From Micromonospora sp. HM5-17 (lineage in GTDB: Bacteria > Actinomycetota > Actinomycetes > Mycobacteriales > Micromonosporaceae), in assembly GCF_003762835.1 (NCBI RefSeq), contig NZ_RJWA01000004.1, forward strand, positions 186,001-250,000: 64,000 bases of DNA, written 5' to 3'. The translations under genes and the position numbers were made by a program. The notes under the pieces were generated by a model, which had not been told where the DNA came from, searched no databases, and worked only from the letters and a program-made list of their open reading frames with translations. This document shows positions 1 through 64,000 of the stretch, piece by piece (position 1 is the stretch's first letter; each line of letters opens with the position of its first letter).

Positions 1-972
1 GCGAGTGCCAACCTGGCCGCGTACGCCGCGCTGGTCCAGCCCGGCGACACGGTGCTGGCGATGGAGCTGCCGCACGGCGGGCACCTGACACACGGCAGCC
101 GGGTCAACTTCTCCGGGAGGTGGTTCGACACGGTCGGCTACCGGGTGCGGCGGGACACCGAACTGATCGACTACGACGAGGTGCGCGACCTGGCCCGGGC
201 CCACCGGCCCAAGATGATCATCTGTGGCGCCACCGCCTACCCCAGACTGATCGACTTCGCCCGGTTCCGGGAGATCGCCGACGAGGTCGGCGCGTACCTG
301 ATGGTCGACGCCGCCCACTTCATCGGGTTGGTCGCCGGCCGCGCGATCCCGTCCCCGGTGCCGTACGCCGACGTGGTCTGCGCCACCACCCACAAGGTGC
401 TGCGCGGTCCGCGCGGCGGCATGATCCTCTGCCGGGGCTCGCTCGCCGAGCGGATCGACAAGGCGGTCTTCCCGTTCACCCAGGGCGGCCCGCTGATGCA
501 CGCCATCGCGGCGAAGGCGGTGGCGCTGCGCGAGGCGGCGTCGCCGCGGTTCCGGGCGTACGCTTCCCAGGTGGTTCAGAACGCGCAGGCACTGGCCGCG
601 GCCCTCGCCGCGGAGGGCATGCGCCCGGTCTCCGGCGGCACCGACACCCACCTGGCCCTGCTCGACCTGCGGGCGGTGGGGGTGACCGGCCGGGACGCCG
701 AGGCGCGCTGCGAGGCCGCCGGCATCACGCTCAACAAGAACGCGATCCCGTACGACCCGGAGAAGCCGATGGTCGCCTCCGGCATCCGGGTCGGCACGCC
801 CAGCGTCACCACCCAGGGCATGCGGGAGCCGGAGATGCGCCGGATCGGAGGGCTGATCGCCCGCGCGGTCCGCACCGATCCGGGCCGCCCCGGCGGCACC
901 GAGACGCTCGCCCGGCTCGCCTCCGAGGTCGCGGAGTTGGTGGCCGCCTACCCGGCGTACCCCCGTGGCTGA
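1..972 (+). CDS. glyA: Serine hydroxymethyltransferase, 5' end outside window
   Basis: This PLP enzyme interconverts serine and glycine with tetrahydrofolate and supplies one-carbon units in the cytosol. The frame is already open at base 1, so about 100 N-terminal residues of a roughly 420-residue family are missing and 323 residues are visible. Seen in sequence: VDAAHFIGLVAG (the PLP-contacting DAAH region) and TTHKVLRGPRGG, where the Lys forms the internal aldimine. The C-terminal region has GTPSVTTQGM, typical of SHMT. The stop lies inside the start of the next gene (8-nt overlap), suggesting co-transcription with the ATP synthase accessory gene. Nothing suggests a pseudogene. Confidence 0.96.
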   Translation, partial: ASANLAAYAALVQPGDTVLAMELPHGGHLTHGSRVNFSGRWFDTVGYRVRRDTELIDYDEVRDLARAHRPKMIICGATAYPRLIDFARFREIADEVGAYLMVDAAHFIGLVAGRAIPSPVPYADVVCATTHKVLRGPRGGMILCRGSLAERIDKAVFPFTQGGPLMHAIAAKAVALREAASPRFRAYASQVVQNAQALAAALAAEGMRPVSGGTDTHLALLDLRAVGVTGRDAEARCEAAGITLNKNAIPYDPEKPMVASGIRVGTPSVTTQGMREPEMRRIGGLIARAVRTDPGRPGGTETLARLASEVAELVAAYPAYPRG

Positions 973-1534
973 GTCGGAGAAGCCGGTGGCGGCCGATTCG
1001 ACGCCGGCCCCGGAACCGGTGGCGGAATCGCCGACCACGGATCCGGTCGCGGGGGAGTCGGCCGGGTCGACCCTCGGGGCGGGGCCGGTCCCGGCCGCCG
1101 CCCGGGGCGCCGGCGCGCCGGGGTGGGCGGAACGCCACTGGCGGCTGGCGCACCTGCCGGTGGTGCTCGGGGCGTCGCTGGCGTTGCTCGTCCTCGCCAC
1201 CGCGGTCGGTGCGGTCGTCGCTGGCGGGACCGGAGCGGTCGGCGTCGCCGCCGGGGTCGGTCTTGTTACGCTCAGTTACCTTGCGTCCACACTCGTGCTC
1301 GCCTGGGCCGACTCGGTCCACCCCAACCTGGTGCTCCCGTTCGGGCTGGCGACGTACGTGGCGAAGTTCAGCGTCATCGGCGTGGCGCTGGCCGGCGTCG
1401 CCGGCAGCGGTTGGGCCGGGTTACGGCCGTTTGGCTGGGGTGTTGTGGTCGGAGTGATCGCCTGGATCGGGGCGAACATCTGGTGGGTCAGCACCGTGCA
1501 CCAGGCCCGGATCCGGGGCATGACCGGCGGCTGA
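965..1534 (+). CDS. Four-helix membrane protein, AtpI-like ATP synthase accessory candidate
   Basis: The protein has 189 residues. A Pro/Ala/Glu-rich N-terminal tail of about 55 residues is followed by four hydrophobic segments at about 65-90, 95-118, 122-147 and 155-178, ending in a short basic tail. This topology, size and place directly before the F-type ATP synthase genes fit the AtpI-like family, thought to help c-ring assembly or cation supply. Sequence similarity to AtpI is only suggestive, so the role is inferred mainly from context. A GTG start overlapping the glyA stop by 8 nt was chosen because it gives a complete N-terminus, and overlap with an upstream gene is common here. Confidence 0.75.
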   Translation: MAESEKPVAADSTPAPEPVAESPTTDPVAGESAGSTLGAGPVPAAARGAGAPGWAERHWRLAHLPVVLGASLALLVLATAVGAVVAGGTGAVGVAAGVGLVTLSYLASTLVLAWADSVHPNLVLPFGLATYVAKFSVIGVALAGVAGSGWAGLRPFGWGVVVGVIAWIGANIWWVSTVHQARIRGMTGG

Positions 1535-1741
1535 ACCAGCGTCGCGCGACGGGCCGCCGGCCCGCTCGGGTCCCGTGTACGGGACGACACAGCAAACTGT
1601 CAGTGATCGGTCATTTTTTCGGAGGCGGAACCGGAGTAGCGTGCCGGGGAGACGAACGCGCCCACCTTTCTGCCCACACAACCAGGTTGTGCGGGGGGTG
1701 AGGCTCAGCCTCGTACCGGAGACTGATATCGTTCGGCCGTC
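1535..1741 (+). promoter_or_regulatory. Leader/promoter region ahead of the atp genes
   Basis: This 207-nt spacer is noticeably less GC-rich than its surroundings, with a run of six T at 1614-1619. It contains a perfect 6-bp inverted repeat with a 1-nt spacer, GAGGCT-C-AGCCTC, at 1700-1712. There is a TAGCGT hexamer at 1637-1642 that could act as a -10 element, but no convincing TTGACA-like partner. The main atp promoter probably lies here; the exact start cannot be read from sequence alone. Confidence 0.4.
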
Positions 1742-1975
1742 ATGACCGGTGACCAAACCCCCCAGCCCGCAGGCGGCTCGGGTCCACCGCCCGAGGCCGG
1801 CGAGGGGTGGACCGCACTGGCGTACCTCATCGGTGGCCTGGCGGTGTGGGGTTGCATCGGTTGGTTGGTCGACCAGTGGCTCGACACCGGTGGTCTGGCC
1901 ACCGGGATCGGGTTCCTGCTCGGCGGGGCCGGGGGTGTCTACCTGGTCATCCGCCGGCTTGGCACCCCGAGCTAG
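1742..1975 (+). CDS. AtpZ/AtpI-family small membrane protein
   Basis: This 77-residue protein has a Pro/Gly-rich N-terminus and two transmembrane helices at about 24-43 and 48-68, with the family-like pattern GCIGWLVDQW then GIGFLLGGAGGVYLVIRR. Small two-helix AtpZ-type proteins sit immediately before atpB in many bacteria and are proposed to aid Mg or Ca entry or c-ring assembly. It is the second accessory candidate in a row, after the four-helix protein upstream. No clear Shine-Dalgarno precedes the ATG. The spacing of 12 nt to atpB supports one operon. Confidence 0.85.
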   Translation: MTGDQTPQPAGGSGPPPEAGEGWTALAYLIGGLAVWGCIGWLVDQWLDTGGLATGIGFLLGGAGGVYLVIRRLGTPS

Positions 1976-1987
1976 GGAAGGGACGCG

Positions 1988-2785
1988 GTGATCGGACAGT
2001 CGATCGTCCTCGCGGAGGGCGACATTCCGTTTCCACCCAGCGTGGAGGACTTCTTCCTGCCCAGCATCGTGCCGTGGGGCGAGCACTCGGTCTGGTTCAC
2101 CAAGTTCACGGCGTTGATCTGGCTCGCCGTCGGGATCGCGATCGTCTTCTTCCTGCTGAGCTACCGGAAGCCGCAGCTCGTGCCGACGAAGCGCCAGTGG
2201 ATCGCCGAGTCGATCTACGGGTTCGTCCGCAACAACATCGCGGTGGACATGATCGGCGCCCAGGGGGTCCGCTTCGCGCCGTACTTCACGACGCTGTTCT
2301 GCTTCATCTTCCTGAACAACCTCTGGCAGATCGTCCCGTTTGTCCAGATCTCGCCGATGTCGCACATCGCCTTCCCGGCGTTCCTGGCGATCATCAGCTA
2401 CGTCCTGTTCATCTACGTGGGCATCCGGCACCACGGCTTCGCGAAGTTCTTCAAGCACTCGCTGATGCCGCCCGCGCCGTGGTTCATGCAGCCGCTGCTG
2501 ATCCCGATCGAGCTCTTCTCGACCTTCGTCGCGCGGCCGATCTCGCTGGCGTTGCGGTTGTTCGCGAATCTCTTCGCCGGACACATTATCCTGCTGGTAT
2601 TTACCTTCGGCGGTTTCGTCCTGCTGAACTCCGACGCGATCTTCCTCAAGCCCATCTCGGTCCTCTCCTGGGCGGTGTCGATCGCGTTGACCTTCCTCGA
2701 GGCGCTGGTCATCGTCCTCCAGGCCTACATCTTCACCGTGCTGAGCGCGAGCTACGTCCAGGGCGCGCTCGCAGACGGACACTGA
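1988..2785 (+). CDS. atpB: ATP synthase F0 subunit a
   Basis: Subunit a forms the two proton half-channels next to the c-ring in the plasma membrane. The 265-residue length is normal. The hallmark LALRLFANLFAGH near residue 190 contains the essential Arg that releases protons from the c-subunit carboxylate. Six hydrophobic segments are visible, and the C-terminal helix (LEALVIVLQAYIF) matches the family. The GTG start was chosen for its GAAGGGA Shine-Dalgarno a few bases upstream and its closeness to the preceding gene. Confidence 0.98.
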   Translation: MIGQSIVLAEGDIPFPPSVEDFFLPSIVPWGEHSVWFTKFTALIWLAVGIAIVFFLLSYRKPQLVPTKRQWIAESIYGFVRNNIAVDMIGAQGVRFAPYFTTLFCFIFLNNLWQIVPFVQISPMSHIAFPAFLAIISYVLFIYVGIRHHGFAKFFKHSLMPPAPWFMQPLLIPIELFSTFVARPISLALRLFANLFAGHIILLVFTFGGFVLLNSDAIFLKPISVLSWAVSIALTFLEALVIVLQAYIFTVLSASYVQGALADGH

Positions 2786-2814
2786 TCGTCAACCGTGCAG
2801 ACCCGTTGTCGTCC

Positions 2815-3079
<265 letters not shown>

Positions 3080-3106
3080 GGCAGACCCCTCGAACGGGAG
3101 GTTCCG

Positions 3107-3673
3107 ATGCTGAACTTGGCTGCGGAGGGCGTTACCCACAACCCGATCCTGCCGGACTGGCGTGAGATCGTGGTCGGGACCGTTGCCTTCGCCCTGCTGT
3201 GCTTCGTGCTGATGAAGTTCGTCTTCCCGCGCATGGAGCAGACGTTCCAGGCCCGGGTCGACGCGATCGAGGGCGGCATCAAGCGCGCCGAGGCCGCCCA
3301 GGCCGAGGCGAACAAGCTGCTGGAGCAGTACCGCGCGCAGCTGGCGGAGGCGCGTACCGACGCGGCGAAGATCCGGGACGACGCGCGGGCCGACGCCGAG
3401 AGCATCCGGCAGGACGTACTGGCGAAGGCCCGCGAGGAGGCGGACCGGATCATCGCGGCCGGCAAGGAGCAGCTCGCCGCCGAGCGGGCCACCATCGTGC
3501 GCGAGCTGCGTGCCGAGGTCGGCACGATCGCCGTCGACCTGGCCAGCCGGATCGTCGGTGAGTCGCTGGCCGACGAGGCCCGGCGCAAGGGCACCGTCGA
3601 GCGCTTCCTGGCCGAACTGGAGGGCGTCGGAGCCGGTAGCGGTTCCACCAACGGCGCCGTGAGGACGAGCTGA
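3107..3673 (+). CDS. atpF: ATP synthase F0 subunit b
   Basis: Subunit b is the peripheral stalk protein. Of 188 residues, the N-terminal helix (about 25-45) anchors in the membrane. The rest, about 50-165, is a long charged amphipathic helix rich in Ala, Glu, Arg and Lys, as expected for the right-handed coiled-coil stator. GGGAGG precedes the ATG. The stop shares one base with the atpH start (TGATG), so the two stalk subunits are likely translationally coupled. A Gly/Ser-rich end of about 15 residues is slightly unusual but not disruptive. Confidence 0.97.
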   Translation: MLNLAAEGVTHNPILPDWREIVVGTVAFALLCFVLMKFVFPRMEQTFQARVDAIEGGIKRAEAAQAEANKLLEQYRAQLAEARTDAAKIRDDARADAESIRQDVLAKAREEADRIIAAGKEQLAAERATIVRELRAEVGTIAVDLASRIVGESLADEARRKGTVERFLAELEGVGAGSGSTNGAVRTS

Positions 3674-4494
3674 TGCAGGCCGCCAGCCGGGAGTCGTACG
3701 CCGCCGCGCGGCAGCGCCTCGACGCGTACGCCGCGGGGGCGCCGGCGGACCGGATCGCCACCACCGGTGACGAGATCGGGCTCGTCGCCGACCTGCTGCG
3801 GCGCGAGCCGCGGCTGCGGCGGGCCCTCTCCGATCCCGCCCGGTCGGGCGAGGACCGGTCGGCCCTCCTCCGGAACCTCCTCGGCGACCGGATCGGCGCG
3901 GACGCCAAGGACCTGCTCGACGTGCTCGTCTCCGGCCGCTGGTCGGCGCCGTCGGAGTTGCTGGAGGCGGCTGAGCGGCTCGGCGTCGAGGCGCTGCTCG
4001 CCAGCGCGGACCGCGCGGGCGAGCTGGGCGAGGTAGAGGACGAGCTGTTCCGCTTCGGGCAGGTGGTCGCCGCCAACCCGGAGCTGAGCAACGTCCTCGC
4101 CGATCCGATCGCGCCCGTGGCGCAGCGGGCCGAGCTGACCGGGTCGCTGCTGGCCGGCAAGGCCCGACAGATCACGATCAAGCTGGTCGAGGTGGCACTC
4201 TCCGGGTTCGGCGGGCGCTCCTTCTCCGGCGGGCTCACCCGGCTCGTCGAGCTGGCCGCCGACCGGCGGGACCGGCAGGTGGCGTACGTCACCGTCGCGG
4301 CCCCGCTGACCGAGGAGGAGGAGCGCCGGCTGGGGGCCACGCTCACCGAGTTGTACGGTCGGGAGATCAGCGTCAAGCAGACGGTGGACCCGGCGGTGCT
4401 CGGCGGCATGAGCGTCCGGATCGGTTCCGATCTCTACGACGGCACGATCCTGCGCCGCCTGACCGACACCCGAAACGCGCTGGCACGGCGTTGA
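3673..4494 (+). CDS. atpH: ATP synthase F1 subunit delta
   Basis: Delta links the top of F1 to the b stalk. At 273 residues it is the long actinobacterial form; typical bacterial delta is about 180. Residues from about 100 onward carry the OSCP/delta signature, including the C-terminal DPAVLGGMSVRIGSDLYDGT. The N-terminal extension of about 90 residues is helical and Arg/Ala-rich. The start overlaps the atpF stop by one base. Confidence 0.96.
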   Translation: MQAASRESYAAARQRLDAYAAGAPADRIATTGDEIGLVADLLRREPRLRRALSDPARSGEDRSALLRNLLGDRIGADAKDLLDVLVSGRWSAPSELLEAAERLGVEALLASADRAGELGEVEDELFRFGQVVAANPELSNVLADPIAPVAQRAELTGSLLAGKARQITIKLVEVALSGFGGRSFSGGLTRLVELAADRRDRQVAYVTVAAPLTEEEERRLGATLTELYGREISVKQTVDPAVLGGMSVRIGSDLYDGTILRRLTDTRNALARR

Positions 4495-4576
4495 CCACCA
4501 ACGACGCCCGCACCAGGCGCTGAGCAGACATTCACGCCGTTCCGGTTAACCGGGCCCTGAATAGAGGAAGAAGAGG

Positions 4577-6226
<1,650 letters not shown>

Positions 6227-6235
6227 GGCAGATCG

Positions 6236-8604
<2,369 letters not shown>

Positions 8605-8617
8605 CGTCGGCAGTTCA

Positions 8618-8661
8618 GACGACAGGACCGCGTCGGGCTCATCCGACGCGGTCCTGTCGTC
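8618..8661 (+). terminator. Perfect 19-bp hairpin terminator after atpD
   Basis: GACGACAGGACCGCGTCGG (8618-8636) pairs without mismatch with 8643-8661 around a 6-nt GCTCAT loop, followed by GTTT. It lies 13 nt beyond the atpD stop. Such a stem should stop most transcription, so atpC, 3 kb downstream, would need its own promoter. Confidence 0.85.
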
Positions 8662-8756
8662 GTTTCCGGACGACCGGGCGGGCGTGGCGCCGCGGCTTTT
8701 TGGCCGCTGGTACGGTTCCGGTGCTTTGGGTTATCCGTTCTTTACGCGTACGGTCA

Positions 8757-8794
8757 TTGGCGATCGATGGAATCCGGCGCTAATCTCTGCAACG
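8757..8794 (+). promoter_or_regulatory. Candidate promoter of the first LCP gene
   Basis: TTGGCG (8757-8762) and TAATCT (8781-8786), 18 nt apart, resemble a housekeeping -35/-10 pair. The -10 lies inside TAATCTCTGCAACG, which recurs as TGATCTCTGCGACG at 10179-10192 ahead of the second LCP gene. The distance to the start codon is 69 nt here and 210 nt there. Confidence 0.45.
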
Positions 8795-8849
8795 TCTCAG
8801 CCCGGTGGGCTCGTCTTCTCTTACGGGCACGTACGAAACGGAGAAGCTA

Positions 8850-10100
8850 GTGGGTGAAGGCGCCATGGGCGGTCGCCAGCCGGGCAGGAGAGCCGGCCGG
8901 GCGGACCGGAGCGTGACGCAGCCGGGCGGTGACCGGATGGGTGCCGAGCGACCGGGTGGCGGCGAGGCCGGCGGCCCCGGTCGGCCGGGCAAGGGCCGGA
9001 AGCGGCAGACGAGGCCCAAGGCACCCCGATGGGCCCGGCTTTGCACCGTCTTCGGCGCGGTACTCGTCATGCTGAGCGGGATCACGCTCGGCGGGTTCAA
9101 GATGGCGCTGGCGCGGTTCGAGGGGGCCGTCACCGAGGCGGATCTCTTCGGCGACCAGGCGTCCGGCGAGCAGAAGGTGGCGGATATCAAGGGTCCGCTG
9201 AACATCCTGCTGGTGGGAATCGACCCGCGGGACGAGACCTGGAAGCCGTTGGCCGACTCGATCATGGTGTTGCACGTCAACGCGTCGCTCGACTCGGCGT
9301 ACCTCTTCTCGGTGCCGCGGGACCTCCTGGTGGATATTCCGCCTTTCGAGAAGGCCAACTACCCGGGTGGCCGGGAGAAGATCAACGCGGCGATGGCCCA
9401 TGGCAGCGTGGTCCCGGGGCAGGAGAAGCCGAGCGCCGCGCAGGGTTTCGAACTGCTGTCGCTGACGGTCAGCAAGGTGACCGGGATCAAGCGGTTCGAC
9501 GCGGGGGCGATCATCAACTTCAATGGCTTCCAGAAGATCGTTGACGCGATGGGCGGTGTCACCATGTACATCGACCAGGACGTCAAGTCGGAGCACAAGC
9601 AGCCGGACGGCTCGCCGCGGAAGTTGAAGCCGGGTGGCGGCGGCTACCTCGGGCCGCAGAAGGAGTACAAGAAGGGCACCCACCACCTGAAGGGCTGGGA
9701 GGCCCTGGACTACGTCCGGCAGCGGTACGGCCTGCCGAACAGCGACTACGACCGGCAGCGGCACCAGCAGCAGTTCGTCCGGGCCATGGCCGACCAGGCG
9801 CTCAGCAAGGACGTGGTGACCAATCCGATCAAGCTCGACAAGGTGGTGCAGGCGGCCGGGAAGTCGCTGATCTTCAGCGGCCGGGGGCACCGGCTGATCG
9901 ACTTCGGCTTCGCCCTGCGCAACCTGCGGTCGGACACGATCCAGATGATCAAATTGCCGGGCGGTGCGGTCAAAGAAGGGGGCGCCTACAAGGGCGAGGC
10001 GTTCAAGCCGATCGCCGAGGAGTTCTTCGCCGCGCTGCAGGACGGGACCGTGGACACCTTCGTGATGTCCCATCCGGAGCTGCTGAACAAGGCGAAGTGA
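8850..10100 (+). CDS. LytR-CpsA-Psr (LCP) family cell-wall glycopolymer ligase, copy 1
   Basis: LCP enzymes transfer undecaprenyl-linked glycopolymers onto peptidoglycan at the outer membrane face. The 416-residue protein has an Arg/Gly-rich cytoplasmic tail (about 1-50), one membrane helix (about 58-85) and the LCP domain: NILLVGIDPRD, LADSIMVLHVN with the metal/phosphate Asp, SVPRDLLVDIP with the conserved Arg-Asp, and DYVRQRYG before DYDRQRHQQQFV. GTG at 8850 was preferred over GTG at 8805 because GGAGA sits 5 nt before it, exactly as in the paralogue downstream. Together with that copy it splits atpD from atpC. It could serve the polysaccharide locus in this window, but that is only a guess. 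Confidence 0.93.
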   Translation: MGEGAMGGRQPGRRAGRADRSVTQPGGDRMGAERPGGGEAGGPGRPGKGRKRQTRPKAPRWARLCTVFGAVLVMLSGITLGGFKMALARFEGAVTEADLFGDQASGEQKVADIKGPLNILLVGIDPRDETWKPLADSIMVLHVNASLDSAYLFSVPRDLLVDIPPFEKANYPGGREKINAAMAHGSVVPGQEKPSAAQGFELLSLTVSKVTGIKRFDAGAIINFNGFQKIVDAMGGVTMYIDQDVKSEHKQPDGSPRKLKPGGGGYLGPQKEYKKGTHHLKGWEALDYVRQRYGLPNSDYDRQRHQQQFVRAMADQALSKDVVTNPIKLDKVVQAAGKSLIFSGRGHRLIDFGFALRNLRSDTIQMIKLPGGAVKEGGAYKGEAFKPIAEEFFAALQDGTVDTFVMSHPELLNKAK

Positions 10101-10113
10101 TCTGAGGCGATTC

Positions 10114-10149
10114 CCGGCCCGCGCGTCCCCTTCCCGTCGCGCGGGCCGG
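10114..10149 (+). terminator. 12-bp hairpin after LCP copy 1
   Basis: CCGGCCCGCGCG (10114-10125) and CGCGCGGGCCGG (10138-10149) pair perfectly around a 12-nt loop, 13 nt after the stop. No U-tract follows, as is usual in high-GC actinomycetes. The rest of the 288-nt spacer to the next start holds TGATCTCTGCGACG (10179-10192) and no gene. Confidence 0.65.
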
Positions 10150-10388
10150 TTATCGGGTTCCCAAGTCGGACCCGAAAATGATCTCTGCGACGAATTCCTC
10201 CCACGCGCGCCCGCCGCGATGGTCGGATCCGCGGGGTGCTTCCGAGGGCGGACGTGCGTGAGGTGCGGCGGAAGACACGAATGCGGGTCGGGCGCCGTTG
10301 GACGGCGTGCGCCGTGCGGCGGCCACCGGCCGAGGAGTTGGGCGACGGCGCGCGGACCAGACGCGCGGCGAGCTGAATGGAGACGTGG

Positions 10389-11627
10389 GTGAGCGAGGGC
10401 GGCAAGGGCGCTGGCCGGTCGGGCCGGCAGACGGTCGCGGTGCGGGAGGCCCGGTCCGAGGGCGCCGGGCCGGATGGCGACTGGCCCGGTGGCGGTCGTC
10501 CGATCCGGGAGGGTCGGCGGAAGAAGTCCGTGGTGCCGAGGTGGGCCAGGCTCTGCACCATCTTCGGCGTGGTGCTGATGGTGCTCAGCGGTGGGTCGCT
10601 GCTCGGGTTCGAGGCGATCGTCGCCCGGTACGAGGGCGCCGTCACCCAGGAGGACCTCTTCGGGGACGCGGCCTCGGGGTCGGTGCAGGAGAAGAAGTCG
10701 GACATCAAGGGTCCGCTGAACATTCTGCTGGTGGGGATCGATCCTCGGCAGCCGACCACCCCGCCGCTGGCAGACTCGATCATGGTGTTGCACGTCAACG
10801 CGTCGCTCGACTCGGCGTACCTCTTCTCGCTGCCCCGCGACCTCGTGGTGGAGATCCCGCCGTTCAAGAAGGCCAACTTCCCGGGCGAGACCACCAAGTT
10901 GAACGCGGCGATGTCGTTTGGCAGCCACAACCCGAAGAAGGAGCTCCCGGACGCCGCGCAGGGGTTCGAGTTGCTGTCGCTGACGGTCAGCAAGGTGACC
11001 GGGATCAAGCGGTTCGACGCGGGGGCGATCATCAACTTCAGCGGTTTCCAGAAGATCGTCGACGCGATGGGCGGTGTCACCATGTACATCGACCAGGACG
11101 TCAGGTCGGAGCACCGGCAGCCGAATGGCAAGCCGCGGACGCTGAAGCCGGGGGGTGGCGGCTACCTCGGGCCGCAGGCGACGTACAAGAAGGGCACCCA
11201 CCACCTGAAGGGCTGGCAGGCGCTGGACTACGTCCGGCAGCGGTACCCGAAGAACGGGGTCACCGACGGCGACTACGGCCGGCAGCGGCACCAGCAGCAG
11301 TTCGTCCGGGCCATGGCCGACCAGGCGCTCAGCAAGGACGTGGTGACCAATCCGATCAAGCTCGACAAGGTGCTGACGGCCGCCGGAAAGTCGCTGATCT
11401 TCAGCGGCCGGGGGCACAAGCTGATCGAGTTCGGCTTCGCCCTGCGCAACCTGCGGTCGGACAGCATTCAAATGATCAAACTGCCGGGTCACGGGGTCTT
11501 CGAGGGGGGCAAGTACAAGGGGGAGGCGTTCAAGCCGATCGCCGAGGATTTCTTCGCCGCGCTGCGGGAAGGGACCGTGGACACCTTCGTGATGTCCCAT
11601 CCGGAGTTGCTGAATAAGGTCAAGTGA
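10389..11627 (+). CDS. LytR-CpsA-Psr (LCP) family cell-wall glycopolymer ligase, copy 2
   Basis: This 412-residue paralogue of the preceding gene has the same layout: basic tail, single membrane helix at about 55-80, and an LCP domain with NILLVGIDPRQ, LADSIMVLHVN, SLPRDLVVEIP and DYVRQRYP. Long stretches match copy 1 almost base for base (for example around 11310-11375 against 9785-9850), while the N-terminal tails and the region near 10900 differ. That pattern points to a recent tandem duplication or gene conversion. Start: GTG with GGAGA 5 nt upstream; ATG at 10377 is possible. It probably attaches a wall glycopolymer, and the redundancy may allow different polymers or conditions. Confidence 0.93.
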   Translation: MSEGGKGAGRSGRQTVAVREARSEGAGPDGDWPGGGRPIREGRRKKSVVPRWARLCTIFGVVLMVLSGGSLLGFEAIVARYEGAVTQEDLFGDAASGSVQEKKSDIKGPLNILLVGIDPRQPTTPPLADSIMVLHVNASLDSAYLFSLPRDLVVEIPPFKKANFPGETTKLNAAMSFGSHNPKKELPDAAQGFELLSLTVSKVTGIKRFDAGAIINFSGFQKIVDAMGGVTMYIDQDVRSEHRQPNGKPRTLKPGGGGYLGPQATYKKGTHHLKGWQALDYVRQRYPKNGVTDGDYGRQRHQQQFVRAMADQALSKDVVTNPIKLDKVLTAAGKSLIFSGRGHKLIEFGFALRNLRSDSIQMIKLPGHGVFEGGKYKGEAFKPIAEDFFAALREGTVDTFVMSHPELLNKVK

Positions 11628-11655
11628 GCCGGTCCGCGCCGGGACCCGGCTGAGG

Positions 11656-11699
11656 GCGGCGGCGGGAGCGGGACTACACTCTCTCCATCCCGCCGCCGC
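11656..11699 (+). promoter_or_regulatory. 12-bp inverted repeat and possible promoter in the atpC leader
   Basis: GCGGCGGCGGGA (11656-11667) and TCCCGCCGCCGC (11688-11699) pair perfectly around a 20-nt loop that contains TACACT (11675-11680), a good -10 hexamer. The repeat ends 3 nt before the AAGGAG that serves atpC. It may terminate LCP copy 2 or regulate an atpC-specific promoter. The sequence cannot distinguish the two. Confidence 0.45.
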
Positions 11700-11713
11700 A
11701 GCAAGGAGACAGC

Positions 11714-11998
11714 GTGGCACAGCAGCTACAGGTCGAGCTCGTCGCCGTCGAGGAAAAGATCTGGTCCGGCGATGCGGAGATGGTGGTGGCCCGGACGACC
11801 GAGGGTGAGCTCGGTGTCCTGCCGGGGCACGCCCCGTTGCTGGGGCAGCTCGCCGAGCCCGGCCAGGTACGGATCAAGCTGCCCGGTGGCGAGCAGCTCA
11901 CCTACGAGGTGACCGGCGGATTCCTGTCGGTGACCAGTTCCGGAGTCACCGTACTCGCCGAGAGCGCCACCCCGGCGACCGAGTCCGCGGCGCACTGA
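11714..11998 (+). CDS. atpC: ATP synthase F1 subunit epsilon, short form
   Basis: Epsilon is the rotor subunit that joins gamma to the c-ring and, in most bacteria, can block ATP hydrolysis through its C-terminal helices. Only the N-terminal beta-sandwich is present here: [33 protein letters not shown] and [11 protein letters not shown] are all conserved. The protein ends at residue 94 after a short Ala/Thr/Ser tail, while E. coli and mycobacterial forms run to about 138 and 121. The helical hairpin is therefore essentially absent. AAGGAG precedes the ATG. Unlike the usual order, it is separated from atpD by two LCP genes and hairpins. Confidence 0.95.
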
Positions 11999-12010
11999 CC
12001 CGGGGCGTCG

Positions 12011-12451
12011 ATGCTGGTCTTGAAATGGATCGGGGTCGGCGTCCTCGTCCTGTTCGCCGCGATCGCGGCGCTCTTCGTCCGCCGGGCGTGGGTCGCCCGG
12101 TCCGGCGGGATCATCCGGCTCAGTCTCCGCGTGTCGACGCTCCTCGACGGTCGGGGCTGGTCACCCGGGTTCGCGCGGCTCTCCGAGACCGAGCTGCGCT
12201 GGTACCGGATGTTCAGCTTTGCCCTGCGGCCGAAGCGGGTGCTGTCCCGGCGTGGTCTCGCGGTCGAGCGCCGGCGCCTGCCGGAGGGCCAGGAGCGGCT
12301 GATCATGCCCGCTGACTGGATCATCCTCCGCTGTACCAGCCACCAGGCCCCCGTGGAGATCGCGATGGCGAAGTCCACGCTCACCGGCTTCCTGTCCTGG
12401 CTCGAATCCGCCCCTCCGGGGGCGGTTTCTCATTTGGCGCTGCACGACTGA
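12011..12451 (+). CDS. DUF2550 family membrane-anchored protein
   Basis: This 146-residue protein has one N-terminal membrane helix (about 3-22) followed by a basic cytoplasmic domain containing ELRWYRMFSF, a typical pattern of the actinobacterial DUF2550 family. The gene follows atpC by 12 nt, as in many actinomycetes, but the family has no established function. It probably shares the atpC transcript. The 3' end runs into a two-way hairpin terminator before the opposing methyltransferase gene. Confidence 0.85.
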   Translation: MLVLKWIGVGVLVLFAAIAALFVRRAWVARSGGIIRLSLRVSTLLDGRGWSPGFARLSETELRWYRMFSFALRPKRVLSRRGLAVERRRLPEGQERLIMPADWIILRCTSHQAPVEIAMAKSTLTGFLSWLESAPPGAVSHLALHD

Positions 12452-12477
12452 GTAGCTGGCACCGCACGACGGAGGCC

Positions 12478-12507
12478 GACCGCCGTCGGTCCGGCCCGAC
12501 GGCGGTC
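12478..12507. terminator. 12-bp hairpin between convergent genes
   Basis: GACCGCCGTCGG and CCGACGGCGGTC pair perfectly around TCCGGC. The stem reaches into the last codon of the minus-strand methyltransferase gene and starts 27 nt after the DUF2550 stop, so it can serve both strands. Confidence 0.7.
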
Positions 12508-13135
12508 AGCGGTGCGGAGTGCCCGACTCCGCGCCGACTTCGTGCTGCCGGACCGGACGGCGGCAGTAGTAGACCACCGCCGGTGGCAGGTTGGCCCAGA
12601 CGGTGCTTCCGACCACGACCTCCTCGAAGAGGTCGCACAGCATCCGGTGCAGCCGCCGGGCCGGAGGCGCCCACCGGGCGTGCTGGTAGGCGAACGTGGT
12701 GAATGCGCCGTGATCGGCGAGCGACGCGACGACCGCGTCGAGGATCTGCCGCTGTCGCTCCGCCGTGAAGACGGCCCAGGGCAGCCCGCTGACGATCACC
12801 TCGGCCCGGGGGAGGTTTCGCGCGGCGAGTACGTGCGGTAGCGCCCCGGCGTCGGCCTGGATGACGTCGACCTCCGGGTACCCGCGCGCCAGCCGCTCGG
12901 CGAAGACGGGGTTGATCTCCACCGCGAGGTGCCGGCCCTGCCCGGCCAACCGGCGCTGGATGACCCGGGTGAAGGCCCCGGTGCCGGGTCCCAGCTCGAC
13001 GACCAGCGGCTGGCCGGTCCGCGGGATCGCGGCGGTGATCCGTTCGGCGAGGGGTTCGCTGCTGGGCGCCACGGCGCCGACCGCCCGAGGGTTACGTGCG
13101 AACTCGGTGAGGAACGAGATCATCTCGGTGGGCAC
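12506..13135 (-). CDS. Class I SAM methyltransferase, phospholipid N-methyltransferase/KsgA-like
   Basis: This 209-residue cytosolic protein has a Rossmann SAM domain: motif I is VVELGPGTGAFT (about 45-56), the acidic motif II is LAVEINP, and QADAGALP and IVSGLPWA follow. The NPRAVGAVAPSSEPLAERI opening is typical of the PmtA-like group that methylates phosphatidylethanolamine, and related to rRNA adenine dimethylases. SGLPW in place of the NxPY of nucleic-acid dimethylases argues for a lipid or small-molecule substrate. It is divergent from the two-component genes, with a 129-nt promoter region between them. Confidence 0.8.
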   Translation of the reverse strand: MPTEMISFLTEFARNPRAVGAVAPSSEPLAERITAAIPRTGQPLVVELGPGTGAFTRVIQRRLAGQGRHLAVEINPVFAERLARGYPEVDVIQADAGALPHVLAARNLPRAEVIVSGLPWAVFTAERQRQILDAVVASLADHGAFTTFAYQHARWAPPARRLHRMLCDLFEEVVVGSTVWANLPPAVVYYCRRPVRQHEVGAESGTPHR

Positions 13136-13264
13136 GGACCGAAGCTAGGCGAGAGTGCCCCGATTCGATGTCGTTCGCCCGGCCGATCCGCCGGCCACTC
13201 GGAGGAGGCGGCGTGTCCGGAGGCAGGAGCCGGCACCCCCGTCCCGGCTCCGTATCGTTGCCGC

Positions 13265-14509
13265 GTGCGAGAACCACGGAGCTGGTGGCCGGATGTCCTG
13301 ATGGGTCTCGTCGGCGGCCTCTTCGGGCTGGCCGACGTCGGCCGGCTGGTGGAGTGGAACGATCCGCTCGCACTGGCGGTCACGCTCGCCACGGTTCTGG
13401 CGCTGGTGGCGGTCCGCCGCTGGCCCTGGCCGGTGCTGGTCGTGCTGAGTGTCCTGATGGCCACCGCCGGAGCCTCGGCGCGGAGCGGGGACATCGCCCA
13501 ACTCGGCTCGATGGTCGCGGTGGGCCTGATCGCGTACAGCGCGACCTGGCCGGTGACCGCCGCGGCGTTCGGCCTGACGTACACGGCCTTGCTGGCGTAC
13601 ATGATCAGCCGGGAGGGACTGCTCCCCGGTCAGCAGGGATTCGTGCAGCTCGCCGGCTTCGCCCTGATCGCCGGGGCCCCGATCGCGTTGGGCCGCTACC
13701 TCGGTGGGCTGCGCCGGGCCGCCCAGGCGGCCGAGGAGCGGGCCCGCGAGGCCGAGGCGCAGCAGGAGGTCCAGACCCGGGCCGCCCGGCTGGCCGAGCG
13801 GACGGCGATCGCCCGGGACCTGCACGACATCGTCGCGCACCACGTCGGGGCCATCGCGTTGCAGGCGGGGGCGGCGCAGTACGCGGCCCAGCGCACCGGC
13901 CGGGTGGACGATGCCGTACAGGCGCTCGGGGAGCTGCGGGCCACCGCCGGCCAGGTGCTGGGCGAGCTGCGCGCGCTGCTCGAGGTGCTGCGGGATCCGG
14001 ACGCGGTGACGGCGGGTGGCCCGCCGATCGAGCCGGAGCAGCTCATAGTCGACGCGGAGCAGCGGGTCCGAGCCGCCGGAGTGGCGGTGCGGATGAGCGT
14101 GTCGGGCGACATCGGAGACGCCCCGCTGGTGGTCCGGACCACCGCGGCCCGGGTGGTGCAGGAGGGGTTGACCAACACCCTCAAGCACGCCGGTCCCGGG
14201 GCGAGCGCCTCGGTCGACGTACGGTCCGACGGCGACGGGCTGCTCGTCGAGGTGGTCGACAGCGGCCCCGAACACCCGCGCCCGGCGTTGCTCCCGCCCT
14301 CCGGGCACGGGCTGGCCGGGATGCGGGAGCGGGTACGGCTGCTCGGCGGCACCCTGCGCGCCGGCCCCACCGACGCCGGCGGGTGGCGACTCTCCGCCCG
14401 GCTGCCGATCCCGGAGAAGTCGGCGTGCCAACCGGCGGCGTCCGAACCGGCGGCGACGGCGACGGCCCGGTCGATCCCGCACGAACCGGCCGGGTGGCAG
14501 GGCCGATGA
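13265..14509 (+). CDS. NarL-type sensor histidine kinase
   Basis: This 414-residue membrane kinase has four or more N-terminal transmembrane segments (about 5-150) without a large extracellular loop, then a short coiled coil (about 152-180). A HisKA_3 dimerization domain follows with the phospho-acceptor His187 in RDLHDIVAHH, then an HATPase domain with QEGLTNTLKHA as N-box and GHGLAGMRERVRLLGG as G-box. The absence of an extracytoplasmic sensor suggests sensing within or at the membrane. GTG at 13265 was chosen because earlier in-frame codons fall in the divergent promoter region. It overlaps the response regulator start by ATGA, so the pair is coupled. Confidence 0.93.
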   Translation: MREPRSWWPDVLMGLVGGLFGLADVGRLVEWNDPLALAVTLATVLALVAVRRWPWPVLVVLSVLMATAGASARSGDIAQLGSMVAVGLIAYSATWPVTAAAFGLTYTALLAYMISREGLLPGQQGFVQLAGFALIAGAPIALGRYLGGLRRAAQAAEERAREAEAQQEVQTRAARLAERTAIARDLHDIVAHHVGAIALQAGAAQYAAQRTGRVDDAVQALGELRATAGQVLGELRALLEVLRDPDAVTAGGPPIEPEQLIVDAEQRVRAAGVAVRMSVSGDIGDAPLVVRTTAARVVQEGLTNTLKHAGPGASASVDVRSDGDGLLVEVVDSGPEHPRPALLPPSGHGLAGMRERVRLLGGTLRAGPTDAGGWRLSARLPIPEKSACQPAASEPAATATARSIPHEPAGWQGR

Positions 14510-15366
14510 TCCGGGTGCTCGTCGTGGACGACCAGGCTCTGGTCCGGGCCGGGGTCACGCTGCTGCTGCGGACCGCCGAGGGCTTCGACATCGTCGGCGA
14601 GGCCGGAGACGGCCGGGAGGCGGTACGGCTGGCCGAGCGGCTGCGCCCGGACGTGGTGCTGATGGACCTGCGGATGCCCCGGATGGACGGGATCGAGGCG
14701 ACCCGCCGGATCCTGGAGCAGCATCCGCGGACCCGGGTGCTGGTCCTCACCACCTTCGCCGACGACGCGGACATTTACGGCGCGCTCGGCGCCGGTGCGA
14801 TCGGGTACCTGGTCAAGGACGGCGCCCCGGAGGACCTCGTCGAGGCGGTCGGCCGGGCGGCGCGGGGCGAGCCCCTGCTGGCGTCACCGGTGCTGTCCCG
14901 GATCGTCAGCCGGGCCCTGCGTGCGCACACCCAGGAGACCGAGCGGGAGGCGGACAACGCCCGCTGGTCGGCCCGACGGCTGCTCAGCAGCCGGGAGCGG
15001 GAGGTACTGGCGCTGGTCGGCGCCGGGCTCTCCAACGCCGAGATCGCCGCCCGGTTGCACGTCGGCGTCACCACCGTCAAGACCCACGTCTCGGCGGCGA
15101 TGGAGAAGCTCGGGCTGCGGAACCGGGTGCAGGCGGCGGTGGTCGCGCACCGCCTCGGCCTCGTTGACGACGACTTCCAGCCGGTCGATCCGGACGCCCC
15201 GGCCCGCGGCGGTCCGGGTCGGAGCGCTCCCGGCGACTCCTCCGACTGGGCCGCCGGCACGGTGGGCGGCGACTACGGCCCGGCGGAGTCCGGCGTGGGC
15301 GGCGGGCCCGCCACCCCGCTCCGCGACGGTGCCGACCGGGGCGGCGTGGAGCGGTGCGAGGCGTGA
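14506..15366 (+). CDS. NarL/LuxR-family response regulator
   Basis: This is the DNA-binding partner of the preceding kinase. The receiver domain (about 1-120) has the acidic pair DD at 8-9, phospho-acceptor Asp54 in LMDLRMP, and the switch Lys in GYLVKD. The LuxR-type helix-turn-helix (about 150-212) contains LSSREREVLALVGAGLSNAE and TVKTHVSAAMEKL. At 286 residues it carries a Gly/Asp/Ala-rich tail of about 60 residues not usual in this family, probably disordered. No obvious target operon adjoins, so the regulon is unknown. Confidence 0.93.
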   Translation: MIRVLVVDDQALVRAGVTLLLRTAEGFDIVGEAGDGREAVRLAERLRPDVVLMDLRMPRMDGIEATRRILEQHPRTRVLVLTTFADDADIYGALGAGAIGYLVKDGAPEDLVEAVGRAARGEPLLASPVLSRIVSRALRAHTQETEREADNARWSARRLLSSREREVLALVGAGLSNAEIAARLHVGVTTVKTHVSAAMEKLGLRNRVQAAVVAHRLGLVDDDFQPVDPDAPARGGPGRSAPGDSSDWAAGTVGGDYGPAESGVGGGPATPLRDGADRGGVERCEA

Positions 15367-15888
15367 GTCGGACCGGAGCGGCTCCCGCAGGCTGGTCCGC
15401 GGCGGACGGGTATTCGGAGCCCGGTCGGGCGATCGACGCGCGACGTCGCCGTCTCCGTCGGGAGGCGTCCCCACCTCCGGCCACCTGGCGGAGCCGGTAC
15501 GGCCGCCGGTACGACGTGTCGACCGGCGCCGTGGGGGCACCGTGGAGGGGTGGGATTCGTCAACGCGATCGTCGGCAACCGTGTCGTGCTGCCGTCCGGG
15601 TGGCGGTGTTCCGCCACCGCGGTGTCGCACGTCACCGGGGCGCGGGTGCTGGCCGCCGTCCTCGTCCCGGTCGCCGGCGCCCTGCTCGCCGCGGCCGTCC
15701 TGCTCTGGGGGCGCCGCCGACCGCGGGTCCGGGCCGCCCGGTGGTCCGGTCACCGCCCCGGGGCGCCGGCCGCCCCGCGGGCCCGCTGCCGGGTGGGCCG
15801 CCGTGGCGGCCCATCGCTGCGGCAACCCCGCCGGCCTGCCGGCCCGGCGACCCGGCGCCCCTTCCCGGTCGGCCGGGCCCGGGAGCGG
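15367..15888. other. 522-nt stretch without a convincing gene
   Basis: It lies between the response regulator and the opposing VOC gene. One plus-strand frame (GTG at 15550 to a stop at 15912) encodes a hydrophobic stretch, VLAAVLVPVAGALLAAAVLL, after a short leader, but its second half reads as Arg/Pro/Ala-rich noise typical of non-coding high-GC DNA, and a purine run abuts the GTG with no spacing. I therefore do not call a gene, though a small one-helix membrane protein is possible. No other structure stands out. Confidence 0.4.
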
Positions 15889-16338
15889 TCAGCGGCCGAC
15901 CGGCGGGACTGAGGCGCAGAGTTCCACCTCGAACCCGGACTCGTCGGCCAGGTAGCCGGCGTAGGTGTCGGGCCCGCCGGCATGCGGGTAACGGTCGGCG
16001 AAGAGCGGCGTCCACCCGTACGCGGCGGCGTCGGCGACCAGCCGGTCCACCGTGGCGGGCGGGCCGGCGTGCAGGGCCAGGTGGTTGAGGCCGGGGGCGA
16101 GCCGGTCGTATCGACGCGACGACATCGCGGTCGACTCCTCCAGGACGAGGTACGTGTGGCCGAGCCGCCAGGAGCGTCCGGCCGGCCAGCTCTGGTACGG
16201 CGTCCAGCCCAGCTCGCCGAGGAGCCACCCCCAGCTCCGGACGGTCCGCGCCAGGTCCGGTACCCAGAGTTCGACGTGGTGGAGCCCGCCGACCGGTGGG
16301 CTGTCGTCAGCGCTGCCCACCGGGCACCCATACCACAT
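15889..16338 (-). CDS. VOC (glyoxalase/bleomycin-resistance fold) protein
   Basis: This 149-residue single-domain protein has paired beta-alpha-beta-beta-beta modules. The first begins GLHHVELWVPDLARTV with a metal-ligand-type His/Glu, and the second ends NLALHAGPPATVDRL followed by DESGFEVEL, the usual Glu-bearing last strand. Such proteins bind a divalent metal and act as lyases, dioxygenases or drug-binding proteins; the substrate cannot be deduced. The ATG overlaps the last 32 nt of the adenosyltransferase gene; a GTG at 16320 would cut the overlap to 14 nt. Coupled translation with that gene is likely. Confidence 0.82.
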   Translation of the reverse strand: MWYGCPVGSADDSPPVGGLHHVELWVPDLARTVRSWGWLLGELGWTPYQSWPAGRSWRLGHTYLVLEESTAMSSRRYDRLAPGLNHLALHAGPPATVDRLVADAAAYGWTPLFADRYPHAGGPDTYAGYLADESGFEVELCASVPPVGR

Positions 16339-16879
16339 CTCCGTCCGGATTTGCCGTTCTTGCCAGGATGAACAGCAGATCCGAGAGACGGTTGAGATAC
16401 TTTGCCGGAAGAGGGCTGGTCCGATCCGGTTCGTGGCTGATGAGTGCCCAGGCCGCGCGCTCCGCGCGCCGGGCGACCGTACGTGCCACGTGCAACAGCG
16501 CCGCGCCTGGGGTGCCGCCGGGCAGAACGAAGGAGTCGAGCTTGGCCAGTTCCGCGTTGAACTCGTCGCACCAGCCCTCCAGGCGGTGCACGTACTCCTC
16601 GGTGACCCGCAGTGGCGGGTACGCCGGCTCCGGCTCGACGGGGTTGGCGAGGTCGGCCCCGACGTCGAAGAGATCGTTCTGGATCCGACCGAGGACGGAG
16701 CGGATCCGCTCGTCGAGCTGGCCGAGGGCGAGTGCCACGCCGATCGCCGCGTTGCACTCGTCGACGTCGGCGTACGCGGCTATCCGCGGATCCGTCTTCG
16801 CGACCTGCTCGTTGTTGACCAGCCTGGTGGTGCCGGTGTCGCCGGCCCTGGTGTAGATGCGCGTGAGGTGGACGGCCAT
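16307..16879 (-). CDS. ATP:cob(I)alamin adenosyltransferase, PduO type
   Basis: This cytosolic enzyme transfers the adenosyl group of ATP to reduced corrinoid, making adenosylcobalamin. The 190-residue protein has the PduO signatures: [11 protein letters not shown] near the N-terminus (ATP loop), the adjacent [10 protein letters not shown], and the C-terminal [39 protein letters not shown] is split by the family's conserved RxxxRRAE. The start at 16879 was chosen because [14 protein letters not shown] matches the family; a longer open frame upstream lies in the murA promoter region. Its place beside murA and atp is common in actinobacteria. Confidence 0.94.
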
Positions 16880-16997
16880 GAGGCACAGCGTACGGACATC
16901 GGCGCCGACCGCCACGTCTCGGCCGGACCCGGCGACCGGGGCCGGGCCGGTGCGGGGGTGGTGGGGCCGCACGGCGCCGGACGACGACGAATCTACG

Positions 16998-18404
16998 ATG
17001 TGCGACGTGGACGTGATCAGGGTCAGCGGGGGCGCGCGGCTGACGGGCCAGGTCCACGTCGTCGGCGCGAAGAACTCGGCTCTGAAGCTGATGGCCGCGG
17101 CCCTGCTCGCCCCCGGGCGAAGCATGATCACCAATGTGCCGCGGATCACCGATATCGCGATCATGGGCGAGGTGCTTCGCCGGCTCGGCTGTGACGTCTC
17201 GTTCGTCGACGACGTGGTGACTCCGGCCGGCGACGTCGCGGGCGGTCCCACCGGTGCCGGACCGGCGCCCGGTGGGGGTTCGGCGGCGGGCGGGACGGGG
17301 ACGCCCGGTGCCGGCGGGGCGCGCTCCTGCGCCGTGGTCATCGACGTTCCCGAGGCGCCGGGCACCGAGGCGGACTACGACCTGGTCCGTCGGTTGCGCG
17401 CCTCGATCTGCGTGCTTGGCCCGCTGCTGGCCCGCCGTGGCTACGTTCGGGTGGCGCACCCGGGCGGTGACGCGATCGGCTCCCGAGGGCTGGACATGCA
17501 CGTGGCCGGCCTGGCCCGGATGGGCGCCGACATCTCGGGGGAGCACGGCTTCGTCATCGCCTCGGCGCCCGGAGGACTGCACGGTGCGACCATCTGGCTC
17601 GACTTCCCCAGCGTCGGCGCCACCGAGAACCTGGTGATGGCGGCGGTGCTGGCCAAGGGAAACACCGAGATCGACAACGCTGCCCGCGAGCCCGAGATCG
17701 TGGACCTCTGCACGATGCTGAACCGGATGGGGGCCCGGATCGAGGGCGCCGGCTCCTCGACGCTGCGGATCGAGGGCGTCACCGAGCTGCACCCGGTGAC
17801 CCATGCCACGGTCGGGGACCGGATCGTCGCCGGGACCTGGGCCTTCGCGGCGGCGATGACCCGGGGCGACGTGACGGTGACCGGGGCGAGCCCGGCCTTC
17901 CTGGAGATCGCACTCGACAAGCTGGTCTCCGCCGGCTGCCAGGTGGAGACCGGGACGGACACCTTCCGGGTCCAGATGGACCGTCGACCCTCCGCGGTCG
18001 ACGTGGTGACCCTGCCGTTCCCCGGGTTCGCCACCGACCTGCTGCCGATGGCGATCGGCCTGGCCTCGGTGAGCGAGGGTGCCTCGCTGGTCACCGAGAA
18101 CATCTTCGACGGCCGGTTCATGTTCGTGAACGAGATGGCTCGGCTGGGCGCGGACATCAAGACCGACGGACACCACGCGGTGGTCCGGGGCCGGGAGCGG
18201 CTGTCCAGTGCGCCGGTACGGGCCACCGACATCCGGGCCGGCGCCGGCCTGGTGATCGCCGGGCTCTGCGCCGACGGCGTCACCGAGGTCTCGCACGTCC
18301 ACCACGTGGACCGTGGCTATCCCGACTTCGTCTCCGACCTGCGGGCGCTCGGGGTCGAGGTGGAGCGGGACACCGCACCGGAGGAGCCGGCGTTCACGCT
18401 GTGA
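16998..18404 (+). CDS. murA: UDP-N-acetylglucosamine 1-carboxyvinyltransferase (MurA)
   Basis: MurA adds enolpyruvyl from PEP to UDP-GlcNAc, the first committed step of peptidoglycan synthesis. The 468-residue protein has [15 protein letters not shown] at the N-terminus with the conserved Lys-Asn pair, GFATDLLPM with the catalytic Asp, and [13 protein letters not shown]. In the mobile loop [15 protein letters not shown] an Asp (about residue 158) replaces the usual Cys; in mycobacteria the same swap makes MurA insensitive to fosfomycin. A Gly/Pro/Ala-rich insertion at about 74-109 is absent from typical MurA. The start codon is uncertain: ATG 16998 or GTG 17007, with no clear ribosome site. 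Confidence 0.96.
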
Positions 18405-18440
18405 CCGGCCGGCCCCGACGGTGGCGGCGCCACCGGCCGG
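18405..18440. terminator. Nested inverted repeat between convergent genes
   Basis: An inner stem GGTGGC/GCCACC (18420-18434) is flanked by CCGGCC and GGCCGG. It begins right after the murA stop and ends just before the opposing gene's stop at 18442, so it fills the whole 37-nt intergenic space and can end both transcripts. Confidence 0.6.
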
Positions 18441-18441
18441 C

Positions 18442-19917
18442 TCACCAGCGCCAGGCGCGCCAGACCAGAAGGTCCGGATGCCGGTCGCGTACCGCCGCGC
18501 CGGCCTGACGGGCGATGCGACCGAGCAGCGGGACGGCGAACCAGAGCAGCACCAGGGCGTAGCAGGCCAGGGTGACGCGCTGCAGCCCGGTGAGGGTCGG
18601 GGTCTCGACCAGGGGTGCCCACAACGGGCTGTACTCCGGTGTGAAGTGGCAGAGCGCCTCCAGGTACCAGTTGTTGTCGTAGCAGATCCGGGGCCGGACC
18701 TGTCCGTACACCAGGCTGTTCGCCGCTCCCCAGACGGAGAGGAGGACGGCCGCCAGGGTGCCGAGGTTCGCCCACGGCCCGGCCCGTTCGGCGCGTACGC
18801 AGACGGCCAGCGCCAGGGACGCCGGGAGGATGGCGAGGAGGAAGAACCGCGGTCCCCAGTACAGGCCGCCGTACCAGCTCCACCACGGGGCGTAGACCAG
18901 CACGAGCCCGGCCACGAAGACCGTCCAGAGCAGCCAGATCGACCAGACGTCGACCGGTTCGGCGCACCCTCCCGGACCGGACGCGACCGGCCGTGCCCGG
19001 TCCGGCGTACCCTCCGCCTCCCGCACCCGTCGTCGTAGGGGCAGGAAGAGCCCGGGGGTGAACCAGAGCAGCCCCTTGCCGAACGAGAAGAGGATGGCGA
19101 CGACCCCGAGCGGAAACGGGTAGGAGAAGCCGGGCTCACCGGAGTACGGCATGACCGTCCGGCCGCCGCTGCTGCCGGCGTAGGAGCTGTGCAGGGGATC
19201 GTCGAACCGGAGCCACGCCTCGCCCATGACCAGTGCGAGGGCGGCCAGCGGCACCAGGAGGTAGCGCAACCGTCTCGTCCGGAGACAGAGGAGGCCGGCG
19301 ACGAGGCCGAGCCCCGCGAGGGTCGCGGGCGTGTTGGCGACCCCGAGCACCACCGCGACCCAGCCGGCGCTCCGGGTCCAGCGGCCCGTTCCGGGCAGCG
19401 TCGCGGCGAGCAGTCCCACCCCGACGGTCACCATCGTGAAGACCTCGCCGTAGAAGTCCTGCACGTGCGCGGCGATCATGCTGCCCGCGACCAGGAACAG
19501 CAGGAAGCGGCGGAGCAGCGCGGCGTCCATCCGGTCGCGGAGCAGGCCGTGGAGCGCGGCCAGCCCGAGCACGAAGAGGACGAGGTTGTACTGCGCCACC
19601 ACGTGCCGCGGGTCGCCGAGCCACCGGCCGAGCCACTCGAGCGGGGCGGCGAAGAGCGGCCCGATCAGCGAGTACGGCACCTGTGACCACTGCCGCTGGT
19701 CGAGGAGTTGGAGGAGCGCCTGGTAGCGCGCGAGGCCGTCGCCCATCATGGCCGGGCGCGGGGTGACCGCCAGGAGCGCCAGGCCGATCCCGATCAGCGT
19801 CGACTCCACCAGCGCCGCCACCCGCCCGCCGGTCCGGCCGGTCGGTGTGGGCGCTGCCGTCCGGCGGTCCGGTTCGTCCGGCCCCTGCCGGACGTCCTCG
19901 GTCGCCGGTGCGCCCAT
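18442..19917 (-). CDS. Polytopic membrane protein, GT-C-type glycosyltransferase-like
   Basis: This 491-residue protein has a cytoplasmic Pro/Thr-rich tail (about 1-32) and roughly ten membrane helices. MGDGLARYQALLQLLDQRQW follows the first helix, where GT-C mannosyl/glucosyltransferases carry acidic residues, and a central large loop has FSFGKGLLWFTPGLFLPL. No diagnostic GT-C motif is certain, so substrate and even catalysis are unproven. The ATG at 19917 was chosen because AAGGAGGAG lies 4 nt upstream; a longer frame lacks a ribosome site. It is divergent from the hydroxyacyl-CoA dehydrogenase gene. Confidence 0.7.
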   Translation of the reverse strand: MGAPATEDVRQGPDEPDRRTAAPTPTGRTGGRVAALVESTLIGIGLALLAVTPRPAMMGDGLARYQALLQLLDQRQWSQVPYSLIGPLFAAPLEWLGRWLGDPRHVVAQYNLVLFVLGLAALHGLLRDRMDAALLRRFLLFLVAGSMIAAHVQDFYGEVFTMVTVGVGLLAATLPGTGRWTRSAGWVAVVLGVANTPATLAGLGLVAGLLCLRTRRLRYLLVPLAALALVMGEAWLRFDDPLHSSYAGSSGGRTVMPYSGEPGFSYPFPLGVVAILFSFGKGLLWFTPGLFLPLRRRVREAEGTPDRARPVASGPGGCAEPVDVWSIWLLWTVFVAGLVLVYAPWWSWYGGLYWGPRFFLLAILPASLALAVCVRAERAGPWANLGTLAAVLLSVWGAANSLVYGQVRPRICYDNNWYLEALCHFTPEYSPLWAPLVETPTLTGLQRVTLACYALVLLWFAVPLLGRIARQAGAAVRDRHPDLLVWRAWRW

Positions 19918-20103
19918 GGGCTCCTCCTTCGGTGCCGGCGGGTCCCTGCCGCGACGGCTGCCCGCAAGCGGTGCCAACATCGACTATCGGCTATGCGTGG
20001 GTACGTGGGCAACCTTCGCTCGGCCATCTCGGGGCGGCAGAGCGCCCGACCGAGTGACCGTTAAGGTGCTCGCAGGACACAAGCCAGCCGGAGGAGTGAG
20101 CAC

Positions 20104-20952
20104 ATGGCGGGTCGACTCGCGGTCATCGGGGCCGGTCTGATGGGTTCGGGCATCGCCCAGGTCGCGGCGCAGGCGGGATGGCAGGTGACGCTGCGGGACC
20201 TGGACGACGCCGCCACCAGCCGGGGACTGGACGCCATCCGTACGTCGCTGGGGAAGTTCGCCGCCAAGGGCGTGATCGGGGCGGAGGAGGTCGAGACGAC
20301 CCTGGCCCGGATCAGCCCCACCACCGAGCTGGAGGCGGCGGCCGACGCCGACATCGTGGTCGAGGCGGTCTTCGAGCGGCTGGAGGTCAAGCAGGAGGTG
20401 TTCCGGGAGCTGGACCGGATCTGCGCGCCCGGCGCCGTACTCGCCACCAACACCTCGGCGATCCCGATCACCCAGATCGCGGCGGTGACCCAGCGGCCCG
20501 AGTCGGTGGTCGGCACCCACTTCTTCTCACCGGTACCGATGATGAAGCTCTGCGAGTTGGTCCGCGGCTACAAGACCAGCGACGAGACGCTGGCCACCGC
20601 CCGCGCCTTCGCGGAGGGGATCGGCAAGACCGTGGTGGTGGTGAACCGGGACATCGCCGGCTTCGTCACGACCCGGCTGATCACCGCGCTGGTGATGGAG
20701 GCGGTCAGGCTCGTCGAGTCCGGGGTGATCTCGGCGGAGGACCTGGACACGGCCTGCAGGCTCGGCTTCGGGCACGCGATGGGTCCGCTGGCCACCACCG
20801 ACCTGACCGGGGTCGACGTCCTGCTGCACGCGACCCGGAACATCTACACCGAGACCGCCGACGAGAAGTTCTTTCCCCCGGAGCTGCTCCAGCGGATGGT
20901 CGCCGCCGGTGACCTGGGGCGGAAGACGGGTCGGGGCTTCTACACGTACTGA
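20104..20952 (+). CDS. 3-hydroxyacyl/3-hydroxybutyryl-CoA dehydrogenase
   Basis: This NAD(P)-dependent enzyme oxidizes or reduces 3-hydroxyacyl-CoA in fatty acid or polyhydroxybutyrate metabolism. The 282-residue protein begins with the dinucleotide fold AVIGAGLMGSGIAQ. It has the catalytic His in VVGTHFFSPVPMMKLCELV, the NRDIAGFVTTRL linker and the C-terminal GHAMGPLATTDLTGVDVLL, and ends GRKTGRGFYTY as in HbdA/FadB2 types. AGCCGGAGGAG precedes the ATG. It stands alone. A second, double-length member of the family lies at 27.5 kb. Confidence 0.95.
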   Translation: MAGRLAVIGAGLMGSGIAQVAAQAGWQVTLRDLDDAATSRGLDAIRTSLGKFAAKGVIGAEEVETTLARISPTTELEAAADADIVVEAVFERLEVKQEVFRELDRICAPGAVLATNTSAIPITQIAAVTQRPESVVGTHFFSPVPMMKLCELVRGYKTSDETLATARAFAEGIGKTVVVVNRDIAGFVTTRLITALVMEAVRLVESGVISAEDLDTACRLGFGHAMGPLATTDLTGVDVLLHATRNIYTETADEKFFPPELLQRMVAAGDLGRKTGRGFYTY

Positions 20953-20988
20953 TCGGCCGGATCGGCGCCCCGGGCGGCCGGCGCTCCT

Positions 20989-21012
20989 CGGCGGGCCCGC
21001 ACGGGCCCGCCG
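20989..21012. terminator. GC-rich hairpin after the hydroxyacyl-CoA dehydrogenase gene
   Basis: CGGCGGGCCCG and CGGGCCCGCCG are complementary with only CA between them (effective loop GCAC). It lies 37 nt past the stop in a 206-nt convergent spacer that shows no other gene and is a likely terminator. Confidence 0.6.
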
Positions 21013-21158
21013 CGGGGGCGGCCTCCGCCGCCGGCACCACCGTTCCCCGGACCGGCGGGGCACCGGGTCCCGCCCCGGACGAACGGACCCGGACGGCGTC
21101 GCGGGCAGCCGGCGGGCGGGCCCGGCGTCCCGCGACCCGAGGGGTACGACCGTGTGGT

Positions 21159-22007
21159 TCAGCCGTCGCGGCGGGTGGTCCAGCGGAACGTGGTCAGGCA
21201 GAGGGCCAGGCCGATCACACACCAGGCGGCGAGGACGAGCGCGACCCGGCCGAGTTCGAAGGAACCGGCCGGTTCCTGGGCCGCGAAGGAGTCGGGCAGG
21301 AAGACCGACCGCAGCCCCTGGCACATCCACTTGAGCGGGAAGATCGCGGCGACCTGCTGCATCCAGGTCGGCAGCTCGGTGAAGACGAAGAAGACCCCGG
21401 AGATGAACTGGAGCACCAGGGCGATCGGGGTGGCGACCGCGGAGGCGCTGCGCCCGCTGCGGGCCAGCGAGGAGAAGGCGATCCCGCAGAGCGTGCAGGC
21501 GGTGATGCCGAGCACCGAGACCCAGCCGAGGGTGAGCCAGCGGTCTGCGGTCTGCGGCAGCGTGAGGTCGAAGAGCCCGGCGGCGACCGCGAGCAGAAGT
21601 ACGGTCTCGGTCACCCCGATCACCGCAACCATGATCACCTTGCCGGCGAAGTAGACCCAGCGCGGCATCGGCGTACCCATGAAACGCTTGAGCACGCCCC
21701 GGTCCCGTTCGATCGGGATCTGGATGGCGAGGCTCTGAAAGCCGACGGTCATCAGGCCGGTGGCGATCATCCCGGTGACGAAGTACTGGGTGAACCGGAC
21801 CCCGCCGCCGAGATCGCCCCGGAAGATCGACGCGAAGATCAGGATCATCACCACCGGGAAGAGCATGGTGAAGACCACCGACTCCCGGCTGCGGAGGAAC
21901 TGGCGGAGCTCGAGGCGACCCTGCCGGAGCGCCAGGGCGAGCGGGCCGACGGGACGGACCGGGCTCGGGGCCGGCCTGGTGGTGGTCGTGGTGGCTGCGG
22001 TGCTCAT
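21159..22007 (-). CDS. ABC-2 type exporter permease
   Basis: This 282-residue integral membrane subunit has six hydrophobic segments, preceded by a Thr/Pro-rich N-terminus (about 1-25). The region MLFPVVMILIFASIFRGDLG and the later QFISGVFFVFTELPTWMQQV with FPLKWMCQGLR are typical of DrrB/ABC-2 drug and lipid exporters. The start codon forms ATGA with the ATPase stop, so the two halves are translated together. The cargo is unknown: such pairs export drugs, lipids or glycans. It ends at a convergent spacer with the hydroxyacyl-CoA dehydrogenase gene. Confidence 0.92.
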   Translation of the reverse strand: MSTAATTTTTRPAPSPVRPVGPLALALRQGRLELRQFLRSRESVVFTMLFPVVMILIFASIFRGDLGGGVRFTQYFVTGMIATGLMTVGFQSLAIQIPIERDRGVLKRFMGTPMPRWVYFAGKVIMVAVIGVTETVLLLAVAAGLFDLTLPQTADRWLTLGWVSVLGITACTLCGIAFSSLARSGRSASAVATPIALVLQFISGVFFVFTELPTWMQQVAAIFPLKWMCQGLRSVFLPDSFAAQEPAGSFELGRVALVLAAWCVIGLALCLTTFRWTTRRDG

Positions 22008-22855
22008 CGGTGCCCGATCATCCTCAGGTAGACGTCTTCCAGGGTCGGCCGGGTCACGGTCAGCCCCGGCACCTCGCCGCCGAATCGCGCGGCCAGCTCG
22101 GTGACCAGAGCCGTCGGCGTCGCGCTCTCCACGCGTTCCACGCTCCCGCCCGGGGTACGCCAGGAGACCGTGGCCAGGGCCTCCTCCCGGTTGCCGAGCC
22201 GTGCCGGGGTGGCGACCTCGACCAGCCGCCCCTGGGCGATCACGCCGACCCGGTCGGCGAGCGCCTCGGCCTCGTCCAGGTAGTGCGTGGTGAGGACGAT
22301 GGTGGTGCCGGCGGCGGCCAGGTCCCGGATCAGCTCCCAGAACTCGCGGCGGGCCTCGGGGTCGAAGCCGGTGGTCGGCTCGTCGAGGAAGAGCAGCTCG
22401 GGTCGGCCGATGATGCCCAGCGCGACGTCGAGCCGTCGCTTCTGCCCGCCCGAGAGGGTGTGGGTCCGGGCCCGCGCCTTGTCGGCGAGACCGACACGCT
22501 CGATCACCTTGTCCGGGTCGTCCGGATCCGGATAGAACCCCGCGAAGTGGTGCACCACCTCGGCCACGGTCAGGTCGTCGAACTCGCCGGTGCCCTGGAG
22601 CACGATGCCGACCCGCGAGCGCCACCGCGCGTCCGCCCGGTCCGGGTCGACGCCCAGCACGCTGACCTCGCCGGCGTCCCGGCGGCGGTAGCCCTCCAGG
22701 ATCTCCACCGTGGTGGTCTTGCCGGCACCGTTCGGGCCGAGCAGGGCGAAGACCTCGCCCCGGAACACCGAGAGATCGATGCCGTCCACGGCCGGGCGGC
22801 CTCCGTACGCCTTGCGGAGCTCCCGAACGGAGATCGCCAGCTGGTCGTCGTCCAT
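22004..22855 (-). CDS. ABC exporter ATP-binding protein, DrrA type
   Basis: This cytosolic ATPase of the ABC-2 exporter has 283 residues. Walker A is LLGPNGAGKTTTVEIL (about 33-48), the signature is HTLSGGQKRRLDVAL, and Walker B is LLFLDEPTTGFDPEAR, with a switch His in TTHYLDEAEAL. A C-terminal domain of about 80 residues matches the DrrA-type extension. The ATG at 22855 was preferred to an upstream TTG. The gene starts 4 nt after the DUF4126 gene stops, so all three likely form one operon. Confidence 0.94.
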   Translation of the reverse strand: MDDDQLAISVRELRKAYGGRPAVDGIDLSVFRGEVFALLGPNGAGKTTTVEILEGYRRRDAGEVSVLGVDPDRADARWRSRVGIVLQGTGEFDDLTVAEVVHHFAGFYPDPDDPDKVIERVGLADKARARTHTLSGGQKRRLDVALGIIGRPELLFLDEPTTGFDPEARREFWELIRDLAAAGTTIVLTTHYLDEAEALADRVGVIAQGRLVEVATPARLGNREEALATVSWRTPGGSVERVESATPTALVTELAARFGGEVPGLTVTRPTLEDVYLRMIGHR

Positions 22856-22859
22856 GGCG

Positions 22860-23486
22860 TCAACTATGCGAGGCCTGCGCAAGCTTCTCCCGCGTGGCGC
22901 GCCGTTCGCGTCGCCGCCGACGGCGTCGCCGGACGACCCAGGTGACGAAGAGCGCGAAACCGAGCAGGAACAGCAGCACGAGCGCCGGGAGCAGGAGCGC
23001 GACCAGCGAGCCGAGCACGCTGGTGGCGTCCTCGACGGTGCTGGCGACCGGGGCGCCGAAGCCGGCCGTACCGGCGTTGATCACGGGTCGGGCCGCCGCC
23101 TTCACCCCGTGGACGCCGAGCGCGATCACCACCCCGACAGCGACCGGCACCCACTGGTGGGAGCCGAAGAACTCCCCCGGGTCGCTGACCATCACGGTCT
23201 CCGCACCGGCTCCCGCGCCGAAGGCCAGACCACCGGCGGTCGGCCGGACCACCGTCTGGATCACGTCGTTGACATGGTCGACCACCGGCACCTTGTCGGC
23301 GACGACCTCGATGACGAGCAGCACCAGCAGGATCGCCAGGACCCAGCCGTTGCTGAGCCACTGCCAGCCGCTCGGCAGCGTGACCAGATCGGTGTAGCGG
23401 GCCAACAGGCCCATGGTGAGGAGCGGAATGTAGGCGTTCATCCCGGCGGACGCGGCCAGACCGGTTCCAGTGAGGGCTTCCAGCAC
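22860..23486 (-). CDS. DUF4126 family membrane protein
   Basis: This 208-residue protein has four or five hydrophobic segments and an Arg-rich cytoplasmic end ([11 protein letters not shown]). It begins with the characteristic [20 protein letters not shown], shared with the DUF4126 family, and has [16 protein letters not shown] in the middle. No function is known for the family. It sits immediately upstream of the ABC exporter genes and divergent from nucS across a 73-nt spacer. Confidence 0.85.
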
Positions 23487-23559
23487 GGGATCCAGGATGG
23501 CACCGACTCGCCATGCCGGCCCGCCGAGCGTCCGCCCGGTGCTCCGCTACCCTGCTCGG

Positions 23560-24219
23560 GTGCGGTTGGTGATTGCGCGATGCTCGGTGGACTACGTCGG
23601 ACGGCTCTCGGCCCACCTGCCGCCAGCAACCCGGCTGCTGATGGTCAAGGCCGACGGATCGGTCTCGATCCACGCCGACGATCGGGCGTACAAGCCGCTC
23701 AACTGGATGAGCCCGCCGTGCCGGCTGGAGGAGGCCCCCGGGGTGTGGCGGGTGGTCAACAAGGCCGGCGAGGAGCTGCGGATCACCCTGGAGGAAGTCT
23801 TCCAGGACATGTCGTACGAGCTGGGGGTCGATCCCGGACTGCGCAAGGACGGGGTGGAGGCGCACCTGCAGGAACTGCTGGCCGCCAACCCGACCGAACT
23901 GGGCGAGGGCTTCACCCTGATCCGCCGCGAGTACATGACCGCCATCGGTCCGGTCGACCTGCTCTGTCGGGACGGCTCCGGCGCCACGGTCGCCGTGGAG
24001 GTGAAGCGGCGCGGCGAGATCGACGGGGTCGAGCAGTTGACCCGGTACCTGGAACTGCTCAACCGAGATCCGCTGCTCGCGCCGGTGACCGGGATCTTCG
24101 CCGCGCAGGAGATCAAGCCGCAGGCTCGGGTCCTCGCCACGGATCGGGGGATCCGCTGTGTCGTCCTCGACTACGACCGGCTGCGCGGCATCGAACGTGA
24201 CGAGCTGACGCTGTTCTGA
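23560..24219 (+). CDS. nucS: Endonuclease NucS/EndoMS (mismatch repair)
   Basis: NucS cuts both strands at mismatches and provides mismatch repair in actinobacteria that lack MutS/MutL. The 219-residue protein opens [16 protein letters not shown], very close to mycobacterial NucS. The DNA-binding half contains [16 protein letters not shown] and the nuclease half the catalytic set Asp133 (GPVDLL), Glu147 and Lys149 (AVEVKRRG). The C-terminus DELTLF fits the sliding-clamp-binding tail of the family. The GTG start follows from homology; TACCCT about 10 nt upstream may be a -10, suggesting a short or absent leader. All catalytic residues are intact. Confidence 0.97.
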
Positions 24220-24273
24220 GCGCGCGCCGCGTACCGGGGCGGTCGACGGGCGGCGGGCCGCCGGCGCCTCCGG

Positions 24274-24942
24274 TCAGCCGCCGGAGTGTCCGGTACGGAC
24301 CGCGATCAGCGACTTGATCAGACCGGCGAGCCGCTCGGTCCGGATCTCCGAGTGCGGAAAGTAGTGACGCATCTGGGACCGGTCGACCAACTCGGTCCAG
24401 AGCACCTGCTGGATCGCGGTCTCCCGGCTGTCCGGGCGGGTGTGCACGAGGGGCCAGCGGAGGGCCAGCGCCACCCGGACCCGAACCGGGGTGAACTGCA
24501 TCCCCGGGGCAAGCCAGTGCGGTTCGATCGGGAAGTAGCGGTACGGGGTCTGTACCCAGTGCGCGTCCGCCAGGGTGTGCACCGTCTCGGCGAACCGCAG
24601 CCGGCGTTCGTGTCCGCCGACGTGCTCCAGCACCGAGTTGGAGAAGACCAGGTCGTAACGGCGACGTGCGATCCGCTTCGGAAGCGCGCAGGCGTCGCCG
24701 TGGTCGACCTCGGCCCAGTCCGGTACGTCGGCCGGTGGTTCCTCGAGATTCACCACGTGGACGTGCTTCGGGCGTACGGCCGCCTGGAGCCAGGTGCTCA
24801 GCCGGCCGCCGAGGTCGACGACGGACATCTGGGCCAGGTCGGGAAACGTCTCGGCGAGCCAGCCGGCTCGTCGCTGTCGCCGCCGGGCCCCCCAGGAGTT
24901 CTCGCTGTCCACCAGGCGGAATCGCAACGCGTGCAGCCCCAT
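24274..24942 (-). CDS. Class I SAM-dependent methyltransferase of unknown substrate
   Basis: This 222-residue cytosolic protein has a degenerate SAM motif I, SVVDLGGRLSTWL, an acidic strand VVNLEEPP, and the post-motif pattern YDLVFSNSVLEHVGG that is usual in Methyltransf_11 proteins. The tail is aromatic/basic (ALALRWPLVHTRP). The second glycine of the usual GxGxG is replaced by RLS, a weakened but still seen form. A short spacer separates it from the convergent nucS. I cannot name the substrate. Confidence 0.75.
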   Translation of the reverse strand: MGLHALRFRLVDSENSWGARRRQRRAGWLAETFPDLAQMSVVDLGGRLSTWLQAAVRPKHVHVVNLEEPPADVPDWAEVDHGDACALPKRIARRRYDLVFSNSVLEHVGGHERRLRFAETVHTLADAHWVQTPYRYFPIEPHWLAPGMQFTPVRVRVALALRWPLVHTRPDSRETAIQQVLWTELVDRSQMRHYFPHSEIRTERLAGLIKSLIAVRTGHSGG

Positions 24943-25021
24943 TGGCCGAAGGGTACCGATGCGTGAGGTGGCGAGGGATGCCCGAGACGGCGGCTTACCG
25001 CCACGATCGGTTAGTCATATA

Positions 25022-26518
25022 TCACCGACCGTACACTTTCTGTGCCAGTTTCACGATCCGCGCGACCTGCGCGGGAGTGCGGTCGAAGGTCATCGCTGGC
25101 AGCGGCGAGGGGCCGCGGCGTCGGGTCACCGCCTTCGACCGGGCGAACTCGCGGAGTCCGTCGGCGCCGTGGATGCGGCCGAAGCCGGAGGCGCCGACTC
25201 CGCCGAACGGCAGGGTCGACATACCGACGAAGGTGAGTGCGGAGTTCACCGCGACCATCCCGGACCGGATCCGGGCGGCGATCTCCATCGCGCGGCGACG
25301 GCCGAAGACGGATCCGCCGAGCCCGTACCGGACGGCGTTGACCCGGGCGAGCGCTTCCTCGACGTCGGCGACACGGGTGACGGTGAGGGTGGGGCCGAAG
25401 GTCTCCTCGCGAACGGCGGCGGCGTCGTCGGGTACGTCGACCAGGATGGTGGGCCGGACATAGGGGGGTTGGACGGCGTCAGGGCCGCCGAGGACCGGGC
25501 GGGCGCCGCGCGCGATGGCGTCGGTGATGTGCCGGCGGATGACGTCGAGCTGGCCGGGCATGGTGATGGGGCCGAGGTCAGCGTCGGTGTCGCCGACGGT
25601 GAGGCGGCGGGCGCGGTCGACGACCCGGGCGAGGAACTCGTCGTGGACCTCGCTGACGACGTAGGCGCGTTCGATGCCGATGCAGGTCTGGCCGGCGTTG
25701 GTGAGGGCGCCCCAGACACAGGCCTCCGCGGCGGCGTCGAGGTCGGCGTCCGCGTCGACGATCATGGCGTCCTTGCCGCCCGCCTCGATGACGACGGGGG
25801 TGAGGGTCTCGGCGCAGGCGGCCATGACCCGGGTGGCGGTGGCGGTGGAGCCGGTGAAGGCGATCTTGTCGGTGCCGGCCCGGCAGAGCGCGGCGCCGAC
25901 GTCGCCGAGGCCGTGCACGGCGGTCAGGACGGGGTGCTCGGGGACGATCTCGGCGAAGCTGTCCACCAGCCACTGCCCGACGACCGGGGTGTACTCGCTC
26001 GGCTTGAAGACCACCGCGTTCCCCGCGGCCAGGGCGTAGCCGATCGACCCGATCGGGGTCAGCACCGGGTAGTTCCAGGGCCCGATCACCCCGACCACGC
26101 CGTACGGCTGGTACGCCAGGTGGGCGGAGTGCTCGACGAGGATGAGTCGGGAGCGGACCCGACGGGGCCCGAGCACCCGCTTCGCGTTGCGGGCCGCCCA
26201 GTCGACGTGCTCGATGGCGCTCACGATCTCCACCACGGCCTCGGCGACCGGCTTGCCGCCCTCCCGGTGAACCAGGTCGGCGAGCTCGGAGATCCGCCGG
26301 GCCAGCAGGGCCCGCCAGCGCAGCAGCCGGGTACGCCGACCCGCGAAGCCCAGCCCCGCCCACCAGGTCGCCGCCGCTCGGGCACGGTCGACCGCCCGAC
26401 CGACGTCCTCCGGACTGGCGACCGGGACCCGGCCCGCCTCCGCCCCGGTCGCCGGATGGGTCGAGATCAGCTCGCCGTCCTCGACCACCGGTAGGCCGGG
26501 AGCGCGCAGCGTCGCCAT
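25022..26518 (-). CDS. NAD(P)-dependent aldehyde dehydrogenase
   Basis: This ALDH-superfamily enzyme oxidizes an aldehyde to the acid (498 residues). The oxyanion-site Asn is in IGPWNYPVLTP, the general-base Glu in VVIEAGGKDAM and the nucleophilic Cys in NAGQTCIGIERAYV. The cofactor-binding FKPSEYTP and FTGSTATATRV and the C-terminal FGGVGASGFGR are also conserved. The sequence resembles succinate-semialdehyde/acyl aldehyde groups, but no specific substrate can be assigned. Its 79-nt downstream spacer has no gene. The neighbouring methyltransferase is not obviously related. Confidence 0.94.
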   Translation of the reverse strand: MATLRAPGLPVVEDGELISTHPATGAEAGRVPVASPEDVGRAVDRARAAATWWAGLGFAGRRTRLLRWRALLARRISELADLVHREGGKPVAEAVVEIVSAIEHVDWAARNAKRVLGPRRVRSRLILVEHSAHLAYQPYGVVGVIGPWNYPVLTPIGSIGYALAAGNAVVFKPSEYTPVVGQWLVDSFAEIVPEHPVLTAVHGLGDVGAALCRAGTDKIAFTGSTATATRVMAACAETLTPVVIEAGGKDAMIVDADADLDAAAEACVWGALTNAGQTCIGIERAYVVSEVHDEFLARVVDRARRLTVGDTDADLGPITMPGQLDVIRRHITDAIARGARPVLGGPDAVQPPYVRPTILVDVPDDAAAVREETFGPTLTVTRVADVEEALARVNAVRYGLGGSVFGRRRAMEIAARIRSGMVAVNSALTFVGMSTLPFGGVGASGFGRIHGADGLREFARSKAVTRRRGPSPLPAMTFDRTPAQVARIVKLAQKVYGR

Positions 26519-26620
26519 GGCGCGAGTCTAGACCGGAGCGTTACTCGTCGGTAGATATCGCCACGACTCGGCCCGTCGGTCCGTGGAGTCCGGGCCGGTC
26601 GGATGGGAAGCTGACCTGCG

Positions 26621-26686
26621 GAGTCGGCGTTGCGCGCGCCGGCCGGATGGAGAGCGGACCCGAGTCGGCGTTGCACGCGCCGGCCG
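26621..26686. repeat. Two-copy 25-bp direct repeat upstream of the FHA gene
   Basis: GAGTCGGCGTTGC-R-CGCGCCGGCCG occurs at 26621-26645 and again at 26662-26686 with one A/G difference, a period of 41 nt. It lies in the spacer between the divergent aldehyde dehydrogenase and FHA genes, 29 nt before the FHA start. It may be a tandem duplication or a paired binding site. Confidence 0.7.
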
Positions 26687-26714
26687 CGGGACGGGATGGA
26701 TCGGGGCGGAGTCC

Positions 26715-27272
26715 ATGTCCGACGAACTGCACTTCATGCCGCTGCTGACGGTGACCAACGGGCCGTTACGGGGTGCGAGCTTCCGGCTGGGTCCGGGGCG
26801 TCACCGGATCGGCCGGGAGGAGGGCGTCGACGTCCTGCTCGACGACCCCAAGGTCAGCCGCCGGCACGCCACGGTCGAGCTGACCGGTGGGCGGGCACTG
26901 CTCGCCGACACCGGATCGACGAACGGCACCTGGCTCAACGACCGGCGTATCGGCGGGTCGGCCGTACTGCGCGACGGCGACCGTATCCGGCTCGGGCACG
27001 TCGAACTGCGGTTCTTCGATCCGGGATCGGCCCCGACCGAGCCGGTCGGGACGCTCGGGTACCGGCCGCCGGCGGCTCACCCCGAACCGGTCCGGCCACC
27101 GGCGTCGCCGGACGCCGGTGCCGCACCGGGCGGGCCCGCCTCGCCCGGTGGCGCGCTCACCGCGCCGACCCAGGTGATCGGTACGCCCCGACGCCCCGGC
27201 CGCAGGCTGGCGGTGATCGGCGGCTGCCTGATCCTGGTCGGCTCGCTCACCTGGGTCTATCTCGCCCTCTGA
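26715..27272 (+). CDS. FHA-domain protein with C-terminal membrane anchor
   Basis: This 185-residue protein has an FHA domain (about 15-95) that reads phosphothreonine on partner proteins, with the canonical RIGREEGVDVLLDD, SRRHATVEL and DTGSTNGTWLN. A Pro/Ala-rich linker of about 55 residues leads to one hydrophobic segment at the extreme C-terminus (GGCLILVGSLTWVYLAL), so the FHA domain would be tethered to the inner face of the membrane. It suggests Ser/Thr kinase signalling, but no kinase is encoded in this window. The ATG has a GGGGCGGA purine run upstream. Confidence 0.9.
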   Translation: MSDELHFMPLLTVTNGPLRGASFRLGPGRHRIGREEGVDVLLDDPKVSRRHATVELTGGRALLADTGSTNGTWLNDRRIGGSAVLRDGDRIRLGHVELRFFDPGSAPTEPVGTLGYRPPAAHPEPVRPPASPDAGAAPGGPASPGGALTAPTQVIGTPRRPGRRLAVIGGCLILVGSLTWVYLAL

Positions 27273-27300
27273 CCCCCAACCACCATCCTCGCCGCCGCGC

Positions 27301-27335
27301 CGCGGGAACCCGTCGGCGTCGCGGGAACCCGTCGG
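27301..27335. repeat. 16-bp direct repeat in the spacer before the fused dehydrogenase
   Basis: CGCGGGAACCCGTCGG is present at 27301-27316 and again at 27320-27335, exactly repeated with 3 nt between copies. The remaining part of the 252-nt spacer holds no gene. Confidence 0.7.
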
Positions 27336-27524
27336 GGGAGCGGCCGGCGGGGACCGCACCGGCTCCGACCGGGTGGCCCGCCCGGTGTAGCGTGCGGGCG
27401 AATCGCGGCAGCCGGCCGGCGCACCGCGCCCGGGTGCGGACGACCGGGACAGCGCGGCATGGCAGACTCGCGGGCAGCACCTGAGTAGCCGTTCAGGCGG
27501 CATCCGACGAGGCGGGAGGCTCCA

Positions 27525-29225
27525 GTGACAGGCGGGTTCACCGGCGGAAACGTCATCTCGAGCGTGGGTGTCGTCGGACTGGGCACCATGGGCGCCGGGA
27601 TCGCCGAGGTCTTCGCCCGCAGTGGTCTCGCGGTCGTCGCCGTCGAGATCACCCCGGACGCCCTGGCGCGCGGACGGGCCGCCCTGACCGCCTCCACCGA
27701 CCGGGCGGTTCGCCGAGGCAAGCTCGCCGAGGCGGACCGGGACGCCCTGCTCGGTCGGATCACGTTCGCGGTCGGACTCGAGGCGCTGGCCGACGTCGAC
27801 CTGGTGGTCGAGGCGGTACCCGAGCGGCTCGACCTCAAGCGGCGACTCTTCGGCGACCTCGACCGGATCTGCAAGCCCGGCGCCGTCCTGGCCAGCAACA
27901 CCTCATCGCTGAGCCTCACCGAGATCGCGGTCGCCACCGAACGGCCGGACCAGGTCGTCGGGATGCACTTCTTCAACCCGGCCCCGGTCATGAGGCTGGT
28001 CGAGGTGGTCCGGACCGTGGTGACCGCGCGTGAGGTGATCGCCGCGGTCGAGGCGCTCTGCGCCCGGCTCGGCAAGGTCGGGGTGACCATCGGCGACCGG
28101 GCCGGGTTCGTCGCCAACGCCCTGCTCTTCGGCTACCTCAACCAGGCCGTCGGGATGTACGAGTCCGGGTACGCCACCCGGGACGAGATCGACATCGCGA
28201 TGACGCTCGGCTGTGGACTGCCGATGGGACCCCTCGCCCTGCTGGACCTGATCGGCCTCGACACGGCGTACGAGATCCTGGAGACCATGTACCGGCGTGG
28301 CGGCCGGTCCCGGCGACACGCCCCGGCGCCGCTGCTGCGCCAGATGGTGGTGGCGGGACTGCTCGGCCGCAAGTCCGGCCAGGGCTTCTACCGGTACGCG
28401 GAGCCTGGCTCGTCGCGGGTCGTCCCGGACGAGCGGAGGCCGGCGGCGGAGTCCCCCGGGCCGGAGGGCGCCCGCCGGGTGGAGACGGTCGGCGTGGTCG
28501 GCTCCGGTGCCCCGGCCGACCGCCTCGCCGAGCTCTGCGCCCGAGCCGGGTACGACGTGGCCCGGGCGCCCTGGACCGACGAGCGGCCGGCGCTGGAGGC
28601 GGTCGCCGACGCCGACCTGGTCCTGGTGGCGGCGCCCGACGACCCGGCTGGCCAGCGGGACATCTTCGCCGAACTCGGCCGGCGGTGCCGGCCGGGCGCG
28701 GTGCTGGCCACCACGACCGCCCTGCTGCCCGTCATCGACCTGGCGATGGCGTCCGGACGGCCGGCGGACGTGGTCGGGCTGCATCTCGGCACGGTGGCGC
28801 CGGACGCCCCGCTGGTGGAGATCGTCCGCACCGTGCGGAGTTCGGCGGAGGCGCTCGCCACGGCGCGGGCGGTCGTCGCCCGACTCGGCCGGACCGGCAT
28901 CGTCTGCGCCGACCGGGCCGGGTACGTCGTGAACGCGCTGCTCTTCCCGTACCTGAACGACGCGGTGCGGATGTTGGCCGAGTCGTACGCGACGGTGGAC
29001 GACATCGACCACGCGATGACGCTCGGCTGCGGCTACCCGGTCGGGCCGTTCGCGTTGCTGGACCGGATCGGCCTGGACGTGGCGCTGGCGGTGCAGCGCG
29101 GGCTGTACCGGGAGATCCGGGACCCCAGCCTGGCCCCGGCGCCGCTGCTGGAACAGTTGGTGACCGCCGGCTGCCTGGGGCAGCGGAGCGGCCGCGGCTT
29201 CCGCGACCACCCCGCCGCCCACTGA
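27525..29225 (+). CDS. Tandem-duplicated 3-hydroxyacyl-CoA dehydrogenase
   Basis: The 566-residue protein contains two end-to-end copies of a fold that is normally about 285 residues. Copy one (about 1-295) is intact: VGVVGLGTMGAGIAEV binds NAD and VVGMHFFNPAPVMRLVEVV holds the catalytic His. Copy two (about 320-566) keeps the shape but its nucleotide loop is GVVGSGAPADRLAEL and the active-site segment is VVGLHLGTVAPDAPLVEIV. It retains His but loses the FFNP part, so it may be structural. Both copies end in a GLL/LGQRSGRGFR-type motif. The GTG start has GGGAGG nearby. It may act in beta-oxidation of a special acyl chain. Confidence 0.92.
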   Translation: MTGGFTGGNVISSVGVVGLGTMGAGIAEVFARSGLAVVAVEITPDALARGRAALTASTDRAVRRGKLAEADRDALLGRITFAVGLEALADVDLVVEAVPERLDLKRRLFGDLDRICKPGAVLASNTSSLSLTEIAVATERPDQVVGMHFFNPAPVMRLVEVVRTVVTAREVIAAVEALCARLGKVGVTIGDRAGFVANALLFGYLNQAVGMYESGYATRDEIDIAMTLGCGLPMGPLALLDLIGLDTAYEILETMYRRGGRSRRHAPAPLLRQMVVAGLLGRKSGQGFYRYAEPGSSRVVPDERRPAAESPGPEGARRVETVGVVGSGAPADRLAELCARAGYDVARAPWTDERPALEAVADADLVLVAAPDDPAGQRDIFAELGRRCRPGAVLATTTALLPVIDLAMASGRPADVVGLHLGTVAPDAPLVEIVRTVRSSAEALATARAVVARLGRTGIVCADRAGYVVNALLFPYLNDAVRMLAESYATVDDIDHAMTLGCGYPVGPFALLDRIGLDVALAVQRGLYREIRDPSLAPAPLLEQLVTAGCLGQRSGRGFRDHPAAH

Positions 29226-29226
29226 C

Positions 29227-30342
29227 TCAGCGGACGATGTGCAGGGTCACCCGGGCGTCGCTGGTGCGGCCCTGTTCGCTGACCCGGTAGTCGAACCGGT
29301 CGGTGGTGGCGCGGGCGGACGGGTTCGGCCGGTAGACGACCGTCCGCGCGCTGGTAATCCGGACGGTGCCGTGCCGTGGCGGGGTGACGATGGTGAGGAC
29401 GGCGGCCCGGGTGACGAAGTCGTTGGCGAGCACCGCGAGGACACTGGGCCGGACGCCGCTGACCCGCGCGAAGTCCCGGACCGCCGTCGGCGCCGGATGA
29501 AAGCCCCCGGCGCCGGTGCCGAGGAAGAGGGTCTGGGTACCGGTCACCAGACTGGTGGTACGGACGTCCGGGTGGCCGTCGCCGTTCGCGTCGAGGACCT
29601 CGACCGTCCACAGGTCGTCGCCGTAGACGTCAGTGTGCAGGTCGACCACGGTGCCGTCGTCCAGGACCACGACCACTCCGCTGAAGTACGCGCCGCAGCC
29701 CTCCAGGTACGCGATGACGACGTCCATCGCCCCGTCCTTGTCGACGTCGGCGAGGCGGAAGTCGGGGCGTCCGGAGCAGTACCGCACCGGGCCGGGGACC
29801 AGCGCGCCGGTGCCGGTGTTGAGGTAGGTGGCGAAGCCGTCGCCCTGGTCAGTCCACTCGTAGATGTCCTGCCGGCCGTCCCCGTTGAAGTCGGCGGTGC
29901 CGATGTAGCTGGGCTGGAAGATCGTGTCGAACCCGGCCGAAACCTGGAACGAGTCCAGGGCCAGCAGGGTGCTGTCGATCCCGGGCGGGGGGCCGGCGAA
30001 CCAGGCCACCGCCAGTTCGTCCGGTGGGTCGGTGTCGAGGTTGAGCCCCACCCCCATGTCGGGGCAGTTCCGGTCGGCGACCGGCAACGTCAGGTAGGGA
30101 TAGGCCTGTCCGGGGCCGAATCCGCCACCGGGCAGGCCCACCTCCACGACCACCTCGCAGACGGACGACGAGCCGGGCGCCAGTCGCAGCGTGTTGCGGT
30201 CGGGGATGCCGTCCCCGTCGACGTCCGCGATGATCGCCTCACCCTGTCCGCCGGCCCACGCCGGGTGACTCGGCGTGGCCGTTCCGACGACGAGCGCGGC
30301 CGCGACGACCGCGGCGACCGCGACGACGCGTCTGTTGCCCAT
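29227..30342 (-). CDS. Secreted FG-GAP/VCBS-like protein with C-terminal Ig-like domain (paralogue A)
   Basis: This 371-residue secreted protein has a signal peptide ending near PAWAG (residue 30), four Asp-rich calcium-type loops spread through the middle (DVDGDGIPD, DFNGDGRQD, DVDKDGAMD, DANGDGHPD) and one C-terminal Ig/cadherin-like domain (VLANDFVT, PPRHGTVRI, TDRFDYRVSEQGR). The motif AWFAGPPP and four cysteines are shared by all four tandem paralogues, suggesting two disulfides. The role is unknown; adhesion or binding of surface glycans is plausible for this fold. AAGGAGGAG precedes the ATG. Its own promoter region (253 nt) carries the array's shared motif. Confidence 0.85.
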   Translation of the reverse strand: MGNRRVVAVAAVVAAALVVGTATPSHPAWAGGQGEAIIADVDGDGIPDRNTLRLAPGSSSVCEVVVEVGLPGGGFGPGQAYPYLTLPVADRNCPDMGVGLNLDTDPPDELAVAWFAGPPPGIDSTLLALDSFQVSAGFDTIFQPSYIGTADFNGDGRQDIYEWTDQGDGFATYLNTGTGALVPGPVRYCSGRPDFRLADVDKDGAMDVVIAYLEGCGAYFSGVVVVLDDGTVVDLHTDVYGDDLWTVEVLDANGDGHPDVRTTSLVTGTQTLFLGTGAGGFHPAPTAVRDFARVSGVRPSVLAVLANDFVTRAAVLTIVTPPRHGTVRITSARTVVYRPNPSARATTDRFDYRVSEQGRTSDARVTLHIVR

Positions 30343-30417
30343 GGCTCCTCCTTCGATACGCCGCGGTGCGACGGGACTCGTCCGTGCTCTCCGCCGCGGC
30401 CCGCTACCACCTCGGTC

Positions 30418-30469
30418 ACGCTACGGCGCCCCGCGCGCGGCGTGTTGGTTACTGACCGTAATCCGACAC
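30418..30469 (-). promoter_or_regulatory. Shared array promoter motif upstream of paralogue A
   Basis: On the plus strand TGACCGTAATCCGACAC (30453-30469) lies 29 nt beyond ACGCTA (30418-30423), which reads TAGCGT on the coding strand and could be a -10. The same pair with the same 29-nt spacing precedes paralogue D. Outer arms GTGTTG/CGACAC (30442-30469) suggest a protein-binding site. The site is 76-127 nt upstream of the start codon. Confidence 0.55.
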
Positions 30470-30595
30470 GGCCGTAGAGGGGTGGTCCCTGGCGGTTGGC
30501 GATTCTGAGGTGTCGATGCGTCGCCGATACGTCCATCCTGGACGGCGGCGTCTCCGCAGCGCTGCCCGCGGGCCGGCTGTCGTACTCCGGGCGGC

Positions 30596-31705
30596 TCAGC
30601 CGATGATCTTGATGCTGACCGCGGCGTTGCTGGTCCGACCCTCGTCCGTGAGGCGGTAGACGAACGAGTCGCGGCGCCCGTGTTTCCGGTGCGGGGTGTA
30701 GTTGATCACCCCGCGGGTGGTGACCTTCACGGTGCCGTACCGTGGCGGCGTCCAGATGGTGACCTTCACCCGGCTGGTGGCCCAGTCGTTGTCCAGCACC
30801 CGGATACCGATCGTCTTGGTGCCTCGGGCCGTGGGATAGTCCCGGATCGCCACCGGGGCGCGGATGAAGGTGCCGTCGCCGACGCCGAGGAACGTGGCCG
30901 GGGCGCCAGTCTCCTGGTCGCGGGTGGCGACGTCGGGGATGCCGTCGCCGTTCGCGTCGACCACCTCGACGCCCCACGTCCGCAGTCCCTCGACGTCACC
31001 CTGGAGGTCGACCTGGTCGCCGCTGTCCAGCACCACCACCACCCCGGTGAAGTACGCGCCGCAGCCCTCCAGGTACGCGATGACCACGTCCATCGCGCCG
31101 TTCCGGTTGAAGTCGGCGAGCTGGTAGCTGAGCGGGCCGGCGCAGTAGTGCACCGGTCCGGGCACCAGCGCGCCGGTGCCGGTGTTGAGGTAGGTGGCGA
31201 AGCCCTCGCCCTGGTCGGTCCACTCGTAGACGTCCTGCCGGCCGTCACCGTCGAAGTCGGCGGTGCCGACGAAGCTGGGCTGGAAGATCGCGTCGAAGCC
31301 GGCGCTCACCCGGAAGTTGTCCAGGGCCATCAGGGTGCTGGAGATGTCCGGCGGCGGCCCGGCGAACCAGGCGACCACCAGTTCGTCCGCCGGGTCGGCG
31401 TCGAGATTGAGGCCCACCCCCAGGTCCGGGCAGTTGACGTCCCCGGCCGCCAGGACCAGGTACGAGTAGGACCGGGCCGGTCCGAAGCCGCCGTCGGCCA
31501 GCCCCAGCTCGACCAGGACCCGGCAGGTCGACGTACCCGAAATTAGGCCGAGTGTGTTGCGGTCGGGGATGCCGTTCCCGTCGACGTCCGCGATGATCGG
31601 CTCGCCCGGCCCACCGGCCCGGCCCGGCGGTGGACGCAGCTCGGCGTTACCGGCTACGACCAGGGCCGTCATCGTGATGACCATGAGGACACGAGTGCCC
31701 CACAT
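30596..31705 (-). CDS. Secreted FG-GAP/VCBS-like protein with C-terminal Ig-like domain (paralogue B)
   Basis: This 369-residue paralogue of A is the closest of the array. It has a signal peptide (MITMTALVVAGNA region), loops DVDGNGIPD, DFDGDGRQD, DFNRNGAMD and DANGDGIPD, and the shared AWFAGPPP followed by DISSTLMALDNF. Four cysteines (TCRVLV, NCPDLGV, YCAGPL, EGCGAYF) match the other copies. The C-terminal Ig-like domain has LDNDWATS and PPRYGTVKV, then RDSFVYRLTDEGR. AGGAGGAG lies just before the ATG. It is 23 nt downstream of paralogue C and probably in the same transcript as C and D. Function unknown. Confidence 0.85.
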   Translation of the reverse strand: MWGTRVLMVITMTALVVAGNAELRPPPGRAGGPGEPIIADVDGNGIPDRNTLGLISGTSTCRVLVELGLADGGFGPARSYSYLVLAAGDVNCPDLGVGLNLDADPADELVVAWFAGPPPDISSTLMALDNFRVSAGFDAIFQPSFVGTADFDGDGRQDVYEWTDQGEGFATYLNTGTGALVPGPVHYCAGPLSYQLADFNRNGAMDVVIAYLEGCGAYFTGVVVVLDSGDQVDLQGDVEGLRTWGVEVVDANGDGIPDVATRDQETGAPATFLGVGDGTFIRAPVAIRDYPTARGTKTIGIRVLDNDWATSRVKVTIWTPPRYGTVKVTTRGVINYTPHRKHGRRDSFVYRLTDEGRTSNAAVSIKIIG

Positions 31706-31728
31706 CGCTCCTCCTCCCGACGGCCCGG

Positions 31729-32856
31729 CTACCCGGTGAACCGGAGGTGGACGGTCGCGGCGCTCCGCCGGCCCCCCTCGGTGACCTGGTACGTGAACCG
31801 GTCGGTCGTACCGTGGTCGGCGCGTGGCCGGTAGACGATCTGGCGGTTGCTGGTGACCTGCGCCGTGCCGTAGCGGGGTGGGGTGGTGATGGTGACGGTG
31901 GCCTGGCTCGTGACGTAGTCGTTGGCCAGTACGGCGATCGACACGGCCTTGGCGTCGACCACGGTGGCGGTGTCGGGGGTGGCCCGCGGTGACTCGACGA
32001 ACTGTCCGGTGCCGGTGTTGATGAAGTAGTCGACCTCGCTGGTGAGCCGGGACACCGTACGGATGTCGTGGAAGCGGTCACCGTTGGCGTTGACCACCGA
32101 CGCCGTCCAGGTGTCCAGCCCGAGCGGGTCGGTCTGGAGCTCCTGCTGCGTGCCGTCGTCCAGCACCACCACCACCCCGGTGGCGACGGTGGTCGACAGG
32201 CACCGCTGGGTGTAGGCGCTCACCAGGTCGGACGCGTTGTCCCGGTCGAGGTCCGGCAGGTGGAAGCTGAGCGGCCCGGCGCACCAGGCGACCGGCCCCC
32301 GGGTGAGGGTGCCGTTGCCCAGGTTCAGGTACGTCTCGATCCCCTGTCCCTGGTCGGTGACGGAGTAGACGTCCAGCCGCCCGTCCCCGTTGAAGTCGGC
32401 GGTGCCGAGGAAGTACGGGGCGTAGACCGCCTCGGTCAGCCCGAACGACGGCTGGAAGTCGTCGTCCAGCACCATCAGGTTGACGTCCGTGATCGGCGGT
32501 GGGCCGGGATACCAGGCCACCACCAGTTCCTGTCGCTGGTCGGAGTCGAGGTCGACGGTCACCCCGAGGTCGGGGCACCGGGCGCCTGGGCCGGTGCCGC
32601 CCGGGCGGAGGTAGACCGACGCCACCGGTGGCCGGAACGTTCCCGACGCCGTCCCGTACTCGACGATAACCGCGCACAGGTCCGGCTCGACCACCCCGAG
32701 CGTGATCCGGTCGGTGAAGCCGTCTCCGTTCACGTCGCCGAGGATCTGCTCGCCCCGGCCGGCGGCCCAGCTCGGCACGGGGGGCAGGACTCCTGCGCCG
32801 GTCACCACGGCCAGCAGTATCAACACCGTCAGCGCGGCGGTTCGCCTGCGGAACAT
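31729..32856 (-). CDS. Secreted FG-GAP/VCBS-like protein with C-terminal Ig-like domain (paralogue C)
   Basis: This 375-residue member of the tandem family has a hydrophobic signal (LTVLILLAVVTGAGVLPP), loops DVNGDGFTD, DFNGDGRLD and DLDRDNASD, and one degraded loop (NANGDRFHD). It has the variant AWYPGPPP, the four conserved cysteines (LCAVIV, RCPDLGV, WCAGPL, RCLST) and the C-terminal Ig-like part (LANDYVTS, PPRYGTAQV, TDRFTYQVTEGGR). It differs from A and B more than they do from each other. GGGAGACG precedes the ATG. The 49-nt spacer from paralogue D implies one operon. Function unknown. Confidence 0.85.
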   Translation of the reverse strand: MFRRRTAALTVLILLAVVTGAGVLPPVPSWAAGRGEQILGDVNGDGFTDRITLGVVEPDLCAVIVEYGTASGTFRPPVASVYLRPGGTGPGARCPDLGVTVDLDSDQRQELVVAWYPGPPPITDVNLMVLDDDFQPSFGLTEAVYAPYFLGTADFNGDGRLDVYSVTDQGQGIETYLNLGNGTLTRGPVAWCAGPLSFHLPDLDRDNASDLVSAYTQRCLSTTVATGVVVVLDDGTQQELQTDPLGLDTWTASVVNANGDRFHDIRTVSRLTSEVDYFINTGTGQFVESPRATPDTATVVDAKAVSIAVLANDYVTSQATVTITTPPRYGTAQVTSNRQIVYRPRADHGTTDRFTYQVTEGGRRSAATVHLRFTG

Positions 32857-32905
32857 CTCGTCTCCCTGGTACGTCCCGTCAACTGTCGACCCGGTCTGGC
32901 GCGGT

Positions 32906-34015
32906 TCAGTCCGGGAACCGGATGGTGACGCGGGCGCTGCTCCGCTTGCCTTCCTCGGCGAGTTGGTAGGTGAACTGGTCGGTCCGGCCGTGGCTCGGGT
33001 TCGGACGGTAGACGATCCGCCGGTCGGAGAGCACCTGGACGGTGCCGTAGCGGGGTGCGGCGGTGACCGTGACCGCGGCGTGCCGGCTGGCGTGGTCGTT
33101 GGCCAGGACGTCGATCGCCACCGCCTTGGTGCTGGTCAGCTGGACCCGGTCGGTGTTCGCGTCGGGTGCCCGGACCAGGGAGAACGTCCCGCCCGGGCCG
33201 GTGTTGACGAAGTAGCTGACCTCGCCGGTGCGCTGGTTGATGGTCCGGACGTCGGGGAACCGGTCGCCGTCGGCGTCGACCACGCGAGCGGTCCAGGTGG
33301 TCTCGCCGGTCGGGTCGGACTCGAGCTGCACGACGCTGCCGTCCTGGCGGATTCGGACCACGCCGCTGCTGTGGTCGGCGCAGGCATCGGCGTACGCCAG
33401 GAGGACGCCCTGCGCCCCGTTGCGTTCCCAGCTGGCGAGCTGCGCGCTTGGGGCATCGACCGTGCAGAACCGGATCGGCCCGAGGACCGCGGTGGTGTCC
33501 TGGACCTCCAGATTGGCGATCCCACCCTGCCCGACGGCGTAGGGCGAGGGCATGCCGCCCGGAGTGAACACCGCCACGCCCATGAAGGTGGGGCGGGTGA
33601 TCGGCGAGTTGAAGGTGGTGACGGGCTGGAAGTCCGGCGCGCGCAGCACGATCCGGTTGTAGGAGAGTGTGGGCGGGGCGCCGTCGCTCCAGGCGAGCCA
33701 CAGCTCGTTGAGGCCGTCGTTGTTGACGTCGGCGGCCACCCCCAGGTCCGGGCACGCGTCGGTGGTGTCGTTGGGGCGTAGATAGACGAAGGCGAGCGGG
33801 GGCAGGAAGACGCCCGGCGCGCTGCCGTACTCGACGATCGTGGAGCAGAGGTTGGGGGAGACGCCGCCGAGGGTGGCCCGGTCGGTGAGCCCGTCACCGT
33901 TGAACTCGCCGATGATCGGCTCGCCCGGGACGTTCGCGTGCGCGGCGGGGACGGGGCCGCCGAGCGCGACGACGGTGATGATCATGGTTGTCACGGCGAT
34001 GCGTTTGGTCCACAT
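32906..34015 (-). CDS. Secreted FG-GAP/VCBS-like protein with C-terminal Ig-like domain (paralogue D)
   Basis: This is the most divergent member (369 residues) and first in its transcript. The signal peptide ends around AHAN. Of the Asp loops, EFNGDGLTD, DVNNDGLNE and DADGDRFPD remain, but the site equivalent to DFNGDGRQD in A has become VFTPGGMPS, losing its acidic ligands. The shared motif is altered to AWSDGAPP. All four cysteines persist (LCSTIV, ACPDLGV, FCTVDA, DACADH), and the Ig-like end is clear (LANDHASR, APRYGTVQV, TDQFTYQLAEEGK). Retained cysteines with lost metal sites suggest the scaffold is kept while ligand binding changed. GAGGGCGTC precedes the ATG. Confidence 0.83.
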   Translation of the reverse strand: MWTKRIAVTTMIITVVALGGPVPAAHANVPGEPIIGEFNGDGLTDRATLGGVSPNLCSTIVEYGSAPGVFLPPLAFVYLRPNDTTDACPDLGVAADVNNDGLNELWLAWSDGAPPTLSYNRIVLRAPDFQPVTTFNSPITRPTFMGVAVFTPGGMPSPYAVGQGGIANLEVQDTTAVLGPIRFCTVDAPSAQLASWERNGAQGVLLAYADACADHSSGVVRIRQDGSVVQLESDPTGETTWTARVVDADGDRFPDVRTINQRTGEVSYFVNTGPGGTFSLVRAPDANTDRVQLTSTKAVAIDVLANDHASRHAAVTVTAAPRYGTVQVLSDRRIVYRPNPSHGRTDQFTYQLAEEGKRSSARVTIRFPD

Positions 34016-34069
34016 GACGCCCTCTTGTTCAAGCTCCGGCCGACCTGCCAGGCCAGCACCTGTTCGTGG

Positions 34070-34121
34070 ACGCTAGACCCCTTTAGGGGTTATCAGTCCC
34101 GTGTTGACCGTGATCCGACAC
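34070..34121 (-). promoter_or_regulatory. Shared array promoter motif upstream of paralogue D
   Basis: TGACCGTGATCCGACAC (34105-34121) and ACGCTA (34070-34075) repeat the arrangement found before paralogue A, one mismatch in 17 and identical 29-nt spacing. Arms GTGTTG and CGACAC (34101-34121) are 9 nt apart. A small CCCC-TTTA-GGGG inverted repeat (34078-34089) lies between the elements. The rest of the 207-nt spacer to the divergent gene shows nothing else. Confidence 0.55.
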
Positions 34122-34222
34122 CGGATCGGCACATTCCCCCAGCTCAAAGCCATGATCAGGTGTCGCTGGCGGCGCCCCGGCCGCCCGTGCCGGCCGCCCG
34201 GCCGGCTGCGTAGTCTGGAAAG

Positions 34223-34549
34223 GTGAGCCCACGTCGCAACCGTCCCCGCCGCGAGGAGCCCGCACCGCTGGACCGGACGCGGCTGGACCGCGGTATCGGT
34301 GCGGTGCAGACCTGGCAGGACGGCGACTGGCAGGTCCGGGTGATCCCCGCCTCGGCCGCGGTCAAGACGTACCGTTGTCCCGGCTGTGTCCAGGAGATCC
34401 GGCCCGGGGTGGCTCACGTGGTGGCCTGGCCGGCCGACGGGTGGGGTGATCTGGACGACCGCCGGCACTGGCACACCGGCTGCTGGCGGGCCCGAGACCG
34501 GCGCGGCCCGGGGGTGGAACGCTCCCGCAGCGCTCCCCGGTACGGCTGA
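34223..34549 (+). CDS. Small conserved protein with a Cys/His zinc-binding-like motif
   Basis: This 108-residue soluble protein has a basic N-terminus (RRNRPRREEP). The core YRCPGCVQEIRPGVAHVV followed by HWHTGCW gives a Cys-x2-Cys ... His ... His-x3-Cys set able to hold one zinc. The family is widespread in actinobacteria as a short uncharacterized protein; automated labels such as ATP/GTP-binding are not supported by any P-loop here. GTG start with AAAGGT upstream. It probably shares its 5' region with the divergent paralogue D gene. Confidence 0.75.
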   Translation: MSPRRNRPRREEPAPLDRTRLDRGIGAVQTWQDGDWQVRVIPASAAVKTYRCPGCVQEIRPGVAHVVAWPADGWGDLDDRRHWHTGCWRARDRRGPGVERSRSAPRYG

Positions 34550-34705
34550 CCGGGCGGGGCACACCCGCCGGTCGAGAGGCCGGGCCGCCTTCCGGTCGCA
34601 CCCGGTCGACGATCGGCACGGCCCGTGGTGGACGGCGCTGGGATCTCTACCACCGGGGCGGGCCCTCGGGCGGATGCCGATCACCGGACGGGGTAAGACT
34701 GTAGC

Positions 34706-35506
34706 GTGAGCTCTCCGATCCGCGCCGCCAGCATCCTTCCCGCCCGCCGGGAGGAGATCGAGCTGCACACCGCCGACGGCCTCCGCCTGGTCGGCGAGCT
34801 GGCACTGCCGGCCGACCGCGACCCGGTCGCCACCCTGGTCTGCCTGCACCCGCTCCCCACCCACGGCGGGATGATGGACAGCCACGTGTTCCGTAAGGCC
34901 GCCTGGCGACTGCCCGCCCTGGCCGACGTCGCCGTGCTGCGGTTCAACACCCGCGGCACCAGCAGCGTCCGCGGCACGAGTGAGGGGACCTTCGACGCCG
35001 GCAACGCCGAACGGTACGACGTCGCGGCCGCGATCGAGTACGCGGAGTTCCACGAGCTGCCGAACATCTGGCTGGTCGGCTGGTCGTTCGGCACCGACCT
35101 TGCTCTCCGGCACGGCTGCGACCCGAGCGTGGTCGGGGCGATCCTGCTCTCGCCACCGCTGCGGACCGTCACCGAGGACGACCTCGCCACCTGGGCCGCC
35201 TCCGGCAAGCCGGTGACCGCGCTGGTCCCCGAGTTCGACGACTACCTCCGCCCGGAGGAGGCCCGCCGCCGGTTCGCCGCCGTGCCGCAGGCCGAGGTGG
35301 TCGGGGTCGACGGTGCCAAGCACCTCTGGGTCGGCGACGCGGAGACCGTCCTGGACGAGATCGTCCGCCGGGTCAACCCGGCCGTCCCGGTCCCGCTGCC
35401 GACAGCCTGGGACGGCCCGATGGAGACCGGTGACGCCAGCGCGTACGCCGACCGGACCGTCGCCGCCTTCGCGAACGTACCGATGCCGGAACGCCGCGAC
35501 GGCTGA
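34706..35506 (+). CDS. Alpha/beta hydrolase
   Basis: This cytosolic serine hydrolase has 266 residues. The nucleophile elbow is LVGWSFGTDLAL with Ser in GWSFG, preceded by the oxyanion stretch CLHPLPTHGG and RFNTRGTSSVRG. The acid is likely Asp in VPEFDDYL and the His is in VDGAKHLWVGD. The layout resembles small dienelactone/alpha-beta hydrolases of actinobacteria with a C-terminal Pro-rich end; the substrate is unknown. GTG start, 156 nt after the zinc-type gene. That spacer contains a GGCGGG/CCCGCC hairpin (34553-34569) able to end the upstream gene. Confidence 0.88.
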   Translation: MSSPIRAASILPARREEIELHTADGLRLVGELALPADRDPVATLVCLHPLPTHGGMMDSHVFRKAAWRLPALADVAVLRFNTRGTSSVRGTSEGTFDAGNAERYDVAAAIEYAEFHELPNIWLVGWSFGTDLALRHGCDPSVVGAILLSPPLRTVTEDDLATWAASGKPVTALVPEFDDYLRPEEARRRFAAVPQAEVVGVDGAKHLWVGDAETVLDEIVRRVNPAVPVPLPTAWDGPMETGDASAYADRTVAAFANVPMPERRDG

Positions 35507-35530
35507 ACCACGCCGTCGGGGCCGCCCGGC

Positions 35531-36523
35531 TCAGGCGGGCTGCCGGATCCCACCGGACGCCGGGGTGCCGCCGGAGGCGCCCGGCTCGATCTCCACCGGG
35601 GCGAGCTCCGCCGCCGGGGGCCAGCCGGCCAGCCAGACCGCCCGCTGCCGCCACACCTCCCGCCAGTAGCCGGCCCGGCCGGTCAACCGGGACCCCAGGG
35701 CCCGGACCGCGATGCCGAGCCGCAGCAGCGCCCGGCCGAGTCCGGCGCGCGGCCGGGACCACCGCAACCGGAGGAACGTGACCTGCCCACGGAGCAGCAT
35801 CACGCGCTTGCCGACGCTGGTCGAGGCGGCGCCGCCGACGTGCAGCACCCGGGCCCGCGGCACCAGCACCGGACGCGCGCCCAGCGCGGTCGCCCGCAGG
35901 CAGAGGTCGAGGTCCTCGCTGTACATGAAGTAGTCCGGGGTGAAGCCGCCGAGCTGGGCGAAGAGCGAACGCCGGATCAGCAGCAGACACCCGGAGGCGG
36001 CCGGCACCCGAACCGGAGTCGACCGGTCCAGCCAGGGCAACGCCTCCCGGTTGAAGAGCCGGGACCTCGGGAAGAGCGTGGAGAGCCCGAGGGCGAAGCA
36101 GGTGAGTGTCCACAGCGAGGGCGGCCCGAAGACCGAGTTCCCGTCGTCGTGGCCGTCCGCGCCGAGCGTACGGCCGGCGTAGACGCCGTGCCCCGGGTGG
36201 GCCCGGGTGGCGGCGAGCAGCTCGCCGATGACGTTGCCGACCGGCTCGGTGTCCGGGTTGAGCAGCAGCAGCCAGTCGCCCCGGGCCAGGGCCGCGCCGA
36301 CGTTCACCGCGCGGCCGAAGCCGACGTTGCGGGCCAGCCGGACCACCCGCGCCTCGGGGAAGGCGGTGGCCACCGCCGCCGCCGATCCGTCGGTCGAGGC
36401 GTTGTCGACCACGATCACCTCGTACGGCTCGTCGGGGCACGCCGTCCGAAGGGTGGCCAGGGCGGTCAGGATCAGCTCCCGGGTCTGGTACGACACCACG
36501 ATCACGCTCACCAGCGGCGTCAT
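35531..36523 (-). CDS. GT2-family (rhamnosyltransferase-like) glycosyltransferase
   Basis: This inverting GT-A transferase has 330 residues. N-terminal half: VSVIVVSYQTRELI, VIVVDNASTDGSAA, RLARNVGFGRAVN and the metal-binding LLLLNPDTEP (DxD type). A second conserved part is VPAASGCLLLIRRSLFAQLG with YFMYSEDLDLCLRA, the ED pair that acts in acceptor deprotonation. The C-terminal part is basic, suggesting membrane contact. It likely adds a sugar to the lipid-linked repeat unit. The ATG overlaps the previous gene's stop by ATGA. It is the last gene of polysaccharide module 1. Confidence 0.92.
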   Translation of the reverse strand: MTPLVSVIVVSYQTRELILTALATLRTACPDEPYEVIVVDNASTDGSAAAVATAFPEARVVRLARNVGFGRAVNVGAALARGDWLLLLNPDTEPVGNVIGELLAATRAHPGHGVYAGRTLGADGHDDGNSVFGPPSLWTLTCFALGLSTLFPRSRLFNREALPWLDRSTPVRVPAASGCLLLIRRSLFAQLGGFTPDYFMYSEDLDLCLRATALGARPVLVPRARVLHVGGAASTSVGKRVMLLRGQVTFLRLRWSRPRAGLGRALLRLGIAVRALGSRLTGRAGYWREVWRQRAVWLAGWPPAAELAPVEIEPGASGGTPASGGIRQPA

Positions 36524-37476
36524 GACGCCACCTCCCGGTCGCCGTCGGCGCTCGTCGCCCGGACCACCGCCGCGCCCTCCGTCCCGACCGGTGGCGCCGT
36601 CCCGTCGCGCGAACTCACGCGGTCGTTCCGCCCCACGTCGTCGCGGCGGGTTCCGTCGCGCCGGCTCGACTCGTCGCGTCCCCAGCCACGTCGGGCGGCC
36701 GGCCGGCGGGCGGCAGCGGCGGCCAGCAGGGTCAGCCCGGCGTAGCAGACCCCGGCCGGCAGCAGCCACGGCCGGGGGAGCACCACGTCGACCAGCCAGG
36801 AACCCCGGCGGGCCCGCCGAACCTGCCCGTCGGCGGCGCGCAGCATCGCGTTGCCGGCCCGGACCCGAACGAGGCGGCGGAGCAGGTCGGCGGTGCGCCG
36901 AGGGGTCGCCACCACGGTGCAGACCGAGCCGATCTCCCGCTTCTCCGCCGAACCGAACTGGGCATCGAGGAAGAGGTCGTCGGCGATCACGTCCGGGAAC
37001 GGGCCGAACCGGGCCCGACCGGCGGCGGAGAGCGCGATCGCGCCCCGGCCGAAGAGCGCGTTCCGGTACGCCGGATGCCGCCCGTTGATCGCGTAGTACG
37101 CGCGGACCAGCAGGGGGCGGCCGGTGGTGTCGAGCCGGCGGCCGGGTGCGGCGGCCAGCACCCCCGGCTCGGTGAGCGCGGCGACGAGCGCGCGGACCCC
37201 GGCCGCGGTCAGCGTGATGTCCGCGTCCAGGTAGATCCGGGGGAAGCCGGTGGCGGCCGCGTCGCCCGCGTTCAGTGCGGCGGGTTTGGACGGCGCCGCC
37301 AACTCCCGCACGGTCACCCCGGGGAATGATCGGGCGACCGCGGCGGTGTCGTCGGTGCAGCCGTTGGCGACCACCACCACCTCGAACTCGCCCGGCGCCG
37401 CGTCGGCGAGCAGGGTCCGCAGGGTACGGCCGAGCACCGCCGCCTCGTTGTGCGCGGCGATCACCACGCTGGTCAC
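36520..37476 (-). CDS. GT2-family glycosyltransferase with disordered C-terminal tail
   Basis: This 318-residue GT-A protein begins VTSVVIAAHNEAAVLGRTL, has VVVANGCTDDTAAVA and the DxD site IYLDADITLT, then GRGAIALSAAGRARFGPFPD followed by IADDLFLDAQF. A hydrophobic stretch near the end (about 235-260) suggests a membrane anchor. The last 60 residues are a low-complexity RRDGT/DRVSSRDGT-rich tail not typical of the family. GTG overlaps the preceding gene by GTGA, and its own stop overlaps the next gene's ATG. The sugar donor is unknown. Confidence 0.88.
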   Translation of the reverse strand: MTSVVIAAHNEAAVLGRTLRTLLADAAPGEFEVVVVANGCTDDTAAVARSFPGVTVRELAAPSKPAALNAGDAAATGFPRIYLDADITLTAAGVRALVAALTEPGVLAAAPGRRLDTTGRPLLVRAYYAINGRHPAYRNALFGRGAIALSAAGRARFGPFPDVIADDLFLDAQFGSAEKREIGSVCTVVATPRRTADLLRRLVRVRAGNAMLRAADGQVRRARRGSWLVDVVLPRPWLLPAGVCYAGLTLLAAAAARRPAARRGWGRDESSRRDGTRRDDVGRNDRVSSRDGTAPPVGTEGAAVVRATSADGDREVAS

Positions 37477-38324
37477 CACGGCGCCCGCCCGGTCAACGCC
37501 AGGCGGATCCGGCGGACCGCGTTGCGCCGGCGCAGCCGCCAGCCCTGGTACTCCCGCAGGTCGAGGGGGGCGGCCTGGACCACCCGGGCGGAGTGGCGCA
37601 TCTGTTCGGTCCATTCGGCGAGGGTGGTCACCCCGGTACGCCGAGCCGACAGGGGCCGGCGGGCCATGAAGTCGGCATCGGTCCGGTAGATCGTGTGCGG
37701 GCTGCGCGGGTCGTCCATGTGGTCCTCGGGGAGGAAGGGGTGGTACCAACCGTTCACCCAGCCGAGCCGGGCGGTTCGCAGGCACCAGGCGGTGAAGGTC
37801 TCGCCGTCGCGCAGCGGCCCGGCCTGGTCCAGCGTCGCGCGCTTGAGCAGGTAGCCGCTGCCCTGCACCCAGTGGTTGCGCAGCAGGCGGTGCCCGCCGG
37901 GGTAGTCGGCCAGCTTCTTCGCGACCAGGTCGGGCTCGACGTCCTCCGGCGGGAAACGCCAGGTGCCGATCACCCCGAACTCGGCGACGTCCTGGTGCGC
38001 CCGCCGCAGCGTGTCGATCCAGGCCGGGTCGGGGAGGCAGTCGTCGTCCACCTTGCTCAGGTACGTCCCGGTCGACTCCCGCCAGAGCCAGTTCGTCGGC
38101 TCGGTCAGCCCGGCGTTGACCGGGCTGTGGTGGAAGCGGTGCACCCGCGGGTGGTGGCGGAACTCCTCGACCGCGTCGCGCGTCGGCCGGTCGGTGCCGT
38201 TGTGCCACAGCCAGACCCGGGCATCGGGGGGACAGGTCGACAACAGGTGGGGCAGCGAGCGCCGGACGTACTCCGGCCGGTCGTAGGTGATCATGAGGAT
38301 GTCGATCCCGCCGTCGCCGGTCAT
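37473..38324 (-). CDS. GT-A glycosyltransferase-like protein
   Basis: This 283-residue soluble protein has a nucleotide-sugar fold: IDILMITYDRPEYVRRSL, VWLWHNGTDRPTR, and an acidic triple at YLSKVDDDCLPDPAW in the DxD position. Further on, TAWCLRTARLGWVNGWYHPF and EDHMDDPRSPHT are unusual for standard GT2. A role in making the polysaccharide of module 1 is inferred from its place. GAGGAGG precedes the ATG; that site is the tail of the 25-codon mini-frame ahead of it. The stop is coupled to the next glycosyltransferase by GTGA. Confidence 0.82.
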   Translation of the reverse strand: MTGDGGIDILMITYDRPEYVRRSLPHLLSTCPPDARVWLWHNGTDRPTRDAVEEFRHHPRVHRFHHSPVNAGLTEPTNWLWRESTGTYLSKVDDDCLPDPAWIDTLRRAHQDVAEFGVIGTWRFPPEDVEPDLVAKKLADYPGGHRLLRNHWVQGSGYLLKRATLDQAGPLRDGETFTAWCLRTARLGWVNGWYHPFLPEDHMDDPRSPHTIYRTDADFMARRPLSARRTGVTTLAEWTEQMRHSARVVQAAPLDLREYQGWRLRRRNAVRRIRLALTGRAPW

Positions 38325-38398
38325 GCCGCCTCCTCGCTGCGCTCGTCGTCCCGACCGAGACGGCGGTGTTGGCGGATGACCTCGCTGTCCGCGGTCAT
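38321..38398 (-). CDS. Mini-ORF (25 aa) bridging the Wzy-like and glycosyltransferase genes
   Basis: The frame starts with ATGA overlapping the wzy-like stop, has AGGAGA 5 nt upstream, and its stop overlaps the next gene's ATG as ATGA. The predicted peptide starts MTADSEVI and ends DERSEEAA. The last codons GAG GAG GCG GCA form the downstream gene's Shine-Dalgarno. It shares both ends with the mini-frame at 61600. It may be a translational-coupling linker, with or without a functional peptide. No homologous protein is known to me. Confidence 0.45.
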   Translation of the reverse strand: MTADSEVIRQHRRLGRDDERSEEAA

Positions 38399-39804
38399 GG
38401 CGTCTCCTCGCCCCGTGCGGTCCTGGCTTCCCGGTTCCTCGCCCGCGCCGCCCGGCCCGCCTCGATCTGGTTGATCCGCTCCGCCCGGGTCAGCCGCCAC
38501 AGGGCGCCGGTCAACCCGAGCATCAGGTGCACGGTGATGAAGAACGTCGTGAAGTACATCGAGTCGAAGGTGAAGCTGGAGACGGCGGCGACCGCGATCG
38601 CGACCGCCAACACCGCCGCGAGGTCGCGGTCCCGTTCCGACCGGGCGAAGCGGCGGACCCGGCCGGCCACCACCACCCCCGACATGAAGAAGACGACGAG
38701 CCCGGCCACCCCGACGATGCCGGTCTGGACCAGGGTGGTCAGCCACTGGTTGTCCAGCAGCTGGTACAGCTCGGGGAGGAAGGTGCCGATGCCCCGGCCG
38801 AGCCAGGGCCGTTCCCGGATGAACGGCGTGACGTAGTCGTAGTCCTCCACCCGGGCCTGCACGCTGGGGTCGCTCTCCCCGGCCATGATCAGCGACTTCA
38901 GTGTTGCCAGCAGGCCGGGCCGGAGGACCTGGATGACCGCGGCCAGGAAGCAGCCGACCACCAGGACGTTGAAGGTGGTCCGCAGCGGCCAGACCAGGAT
39001 GAAGAGCACGATGGCGGCGGCGAGCGCGAGGACGCCGGTCCGGGAGAGTGAGATCGGGATGACCGCCGCCTGGAGCATCGCCAGCGCCCCGTAGATCTGC
39101 CGGTCCCGCCGCCTGTCGGCGAAGCGCGCGAAGTGGATCGCGACCACCAGGCCTATCACCATCAGCACGCTGAACTCGATGTAGTGTCCGGCGGTGCCGG
39201 CGACCCGGACCAGCCCGTCGCCGCCCCGCTCGCGGAACCCGACGACGTCCCGGTGGAAGGTCAGGACCGGCGGCAGCTTCATGTACGTCGTCGGGTCGAT
39301 CCGGGTGACGAACTGGGTCAGCGCGACGAGCGCCATGAAGGTGCAGCCCCAGCAGAGCCAGCGCAGGATCGTGTCGATCCGGTCCCGGGTCAGGACCCCG
39401 TCCGCGGCGGCGAACAGGATGCCGGCACCGGCCAGCGCCTGGAGCAGGGTCCGCTCGGCGCCGTTGGCCTCCAGCACCGGCATGCCCCGAGCCTGCCCGG
39501 CGATGTAGGAGAGCAGGAGGGTGGCCAGGTAGATCGCCATGGCCCAGCGCATCGGCTGCTGTCCCCGGGTGACCAGGGTGGGGTGCAGGCGGCTCAGCGC
39601 CCACCAGACCAGCAGCCCGAACCCCACCATGATGCCGGGCCTGCCGAGGTCGCTCAGCGGAGGGAAGACCAGCCGGAACGGGAGCAGGTAGGCGAGCAGG
39701 ACGGCCGCGATGACCGCGGCCGTCGCATCCGGAAAGTGGCGTACGGCGGGGGTGATCCCGTCGTACACCGTGTCGGACCGTCGGGCGGAAAGGTAGGTCG
39801 GCAC
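38395..39804 (-). CDS. O-antigen ligase/polymerase (Wzy-like) membrane protein
   Basis: This 469-residue integral membrane protein has about 11-12 hydrophobic segments. It should polymerize or ligate lipid-linked sugar repeats at the outer face of the membrane. A large periplasmic loop of about 80 residues follows the middle helices with RVAGTAGHYIEFSVLMV and, further on, the family-like ERPWLGRGIGTFLPELYQ preceding NQWLTTLVQTG. The basic C-terminal tail (RAARARNREART) is cytoplasmic. GTG start. The upstream chain-length gene is separated by a 41-codon frame, and the 25-codon mini-frame starts on its stop. Confidence 0.88.
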   Translation of the reverse strand: MPTYLSARRSDTVYDGITPAVRHFPDATAAVIAAVLLAYLLPFRLVFPPLSDLGRPGIMVGFGLLVWWALSRLHPTLVTRGQQPMRWAMAIYLATLLLSYIAGQARGMPVLEANGAERTLLQALAGAGILFAAADGVLTRDRIDTILRWLCWGCTFMALVALTQFVTRIDPTTYMKLPPVLTFHRDVVGFRERGGDGLVRVAGTAGHYIEFSVLMVIGLVVAIHFARFADRRRDRQIYGALAMLQAAVIPISLSRTGVLALAAAIVLFILVWPLRTTFNVLVVGCFLAAVIQVLRPGLLATLKSLIMAGESDPSVQARVEDYDYVTPFIRERPWLGRGIGTFLPELYQLLDNQWLTTLVQTGIVGVAGLVVFFMSGVVVAGRVRRFARSERDRDLAAVLAVAIAVAAVSSFTFDSMYFTTFFITVHLMLGLTGALWRLTRAERINQIEAGRAARARNREARTARGEETP

Positions 39805-39828
39805 GTCGCTCGTCTCGTCCGTGCGCCG

Positions 39829-39954
39829 TCAGCCGGCGCGGCTGCGGGATTCGGCGATCATGGGGGTCCGCTCCACCGCGCCGTACGCTCCGGCGGAGCG
39901 CACGGTCGGACACGTCGCGTACGCGCCGTGCGGTGGAGGTTGCGACCGGTTCAT
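39829..39954 (-). CDS. Mini-ORF (41 aa) overlapping the Wzz-like gene stop
   Basis: An ATG overlaps the wzz-like stop as ATGA, and the frame runs 41 codons, ending 24 nt before the wzy-like start. The peptide begins MNRSQPPPHGAYAT and is Arg/Pro/Ser-rich with one Cys. A ribosome site is weak (GGACGA, 9 nt away). It fits the bridging pattern but does not reach the next start, so it is the least convincing of the set. Confidence 0.3.
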   Translation of the reverse strand: MNRSQPPPHGAYATCPTVRSAGAYGAVERTPMIAESRSRAG

Positions 39955-41081
39955 GGGGTGACGTCGTCCGCGGGGTTCCGGACCGTGGCCAGCAGGATCG
40001 TGTCGTCGGGCTGCGGGGCGGGGCGGCCCTCGGTGGCGGTCGTGCCCCGCTCGGTGCCGGCGTACCGGGTGCCCCGCTCCTCGGCGGCGTGCGCGCCACG
40101 CCCGTTGGCCGGGCGACCGTTCGTGGTGTGCCCGGCGACGCGGTCGTGCGGTGCCTCGCCGGCCCGGTCGTCGAGGTGACCGGTGTGCTCGTCGGCCGGC
40201 CCGGGGTCGTCGCCCGAGCGGGCGCCGCCGCGGTGGTCCCGGGGTCGGGAGGCGATCCGGGCGGCCACGGCCCGGGGGACCGGCTGCGTGGCGTCCCCCC
40301 GGCCGGCCGGCGTCGCGGCGGACCGGGTGGCGGGGGCCGGCGTGACGGCCGGCCGGGAGGGCGGGGACGGGGCGCCGACGGCCGTCTCCGGGCGGGCCGC
40401 CCCGATGGTCGCCTGCCCGGCGCTCCAGGTCATCGGGGCACGAAGGTCGCGACGCCTGAGCCGGGCCGTGGCGCGGCGGCGCAGCACCGCGTCGTAGCCG
40501 ACGGCGGCGACCGCGGCCAGCAGCAGGCCGATCGCCACGATCACGACCTGTGCCCGGAGTACGTTGGAGCGGGACTGGACGATGTTCAGCCCCGGGTCGA
40601 GCACCTGGGTGGTGATCTGCTCGCCCGGGTTCGGCCGGTACTCGGCCTGCTGCCCGGCGACCTCGTCGTGGATCAGCTGGGTCACCGCCTCCACGGTCGT
40701 CCGTGCGCTCGCCTCGGTGTCGGCGGTGACGGCGACGGTCAGGATCGAACTGCGTGGCACCAGACCCACCTCGTAGTCCGGATCGCCGCCGGCCGCCGCG
40801 ACCTTCATCCGGGCGTCGTGCGCGGAGACCGAGATCTGTACCGCCTGCGCCATCGCGTTCTCGCCGATCCGCAGCCACGGGTTGCCCGGCCGGGGTGTGG
40901 TGTTGGGGGCCGGCGGCGCCGTCGCGGTGGTGGGCGGGACGAGCAGGATGGCGGCCCCGGTCTTGTACTCCGGCTGGATCGCCAGACCGAACGCGAAGGC
41001 GGCGCCGAGTGTCCCGACCACGATGGGGGCCGAGACGTACCACCGCCGAAACATGAGTTTCAGCAGGTCGAGAAGGTCCAT
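39951..41081 (-). CDS. Wzz/chain-length-determinant-like membrane protein with long acidic/Pro tail
   Basis: This 376-residue polysaccharide copolymerase-like protein controls chain length of the exported glycan. The N-terminal helix (about 14-36) and a second helix at about 175-197 (IGLLLAAVAAVGYDAVL) bracket a periplasmic domain that includes the Pro-rich NTTPRPGNPWLRIGE and the later EYRPNPGEQITTQVLDPG. From about residue 205 the tail is a disordered Pro/Arg/Asp/Ala sequence, not a tyrosine-kinase domain, and no BY-kinase gene is in the window. ATG with GAAGGGGC upstream. The next gene's frame overlaps its stop. Confidence 0.85.
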   Translation of the reverse strand: MDLLDLLKLMFRRWYVSAPIVVGTLGAAFAFGLAIQPEYKTGAAILLVPPTTATAPPAPNTTPRPGNPWLRIGENAMAQAVQISVSAHDARMKVAAAGGDPDYEVGLVPRSSILTVAVTADTEASARTTVEAVTQLIHDEVAGQQAEYRPNPGEQITTQVLDPGLNIVQSRSNVLRAQVVIVAIGLLLAAVAAVGYDAVLRRRATARLRRRDLRAPMTWSAGQATIGAARPETAVGAPSPPSRPAVTPAPATRSAATPAGRGDATQPVPRAVAARIASRPRDHRGGARSGDDPGPADEHTGHLDDRAGEAPHDRVAGHTTNGRPANGRGAHAAEERGTRYAGTERGTTATEGRPAPQPDDTILLATVRNPADDVTP

Positions 41082-41158
41082 CGGGCGGCCCCTTCGGATG
41101 CGGGCGAGTGCTGGTGTCGTACGGGGATCGGCAGTGGTTCCTCGGTGGACGGGGCGCG

Positions 41159-42451
41159 TCAGGACGGCGGGCGCGCGGCATCGGCCCCGCTACCGAGTGA
41201 AACTCGGTTGTAACCGTTCGGCGACGGCCGCAGCAATTGATTCCAGAGTCGGATGTACGACTTGACCTGGTGGTCCCAGGCCAACTCGGTGACGAAGCGC
41301 TGCCGTCCGGTACGGCTCATCTCCGCCCGGGCGTGCCCGTCGCTGAGCAGCTGGTCGATGGCCTTGGCGAACTCGTCCGGACTGCCGTTCGGCACGTAAC
41401 TGGCGGCCCGGTCGGCCGTACGCCGGGTCTCGCCCAGGTCCGCGGCGACGACCGGGACGCCTCGGGCGACGTACTCCACCGTCTTCGCCATGGTGTAGAA
41501 CTCCGCCATCCGGCTCGGCCGGTCCGGCTGGATCGCGATCGACGCCGAGCGGAGCAGGGCGTCCACCTCGTCGGCCTCCAGCCAGCCGGTGAAGCGGACG
41601 ACGTCCTCGATGCCGCGTTCGGCAACGAGCCGGCGCAGCTCCGGCAGGCTCTCGCCGTCGCCGGCGACCACGAGTTCCCAGTCGTCGGCGCCGCGCAGTC
41701 CGATCAGCCGCTCGGCGGCGAGGACCGCCGTCTCGACGTCGTCCTGCGGGTTGATCACGCCGACGTAGACGATCCGTTGCCGTTCGCGCCCGCCGCCGGT
41801 GGCGCGGCCGGCGGTGGCGGCTCCGGTGCCGCGCCCCACCGGGGTGGGCGGGCCGACCTCGGCCAGCGCCGGGCCGTTCCGGACCACGACCACCTTCTCC
41901 GGCGGGCAGCCGCCCCGCTCCATGGCCAGCTCCCGGAAGGACTCGTTGGTGGCGACCACGGCGGTGGCGACGCGCCAGGAGAGGCGTTCGAGGAGCCGCA
42001 GCGTCCGCAGCACCGTCGGCCGGGGCGTGCCGGCCTTGCACTCGTACAGCTCGGGACTGAGGTCGTGGTGGTCGAAGACGAAGGGGCGGCCGACCGCCCG
42101 CATCAGCAGCCCGACCACCCAGAAGATGTCCGGCGGGTTGCAGGCCTGCACGGCGTCGACGCGGGTCCGCAGCATCAGGCCGAGCAGCCGTACGGTGACC
42201 GCGGTCAGCGCCCAGGCGAACTCGGCGGCGAAGGAGAGGACGCCCCTGCCGGCCAATGGCTGCGGGAAGGAGTAGATCCGGGCATCCGTCGTCCCCGGCA
42301 CCAGCCGGGGCCGCTGCGGGCCGCGGGGACAGATCACCGACGCCCGGTAGCCCGCGGCCTCCAGCGCCTGACACTCCCGAATGACCCGACGGTCCCGTTC
42401 GGCCGGCAGATTGACCACCACGATCACCACGTGTGGGCGCCGATCGGCCAT
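41159..42451 (-). CDS. GT4-family glycosyltransferase (GT-B fold)
   Basis: This 430-residue retaining GT-B transferase probably makes the first committed linkages of the module-1 polymer. The N-terminal half has HVVIVVVNLPAERDRRVIRE and AVQACNPPDIFWVVGLL, with FVFDHHDLSPELYECKAG, patterns seen in WbuB-like GT4 enzymes. The nucleotide-binding half has IVYVGVINPQDDVETAVL and FTGWLEADEVDALLRSAS, and the site EFYTMAKTVEYVARGVPVVA in place of the usual E(x)7E-type loop. It starts the minus-strand module 1. A purine run GGGGGTTAGAG precedes the ATG. The 77-nt spacer to the wzz-like gene holds nothing notable. Confidence 0.92.
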   Translation of the reverse strand: MADRRPHVVIVVVNLPAERDRRVIRECQALEAAGYRASVICPRGPQRPRLVPGTTDARIYSFPQPLAGRGVLSFAAEFAWALTAVTVRLLGLMLRTRVDAVQACNPPDIFWVVGLLMRAVGRPFVFDHHDLSPELYECKAGTPRPTVLRTLRLLERLSWRVATAVVATNESFRELAMERGGCPPEKVVVVRNGPALAEVGPPTPVGRGTGAATAGRATGGGRERQRIVYVGVINPQDDVETAVLAAERLIGLRGADDWELVVAGDGESLPELRRLVAERGIEDVVRFTGWLEADEVDALLRSASIAIQPDRPSRMAEFYTMAKTVEYVARGVPVVAADLGETRRTADRAASYVPNGSPDEFAKAIDQLLSDGHARAEMSRTGRQRFVTELAWDHQVKSYIRLWNQLLRPSPNGYNRVSLGSGADAARPPS

Positions 42452-42951
42452 CTCTAACCCCCATCCGCGCAGCTCGGACGACGTTTTCGATGGAAAGGTC
42501 CCGGCGTGGCGGGAAATCGCCGTGACCCTTGTGGAACGCGTTGCACCGGCGCGGGTGCCACCGGCCCATGTCCTACCCAGACACTGCTCTACCGGTCCGT
42601 TGCCGGCAAGGACCGGGGAATGGTGAAACTGTCGCATTACTTACCGTGGTCACGTCCGATCGGACGATTGTTCGTTCACTCATTCATCCGCGTGTCGGCG
42701 GGCCGGACGGCTTTACCTCGCCGGTGCGGTCGACGTGTCGACGAAAATGGCGTCGGGTGCGCACGGGTTGCTCGAATTTCGTCCGCTTTCGCGTTTTGGT
42801 GCGGCGCTCTTCTGTCGATCGTGCCCATGGCCGACCCTGTGCCGACGAGGGCCGGTGGTCGACTCCGTGACCGGTGGCGGCGATCCGTGCGCGCCAGACC
42901 CGCCTCGCGCGGACGCCGCCGGCGCGGCGGCCACGGGGAGAGGAGCGCACG
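42452..42951. promoter_or_regulatory. 500-nt divergent promoter region with a 14-bp palindrome
   Basis: It separates the minus-strand GT4 gene from the plus-strand sugar-dehydrogenase gene. It is AT-richer than its surroundings, especially 42620-42700 and 42770-42810. CGTCCGATCGGACG at 42653-42666 is a perfect palindrome, followed by ATTGTTCGTTCACTCATTC, and may be a regulator site. No gene is convincing here; open frames across it are continuations of high-GC shadows. Confidence 0.45.
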
Positions 42952-45789
42952 GTGCGGTTGCGGCGTGGCCTGGGGCTGGGGCTGGCGGTGGCGATGCTCG
43001 GGAGTGTCCTGGTTCCGCCGGACGGGGTGCCGCCGGCGGCGGCGGTGACCCTGCCCGTCGGCTTCCAGGAGCAGATCGTCTTCACCGGGCTGAACCAGCC
43101 GACCAACCTCGAGTTCGCCCCGGACGGGCGGATCTTCGTGGCCGAGAAGGGCGGCCGGATCTTGGTCTTCTCGAGTCTCGCCGACCCGACGCCGACGGTC
43201 GTCGCCGACCTCGGCGTCAACGTCCACAACCAGTGGGACCGGGGCCTGCTCGGGCTCGCCCTGCCGCCGAACTTCCCGACCGACCCCTGGCTGTACGTCC
43301 TCTACACGTACGACGCCCCGCCCGGCCGGACCGCGCCGGTGTGGAACGACGTCTGCCCCGACGCCAACAACGGACGCTGCCTGGTCACCGGCCGACTCTC
43401 CCGGCTCCGGATCAGCGGCGACGTGATGACCGGCGGCGAGCAGGTGCTGATCCACGACTGGTGCCAGCAGTACCCGAGCCACTCCGTCGGCGACCTGCAC
43501 TTCGGCGCCGACGGCATGCTGTACGTCAGCGCCGGCGACGGCGCCAGCTTCAGCACCGTCGACTACGGCCAGTTGGGTAGCCCGCCGAACCCCTGCGCCG
43601 ACCCGCCCGGCGGGGTGATGACCCCACCACGGGCCGAGGGCGGTGCGCTGCGCTCCCAGGACGTCCGGAGCGACGGAGACCCGACCGGCCTGGACGGTGC
43701 GATCCTGCGGCTCGATCCGGCGACCGGAGCGGCCGCCCCGGACAACCCACTGGCCGACTCCGCCGACCCCAACACACGCCGCATCGTCGGGTACGGCACC
43801 CGCAACCCGTACCGGTTCACCATTCGGCCGGGGACCAACGAGGTCTGGCTCGGCGACGTCGGCTGGAACACCTGGGAGGAGATCGACCGGATCGTCGACC
43901 CGACCGCCACGGTCACCAACTTCGGCTGGCCGTGCTACGAGGGGGCCGGCCGGATGGGCAGCTACGACAGTGCCAACCTGCGCCTCTGCGAGACGCTCTA
44001 CACCGGAGACGGGCAGACGGCACCGTACTACGCCTACCACCACAGCGCGGCGGTGGTGCCGGGGGAGAACTGTGGCGCGGGCGGCGACGCCGTCTCCGGG
44101 CTGGCCTTCTACCCGGGCAGCGGCGGGAGCTACCCGGCGGCGTACGCGGGAGCGCTCTTCTTCGCCGACCACTCGCGCGGCTGCATCTGGGCGATGCGGC
44201 CGAGCACCCCGGGTGGGCTGCCGAACCCGGCCCACCTGGAGGCGTTCGGTCAGGCCGCCGCCAGCCCGGTCGACCTGGCGATCGGGCCGGGCGGCGAGCT
44301 CTACTACGCCGACCTGAGCGGTGGCACGATCCGGCGGATCCGCTACTTCCCCGGCAACCAGCCGCCGACCGCGGTGATCAGCGCGAGCCCCACCAGCGGA
44401 CCGGCGCCGCTCACCGTCGTCTTCGACGGCAGCGGCTCCACCGACCCGGACCCGGCCGACGTCGGCCGGCTCAGCTACCGGTGGGACTTCACCAGTGACG
44501 GGACCGTCGACGCCACCGGACCGACCGCGAGCTTCCGCTACGCGACGCCGGGCCGCCACACCGCGACGCTGACCGTCACCGACACCCTCGGCGTCTCGGC
44601 CACCGCCACCGTCACCATCCAGTCCGGGAACGGCGCCCCCTCGGCCGTCCTGGAGACGCCGGAGCCGGGGACCGACTGGGCGGTGGGGGAGGTCGTCACC
44701 TTCAGCGGGGGCGGCACCGACCCGCAGCAGGGCACGCTGCCGGCCTCGGCGCTGCACTGGTGGCTGCGGATGCGGCACTGCGAGTCGGTCGGCAACTGCC
44801 ACACCCACGACCTGCAGGAGTGGGTCGGGGTGGCCGGCGGCCAGTTCGTGGCACCCGACCACGAGTACCCGTCCTATCTGGAGTTGGAGCTGACCGTCAC
44901 CGACGCCCAGGGGCTGACCGACACCGTGGTCCGCCGGCTCGATCCGCGTACCGTCGACCTCACCTTCCTCAGCGATCCGCCGGGGCTACGGCTCAGCGTC
45001 GGCGCCGTCACCGGGGAGACCCCGTTCACCCGTACGGTGATCGTCGGCTCGACCACCACCGTCAGCGCGCCGAGCCCGCAGACCCTCGGCGGGCGGGCGT
45101 ACGCCTTCGAGGGGTGGTCGGACGGGGGCGCGGCGACGCACGTGATCACCGCCGGCGCGACCGCCACCAGCTACGCCGCGACGTACGCCGAGGTGCCCGG
45201 GTGCGGCTCGGTGCCCGGGTACACCTGCGTCACCGAGACCGGTCGACCGTGGCCGACCGTCGACGACACGGTGCTGCCGCTGGACGGCGACGACCGGGTG
45301 ACCACGGTGGAGCTCCCGTTCCCGATCCGGCTCTTTGGGCAGGCGTACGAGACCGCCTGGGTCTCCGGGAACGGCTTCGTCTCGTTCGTCGACCCCGGCG
45401 GGTCCCAGCCGATCAACGGCCCGCTGCCCGAGCCGGGTCCGCCGAACGCCGCGGTCTATCCGTTCTGGGACGACCTCTACGTCCGGGCGGACTCCAGCGT
45501 CCGGACCGGGGTCGTCGGCACGGCGCCGTACCGCCGGTTCGTCGTCGAGTGGCGCAACAGCGGCCTGTACGGCTCCAGCTCCGCGCGGATCAGCTTCGCC
45601 GTCGAGTTCGCCGAGAGCGGCGACATCGTGTTCAGCTACGCGGACCTCAACAGCACCGGGCGGGAACGGGGGGACTCGGCCACGGTGGGGTTGGAGGACG
45701 CCACCGGCACGCTGGGGCTGCCGTACTCGGTCAACCAGCCGACGCTGGTCAACGGTACGTCGATCGTCTACCGACCCGATTCGCCCTGA
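42952..45789 (+). CDS. Large secreted PQQ-type sugar dehydrogenase with PKD and nidogen-like regions (copy 1)
   Basis: This 945-residue exported protein has a signal peptide (about 1-33), a glucose/sorbosone dehydrogenase-type beta-propeller (about 37-465), a PKD domain (about 470-560), a beta-rich region (about 563-660), an InlB/BIg-type repeat ending GWSDGGAATHVI (about 673-745) and a nidogen-like end (WVSGNGFVSFVDPGG, PFWDDLYV). Propeller signatures: GRIFVAEKGG, RGLLGLALPPNF, HSVGDLHFGADGMLYVSAGD, GYGTRNPYRFTI, and NFGWPCYEG. PQQ or other cofactor binding is not shown. It may oxidize or bind a cell-surface sugar. GTG with GGGAGAGGAG upstream. Confidence 0.85.
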   Translation: MRLRRGLGLGLAVAMLGSVLVPPDGVPPAAAVTLPVGFQEQIVFTGLNQPTNLEFAPDGRIFVAEKGGRILVFSSLADPTPTVVADLGVNVHNQWDRGLLGLALPPNFPTDPWLYVLYTYDAPPGRTAPVWNDVCPDANNGRCLVTGRLSRLRISGDVMTGGEQVLIHDWCQQYPSHSVGDLHFGADGMLYVSAGDGASFSTVDYGQLGSPPNPCADPPGGVMTPPRAEGGALRSQDVRSDGDPTGLDGAILRLDPATGAAAPDNPLADSADPNTRRIVGYGTRNPYRFTIRPGTNEVWLGDVGWNTWEEIDRIVDPTATVTNFGWPCYEGAGRMGSYDSANLRLCETLYTGDGQTAPYYAYHHSAAVVPGENCGAGGDAVSGLAFYPGSGGSYPAAYAGALFFADHSRGCIWAMRPSTPGGLPNPAHLEAFGQAAASPVDLAIGPGGELYYADLSGGTIRRIRYFPGNQPPTAVISASPTSGPAPLTVVFDGSGSTDPDPADVGRLSYRWDFTSDGTVDATGPTASFRYATPGRHTATLTVTDTLGVSATATVTIQSGNGAPSAVLETPEPGTDWAVGEVVTFSGGGTDPQQGTLPASALHWWLRMRHCESVGNCHTHDLQEWVGVAGGQFVAPDHEYPSYLELELTVTDAQGLTDTVVRRLDPRTVDLTFLSDPPGLRLSVGAVTGETPFTRTVIVGSTTTVSAPSPQTLGGRAYAFEGWSDGGAATHVITAGATATSYAATYAEVPGCGSVPGYTCVTETGRPWPTVDDTVLPLDGDDRVTTVELPFPIRLFGQAYETAWVSGNGFVSFVDPGGSQPINGPLPEPGPPNAAVYPFWDDLYVRADSSVRTGVVGTAPYRRFVVEWRNSGLYGSSSARISFAVEFAESGDIVFSYADLNSTGRERGDSATVGLEDATGTLGLPYSVNQPTLVNGTSIVYRPDSP

Positions 45790-46153
45790 TCATCCCGTCC
45801 GGCCCGACTGCCCCCGGAACCGGTGCGCCTGACCCCGGCACACACCGACCGGCTCGCCCCCGGCCTGATCACCCCGGCGTCCACCGATACGCTCCGTATA
45901 CAGGCGATCGTCCGGCAGGGCGCGGGACACCGGTCCCGCCCCGGCGGGCCGATCGTCTCCCCGGGGTCACCCCGGCGGGCGTCACGGCCGCAACAAAGGG
46001 ACTGACCAGGGAAGCTGACCGGTCGTTAAGTCGGTCTGGTCGGCGTCGGCTCCGGTCGGTCTCGTGACAGCCCGCGTCGTCACCGACGGTGATCCTGAGC
46101 TCCGGAGGAAGGTGTCGGTCGGGCCGGCACCCCACCGCCGGAGGGAGGCCGTC
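45790..46153. other. 364-nt spacer between the two sugar-dehydrogenase-like genes
   Basis: It contains no supportable gene. GCGGGAC-ACCG-GTCCCGC (45922-45939) is a perfect 7-bp hairpin with CCGGGGTCACCCCGG (45961-45975) after it; together they may terminate copy 1. AT-rich GATACGCTCCGTATAC sequence near 45890 and the GGAGGGAGG ribosome site of copy 2 complete the region, so copy 2 could have its own promoter. Confidence 0.5.
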
Positions 46154-49015
46154 ATGTCCCGAGCGTTGCGGCGTATCTGGGCGCTGACCCTGGCGCTCGT
46201 CCTCGGCGTACCGGTGCTGACGGGTGCGCCGCCCGCGCCATCCCCGCCAGCCGGTGCCGTCCCCGCGGGCTTCACCCAGCAGGTCGTCTACACCGGACTG
46301 ACCCGGCCCACCACGCTGGCGTTCGCGTCGGACGGGCGGGTCTTCGTCGCCGAGAAGAGCGGGATCATCAAGGTCTTCGACAGCCTCTCCGACGACACCC
46401 CGACGGTCTTCGCCGACCTGCGTCCCCAGGTGTACGACTTCACCGACCTCGGCCTCATCGGCCTCGCCCTCGCCCCGACCTTCCCCGCCGACCCGTACGT
46501 CTACGTCAGCTACAGCTACGACGGGGTGGTCGGGGGGAGCGCGCCGACGTACCACGACGCCTGCCCGGTCATCGGCGCCTGCCCCTCCAGCGCCCGGGTC
46601 TCCCGGCTGCGGGCCGACGGAAACGTGATGACCGGCGACGAGCAGGTGCTGCTGCACGACTGGTGTACGCAGATCGACAGCCACTCGATCGGCGCTCTCG
46701 CCTTCGGCCCGGACGGCGCCCTCTACGTCTCGGGCGGCGACGGGGCGTCCGGCACCTTCACCGACTACGGCCAGTCCGGCGACCCGACCAACCCGTGTGG
46801 GGACCCGCCGGCCCCGGTCGGGGGACCGATGACCCCGCCGACCGCCGAGGGCGGGGCCCTTCGCGCGCAGGACATCCGCACGGCGGACGATCCGACCGGG
46901 CTGGGCGGCACCCTGATCCGGATCTCCCCGACCACCGGCGTCGCGCTGCCGGACAACCCGCTCGCCGCCAGCCCCGACCCGAACACCCGGCGAATCGTCG
47001 CGTACGGGCTGCGCAACCCGTTCCGCTGGACGTTCCGTCCGGGGACCAGCGAGGTGTGGGTCGGCGACGTGGGGTGGCGGACCTGGGAGGAGATCAACCG
47101 GATCACCGACCCGGCGGTCGGCCCGGTCCGGAACTACGGCTGGCCGTGCTACGAGGGAACCGCCGTGCAGGGCGGCTACAACGCGGCGAACCTGGCCCTC
47201 TGCGAGAGCCTCTACGCCGCGCCCACGGTGGTTCCGCCGTACTACACGTACCAGCACAGTCAGGTCGTCGCCGCGGGGGACGGCTGCCGCACCGGCGGGT
47301 CGTCCCCGGCCGGGATGGCGTTCTACCCGGCCAGCGGCGGCGGCTACCCGGCGACGTACGCGGGAGCGCTCTTCTTCGCCGACTACTCGCGCGGCTGCGT
47401 CTGGGCGATGCGGACCGGCGCGAACGGGCTGCCGGACCCGGCCCGCATCGTGCCGTTCGCCGCCGCCCCCGGCGTGGTGGATCTGCAGGTCGGGCCGGAG
47501 CACGACCTCTACTACGTCGACCTCACCGGCGGCACGGTGCGCCGGTTCCACCACAACTCCGGCAACCAGGTGCCGCACGCCGTCGCCACCGCGACGCCCA
47601 CCAGCGGACAGGCCCCGCTGACCGTCACGTTCGACGCGGTCGGCTCGACCGATCCGGACCCGGGGGACATCCTGGAGTACCAGTGGGACTTCACCGGAGA
47701 CGGCACCGTCGACGCCACGGGGCGTACGGTGAGCCACACGTACGCCGCGGTCGGGACGTACGCGGCGCGGCTGCGGGTGGTGGACATCGGCGGGCTCAGC
47801 GACACCGTGACGGTGCTGATCCGGGTCGGGACCGCCGCCCCGGTGCCGGTGATCGACACCCCGACGGCCGAGCTGCGCTGGTCGGTCGGCCAGTCGGTGC
47901 ACTTCCGCGGTCACGCCGACGACCCGCAGCAGGGTGCCCTGCCGGCGTCGGCGCTCACCTGGGACCTGGTCCTGCGGCACTGCAGTACCCCGGACAACTG
48001 CCACAGCCACCCGGTACGGGAGTGGACCGGGGTCACCGAGGGCGACTTCCGCGCACCCGACCACGAGTACCCGTCCTATCTGGAGCTGACGCTGACCGCC
48101 CGGGGCGGCGGCGGGCTGACCGGCAGCACCACCCTGCGACTGGACCCGCAGACCGTGCGGATCTCGCTGGCCACCCGGCCGGCCGGGCTTCGACTCCACC
48201 TGAACGGCCGCAGCCTCACCACCCCGAACAACGCGCAGGTCATCGTCGGCTCCACCAACACGCTCAGCGCACCCGGACCGCAGACCCTCGGCCCGGCGAC
48301 GTACACCTTCGTCGGTTGGTCGGACGGGGGTGCGGCGACCCACGTGGTCACGGCGCCCGCGACCGCAGCGACCTGGACCGCGACGTACGACAGCATCGCC
48401 GGTAGCTGCGGGGACAGCTACGGCTACACCTGTACGACCCAGCCGGGCCGACCCTACGTCCCGGCCGACGACGACGTGCTGCCGCTGGCCGGGGACAACG
48501 TGACCCGGGAGATCCGGTTGCCGTTCGCGGTGCCGTACTACGGCCAGGTCCACAGCCGGGCCTGGGTGGACAGCAACGGCGTGCTGTCCTTCGCCGACCC
48601 GGGTGGCTCGTGGCCGACGAACCGGCCGTTGCCGCAGGCGGCGGCGCCGAACGCCGCGCTCTACCCGTTCTGGGACGACCTGGAGGTGCGCGCCGACTCC
48701 AGTGTCCGAACCGCGACCATCGGCGGCACGCCCGACCGGCGGTTCGTGGTGGAGTGGCGCGACCTGGGGCTGAAGGGCGCCGGGTCGGCCCGGGTCAGCT
48801 TCCAGGTGGTGATCTCGGAGTGGGGTGAGATCGTCTTCAACTACGCCGGGTTGCACGCCGGCCGGGAACTGGGCAACTCGGCGACGATCGGCATCGAGAA
48901 CCCGACCGGCACCGACGCCGTGGCGTACTCCTACAACCAGCTCGTCCTGGCCGACAGCCGGGCGATCGTCTTCACCCCGCCGGCCGCGACCGTCGGGGCG
49001 GCCCCGGCCGGCTAG
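46154..49015 (+). CDS. Large secreted PQQ-type sugar dehydrogenase with PKD and nidogen-like regions (copy 2)
   Basis: This 953-residue tandem paralogue of the preceding gene has the same domain order. Matching signatures include GRVFVAEKSGIIKVF, LIGLALAPTFPADPYVYVSY, HSIGALAFGPDGALYVSGGD, YGLRNPFRWTF, NYGWPCYEG, the PKD segment TPTSGQAPLTVTFDAVGSTD, GWSDGGAATHVV and a nidogen-like end (WVDSNGVLSFADPGG). Cysteines in the propeller (DWCTQIDSHS, GDGCRTGG, SRGCVW) parallel copy 1, so disulfides are likely. The mature protein is presumably exported and perhaps surface-associated. Purine-rich GGAGGGAGG is 6 nt from the ATG. Substrate unknown. Confidence 0.85.
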   Translation: MSRALRRIWALTLALVLGVPVLTGAPPAPSPPAGAVPAGFTQQVVYTGLTRPTTLAFASDGRVFVAEKSGIIKVFDSLSDDTPTVFADLRPQVYDFTDLGLIGLALAPTFPADPYVYVSYSYDGVVGGSAPTYHDACPVIGACPSSARVSRLRADGNVMTGDEQVLLHDWCTQIDSHSIGALAFGPDGALYVSGGDGASGTFTDYGQSGDPTNPCGDPPAPVGGPMTPPTAEGGALRAQDIRTADDPTGLGGTLIRISPTTGVALPDNPLAASPDPNTRRIVAYGLRNPFRWTFRPGTSEVWVGDVGWRTWEEINRITDPAVGPVRNYGWPCYEGTAVQGGYNAANLALCESLYAAPTVVPPYYTYQHSQVVAAGDGCRTGGSSPAGMAFYPASGGGYPATYAGALFFADYSRGCVWAMRTGANGLPDPARIVPFAAAPGVVDLQVGPEHDLYYVDLTGGTVRRFHHNSGNQVPHAVATATPTSGQAPLTVTFDAVGSTDPDPGDILEYQWDFTGDGTVDATGRTVSHTYAAVGTYAARLRVVDIGGLSDTVTVLIRVGTAAPVPVIDTPTAELRWSVGQSVHFRGHADDPQQGALPASALTWDLVLRHCSTPDNCHSHPVREWTGVTEGDFRAPDHEYPSYLELTLTARGGGGLTGSTTLRLDPQTVRISLATRPAGLRLHLNGRSLTTPNNAQVIVGSTNTLSAPGPQTLGPATYTFVGWSDGGAATHVVTAPATAATWTATYDSIAGSCGDSYGYTCTTQPGRPYVPADDDVLPLAGDNVTREIRLPFAVPYYGQVHSRAWVDSNGVLSFADPGGSWPTNRPLPQAAAPNAALYPFWDDLEVRADSSVRTATIGGTPDRRFVVEWRDLGLKGAGSARVSFQVVISEWGEIVFNYAGLHAGRELGNSATIGIENPTGTDAVAYSYNQLVLADSRAIVFTPPAATVGAAPAG

Positions 49016-49180
49016 AGGCTCTCACCCGCCCGGCTCGAACGCTGGTCCGTGGCCTGGAGCTGTTCGGCGGCGCGGAATCCGCGGTCACGGCGCGCGGGCC
49101 ACACATTGTTGATCTTCCACGGATCCTCCACACCGGTGTGTTTGGATGCACTCACTCGTCGGTGGCGGGAGGAAGCGGCG

Positions 49181-51289
49181 ATGAAGAGCCGGGTCTGGCG
49201 TCGCACCGGGCTCATCGCGGCGTTGGTGCTCGCGATGGTGTTGTCCACCGGCGGAGTGGTGCTCGCCGCCGCTCCGCTCCGGATCATGATCGTCGGCGAC
49301 TCGATCACCCAGGGATCGTCGGGCGACATCACCTGGCGCTACCACCTGTACCAGCATCTGCTGAATGCCGGGGTCTCGTTCGACCTCGTCGGTGACCGCA
49401 CCGACCTGTACAACAACGTCACCGAGCAGCACGGCGACCAGACCTACCCGTACCCGTTCGACCGGCACCACCACGCGCAGTGGGGGCGGCCGGTGGCGCT
49501 GGAAAAGGACACCATCCAGGCCGCGGTGTCGAGCACCGGTGCCGAGGTCGTTCTGGTCCTGCTCGGCATCAACGACCTGATCTGGTTCTCGCACAGCCCG
49601 GCGAGGGTCGCCGACGACATGCGCACCTTCGTCAACAACGCGCGCGCGGCAAACCCCTCGGTCACCATCGTGATCGGACACACCCTCTCGCGCTACGACA
49701 TCTTCGAGAAGGTGTACCTCAGCCAAGCCGAGACAGCCGACCTCAACGCCCGCTACGACGCCCTCGCGGCGTCGATGTCGACCTCTGCCTCCAGGGTGGT
49801 GACCACCAGCGATCCGCCCGGCTGGGATCCGGCGGTACACACCTGGGACGGTACGCACCCCAACTCGACGGGTGAGGCGCGGATCGCGGCGGCGTTCGCG
49901 AACGCGCTGAGCCGGGTCGGCATCGGCCGCAGCTTCATCGGGCCGACGGAGGTGGCGTGGCCGTCGGTCGGCCCGGCGGTGAGCACCACGTCGTTGAACC
50001 GGGCGATCCGGCTCAACTGGTCGGCCACGCCGGGCGCCACCGGCTACCTCATCGAGCAGCGGGTCGTGAAGCCGTCGAACGAGTCGACCTTCACCCGGCT
50101 GCCGTACCCGGTCGCCGACACCACCTGGACCACGGAGGGCCTGGCGGGTGCCCAGGTCGACTACCGTCTCGTGCCGACCAAGGGGCTGATGACCGGCCAG
50201 CCGGGCAACCATTCGCGCGCGGTGTTCGGCGGTGTGGTGCCGGGTCAGGTGACGCTGAACGGCTCGCCCGGCCCCACCGACAACGAATCCCAGTTGTGGT
50301 GGACGGCCACGCCGGAGGCCACCGGTTACTACATCGAGGTGATGGACCTCGCGCGCGACCCTGACACCTGGACCCGGCTGCCCTGGGCGGTTTCCGCGAC
50401 CTCGTTCAGGCCCGGCCTGTTGTACGCCGGAAACTGGTACCGCTGGCGCGTCGTGCCGGTCAACGGAGTGTTGGAGGGGCCGGCCTCGGAGCCCATCGAG
50501 ATCCGCACCACCGGTGTGCCGCAGTACACCAGGTTCTTCGCGCTGGGTGACTCCTACTCGGCAGGCATCGGCAACCAGGACTCGAAGGCCGACCAGGAAT
50601 GCGGCGTCTCGCCGAACACCTGGGCCTACCTGGCCAGGGCACCCTGGGACCCGCAGCCCGAACTCCTCGCCTGTTCCGGCGCCACCACCGTCGACGTGGA
50701 CCTGTACCAGAAGGGCCGCATCCCGTGGCACGCTCCCGGCCCCACGCTGATCACCATGACGATCGGCGGCAACGACGTCGGGTTCGCTCCGGAGCTGAAG
50801 GACTGCATCCTGTCGACGGTGCAGTGCACCCACCGGGAGCCGGCGCTCAACGCGGCGATCGACAACCTCTACGACCGGCTGCGCCTGCTCTACCGGGACC
50901 TGCGGCTGCGGGCGCCGGGCGCCGACATCTTCGTGGCCGGCTATCCACAGCTTGTCGCGCCGGGTCTGCCCTGCCCGATCGCCATCAACGCGGCGCTCGA
51001 CGACGACGAACGGCGGATGATCGTGCGGCTCGGCGTACGGCTGAACAACGTGATCCAGCAGGCCGCCTTCGACGCCGGCGTGGTGGCCTTCACCGGTGAG
51101 GTGATGAGCCGGTTCGCGGGCAACCAGCACGCCGCGTGCGGCGTCGAGCCGTGGATCAACGACCTCGTCCTCAGCTACCTTGAGTCGTCGTTCCACCCGT
51201 TCGAGCCCGGGAACCTGGCGTACGCGCTGGCGCTCAATGACCGGCGTCAGCTGGTGAACACCAACGGCGCGGTGCGGCGTCCGCTGTGA
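49181..51289 (+). CDS. Secreted protein with two SGNH/GDSL hydrolase domains flanking FnIII-like modules
   Basis: This 702-residue exported protein has a signal peptide (about 1-30) and a first SGNH domain (about 33-250): nucleophile Ser41 in GDSITQGSS, GINDLIW and D223/H226 in WDGTHPNSTG. Two Fn3-like modules follow (about 265-440). The second SGNH domain (about 450-702) has Ser458 in LGDSYSAG, Asn531 in IGGNDVGF and His672 in SSFHPFEPG. Both catalytic sets look complete, so it could be a bifunctional esterase/lipase or deacetylase on surface glycans. A tandem double-SGNH arrangement is unusual. GGGAGGAAG precedes the ATG. Confidence 0.9.
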   Translation: MKSRVWRRTGLIAALVLAMVLSTGGVVLAAAPLRIMIVGDSITQGSSGDITWRYHLYQHLLNAGVSFDLVGDRTDLYNNVTEQHGDQTYPYPFDRHHHAQWGRPVALEKDTIQAAVSSTGAEVVLVLLGINDLIWFSHSPARVADDMRTFVNNARAANPSVTIVIGHTLSRYDIFEKVYLSQAETADLNARYDALAASMSTSASRVVTTSDPPGWDPAVHTWDGTHPNSTGEARIAAAFANALSRVGIGRSFIGPTEVAWPSVGPAVSTTSLNRAIRLNWSATPGATGYLIEQRVVKPSNESTFTRLPYPVADTTWTTEGLAGAQVDYRLVPTKGLMTGQPGNHSRAVFGGVVPGQVTLNGSPGPTDNESQLWWTATPEATGYYIEVMDLARDPDTWTRLPWAVSATSFRPGLLYAGNWYRWRVVPVNGVLEGPASEPIEIRTTGVPQYTRFFALGDSYSAGIGNQDSKADQECGVSPNTWAYLARAPWDPQPELLACSGATTVDVDLYQKGRIPWHAPGPTLITMTIGGNDVGFAPELKDCILSTVQCTHREPALNAAIDNLYDRLRLLYRDLRLRAPGADIFVAGYPQLVAPGLPCPIAINAALDDDERRMIVRLGVRLNNVIQQAAFDAGVVAFTGEVMSRFAGNQHAACGVEPWINDLVLSYLESSFHPFEPGNLAYALALNDRRQLVNTNGAVRRPL

Positions 51290-51490
51290 CCGGCGGAAGC
51301 CGGCTGGGACAACCGTCCCGTACCACCGGCCGGCGGATCTGGGATCGTGACGTGCTCGCGCCCCACAGGCGGTGGCCGAACCCCGCGGGCGACTGTGTGC
51401 CGACCCGGGCGCCGACGCGACCGAACCCCTCGCCCGGGCCGGGGACGGTTTCCTCGGTCGGGGCGCCGTCCACCTCGCGGGAGCCCGCTG

Positions 51491-52105
51491 ATGTACGCCG
51501 CGCAGTACGAGATCACCCTGCCCGCCGACTACGACATGGAGATCATTCGCCGGCGGGTCGCCACGTACGGGCACCTCTTCGACGACCGGGCCGGTCTCGG
51601 GCTGAAGGCGTACCTGATCCGGGAACGCGGTGTCGACGGCTCGCCGGTCAACCAGTACGCCCCGTTCTACCTCTGGTCCGACACCGGGGCGATGGCGCAC
51701 TTCCTCGTCGGCGGTGGTGGCTTCCAGGCGATCGTCCGCGACTTCGGGCGCCCGGTCGTCCAGCACTGGACGGTCGTGGCGACGCTCGCCGGGCCGGCCC
51801 GGCACACCGTACCGGTGACGGCCACCAGCCGCCGCGGCCCGGTCCCGACCGACCCCGACCCGGCCGGTACCGGCCTGGCGGAGCGGATCGAGCGGGAGAT
51901 CGCCGAGGTGACGAATCTGGCCGGACGCGACGGCGTCCACACCGCCGTCCTCGCCGTCGACCCCCGGCACTGGCAGCTGCTGCGGTTCGTGCTCTGGGCG
52001 ACGTCCGAGGCGGCGGGCCAGGACGGAGAGGCCACCGAACGGTACGCGGTGCCGCACCTCTCCGTCCCGGGACTGGCCCACCTGCCCGAGGGCCGGCACT
52101 GGTAG
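51491..52105 (+). CDS. DUF4865 family protein
   Basis: This 204-residue soluble protein has a compact pattern: MYAAQYEITLPADYDMEIIR, AYLIRERGVDGSPVNQYAPF and FYLWSDTGAMAHFLVGGGGF. It closely matches the DUF4865 family of small actinobacterial and proteobacterial proteins, in which ligand-binding cysteine-less alpha-beta barrels are proposed but no function is proven. The ATG follows a spacer of 201 nt with no gene; the short GAGCCCGCTG before it is a weak ribosome site. Expression conditions cannot be inferred. Confidence 0.7.
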   Translation: MYAAQYEITLPADYDMEIIRRRVATYGHLFDDRAGLGLKAYLIRERGVDGSPVNQYAPFYLWSDTGAMAHFLVGGGGFQAIVRDFGRPVVQHWTVVATLAGPARHTVPVTATSRRGPVPTDPDPAGTGLAERIEREIAEVTNLAGRDGVHTAVLAVDPRHWQLLRFVLWATSEAAGQDGEATERYAVPHLSVPGLAHLPEGRHW

Positions 52106-52180
52106 CCGGTCGGCGTGCCCGGGCGGGGACCGTCGACCCGCGACCGTTCGGGTCACCGCCGGAGGTCACCGTGGCGGGCG

Positions 52181-52909
52181 TCACCACGGTTCGGGGCCGT
52201 CCTCGCTGAAGAACCCGCCGGTCGGGCCGTCGGCGGGCAGGGTGGCGAGCCGTACCGCCGCGATCGCCCCCTGCGCCGGGGTACGCGGTCCGGCGTGCCC
52301 GTTCAGGTCCGTCGCGCAGAAGCCCGGGTCGGCGGCGTTCACCTTGATCGGCGTGTTGCGCAGCTCGTTGGCGTACGCGACGGTGATCGCGTTCAGCGCG
52401 CTCTTCGAGGAGTCGTACCCCAGCAGCGGCGCCTGCGCGTACCGGTGGTGGGGGTCGGTGGTGAGGGCGAACGCGCCGCGCCCGCTGGAGAGGTTGACGA
52501 TCCGCCCGGCGGGTGCCCGCCGGATCAGCGGCAGCAGCGCGTTGGTGACGGCGACCACGCCGAGGACGTTGGTGGCGTAGGTCCGCGCCAGCAGCTCCAC
52601 CGGGGTCTGGCTGGGCGTCTGGCCCCGTTCCAGCAGGACGCCGGCGTTGTTGACCAGGATGTCCAGCCGGCCGTACTCCCGGTCGATCCGGGCCGCGACG
52701 GCCGAGATCGATACGGGATCGGTCACGTTCAGCTCCACCGCCACCGCGGTCAGCCCCTCGGTGACCAGCTTCTCGGCCGCGACCATGCCGCGCGCGAGAT
52801 CGCGCGCCCCGACCAGCACCGTGGCGCCGGTGGCGCCGAGCCCACGGGCGATCTCGTACCCGATGCCCTTGTTGGCTCCCGTGACGAGGGCGATGTTCGG
52901 TCCGCTCAT
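52181..52909 (-). CDS. SDR-family short-chain dehydrogenase
   Basis: This 242-residue NAD(P)(H)-dependent oxidoreductase has the Rossmann start NIALVTGANKGIGYEIARGL, LDILVNNAGV, Ser in RIVNLSSGRGAF and the YDSSKSAL catalytic Tyr/Lys pair, then VNAADPGFCATDLNG. All classical SDR residues are intact. The ATG was placed at MSGPNIAL because CGAGGGC lies before it and an upstream in-frame start adds an uncoiled leader. The divergent HTH regulator with a ligand-binding domain may control it. Confidence 0.92.
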   Translation of the reverse strand: MSGPNIALVTGANKGIGYEIARGLGATGATVLVGARDLARGMVAAEKLVTEGLTAVAVELNVTDPVSISAVAARIDREYGRLDILVNNAGVLLERGQTPSQTPVELLARTYATNVLGVVAVTNALLPLIRRAPAGRIVNLSSGRGAFALTTDPHHRYAQAPLLGYDSSKSALNAITVAYANELRNTPIKVNAADPGFCATDLNGHAGPRTPAQGAIAAVRLATLPADGPTGGFFSEDGPEPW

Positions 52910-53011
52910 GCCCTCGACCCTGCGCCGGTCCGGCCGCGCTGAGGAGAGCACGGCTCAACCTCGGACTCGCGGTCCCTGGTTGCGGCCGGGCCTGGTGGGG
53001 AGGATGGCGGC

Positions 53012-53863
53012 ATGGACCGTCGCCAGCTCGCCGATTTCCTGCGCAGCCGCCGGGCCCGGGTTCGCCCCGCCGACGTCGGGCTGACCCCCGGTCCGCGGCG
53101 GCGCACCCCCGGCCTGCGTCGGGAGGAGGTCGCCGGGCTCGCCGGGATCTCGGTGGACTACTACACCCGGCTCGAACAGGCCCGGGGCCCCCGCCCGTCC
53201 CGCCAGGTCCTCTCGGCGCTGGCCCGCGCGCTGCGGCTGTACGAGGCCGAGCGGGCCTACCTCTACCACCTGGCCGGCGAGGTACCCGCGCCGCTGACCG
53301 GGCCCAGTCCGGACGTGCCGGCCGGCGTCCTCCACCTGCTCGACCGGCTCGACGACACGCCGGCGTACGTCATCGACGCCAAGTACGACCTCCTGGCGTG
53401 GAACCCGATGGCCGCCGCCCTGCTCGGCGACCCGGCGCGGTGGCCGCCGGAGCAGCGCAACGTGATCTGGAACCTCTTCACCCGCGAGCACGCCGCGCGG
53501 GACCTGGCCGACCCGCAGACCTCGGCGTTCGCCGACGAGTGCGTCGCCGACCTGCGGGCCGCCGCCGCGCGGTACCCGCAGGACCCGGGGATCGCCCGGC
53601 TGATCAGCCGGCTGCGCGCGGCCAGCGGAGAGTTCGCCCGGCGTTGGGAGCAGTTCCGGGTCTGCGTACGGCTGGGCTCCACCACCACCCGCCTGCGCCA
53701 CCCCCTGGTCGGAGAGCTGGCCCTGAACCGCGACGTGTTGGAACTGGCCGGGCACGGGCAGCGGCTGGTGATCTACACCGCCGCCCCGGGCAGTCCGTCC
53801 GCCGACGCGTTGAAGCTCCTCGGCGTGGTGGGCCCCGAGTGGCCGGCCGCGCAGCGGGGCTGA
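53012..53863 (+). CDS. HTH-XRE transcriptional regulator with MmyB-like ligand domain
   Basis: This 283-residue protein has an N-terminal helix-turn-helix (about 5-75) with RRTPGLRREEVAGLAGISVD and YYTRLEQARGPRPSRQVL, followed by an MmyB-type domain (about 105-270) with YVIDAKYDLLAWNPMAAAL and the fatty-acid-contacting RFHDR-like part replaced by RLGSTTTRLRHPLVGEL. It lies back to back with the short-chain dehydrogenase gene (102-nt shared control region), a classic repressor-target layout. The ligand is unknown. Confidence 0.93.
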   Translation: MDRRQLADFLRSRRARVRPADVGLTPGPRRRTPGLRREEVAGLAGISVDYYTRLEQARGPRPSRQVLSALARALRLYEAERAYLYHLAGEVPAPLTGPSPDVPAGVLHLLDRLDDTPAYVIDAKYDLLAWNPMAAALLGDPARWPPEQRNVIWNLFTREHAARDLADPQTSAFADECVADLRAAAARYPQDPGIARLISRLRAASGEFARRWEQFRVCVRLGSTTTRLRHPLVGELALNRDVLELAGHGQRLVIYTAAPGSPSADALKLLGVVGPEWPAAQRG

Positions 53864-53896
53864 CCCGCCGTCGTACCGGCGCTCGCCGCCGGGTGG

Positions 53897-55486
53897 TCAG
53901 CCGGTCGCGGCGACCCGTCGGCGGGGAAACCGGGCCCGCACCAGCCGGCGCAGCCGGGCGTCGGTGGCCCAGAGCAGCCCCCCGGCGACCAGCCCGGCCG
54001 AGCCGCCGAGGAGGAGCAGGTCGGGCACCGGACCAGGGTCCAGGGGAAGCCGGTCGAGCGGCCAGGGGACCAGCGCGGCGACGAGCGCGGCCAGCACCGC
54101 CGGCACCGTCGGGGCGAGGAAGGCCGTGATCGACGCAGCGGCCGTGCGGCGGACGGTGACCCAGACCGAGAGCCCGGTCACCACGACCTGCATTCCGATC
54201 CCGGCCAGTGCCACCGCGGTCGCCTCGGCCACGTCGCTGCGCCCGGTGAACAGGGCACCGACCGCGGCCAGGGTCGCAACCCCGAGCACGCCCCGGGTCC
54301 AGAGGATCGCGGCGAGCCGGCCCGGCTGCCCCATCGCCTGCAACGCCGGCCCGAGCAGGACGCCGTACACGTTGACCGCGCCGAAGAGGCAGAGCAACCG
54401 CAGCGGCGTCTCGGTGCCGGCCCACTGCGGACCGAGGAGCGTGACCAGCGGATGCGCGGTCGCCGCCAGTACGCCGAGCACCGGGAGCCCGGCCAGCGCG
54501 CCGAGGTGCTGGAGCTGGTTGAGGTGCCTGGCCAGCGCGGCGCGGTCGTGCTGGAGTCGGGAGAGCGAGGGGAGCGCCACCTGCTGTAGCGACCGGACCG
54601 TGACGTCGACCAGCATGTCCGGCAGCCGGGCCGCCAGCCGGTAGATGCCGGTGGCGACGGGCCCGAAGAACAGCCCGGTGAAGATGACGTCCGCCTTCGA
54701 GCTGAGCATCAGCCCGAGCCCGGCGTTCGCCGAGTGGGCGGAGAAGACCAGCAGGTCGCGGCTCCCGGACAGCCGCGGTCGGCGGCTCGGCCGCCACGGG
54801 CAGACGGCCCAGAGCACCACCAGCCCGACCGCCGCGTTCACCAGTTGCTGCGCGACCAGGGCCCAGATACCCGCGCCGAACAGGGCCAACACCACCCCGA
54901 CCGCGCCGCTGAGCAGCGAGGCGAGCAGGGTGCGGATCGCCACCGCGCGGAAGCGCAGCTCCCGACGGAGCACCGCCTCCGGCACGATCGACAGCCCCTG
55001 GAGCAACACCAGCGGCGAGAGGGCCACGCAGACCACGGTCAGCTCGGGTGCCCGGTTGACCCACGCCCAGAGCGGGCTGGCGGCGGCGGTGAGCAGGCCG
55101 ATGCCGAGCCCGGCCAGTACCAGCACGACGAACGCCCCGTCCAGGTGCTCCGGGGTGAGCCGGTCCCGCTGCACGATCGCGGAGACCAGCCCCTGCTGGA
55201 TCAGGGTCTGCGCCACCGTGATGAAGACCGTCGCCATCGCGACCAGGCCGAACTCGCTCGGCCCGAGGAGCCGGGCGAGCAGGAAGGTGACCAGGATCGA
55301 CGACCCGATCCGGCCGCCGGTGAGGACGTACGACCAGCCGATCGCCGCGCGGAGCCGTCCCCCCGACGGCCGCTCCGGCCCGCCCGACGGCCCGGCCGAG
55401 GCGGATGGGGGCGGCGCGGGTGCCACCACCGCGTCGGTGGCGACCGCCGACGCGGACCCGTCCGGGGCGAGGCGCCGCTCGGTCAT
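53897..55486 (-). CDS. Wzx-like polysaccharide flippase (MOP superfamily)
   Basis: This 529-residue integral membrane protein has about 12-14 hydrophobic segments. It moves lipid-linked repeat units across the membrane. The N-terminal part has GWSYVLTGGRIGSSILVTFL and ARLLGPSEFGLVAMATVFIT, typical of MviN/RfbX flippases. The basic tail (FPRRRVAA) is cytoplasmic. The ATG is overlapped by ATGA from a 23-codon mini-frame. It is the last gene of the minus-strand half of module 2. Confidence 0.9.
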   Translation of the reverse strand: MTERRLAPDGSASAVATDAVVAPAPPPSASAGPSGGPERPSGGRLRAAIGWSYVLTGGRIGSSILVTFLLARLLGPSEFGLVAMATVFITVAQTLIQQGLVSAIVQRDRLTPEHLDGAFVVLVLAGLGIGLLTAAASPLWAWVNRAPELTVVCVALSPLVLLQGLSIVPEAVLRRELRFRAVAIRTLLASLLSGAVGVVLALFGAGIWALVAQQLVNAAVGLVVLWAVCPWRPSRRPRLSGSRDLLVFSAHSANAGLGLMLSSKADVIFTGLFFGPVATGIYRLAARLPDMLVDVTVRSLQQVALPSLSRLQHDRAALARHLNQLQHLGALAGLPVLGVLAATAHPLVTLLGPQWAGTETPLRLLCLFGAVNVYGVLLGPALQAMGQPGRLAAILWTRGVLGVATLAAVGALFTGRSDVAEATAVALAGIGMQVVVTGLSVWVTVRRTAAASITAFLAPTVPAVLAALVAALVPWPLDRLPLDPGPVPDLLLLGGSAGLVAGGLLWATDARLRRLVRARFPRRRVAATG

Positions 55487-55554
55487 GACCCCGCCGCCAC
55501 GTCGCCGGACCCACCGCCGAACCGGCCCCGGCCCGGGACGCGTCGGTGACTCAC
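55483..55554 (-). CDS. Mini-ORF (23 aa) bridging the GT2 and flippase genes
   Basis: GTG overlaps the GT2 stop as GTGA, AGGGG lies 6 nt upstream, and the stop overlaps the flippase ATG as ATGA. The peptide starts MSHRRVPGRGRF and ends GDVAAGS, Gly/Arg-rich. It has no resemblance to the other mini-frames but the same double-overlap junction. The flippase itself has only a GGCGGGG as a ribosome site. Confidence 0.35.
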   Translation of the reverse strand: MSHRRVPGRGRFGGGSGDVAAGS

Positions 55555-56462
55555 GCGCTGCCCCTCGCGGTGCTGGTCCGCCCGATCAGCCAACGGCGGA
55601 GCCGGCCGAGCCGGACCCGGACCCTGCGGGCCCACCAGGTGGCGAGGAACGCGGCGGCCGAGCTGAGCCGGGTCCCCAGCGGCGGGGAGCCGGTGGCGAG
55701 GGTCCGCAGCGTCTCGGCGAGCATCCGCAGCCGGGGCGCGCGGACCCGCCGCTTCGCCGGCCCGAACCAGGTCGCGGCGGAGGCCGGGGTGGCGTCCTTC
55801 GCCTGCCGGGTGGAGGCGCCGTGCATCCGGCGCAGGAAGAGCGGCTCGGCCACCTCGTGGATCTCGCCGAGCCGCGCCACCTCGGCGATCAGGGTGTAGT
55901 CGGAGGAGAGGAACGGCCGGATCATCCCGGTGCGGCGCAGCGCCGACATCCGGAAGACCCCGAAGTGGGCGTGACAGAGGTTGATGTTCTTCGCCACCCC
56001 GGCGACCCGTCGCCACGGCCGCGGGTCGCGCAGGTCGAGTCGGTCGGCGTACGGGCCGATCACCTCGCCGTCCTCGTCGATCAGGATGGTCTTCGGGTAC
56101 GCCAGCACGGCCTGGGGGCCGGCGGCGTCCAGCGCGGCGACGCAGGTGCTCAGGTACGTCGGCAGGCAGATGTCGTCGTACGCCACCCACTTGAACAGCT
56201 CGCCCCGGGCCAGCTCGACGACCCGGGCGTAGTTGACGTGTCCGCCGAAGTTGCGGGGATTGCGGTAGAGCCGGATCCGCGGATCCTTCGCCGCGTACCG
56301 CTGACAGATCTCCCAGGTCCGGTCGGTCGAGGCGTTGTCGCTGATGATCACCTCGAAGTCCTCGTAGTCCTGGGCCAGGATCGCGTCGAGGCAGTCTTCG
56401 AGGTAGCGCTCGGCGTTGTACAGCGGAACGCCGAGACTCACCCGGGGCGGTCGCTGCTCCAT
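55551..56462 (-). CDS. GT2-family glycosyltransferase
   Basis: This 303-residue GT-A transferase has VSLGVPLYNAERYLEDCLDA, FEVIISDNASTDRTWEI, and the DxD-equivalent KWVAYDDICLPTYL. A second part RTGMIRPFLSSDYTLIAEVA is typical of this family. The tail is basic (RRVRVRLGRLRRWL) and possibly membrane-associated. The start is set at the ATG with GGAGG 5 nt upstream; a GTG 12 nt earlier abuts the methyltransferase stop. The sugar donor and linkage are unknown. Confidence 0.9.
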   Translation of the reverse strand: MEQRPPRVSLGVPLYNAERYLEDCLDAILAQDYEDFEVIISDNASTDRTWEICQRYAAKDPRIRLYRNPRNFGGHVNYARVVELARGELFKWVAYDDICLPTYLSTCVAALDAAGPQAVLAYPKTILIDEDGEVIGPYADRLDLRDPRPWRRVAGVAKNINLCHAHFGVFRMSALRRTGMIRPFLSSDYTLIAEVARLGEIHEVAEPLFLRRMHGASTRQAKDATPASAATWFGPAKRRVRAPRLRMLAETLRTLATGSPPLGTRLSSAAAFLATWWARRVRVRLGRLRRWLIGRTSTARGSA

Positions 56463-56474
56463 CGTGGCCTCCAC

Positions 56475-57653
56475 TCAGGCGACCAGCAGCTCGGCGTAAA
56501 CCCCGAGCCGACGCAGTGCGGCGTCGATCTCGGTCCGGTACGCGGGGTTCGTGATGATCACCGCACGGGTGCCGAGCCCGGCGAGGGTCTCCGGGGCGGT
56601 CACCTCGTGCCCGGTCACCGGCAGGAACCGGCCCCACTTGCGCGGGTTGACGTCGACCACGGCGGCGAGCCGCCGGTCCGGGTCGGCCAGGTGCAGGAAC
56701 TGCACCCCGCGCGAGCCGGCCCCCCAGAGCACCGGCCGGTCCCCGCCGGCCACCAGCCGGTCGATGGTGTCGCGCCAGCGGTCCCGCTCGGCGGCGTGCC
56801 GGTCGGCGAAGCCGGCGATCGAGGCGAGGTGTCGGTCCCGATCCGCCGCTCCGGCCGCCTCCCGCGCGCCGGCCCGCGGCCCGGTGACGTTGACCGAGAT
56901 CTCCACGAACCGGAACATGCCGGAGAAGAGCCGCCCGGTCGCCTCCACCCGCCAGCCGGCCCGCTCCACGATCCGGCAGAGCGAGTAGCCGTCGAAGTAG
57001 GAGACGTGCGGGTAGATCACCTCCCAGCCGGCGGTGGCCAGGTCGTACCCGGCGTCCGGCACCTCCAGGTAGCCGTACACCCGGCGGTCGCCGGCGAGTT
57101 CCCGCAGCCGGACCAGGAAGCCGTACGGATCGGTGAGGTGCTCGAACCAGTGCCGCGAGGTGACCAGGTCGAACGGCGGGGTGTCGTCGTCCAGCGGGGC
57201 GTGGCTGGCGTGGAAGACCGCCCCGGAGGGGTCCGGGCCGACCGGGCCGGCGTACATCGCGTCGTAGCCGAACCCCCGGCCCCCGGCGACGCGGCACAGT
57301 TCGCGGAGGAACTCGCCCTGCCCGCAGCCGACGTCCAGCACCGTGCCGCCGCGCAGCGGGTACCGCTCGGCGAGGTGCTTGACCAGTTCCGCCGAGAAGA
57401 CCTGGAAGGCGGGGGAGTGGTGCAGGTTGGTGTCCATGGTGGCGTCGTAGACCAGAACGGTCGGATCGAAGGCCAGGTTGCGGACGTACCCGCAGCCGGG
57501 ACAGTGCCCCAGCCGCATCCGGCCGAGCGGGCTCGCCAGCGCCTCGCTCCGGCTGGCCCAGTGCACCCCGCAGCGGACCGGAATCTCCCCCAGGTCGGCG
57601 AAGGGGACGAGGTCGTGCCGGTCGCAGGCGGCGCAGCGGGTCACCCCGGTCAC
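56475..57653 (-). CDS. Sugar C-methyltransferase-type SAM enzyme (copy 1)
   Basis: This 392-residue protein has the layout of the NDP-hexose C-methyltransferase family. An N-terminal zinc-type region has CAACDRHDLVPF and CPGCGYVRN. The SAM domain has VLDVGCGQGEFLRELCR as motif I. The C-terminal module has VLWGAGSRGVQFLHLA followed by AVIITNPAYRTEI. It would methylate a nucleotide-activated sugar, though the motifs do not identify the position. GTG overlaps the epimerase stop as GTGA, so the two are translated together. A paralogue is divergently transcribed on the other side of the epimerase. Confidence 0.85.
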   Translation of the reverse strand: MTGVTRCAACDRHDLVPFADLGEIPVRCGVHWASRSEALASPLGRMRLGHCPGCGYVRNLAFDPTVLVYDATMDTNLHHSPAFQVFSAELVKHLAERYPLRGGTVLDVGCGQGEFLRELCRVAGGRGFGYDAMYAGPVGPDPSGAVFHASHAPLDDDTPPFDLVTSRHWFEHLTDPYGFLVRLRELAGDRRVYGYLEVPDAGYDLATAGWEVIYPHVSYFDGYSLCRIVERAGWRVEATGRLFSGMFRFVEISVNVTGPRAGAREAAGAADRDRHLASIAGFADRHAAERDRWRDTIDRLVAGGDRPVLWGAGSRGVQFLHLADPDRRLAAVVDVNPRKWGRFLPVTGHEVTAPETLAGLGTRAVIITNPAYRTEIDAALRRLGVYAELLVA

Positions 57654-58690
57654 CGCGGCCCCGCCGCCGTCCAGCGCAGGTCGGCGTCGAGCCGGCCGCG
57701 CGCGATCAGCGCCCGGATCCGGCGCAGCCGCTGGTGCCGCTCGCCGCGGAACGCCTCGATCGTCAGCCCGTGCCGCTGGTAGGCCTCGACCAGCTCCTCG
57801 ATCCCCTTCCGGACCGTCCACCGGGGCCGGAAACCCGGCACCTCCGTCGCCACGCGGTCGCAGCTCACCCGGTAGTTGCGGGCGTCCGCGGAGGCGCCGC
57901 CGGCGATTGTCACGGTCGAGCCCGGCACCACCTCGGCGACCAGCTCCGCCACGTCCCGGATCAGGTAGTTCTCGCTGGTCACCCCGATGTTGTACGCCCG
58001 GCCGTGCACCACCTCGCGGGGCGCCTCCAGCAGCGCGAGGAACGCCGCGGCGATGTCCTCGACGTGCACCAGCGGCCGCCAGGCCGAGCCGTCGGAGAGC
58101 AGCCGGATCTCGCCGGTGAGCAGCGCGTACGCGGTCAGGTCGTTGACCACCAGGTCACCGCGGAGCCGGGGCGAGAAGCCGTACGCGGTCGCGTTGCGCA
58201 GGAAGACCGGGGAGAAGTCGTCGTCGGCCAGGGCCGCCAGGTCCCGCTCGGCGCGGATCTTCGACTCGCCGTACGGGGTGAGCGGGTGGAAGTCGGCGTT
58301 CTCGTCGAGCGGCCGGTCGTCCGGCCCCGCGCCGTAGAGGCTGCACGACGAGGAGAAGAGGAAGCGGGTCACCCCGGCGGCCTTCGCCGCCCGGGCCAGC
58401 CGGAGCGTGGCGGCGTGGTTGATCGCGTACGTCAGCTCCGGGTTGAGGTTGCCGACCGGGTCGTTGCAGAGCGCCGCCAGATGGCAGACCGCGTCGAAGC
58501 CGGCGCAGTGCTCGGGCGTGACGTCCCGCAGGTCCATCCGGAGCGTCGGGATCTCGGCCGGTGGCGGACCGAGCAGGCAGTCGCGGTAGTAGTCGGTGTC
58601 CAAACCGGTTACCTCGTGCCCAGCGGCGCGAAGCAGGGGGGTGAGTACGCCGCCGAGGTAACCATGGTGACCGGTCACGAGAACGCGCAC
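57650..58690 (-). CDS. NAD(P)-dependent nucleotide-sugar epimerase/dehydratase
   Basis: This 346-residue extended SDR protein has VLVTGHHGYLGGVLTPLL as the nucleotide loop (GxxGxxG), FLFSSSCSLYG and the active-site YGESKIRAE with Tyr and Lys. LSDGSAWRPLVHVEDIAAAF matches the sugar-nucleotide epimerase branch. It could generate the 4-keto or epimerized sugar needed by the methyltransferases. It starts the minus half of module 2. No upstream purine run stands out apart from GGGAGCCTTGCCGTGCGC. No complete CDP-hexose 4,6-dehydratase is seen in this window, so this protein may have that role or the sugar is made elsewhere. Confidence 0.9.
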   Translation of the reverse strand: MRVLVTGHHGYLGGVLTPLLRAAGHEVTGLDTDYYRDCLLGPPPAEIPTLRMDLRDVTPEHCAGFDAVCHLAALCNDPVGNLNPELTYAINHAATLRLARAAKAAGVTRFLFSSSCSLYGAGPDDRPLDENADFHPLTPYGESKIRAERDLAALADDDFSPVFLRNATAYGFSPRLRGDLVVNDLTAYALLTGEIRLLSDGSAWRPLVHVEDIAAAFLALLEAPREVVHGRAYNIGVTSENYLIRDVAELVAEVVPGSTVTIAGGASADARNYRVSCDRVATEVPGFRPRWTVRKGIEELVEAYQRHGLTIEAFRGERHQRLRRIRALIARGRLDADLRWTAAGPR

Positions 58691-58870
58691 GGCAAGGCTC
58701 CCGTCGTCGCGCGGGTGAGAAGGCGAGTTTATGGGCGGCCCATCGACGCGGCGGACTATTGTCGGACTTTTTACTGAACCACCCCCGCCCCGCCGCGCCC
58801 GTGGCTAGCGTGGCGCGCAGGCGGGCGGGTGCCGCGCCCGTTTATTCCGATCAAATCGGGGTGGGTGGGC
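58691..58870. promoter_or_regulatory. Divergent promoter region of polysaccharide module 2
   Basis: This is a 180-nt gap between the epimerase and the second methyltransferase genes, AT-richer at 58725-58780 with TTGTCGGACTTTTTACTGAAC. Promoters of both half-modules must lie here, but no consensus pair is certain. Confidence 0.4.
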
Positions 58871-60100
58871 ATGACCGTTGCCAAATGTCGACTGTGCGCC
58901 GCGATATTGACCGAAACCTTTGTCGATCTCGGCATGTCACCGCTCTGCGAGAGCTATCTCCCCGCCGAGCGGCTCGATTCGCCCGAGACGTTCTATCCCC
59001 TGCACGTCCGGATCTGTTCCCAGTGCCTGCTCGTCCAACTTCCGGCGTATGTCTCCGGTGAGGAGATATTCTCCGACTACGCCTATTTCTCCTCCTATTC
59101 GGACTCGTGGGTCGCGCACGCCCGCCGGTACGCCGACACGATGACCGAGACGCTCGGCCTGGGGTCCGACTCGCTGGTGACCGAGGTGGCCAGCAACGAC
59201 GGCTACCTGTTGCAACACTTCGTGGCCCGGGGCGTCCCGGTGCTTGGCGTCGAGCCGGCCGCCAACATCGCCGAGGTGGCCCGGAGCCGGGGTATCCGGA
59301 CCGAGGTGCGGTTCCTCGGTGCCGAGACCGGGGCCGAGCTGGCCGACCGGTACGGCCAGGCCGACCTGGTGGTCGCCAACAACGTCTACGCCCACGTACC
59401 CGACCTGATCGGCTTCACCGCCGGACTCGCCGCGCTGGTCAAGCCGACCGGCCTGGTCACCTGCGAGTTCCCGCACCTGCTTCGGCTGATCGAACGTCGT
59501 CAGTTCGACACGATCTACCACGAGCACTACCAGTACCTGACGTTGCGGACGGCCCAGCGGGCGCTCGGCACCGCCGGCCTGATCGTGGTCGACGTGGACG
59601 AACTCTCCACGCACGGCGGCTCGCTGCGGGTGCACGCCCGTCCGGCCGCCGCGGCGGGCGAGCCCTCCGGCAACGTCAAGTCGGTGCTGGACGCCGAGGC
59701 CGAGGCCGGGCTGCACACCGTCGCCGGGCACCTCGGATTCGCCGACGCGGTCCTGGACATCAAGCGGGCGCTGCTGGAGTTCCTGCTGACCGCCCGGGCC
59801 CAGGGGCGGCGGGTGGTGGGCTACGGCGCCCCCGGCAAGGGCAACACGCTGCTCAACCACTGCGCGATCCGCTCCGACCTGCTGGAGTACACGGTCGACC
59901 GGAGCCCGCACAAGCAGGGCCTCTTCCTGCCCGGGACCCACATCCCGATCCACGCGCCGGAGCGGATCGCCGCGGACCGTCCCGACTACGTCCTGGTCCT
60001 GCCCTGGAACCTGCGTACCGAGATCAGCGCCCAGTTGGCCTACGTCCGCGACTGGGGAGGTCGGCTGGTCTTCCCGATTCCTGCCCTGGAGGTGGTCTGA
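58871..60100 (+). CDS. Sugar C-methyltransferase-type SAM enzyme (copy 2)
   Basis: This 409-residue protein is a paralogue in layout of copy 1. The zinc-type N-terminus has CRLCAAILTETFVDLG and CSQCLLVQLPAY. The SAM domain has VTEVASNDGYLLQHF (SNDG variant of motif I, as in TylCIII-type enzymes), VVANNVYAHVPDL and YHEHYQYLTL. The C-terminal region has GYGAPGKGNTLLNHC and VDRSPHKQGLFLPG. It likely methylates a deoxysugar carbon. The ATG at 58871 follows a G-rich stretch. A 15-codon mini-frame begins on its stop. Confidence 0.88.
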   Translation: MTVAKCRLCAAILTETFVDLGMSPLCESYLPAERLDSPETFYPLHVRICSQCLLVQLPAYVSGEEIFSDYAYFSSYSDSWVAHARRYADTMTETLGLGSDSLVTEVASNDGYLLQHFVARGVPVLGVEPAANIAEVARSRGIRTEVRFLGAETGAELADRYGQADLVVANNVYAHVPDLIGFTAGLAALVKPTGLVTCEFPHLLRLIERRQFDTIYHEHYQYLTLRTAQRALGTAGLIVVDVDELSTHGGSLRVHARPAAAAGEPSGNVKSVLDAEAEAGLHTVAGHLGFADAVLDIKRALLEFLLTARAQGRRVVGYGAPGKGNTLLNHCAIRSDLLEYTVDRSPHKQGLFLPGTHIPIHAPERIAADRPDYVLVLPWNLRTEISAQLAYVRDWGGRLVFPIPALEVV

Positions 60101-60147
60101 TGCGTGACGTCCGGCCGACCCACCACCCTCGGGCGGTGTCCCGATGA
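60100..60147 (+). CDS. Mini-ORF (15 aa) bridging the methyltransferase and cytidylyltransferase genes
   Basis: ATG shares one base with the methyltransferase stop (TGATG), GGAGG is 7 nt upstream inside that gene, and its stop overlaps the next gene's ATG as ATGA. The peptide is MRDVRPTHHPRAVSR. The next gene has no good ribosome site of its own, so its translation likely depends on this frame. It is the clearest functional candidate of the mini-frame set. Confidence 0.5.
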   Translation: MRDVRPTHHPRAVSR

Positions 60148-60971
60148 AGGTCGTGCTCTTCTGCGGCGGTCTCGGCATGCGGATGCGGGAGGACGCCGCC
60201 TCGGCGCCGAAGCCGATGGCGATGATCGGCGACCGGCCGCTGCTCTGGCACGTCATGCGGTACTACGCGCACTTCGGGCACACCGACTTCGTCCTCTGCC
60301 TCGGCTACGGTGCCGTCGCGGTCAAGGACTACTTCCTCCGGTACGACGAGACCCTCTCCAACGACTTCAGCCTCGCCATGGACGGCCGGAACATCCGGCT
60401 CTTCTCCGCCGACATCACCAACTGGAACATCACCTTCATCGACACCGGGCTCGGCGCCACCATCGGCGAGCGGCTGATGCGGGTCCGCCGGTACGTCGAG
60501 GACGAGGAGATGTTCCTGGCCAACTACGCCGATACCCTCACCGACGCCCCGCTGCCCGAGATGATCGACCGGTTCCGGCGTACCGACGCGGTGGCGAGCA
60601 TGCTCGCCGTGCCGGTGCAGTCGACCCACCACGTCGTCGACATCACCGCCGGGGACCAGGTGACCCGGGTACGCCCCATCCGCGAGCTGATGCAGTGGGA
60701 GAACGGCGGCTACTTCATCCTCCGACCGGAGATCTTCTCCGTGCTCCGGGAGGGCGAGGACCTGGTGCCGCACGCCTTCGAGCGGCTGCTGCCGCAGCGG
60801 CGGCTGGTCGCCCAGCGCTACACCGGATTCTGGCGAGCCGCCGACACCTTCAAGGACCGGGCCGAGCTGGAGGATCTGTACCACTCCGCGCGCTGCCCCT
60901 GGATGCTCTGGGATCCGAACCGCAACCGGGACCGGGCCCCGGCCACCCTGGAACCGGTCCTCGCCGGATGA
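60144..60971 (+). CDS. Glucose-1-phosphate cytidylyltransferase-like nucleotidyltransferase
   Basis: This 275-residue enzyme should make CDP-glucose or a related NDP-sugar. The GT-A-like signature MKVVLFCGGLGMRMRED and the Lys in SAPKPMAMIGDRPLLWH match RfbF. NWNITFIDTGLGATIGERL also aligns well. The conserved FLANYADTLTDAPL region has the metal-binding Asp. Unlike typical RfbF there is little else to confirm cytidine specificity. Its product may feed the epimerase and methyltransferases. It overlaps the PIG-L gene by ATGA. Confidence 0.85.
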   Translation: MKVVLFCGGLGMRMREDAASAPKPMAMIGDRPLLWHVMRYYAHFGHTDFVLCLGYGAVAVKDYFLRYDETLSNDFSLAMDGRNIRLFSADITNWNITFIDTGLGATIGERLMRVRRYVEDEEMFLANYADTLTDAPLPEMIDRFRRTDAVASMLAVPVQSTHHVVDITAGDQVTRVRPIRELMQWENGGYFILRPEIFSVLREGEDLVPHAFERLLPQRRLVAQRYTGFWRAADTFKDRAELEDLYHSARCPWMLWDPNRNRDRAPATLEPVLAG

Positions 60972-61603
60972 CGCCGCTGCGGCTGGACGCGGTACGCGCG
61001 GTGGTGCTGCTCGGGGCGCACCCGGACGACATCGAGATCGGGGCGGGCGGGCTGCTGCTCACCCTCGCCGAGGTGCCGGGGCTGCGCGTCCACTACGTCC
61101 TTCTGACCGGCTCGCCGCGGCGGCGGGCCGAGGCGCGGGCGGCGGCGGCCGCGTTCCTCCCCGACGCCCGGCTCAGCTTCGACCTGCACGACCTGCCGGA
61201 CGGCCGGGTGCCGGCCCGGTGGGCGGAGGCGAAGCAGATCGTCGAGGCGGCAGCCGCGACCGTCGCCGCCGACCTGGTCCTCGCCCCCGGCCCGGACGAC
61301 GCGCACCAGGACCACCGCACGCTCGGTGCCCTCGTGCCCACGTCGTTTCGGGACGCCACGGTGTTGTACTACGAGATCCCCAAGTGGGACGGGGACCTCG
61401 GACGGCGCAACGTCTATCTGCCGCTGTCCGAGGAGCGGGTGCGTCGCAAGGTCGAGCTGCTGCACGCCTGCTACCCGTCGCAGCAGGGGCGGGACTGGTG
61501 GGACGACGAGGTGTTCCGGGGGCTTGCCCGGCTGCGGGGGATGGAGTGCCGGTCCCGGTACGCCGAGGCGTTCCGGTGCGAGAAGGCGGTGATCGGATTG
61601 TGA
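60968..61603 (+). CDS. PIG-L family deacetylase
   Basis: This 211-residue zinc deacetylase removes N-acetyl groups from GlcNAc-type sugars. Hallmarks are AVVLLGAHPDDIEIGAGGLL (HPDD metal motif) near residue 18, LAPGPDDAHQDHRTLG and LYYEIPKWDGD, with the remaining ligand His in the second of these. The size is typical. ATG overlaps the cytidylyltransferase stop. Its own stop is overlapped by a 26-codon mini-frame that leads to the pyruvyltransferase gene. The substrate may be a lipid-linked or nucleotide sugar of module 2. Confidence 0.92.
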   Translation: MTPLRLDAVRAVVLLGAHPDDIEIGAGGLLLTLAEVPGLRVHYVLLTGSPRRRAEARAAAAAFLPDARLSFDLHDLPDGRVPARWAEAKQIVEAAAATVAADLVLAPGPDDAHQDHRTLGALVPTSFRDATVLYYEIPKWDGDLGRRNVYLPLSEERVRRKVELLHACYPSQQGRDWWDDEVFRGLARLRGMECRSRYAEAFRCEKAVIGL

Positions 61604-61680
61604 CCGAGCGGAGCGAGGTCATCGGCGGGTTCAGCCGGGTCCGCCATGGCGGTGACGAGCGGAGCGAGGAGGCGGCATGA
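61600..61680 (+). CDS. Mini-ORF (26 aa) bridging the PIG-L and pyruvyltransferase genes
   Basis: GTG overlaps the PIG-L stop as GTGA and the stop overlaps the next ATG as ATGA. The peptide starts MTERSEVI and ends DERSEEAA, the same ends as the mini-frame at 38321. Codons GAG GAG GCG GCA TGA supply the next gene's Shine-Dalgarno. The sequence CGAGCGGAGCGAGG occurs twice inside (61604 and 61656 regions). A GAAGG about 14 nt upstream may start it. Confidence 0.45.
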   Translation: MTERSEVIGGFSRVRHGGDERSEEAA

Positions 61681-62984
61681 CCGAGCCGAGCCGGCCCCTG
61701 ACGGCCTGCCTGTTCGGCGTACCCGGGGCGAACCTCAACCTCGGCGTCGGCGCGCTGCGGGCCGCGACCCTGGCCGGGCTGCTGGCCCGGGAACCGGACG
61801 CCGACATCACCGTCTTCGACGACGGCTGGGGACAGCGCCGGGGGCACACCTTCGTCGGTGGCCGTCCGGTGCCGATCTCGCTGGCCGGTGCGCGGAACTC
61901 GCGTCGCTACCACCGGCCGGAGTCGTACCTGAACATGCGGATCAGCGCCGCCCTCGGCGGACTCGGCAACGCCGGGTTGGCCCGGATCGACGCCGCCGAC
62001 CTGGTCCTCGACGTCAGCGGCGGAGACAGTTTCAGCGACATCTACGGCGAGCACCGGTTTCGGACGGTGGCCTGGCCGAAGCGGCTCACCCTGCTGCGGC
62101 GCCGGCCGTTGGTGCTGCTGCCGCAGACGTACGGGCCGTTCCGGGCGGCCCGACTGCGCTCCGAGGCGGCGGCGCTGGCCCGGGGCGCGACCATGGCCTG
62201 GGCCCGGGACCCGGACAGCTACGCGGCGCTGGCCGACCTGCTCGGCCCGGACCTCGACCCGGCCCGGCACCGGGAGGGGGTCGACGTCGCCTTCGGCCTG
62301 GAACCCCGGCCGCCGGACGAGCCGGCGTACCAGTGGCTGAGCGGGTGGTTCGCGGCGGCGCCGGGGCCGGTCGCCGGGATCAACATCAGCGGTCTGATCA
62401 CCCGGCCGGAGGGGCGGGCGCGGTTCGGACTGGCCGGGGAGAGTCACCGGGTCGCCGAGCGGCTCTGCCGGCGCCTGCTCGACGGCGCCGACCATCGGGT
62501 GATCATCGTGCCGCACGTCCTCACCCCGGGCGGTGACGACGACGACCGCGAGGCCAGCGAGCGGCTCTACGCCACCCTCGCCACCCGGTACGGCGACCGG
62601 GTCGCGCTCTCCCCGGCCGGCCTGGACCCGCACCAGACGAAGTGGGTCATCGCTCGGACCAGCTGGTTCTGCGGGATGCGGATGCACGCCACCATCGCGG
62701 CGCTCTCCTCGGGAGTACCGGCGGCGATCGTGGCGTACAGCGACAAGGCGCGGGGCGTCTTCGCCAGTGTGGGACAGCAGCGGCACGTCGCGGACGCCCG
62801 CCGACTGGACGACGACGCGCTGCTCGACACGCTCTGGCGCTCCTGGACGGAGCGGGAGCAGGCCGCCGCCGAGCTGGCGGTGCGGACCCCGGCCGCGGTC
62901 GCCCGCGCCGCCGCCCAGATGGACGAGATCGTCGCGGTGGCCCGGGCCGAGCGCGAGCGGCGGACCACGGTGGGGGCGCGGTGA
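61677..62984 (+). CDS. Polysaccharide pyruvyltransferase-family protein
   Basis: This 435-residue enzyme of the CsaB/WcaK family is expected to add ketal pyruvate to a sugar of the exported glycan. Visible features: ACLFGVPGANLNLGVGALRA, LVLDVSGGDSFSDIYGEH, LLPQTYGPFRAARL, and in the second half GINISGLITRPEG and WFCGMRMHATIAALSSGVP. This is the usual GT-B-like layout with a conserved His. The ATG is preceded by a GAGGAGG supplied by the mini-frame. It overlaps the next gene by GTGA. Confidence 0.9.
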   Translation: MTEPSRPLTACLFGVPGANLNLGVGALRAATLAGLLAREPDADITVFDDGWGQRRGHTFVGGRPVPISLAGARNSRRYHRPESYLNMRISAALGGLGNAGLARIDAADLVLDVSGGDSFSDIYGEHRFRTVAWPKRLTLLRRRPLVLLPQTYGPFRAARLRSEAAALARGATMAWARDPDSYAALADLLGPDLDPARHREGVDVAFGLEPRPPDEPAYQWLSGWFAAAPGPVAGINISGLITRPEGRARFGLAGESHRVAERLCRRLLDGADHRVIIVPHVLTPGGDDDDREASERLYATLATRYGDRVALSPAGLDPHQTKWVIARTSWFCGMRMHATIAALSSGVPAAIVAYSDKARGVFASVGQQRHVADARRLDDDALLDTLWRSWTEREQAAAELAVRTPAAVARAAAQMDEIVAVARAERERRTTVGAR

Positions 62985-64000
62985 GGCGCCGGCTCCGAGA
63001 CGTGCACGACGTGGCGTCGGGCAAGCTCTGCACCGGCTGCGGCGTCTGCGCCTACCTGGCCCCGACCGAGGTGCGGATGGTCGACGTCCTCGACCACGGC
63101 CGGCGTCCGCTGCCGATCGTCCCGGCCGGGCGCGGGCCGGACGCGGCCGCGGCGCTCCGCTGTTGCCCGGGGGCGGGGCTGGGGCACGAGACCAGCCGGC
63201 CGGCCCCGGGTGAGGTCGCCGAGCTGCGGGCGGCCTGGGGACCGGTCCGGGCGATCTGGGAGGGGTACGCCGCCGACCCGGCGGTCCGGTACGCCGGCTC
63301 CAGCGGCGGGGTGGCGACCGCGTTGGCCGGGTACTGCCTGACCGAGGCGGGGATGGCCGGAGTGCTGCATGTCGGCGCCCGGTCCGATGTGCCGTACCTG
63401 AACGAGACCCGGCTCTCCCGGACCCCGGCCCAGCTGCTGGCCGGCGCCGGCTCCCGGTACGCCCCGGCGAGTCCGTGCGACCGCCTCGACCTCATCGAGC
63501 ACGCCGAGGGCCCGTGTGTCTTCATCGGTAAGCCCTGCGACGTGGCGGCGGTCCGGATGGTCCGGCGGCTGCGGCCGGAGCTGGACGCCCGAATCGGGCT
63601 CACCATCGCGGTCTTCTGCGCCGGTACCCCGACCACCCGCGGCACCCTGGAGATGCTGGCGCGGCTGGGGGTCGACGACCCGACCATGCTGGAGTCGGTG
63701 CACTACCGGGGAAACGGGTGGCCCGGCCAGGCCCGAGCCCGGCTGCGCGACGACCCGCCGGAGCGGCGGCGGGAACTGAGCTACGCGGAGTCCTGGGGCG
63801 ACATCCTCCAGAAGCACCGGCAGTGGCGCTGCTACCTCTGCCCGGACCACACCGGTGAGTTCGCCGACGTCGCGGTCGGCGATCCGTGGTACCGGCCGAC
63901 CGGCGACGACCCGGGCCGGTCGCTGGTGCTGGCTCGGACCGAGCGGGGCGTGCGGCTGGTCGAGGCGGCGATCGCAGCCGGGGCGCTGGTGCTGACCCCG
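62981..64000 (+). CDS. FrhB-like (coenzyme F420 hydrogenase/dehydrogenase beta) protein, cut by window end
   Basis: A GTG coupled to the previous stop (GTGA) opens a frame that remains open to base 64000, so 340 residues are visible and the C-terminus is missing. Residues 17-23, CTGCGVC, with later RCCPG form an iron-sulfur/FrhB-type N-terminus; SSGGVATALAGYCL, FIGKPCDVAAVRMV and CYLCPDHTGEFADVAVGDPW are family signatures. FrhB-like proteins are often next to pyruvyltransferases in exopolysaccharide clusters; their reaction there is not established. Confidence 0.87.
   Translation, partial: MRRRLRDVHDVASGKLCTGCGVCAYLAPTEVRMVDVLDHGRRPLPIVPAGRGPDAAAALRCCPGAGLGHETSRPAPGEVAELRAAWGPVRAIWEGYAADPAVRYAGSSGGVATALAGYCLTEAGMAGVLHVGARSDVPYLNETRLSRTPAQLLAGAGSRYAPASPCDRLDLIEHAEGPCVFIGKPCDVAAVRMVRRLRPELDARIGLTIAVFCAGTPTTRGTLEMLARLGVDDPTMLESVHYRGNGWPGQARARLRDDPPERRRELSYAESWGDILQKHRQWRCYLCPDHTGEFADVAVGDPWYRPTGDDPGRSLVLARTERGVRLVEAAIAAGALVLTP

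Follow-up and report, generated by a model that had tools for sequence, protein, structure and literature searches.

Mini-ORFs at gene junctions of a Micromonospora polysaccharide locus and a dispersed, probably mobile repeat with MIRU-like architecture

Five mini-ORFs between co-directional genes

In the polysaccharide locus of Micromonospora sp. HM5-17, gaps between co-directional genes are bridged by very short open frames (mini-ORFs), which raises the question of whether these frames are linkers proper to the locus, encode peptides or have some other origin. The locus lies in a stretch of 64,000 nt, the window of this analysis, in which no tRNA genes were found; known RNA families at gathering scores were likewise absent from 36-63 kb. 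All five bridging or nearly bridging frames of the original prediction were present in the sequence, and they are listed here with the features associated with them.

61600-61680, plus strand: mini-ORF of 26 aa, GTGA to ATGA; repeat copy E1, flanked by PIG-L and PS_pyruv_trans genes, with AGGAGG and ATGA at its 3' end
38321-38398, minus strand: mini-ORF of 25 aa, ATGA to ATGA; repeat copy E2, flanked by Wzy_C and GT2 genes
55483-55554, minus strand: mini-ORF of 23 aa, GTGA to ATGA, flanked by GT2 and Polysacc_synt genes
60100-60147, plus strand: mini-ORF of 15 aa, with TGATG at its start and ATGA at its end; it results from an insert of 44 nt confined to this genome
39829-39954, minus strand: mini-ORF starting on ATGA, with its TGA 24 nt 5' of the next GTG
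39829-39861, minus strand: 33-nt ORF preceding wzy, which in congeners starts on the upstream stop (ATGA)
39862-39954, minus strand: in-frame insert of 93 nt that contains a long imperfect palindrome and extends the 33-nt ORF to 126 nt
38395-38416, minus strand: possible relic of an older unit, in which the wzy gene ends with a sequence similar to the 3' module of the repeat

The GGAGG 7 nt upstream of the 60100 mini-ORF was also found as described, and the statement that the next gene has no good site was borne out, no AGGAGG-like site being present at 60144 by a simple measure. Any one frame taken singly is weak evidence: coupling survived in 21-28% of shuffles that fixed the ends, scrambled the interior and set the length in a random frame.

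Copies of a repeat at 61600 and 38321

The 61600 and 38321 inserts are members of one dispersed repeat family. Model R1 matched E1 with 57.8 bits (E 3.7e-17) and E2 with 44.8 bits (E 4.1e-13), both inserts being among the 11 training rows of that model. The 12-base core GAGCGNAGCGAG by itself is barely above chance, occurring at up to 1 mismatch at 5 places in the window against 4.1 expected, and at 23 places genome-wide against 15 for the reversed pattern; it is the 27-base 3' module ending in DTGA that sets these two inserts apart. Allowing up to 3 mismatches, the whole module was found at 17 genomic places, compared with 1 for its reversed pattern, and this 6.17-Mb genome holds about 14-17 copies. 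As a rule a copy extends from one DTGA to another, within a 4-nt stop/start overlap; those of this genome align over 66-108 nt, and unit lengths among 172 units range from 60 to 111 nt. Adjoining E2, the possible relic scored 11.5 bits against model positions 60-81 (genome-wide E 0.96), which alone is not significant.

The repeat extends well beyond this strain. At up to 2 mismatches the 3' module matched in 168 of 300 genomes of the family, which we take to be Micromonosporaceae from the named genera carrying the motif, with a maximum of 107 places in one genome and 0-1 in each for the reversed-pattern control. Copies also lie inside core operons, between tal and pgi and between rpmC and rpsQ, and a class-wide search with the motif gave matches outside the family at control level only. 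The claim that the array is specific to the polysaccharide locus could not be upheld: copies of the repeat are spread over the genome and the family, and three of the mini-ORFs show no match to it.

These three, at 60100, 39829 and 55483, were absent from the 37 model matches up to E 10. At the 60100 junction, stop and start overlap by 1 nt (TGATG) in five of six congeners, and in the remaining one GTG directly follows the stop; as a candidate second repeat family, this insert was rejected with just one further genomic place, at 3 mismatches. Before wzy, the 33-nt ORF ends 24 nt 5' of the wzy GTG, and its length and place are identical in the 5 congeners examined, all of which lack the 93-nt insert. 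That insert folds with a z-score of -2.1 as DNA and -1.8 as RNA relative to shuffles, and its 18-mers occur in no fetched locus besides one covering the window itself. The 55483 mini-ORF is present in none of six congeners, most of which have the stop and start almost adjacent.

Reading frame, gain and loss among relatives

A left DTGA in frame was found in 172 of 203 copies, at 55-115 nt, and absent in 31; among named copies it was found in 81 of 93, with none within 180 nt in the other 12. The right DTGA is part of the search pattern, and frame was required in both scans, so neither count is a frame test. When the left module was instead sought in any frame, copy length was a multiple of three in 91 of 94 copies; two of the exceptions are truly out of frame, and the third reads as two coupled units. 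In addition, all 30 tandem spacings are 2 mod 3. These comparisons point to a constraint on frame, although openness alone says little, because one reverse frame is also stop-free in 152 of 172 units. At 12 of the 17 places in this genome an open frame of at least 80 codons ends on the left DTGA; such upstream "genes" are open frames rather than gene calls, some apparently in the wrong frame (e.g. L032 and L037). The copy before nagA in this genome (L045) is 76 nt long and uncoupled. At least 4 nt of AGGAGG precede the downstream start in all 133 copies and the mini-ORF start in 92 of 133, compared with 9% of random places. Retrieval of the loci by means of the 3' module inflates both the Shine-Dalgarno figure and the conservation at the 3' end.

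Orthologous junctions show both filled and empty sites. The 61600 junction is empty in five of six congeners, which have just the ATGA or GTGA overlap (in one case with a longer N-terminus), and is occupied by a diverged copy in the sixth, G058. At tal-pgi, the empty site in congeners is likewise a bare 4-nt overlap, as it is in two further empty-site pairs (L088/L130 and L153/L052). Some orthologous junctions hold one unit and others at least two in tandem, 16 of 59 not being callable in this respect. Together, the empty sites at 61600 and tal-pgi and the variable tandem number indicate that units come and go. At 38321, a coupled chain of different length is kept in all five congeners with an orthologous junction; G104 lacks the ortholog of the downstream gene. 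The proposal that the mini-ORFs act as coupling linkers is supported by these five coupled chains and by the frame-keeping unit length. Length differences between orthologous pairs are multiples of three in 24 of 50, the remainder being whole-unit changes or blurred boundaries, and small indels are mostly multiples of three. As to frameshifting indels in relatives, which had been named as contrary evidence, the frame is mostly kept where the repeat is present, but the whole insert is absent in several relatives whose genes overlap directly, and the linker is therefore dispensable.

The suggestion of peptide products fared worse. In 11 equal-length orthologous pairs, substitutions in the mini-ORF fall on the three codon positions as 33/21/24, whereas those in the flanking genes fall as 18/12/94 and 32/23/103. 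The mini-ORF spectrum is even and lacks the third-position bias of its neighbours, and by this comparison the peptide is unconserved.

A MIRU-like mobile repeat and competing readings

In the reading that we consider probable, 61600 and 38321 each hold a copy of a small mobile repeat that is non-autonomous, has a length of mostly 60-110 nt and acts in the manner of mycobacterial interspersed repetitive units (MIRUs), reportedly described by Supply et al. in 1997. Such a repeat would sit between two DTGA tetranucleotides in stop/start overlaps, its own ORF starting on the stop of the upstream gene and ending on the start of the downstream gene, and its 3' module would usually carry a Shine-Dalgarno-like GAGGAG shortly 5' of the downstream start. 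A ribosome finishing the upstream gene could re-initiate on the mini-ORF and then pass to the next gene. We infer that ribosomes use this path and that the frame is maintained by selection for downstream expression; insertion presumably targets DTGA, rather than selection filtering copies to DTGA.

The likeness to MIRUs is one of architecture, the two being set side by side by description. MIRU-type elements are short dispersed repeats (about 40-100 bp) with an internal ORF that overlaps the flanking stop and start (-4 nt), with tandem arrays that differ in copy number, and with apparent mobility in the form of empty and filled sites; the present repeat shares each of these features. Equivalent stop/start coupling is described in the MIRU passage of a 2025 review (PMC12548453). 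MIRU units of 77 and 53 bp, as given in passages of PMC4213456 and PMC2453075, are 2 mod 3, as are the present spacings of 68-89, and further MIRU passages are found in PMC2734929. According to PMC4213456, senX3-regX3 MIRUs are confined to M. leprae and the M. tuberculosis complex. Among the reports listed by literature searches, none described MIRU-like architecture in Micromonosporaceae. Delivery of ribosomes by bicistronic or upstream ORFs, as outlined in part of PMC12548453, is similar in that a short ORF brings the ribosome to the next start, but the leader there is fixed, whereas the present one belongs to a repeat that is dispersed and turns over.

One alternative, which we regard as unlikely, is that the repeat is passive: it would bring its own Shine-Dalgarno site and start codon, translation of the downstream gene would begin afresh, and the mini-ORF would be a by-product whose frame is kept only by whole-unit copying. 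The site before every downstream start (inflated, as noted, by the fetching pattern), the lack of peptide constraint and the open reverse frame agree with this. However, lengths that vary from 60 to 111 nt and are nevertheless multiples of three in 91 of 94 copies with frame not required, small indels in threes between orthologs, and chains of differing length at 38321 that are all coupled argue against it.

It is similarly doubtful that a Y1 (IS200/IS605-type) transposase moves the repeat as single-stranded DNA via end hairpins. Relatives of IS200/IS605 and REP-type elements combine end hairpins with a fixed short target and have no transposase of their own. Correspondingly, the present repeat has a fixed tetranucleotide at its site and, close to each end, a conserved CGAGC-N3-GCGAG motif whose loop varies across codon borders; these motifs could, on weak grounds, fold as mini-hairpins. 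Y1_Tnp was found in 16 of 30 genomes with at least 10 copies, compared with 84 of 300 overall, in a hand tally that ignores kinship and transposon load. Against this, Y1_Tnp (PF01797) is absent from this genome (96% complete) and from G058, which has 46 copies, and is present in one of seven genomes of the genus. This absence speaks against a Y1 transposase as a required partner, although one may have acted elsewhere in the past. The hairpins are putative: compensatory change in their stems is weak, the observed counts being attained by 36, 66 and 131 of 2000 shuffles. E1 folds no better than shuffles (z -0.03 as DNA, -0.2 as RNA) and E2 gives -2.1 and -1.0, respectively, values on which strong structure across the whole element was rejected.

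An array of coupling linkers evolved specifically for polysaccharide operons, possibly with functional peptides, is highly improbable. Two recognisable copies in 64 kb of a genome holding about 14-17, with three more mini-ORFs nearby, speak for it, but comparison has largely refuted it: the dispersed copies count against a locus-specific design, the even substitution spectrum (11 pairs only) counts against a functional peptide, three of the mini-ORFs have no match to the repeat, and inserts are lacking in several congeners. Chance, in that open frames often span short gaps in GC-rich DNA and many random-frame shuffles stay coupled, suffices for 55483 and perhaps for 60100, which are unconserved or private, yet as a general account it has very little probability, failing on the 17 copies versus 1, the all-2-mod-3 tandem spacings and the empty sites.

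Extending the MIRU-like reading, we put forward more tentatively that the repeat may represent translation-transparent mobile DNA of a second, independent family, recognised via mini-hairpins (CGAGC-GNA-GCGAG), that enters stop/start overlaps and uses a Shine-Dalgarno site of its own to pass the ribosome on; selection would act on frame rather than peptide, so that operons could gain or lose units with coupling intact. A family of relatives that carry up to about a hundred copies each, show clear empty sites and have units in ribosomal-protein and sugar-metabolism operons would render both the movement of MIRUs and coupling as a possible means of survival inside operons testable in ordinary laboratory actinomycetes. 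Tiny annotated ORFs at stop/start junctions should be treated with caution, as they may derive from the repeat, which is also a possible reason for the SERSE- or ERSEE-like strings at some protein starts and ends in these genomes.

Mini-ORFs at junctions of the polysaccharide locus

The five frames of the original prediction (38321-38398, 39829-39954, 55483-55554, 60100-60147 and 61600-61680) are all present in the window sequence as described. The surrounding genes resemble a polysaccharide locus, with GT2, Wzy_C, Polysacc_synt, methyltransferase, epimerase, PIG-L and PS_pyruv_trans families found among the 14 proteins scanned with Pfam, together with a Wzz match slightly below cut-off; 2 of the 14 had no Pfam family. 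Tandem duplications were also seen at 42874-49015 (two large ORFs carrying direct repeats ~3.2 kb apart, 71-76% identity), 29227-34015 (as many as four copies at spacings of 1.1-1.4 kb) and 9158-11565 (two copies 1.5 kb apart, 84-90%).

The mini-ORFs at 61600-61680 (+) and 38321-38398 (-) have ends in common, chiefly GACGAGCGNAGCGAGGAGGCGGCATGA. At the 60100 junction, stop and start overlap by 1 nt (TGATG) in five of six congeners, and in the sixth GTG follows the stop immediately; therefore, 44 nt were gained in the window. The GGAGG beside this mini-ORF would serve the gene in the congeners, and in the window it serves the mini-ORF, as had been predicted. The 55483 mini-ORF was found in none of the congeners compared at that junction. 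The frame before wzy consists of two parts:

39829-39861 (-): 33-nt ORF before wzy, equally long and identically placed in all five congeners examined, with its end 24 nt upstream of the wzy start
39862-39954 (-): in-frame insertion of 93 nt that carries a long, imperfect palindrome (CTCCACCGC...GCGGTGGAG) and is missing in five congeners

Copies, frame and coupling of the dispersed repeat

The 12-base core is weakly enriched, with 5 occurrences in the window against 4.1 expected and 23 in the genome against 15 for the reversed pattern. Allowing up to 3 mismatches, the 27-base module occurs at 17 places in the 6.17-Mb genome, compared with 1 for the reversed pattern. At 12 of these 17 an open frame of at least 80 codons terminates on the left DTGA, these being open frames rather than gene calls and a few (e.g. 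at loci L032 and L037) being unlike the true gene frame. Module neighbourhoods, with genes named from their translations, include the tal-pgi junction (two units in tandem), rpmC-rpsQ (a mini-ORF of 9 aa) and the starts of rnc, leuS, dop and a cytochrome oxidase subunit III gene. A sequence-only model built from 11 own-genome copies matched 14 places in this genome at E <1e-4, three of them beyond the training set. In the window it recovered both the 61600 and 38321 junctions, each a training row, with the next match at 11 bits; 55483, 60100 and 39829 were absent from its 37 window matches up to E 10. Reading frames at three loci of this genome (L014, L016 and L031) open with the left end of the repeat (for example GTGACCGAGCGGAGCGAG), which looks as though an N-terminus had arisen from repeat sequence.

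A search for the left module in any frame yielded 94 copies, of which 91 are divisible by three in length and open throughout; of the three exceptions, L175 looks like two coupled units and the others fall out of frame. Openness is weak evidence by itself, because stops are also missing from one reverse frame in 152 of 172 units. Spacings between tandem units are 68 (13 cases), 71 (12), 74 (3), 77 (1) and 89 (1), every one 2 mod 3, which is what successive 4-nt overlaps require. The same holds for units of the mycobacterial interspersed repetitive unit (MIRU), for which 77 and 53 bp are given (PMC4213456, PMC2453075). At the 38321 junction the chain extends to the next start in all five congeners with an ortholog, by 62, 59+29+26+26, 62, 62 and 59 nt. 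The four coupled mini-ORFs in the second of these (L242, in genome G058) are built in part from short GTGACCGGGGCGGAGACGTC-like repeats. All 133 copies whose left open frame has at least 60 codons carry 4 nt or more of AGGAGG at 4-12 nt upstream of the downstream start, a figure inflated because the fetching patterns include part of that site; 92 of the 133 have such a site ahead of the mini-ORF start as well, and random places score 9%.

Turnover and spread among relatives

Across six congeners, the 61600 junction is filled with a diverged copy in G058, is a bare ATGA overlap in G104, and in the other four (G032, G078, G092 and G113) is a bare GTGA overlap followed by the N-terminus of the gene itself, which is longest in G113. 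Where the window's genome carries two units at tal-pgi, one of six congeners has a diverged unit, another an 8-nt spacer, which may be taken for a coupled ORF of 3 codons, and the remaining four a bare overlap. Among 105 sites with both flanks, clean empty partners were L088 versus L130, which are reciprocally filled and empty, and L153 versus L052; at the remaining listed partners another copy adjoins or the ends are blurred. The exact chain test covered 59 orthologous junctions, 28 of which came from a pre-selected set and are thus coupled by selection of the sample. The other 31 comprise 9 coupled junctions, 6 with a single DTGA (three of them adjoining another copy) and 16 whose boundaries were too indistinct for a call.

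With up to 2 mismatches allowed, the module is matched at least once in 168 of the 300 family genomes, with the highest counts in G087 (107), G128 (105), G118 (83) and G132 (80) against 0 or 1 for the reversed control in each. A scan of named genomes gave at least 119 stretches, and the 80 loci among the matches listed lie in Catellatospora, Micromonospora, Plantactinospora and Dactylosporangium. Across the class, 17 of 394 sampled genomes had module matches, 3 of them in-family; the 14 out-of-family genomes gave 19 matches against 19 controls by hand count of the listing. Outside the family this sample thus showed no excess over the reversed control, perhaps excepting G549, a genome of a different family of the same class. 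Its five matches (L261) share a single strand and a single type (GCCGAGCGNAGCGAGG....GGCATGA), and perhaps represent a related repeat.

Peptide constraint, repeat ends and probable mobility

Lengths are equal in 11 of 50 orthologous pairs. In these 11 pairs, substitutions at the three codon positions number 33/21/24 in mini-ORFs, compared with 18/12/94 in upstream and 32/23/103 in downstream genes, so that the mini-ORFs lack peptide constraint and the peptide products once suggested for them find no support. In the 106 units that are 72 or 75 nt long, the left end, which lay outside the patterns used to find the repeat in genomes, reads DTGAGCGAGC-NNN-GCGAGCGAATCA; its 3-nt loop is free and spans a codon border. 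Of 172 units, 85 have GNA in the loop, and GNA loops form very stable DNA mini-hairpins (PMC6479982, citing Hirao 1994 and Yoshizawa 1997). A hairpin at the repeat end is a tentative proposal, because stem compensation is weak, the observed counts being reached in 36, 66 and 131 of 2000 shuffles with relatedness uncorrected.

Comparison shows the repeat's position, its frame, its turnover and the absence of peptide constraint, and the best reading is a small non-autonomous mobile repeat that occupies stop/start overlaps and would keep ribosomes travelling from gene to gene; we infer both this use by ribosomes and its route of mobility. MIRUs are described as seemingly mobile, inserted at start codons and carrying an ORF coupled at -4 nt in a 2025 review (PMC12548453), and as 40-100 bp long at 41 places in one strain in another source (PMC2734929). 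The architecture of our repeat agrees with these points. Among the papers listed in searches of a mainly open-access library, none was on such repeats in actinomycetes beyond mycobacteria, judged by title and abstract. This genome has no Y1 (IS200/IS605-type) transposase. Y1 occurs in 16 of 30 genomes with at least 10 copies versus 84 of 300 overall (hand tally, kinship uncorrected), an association with copy number that offers a weak lead.
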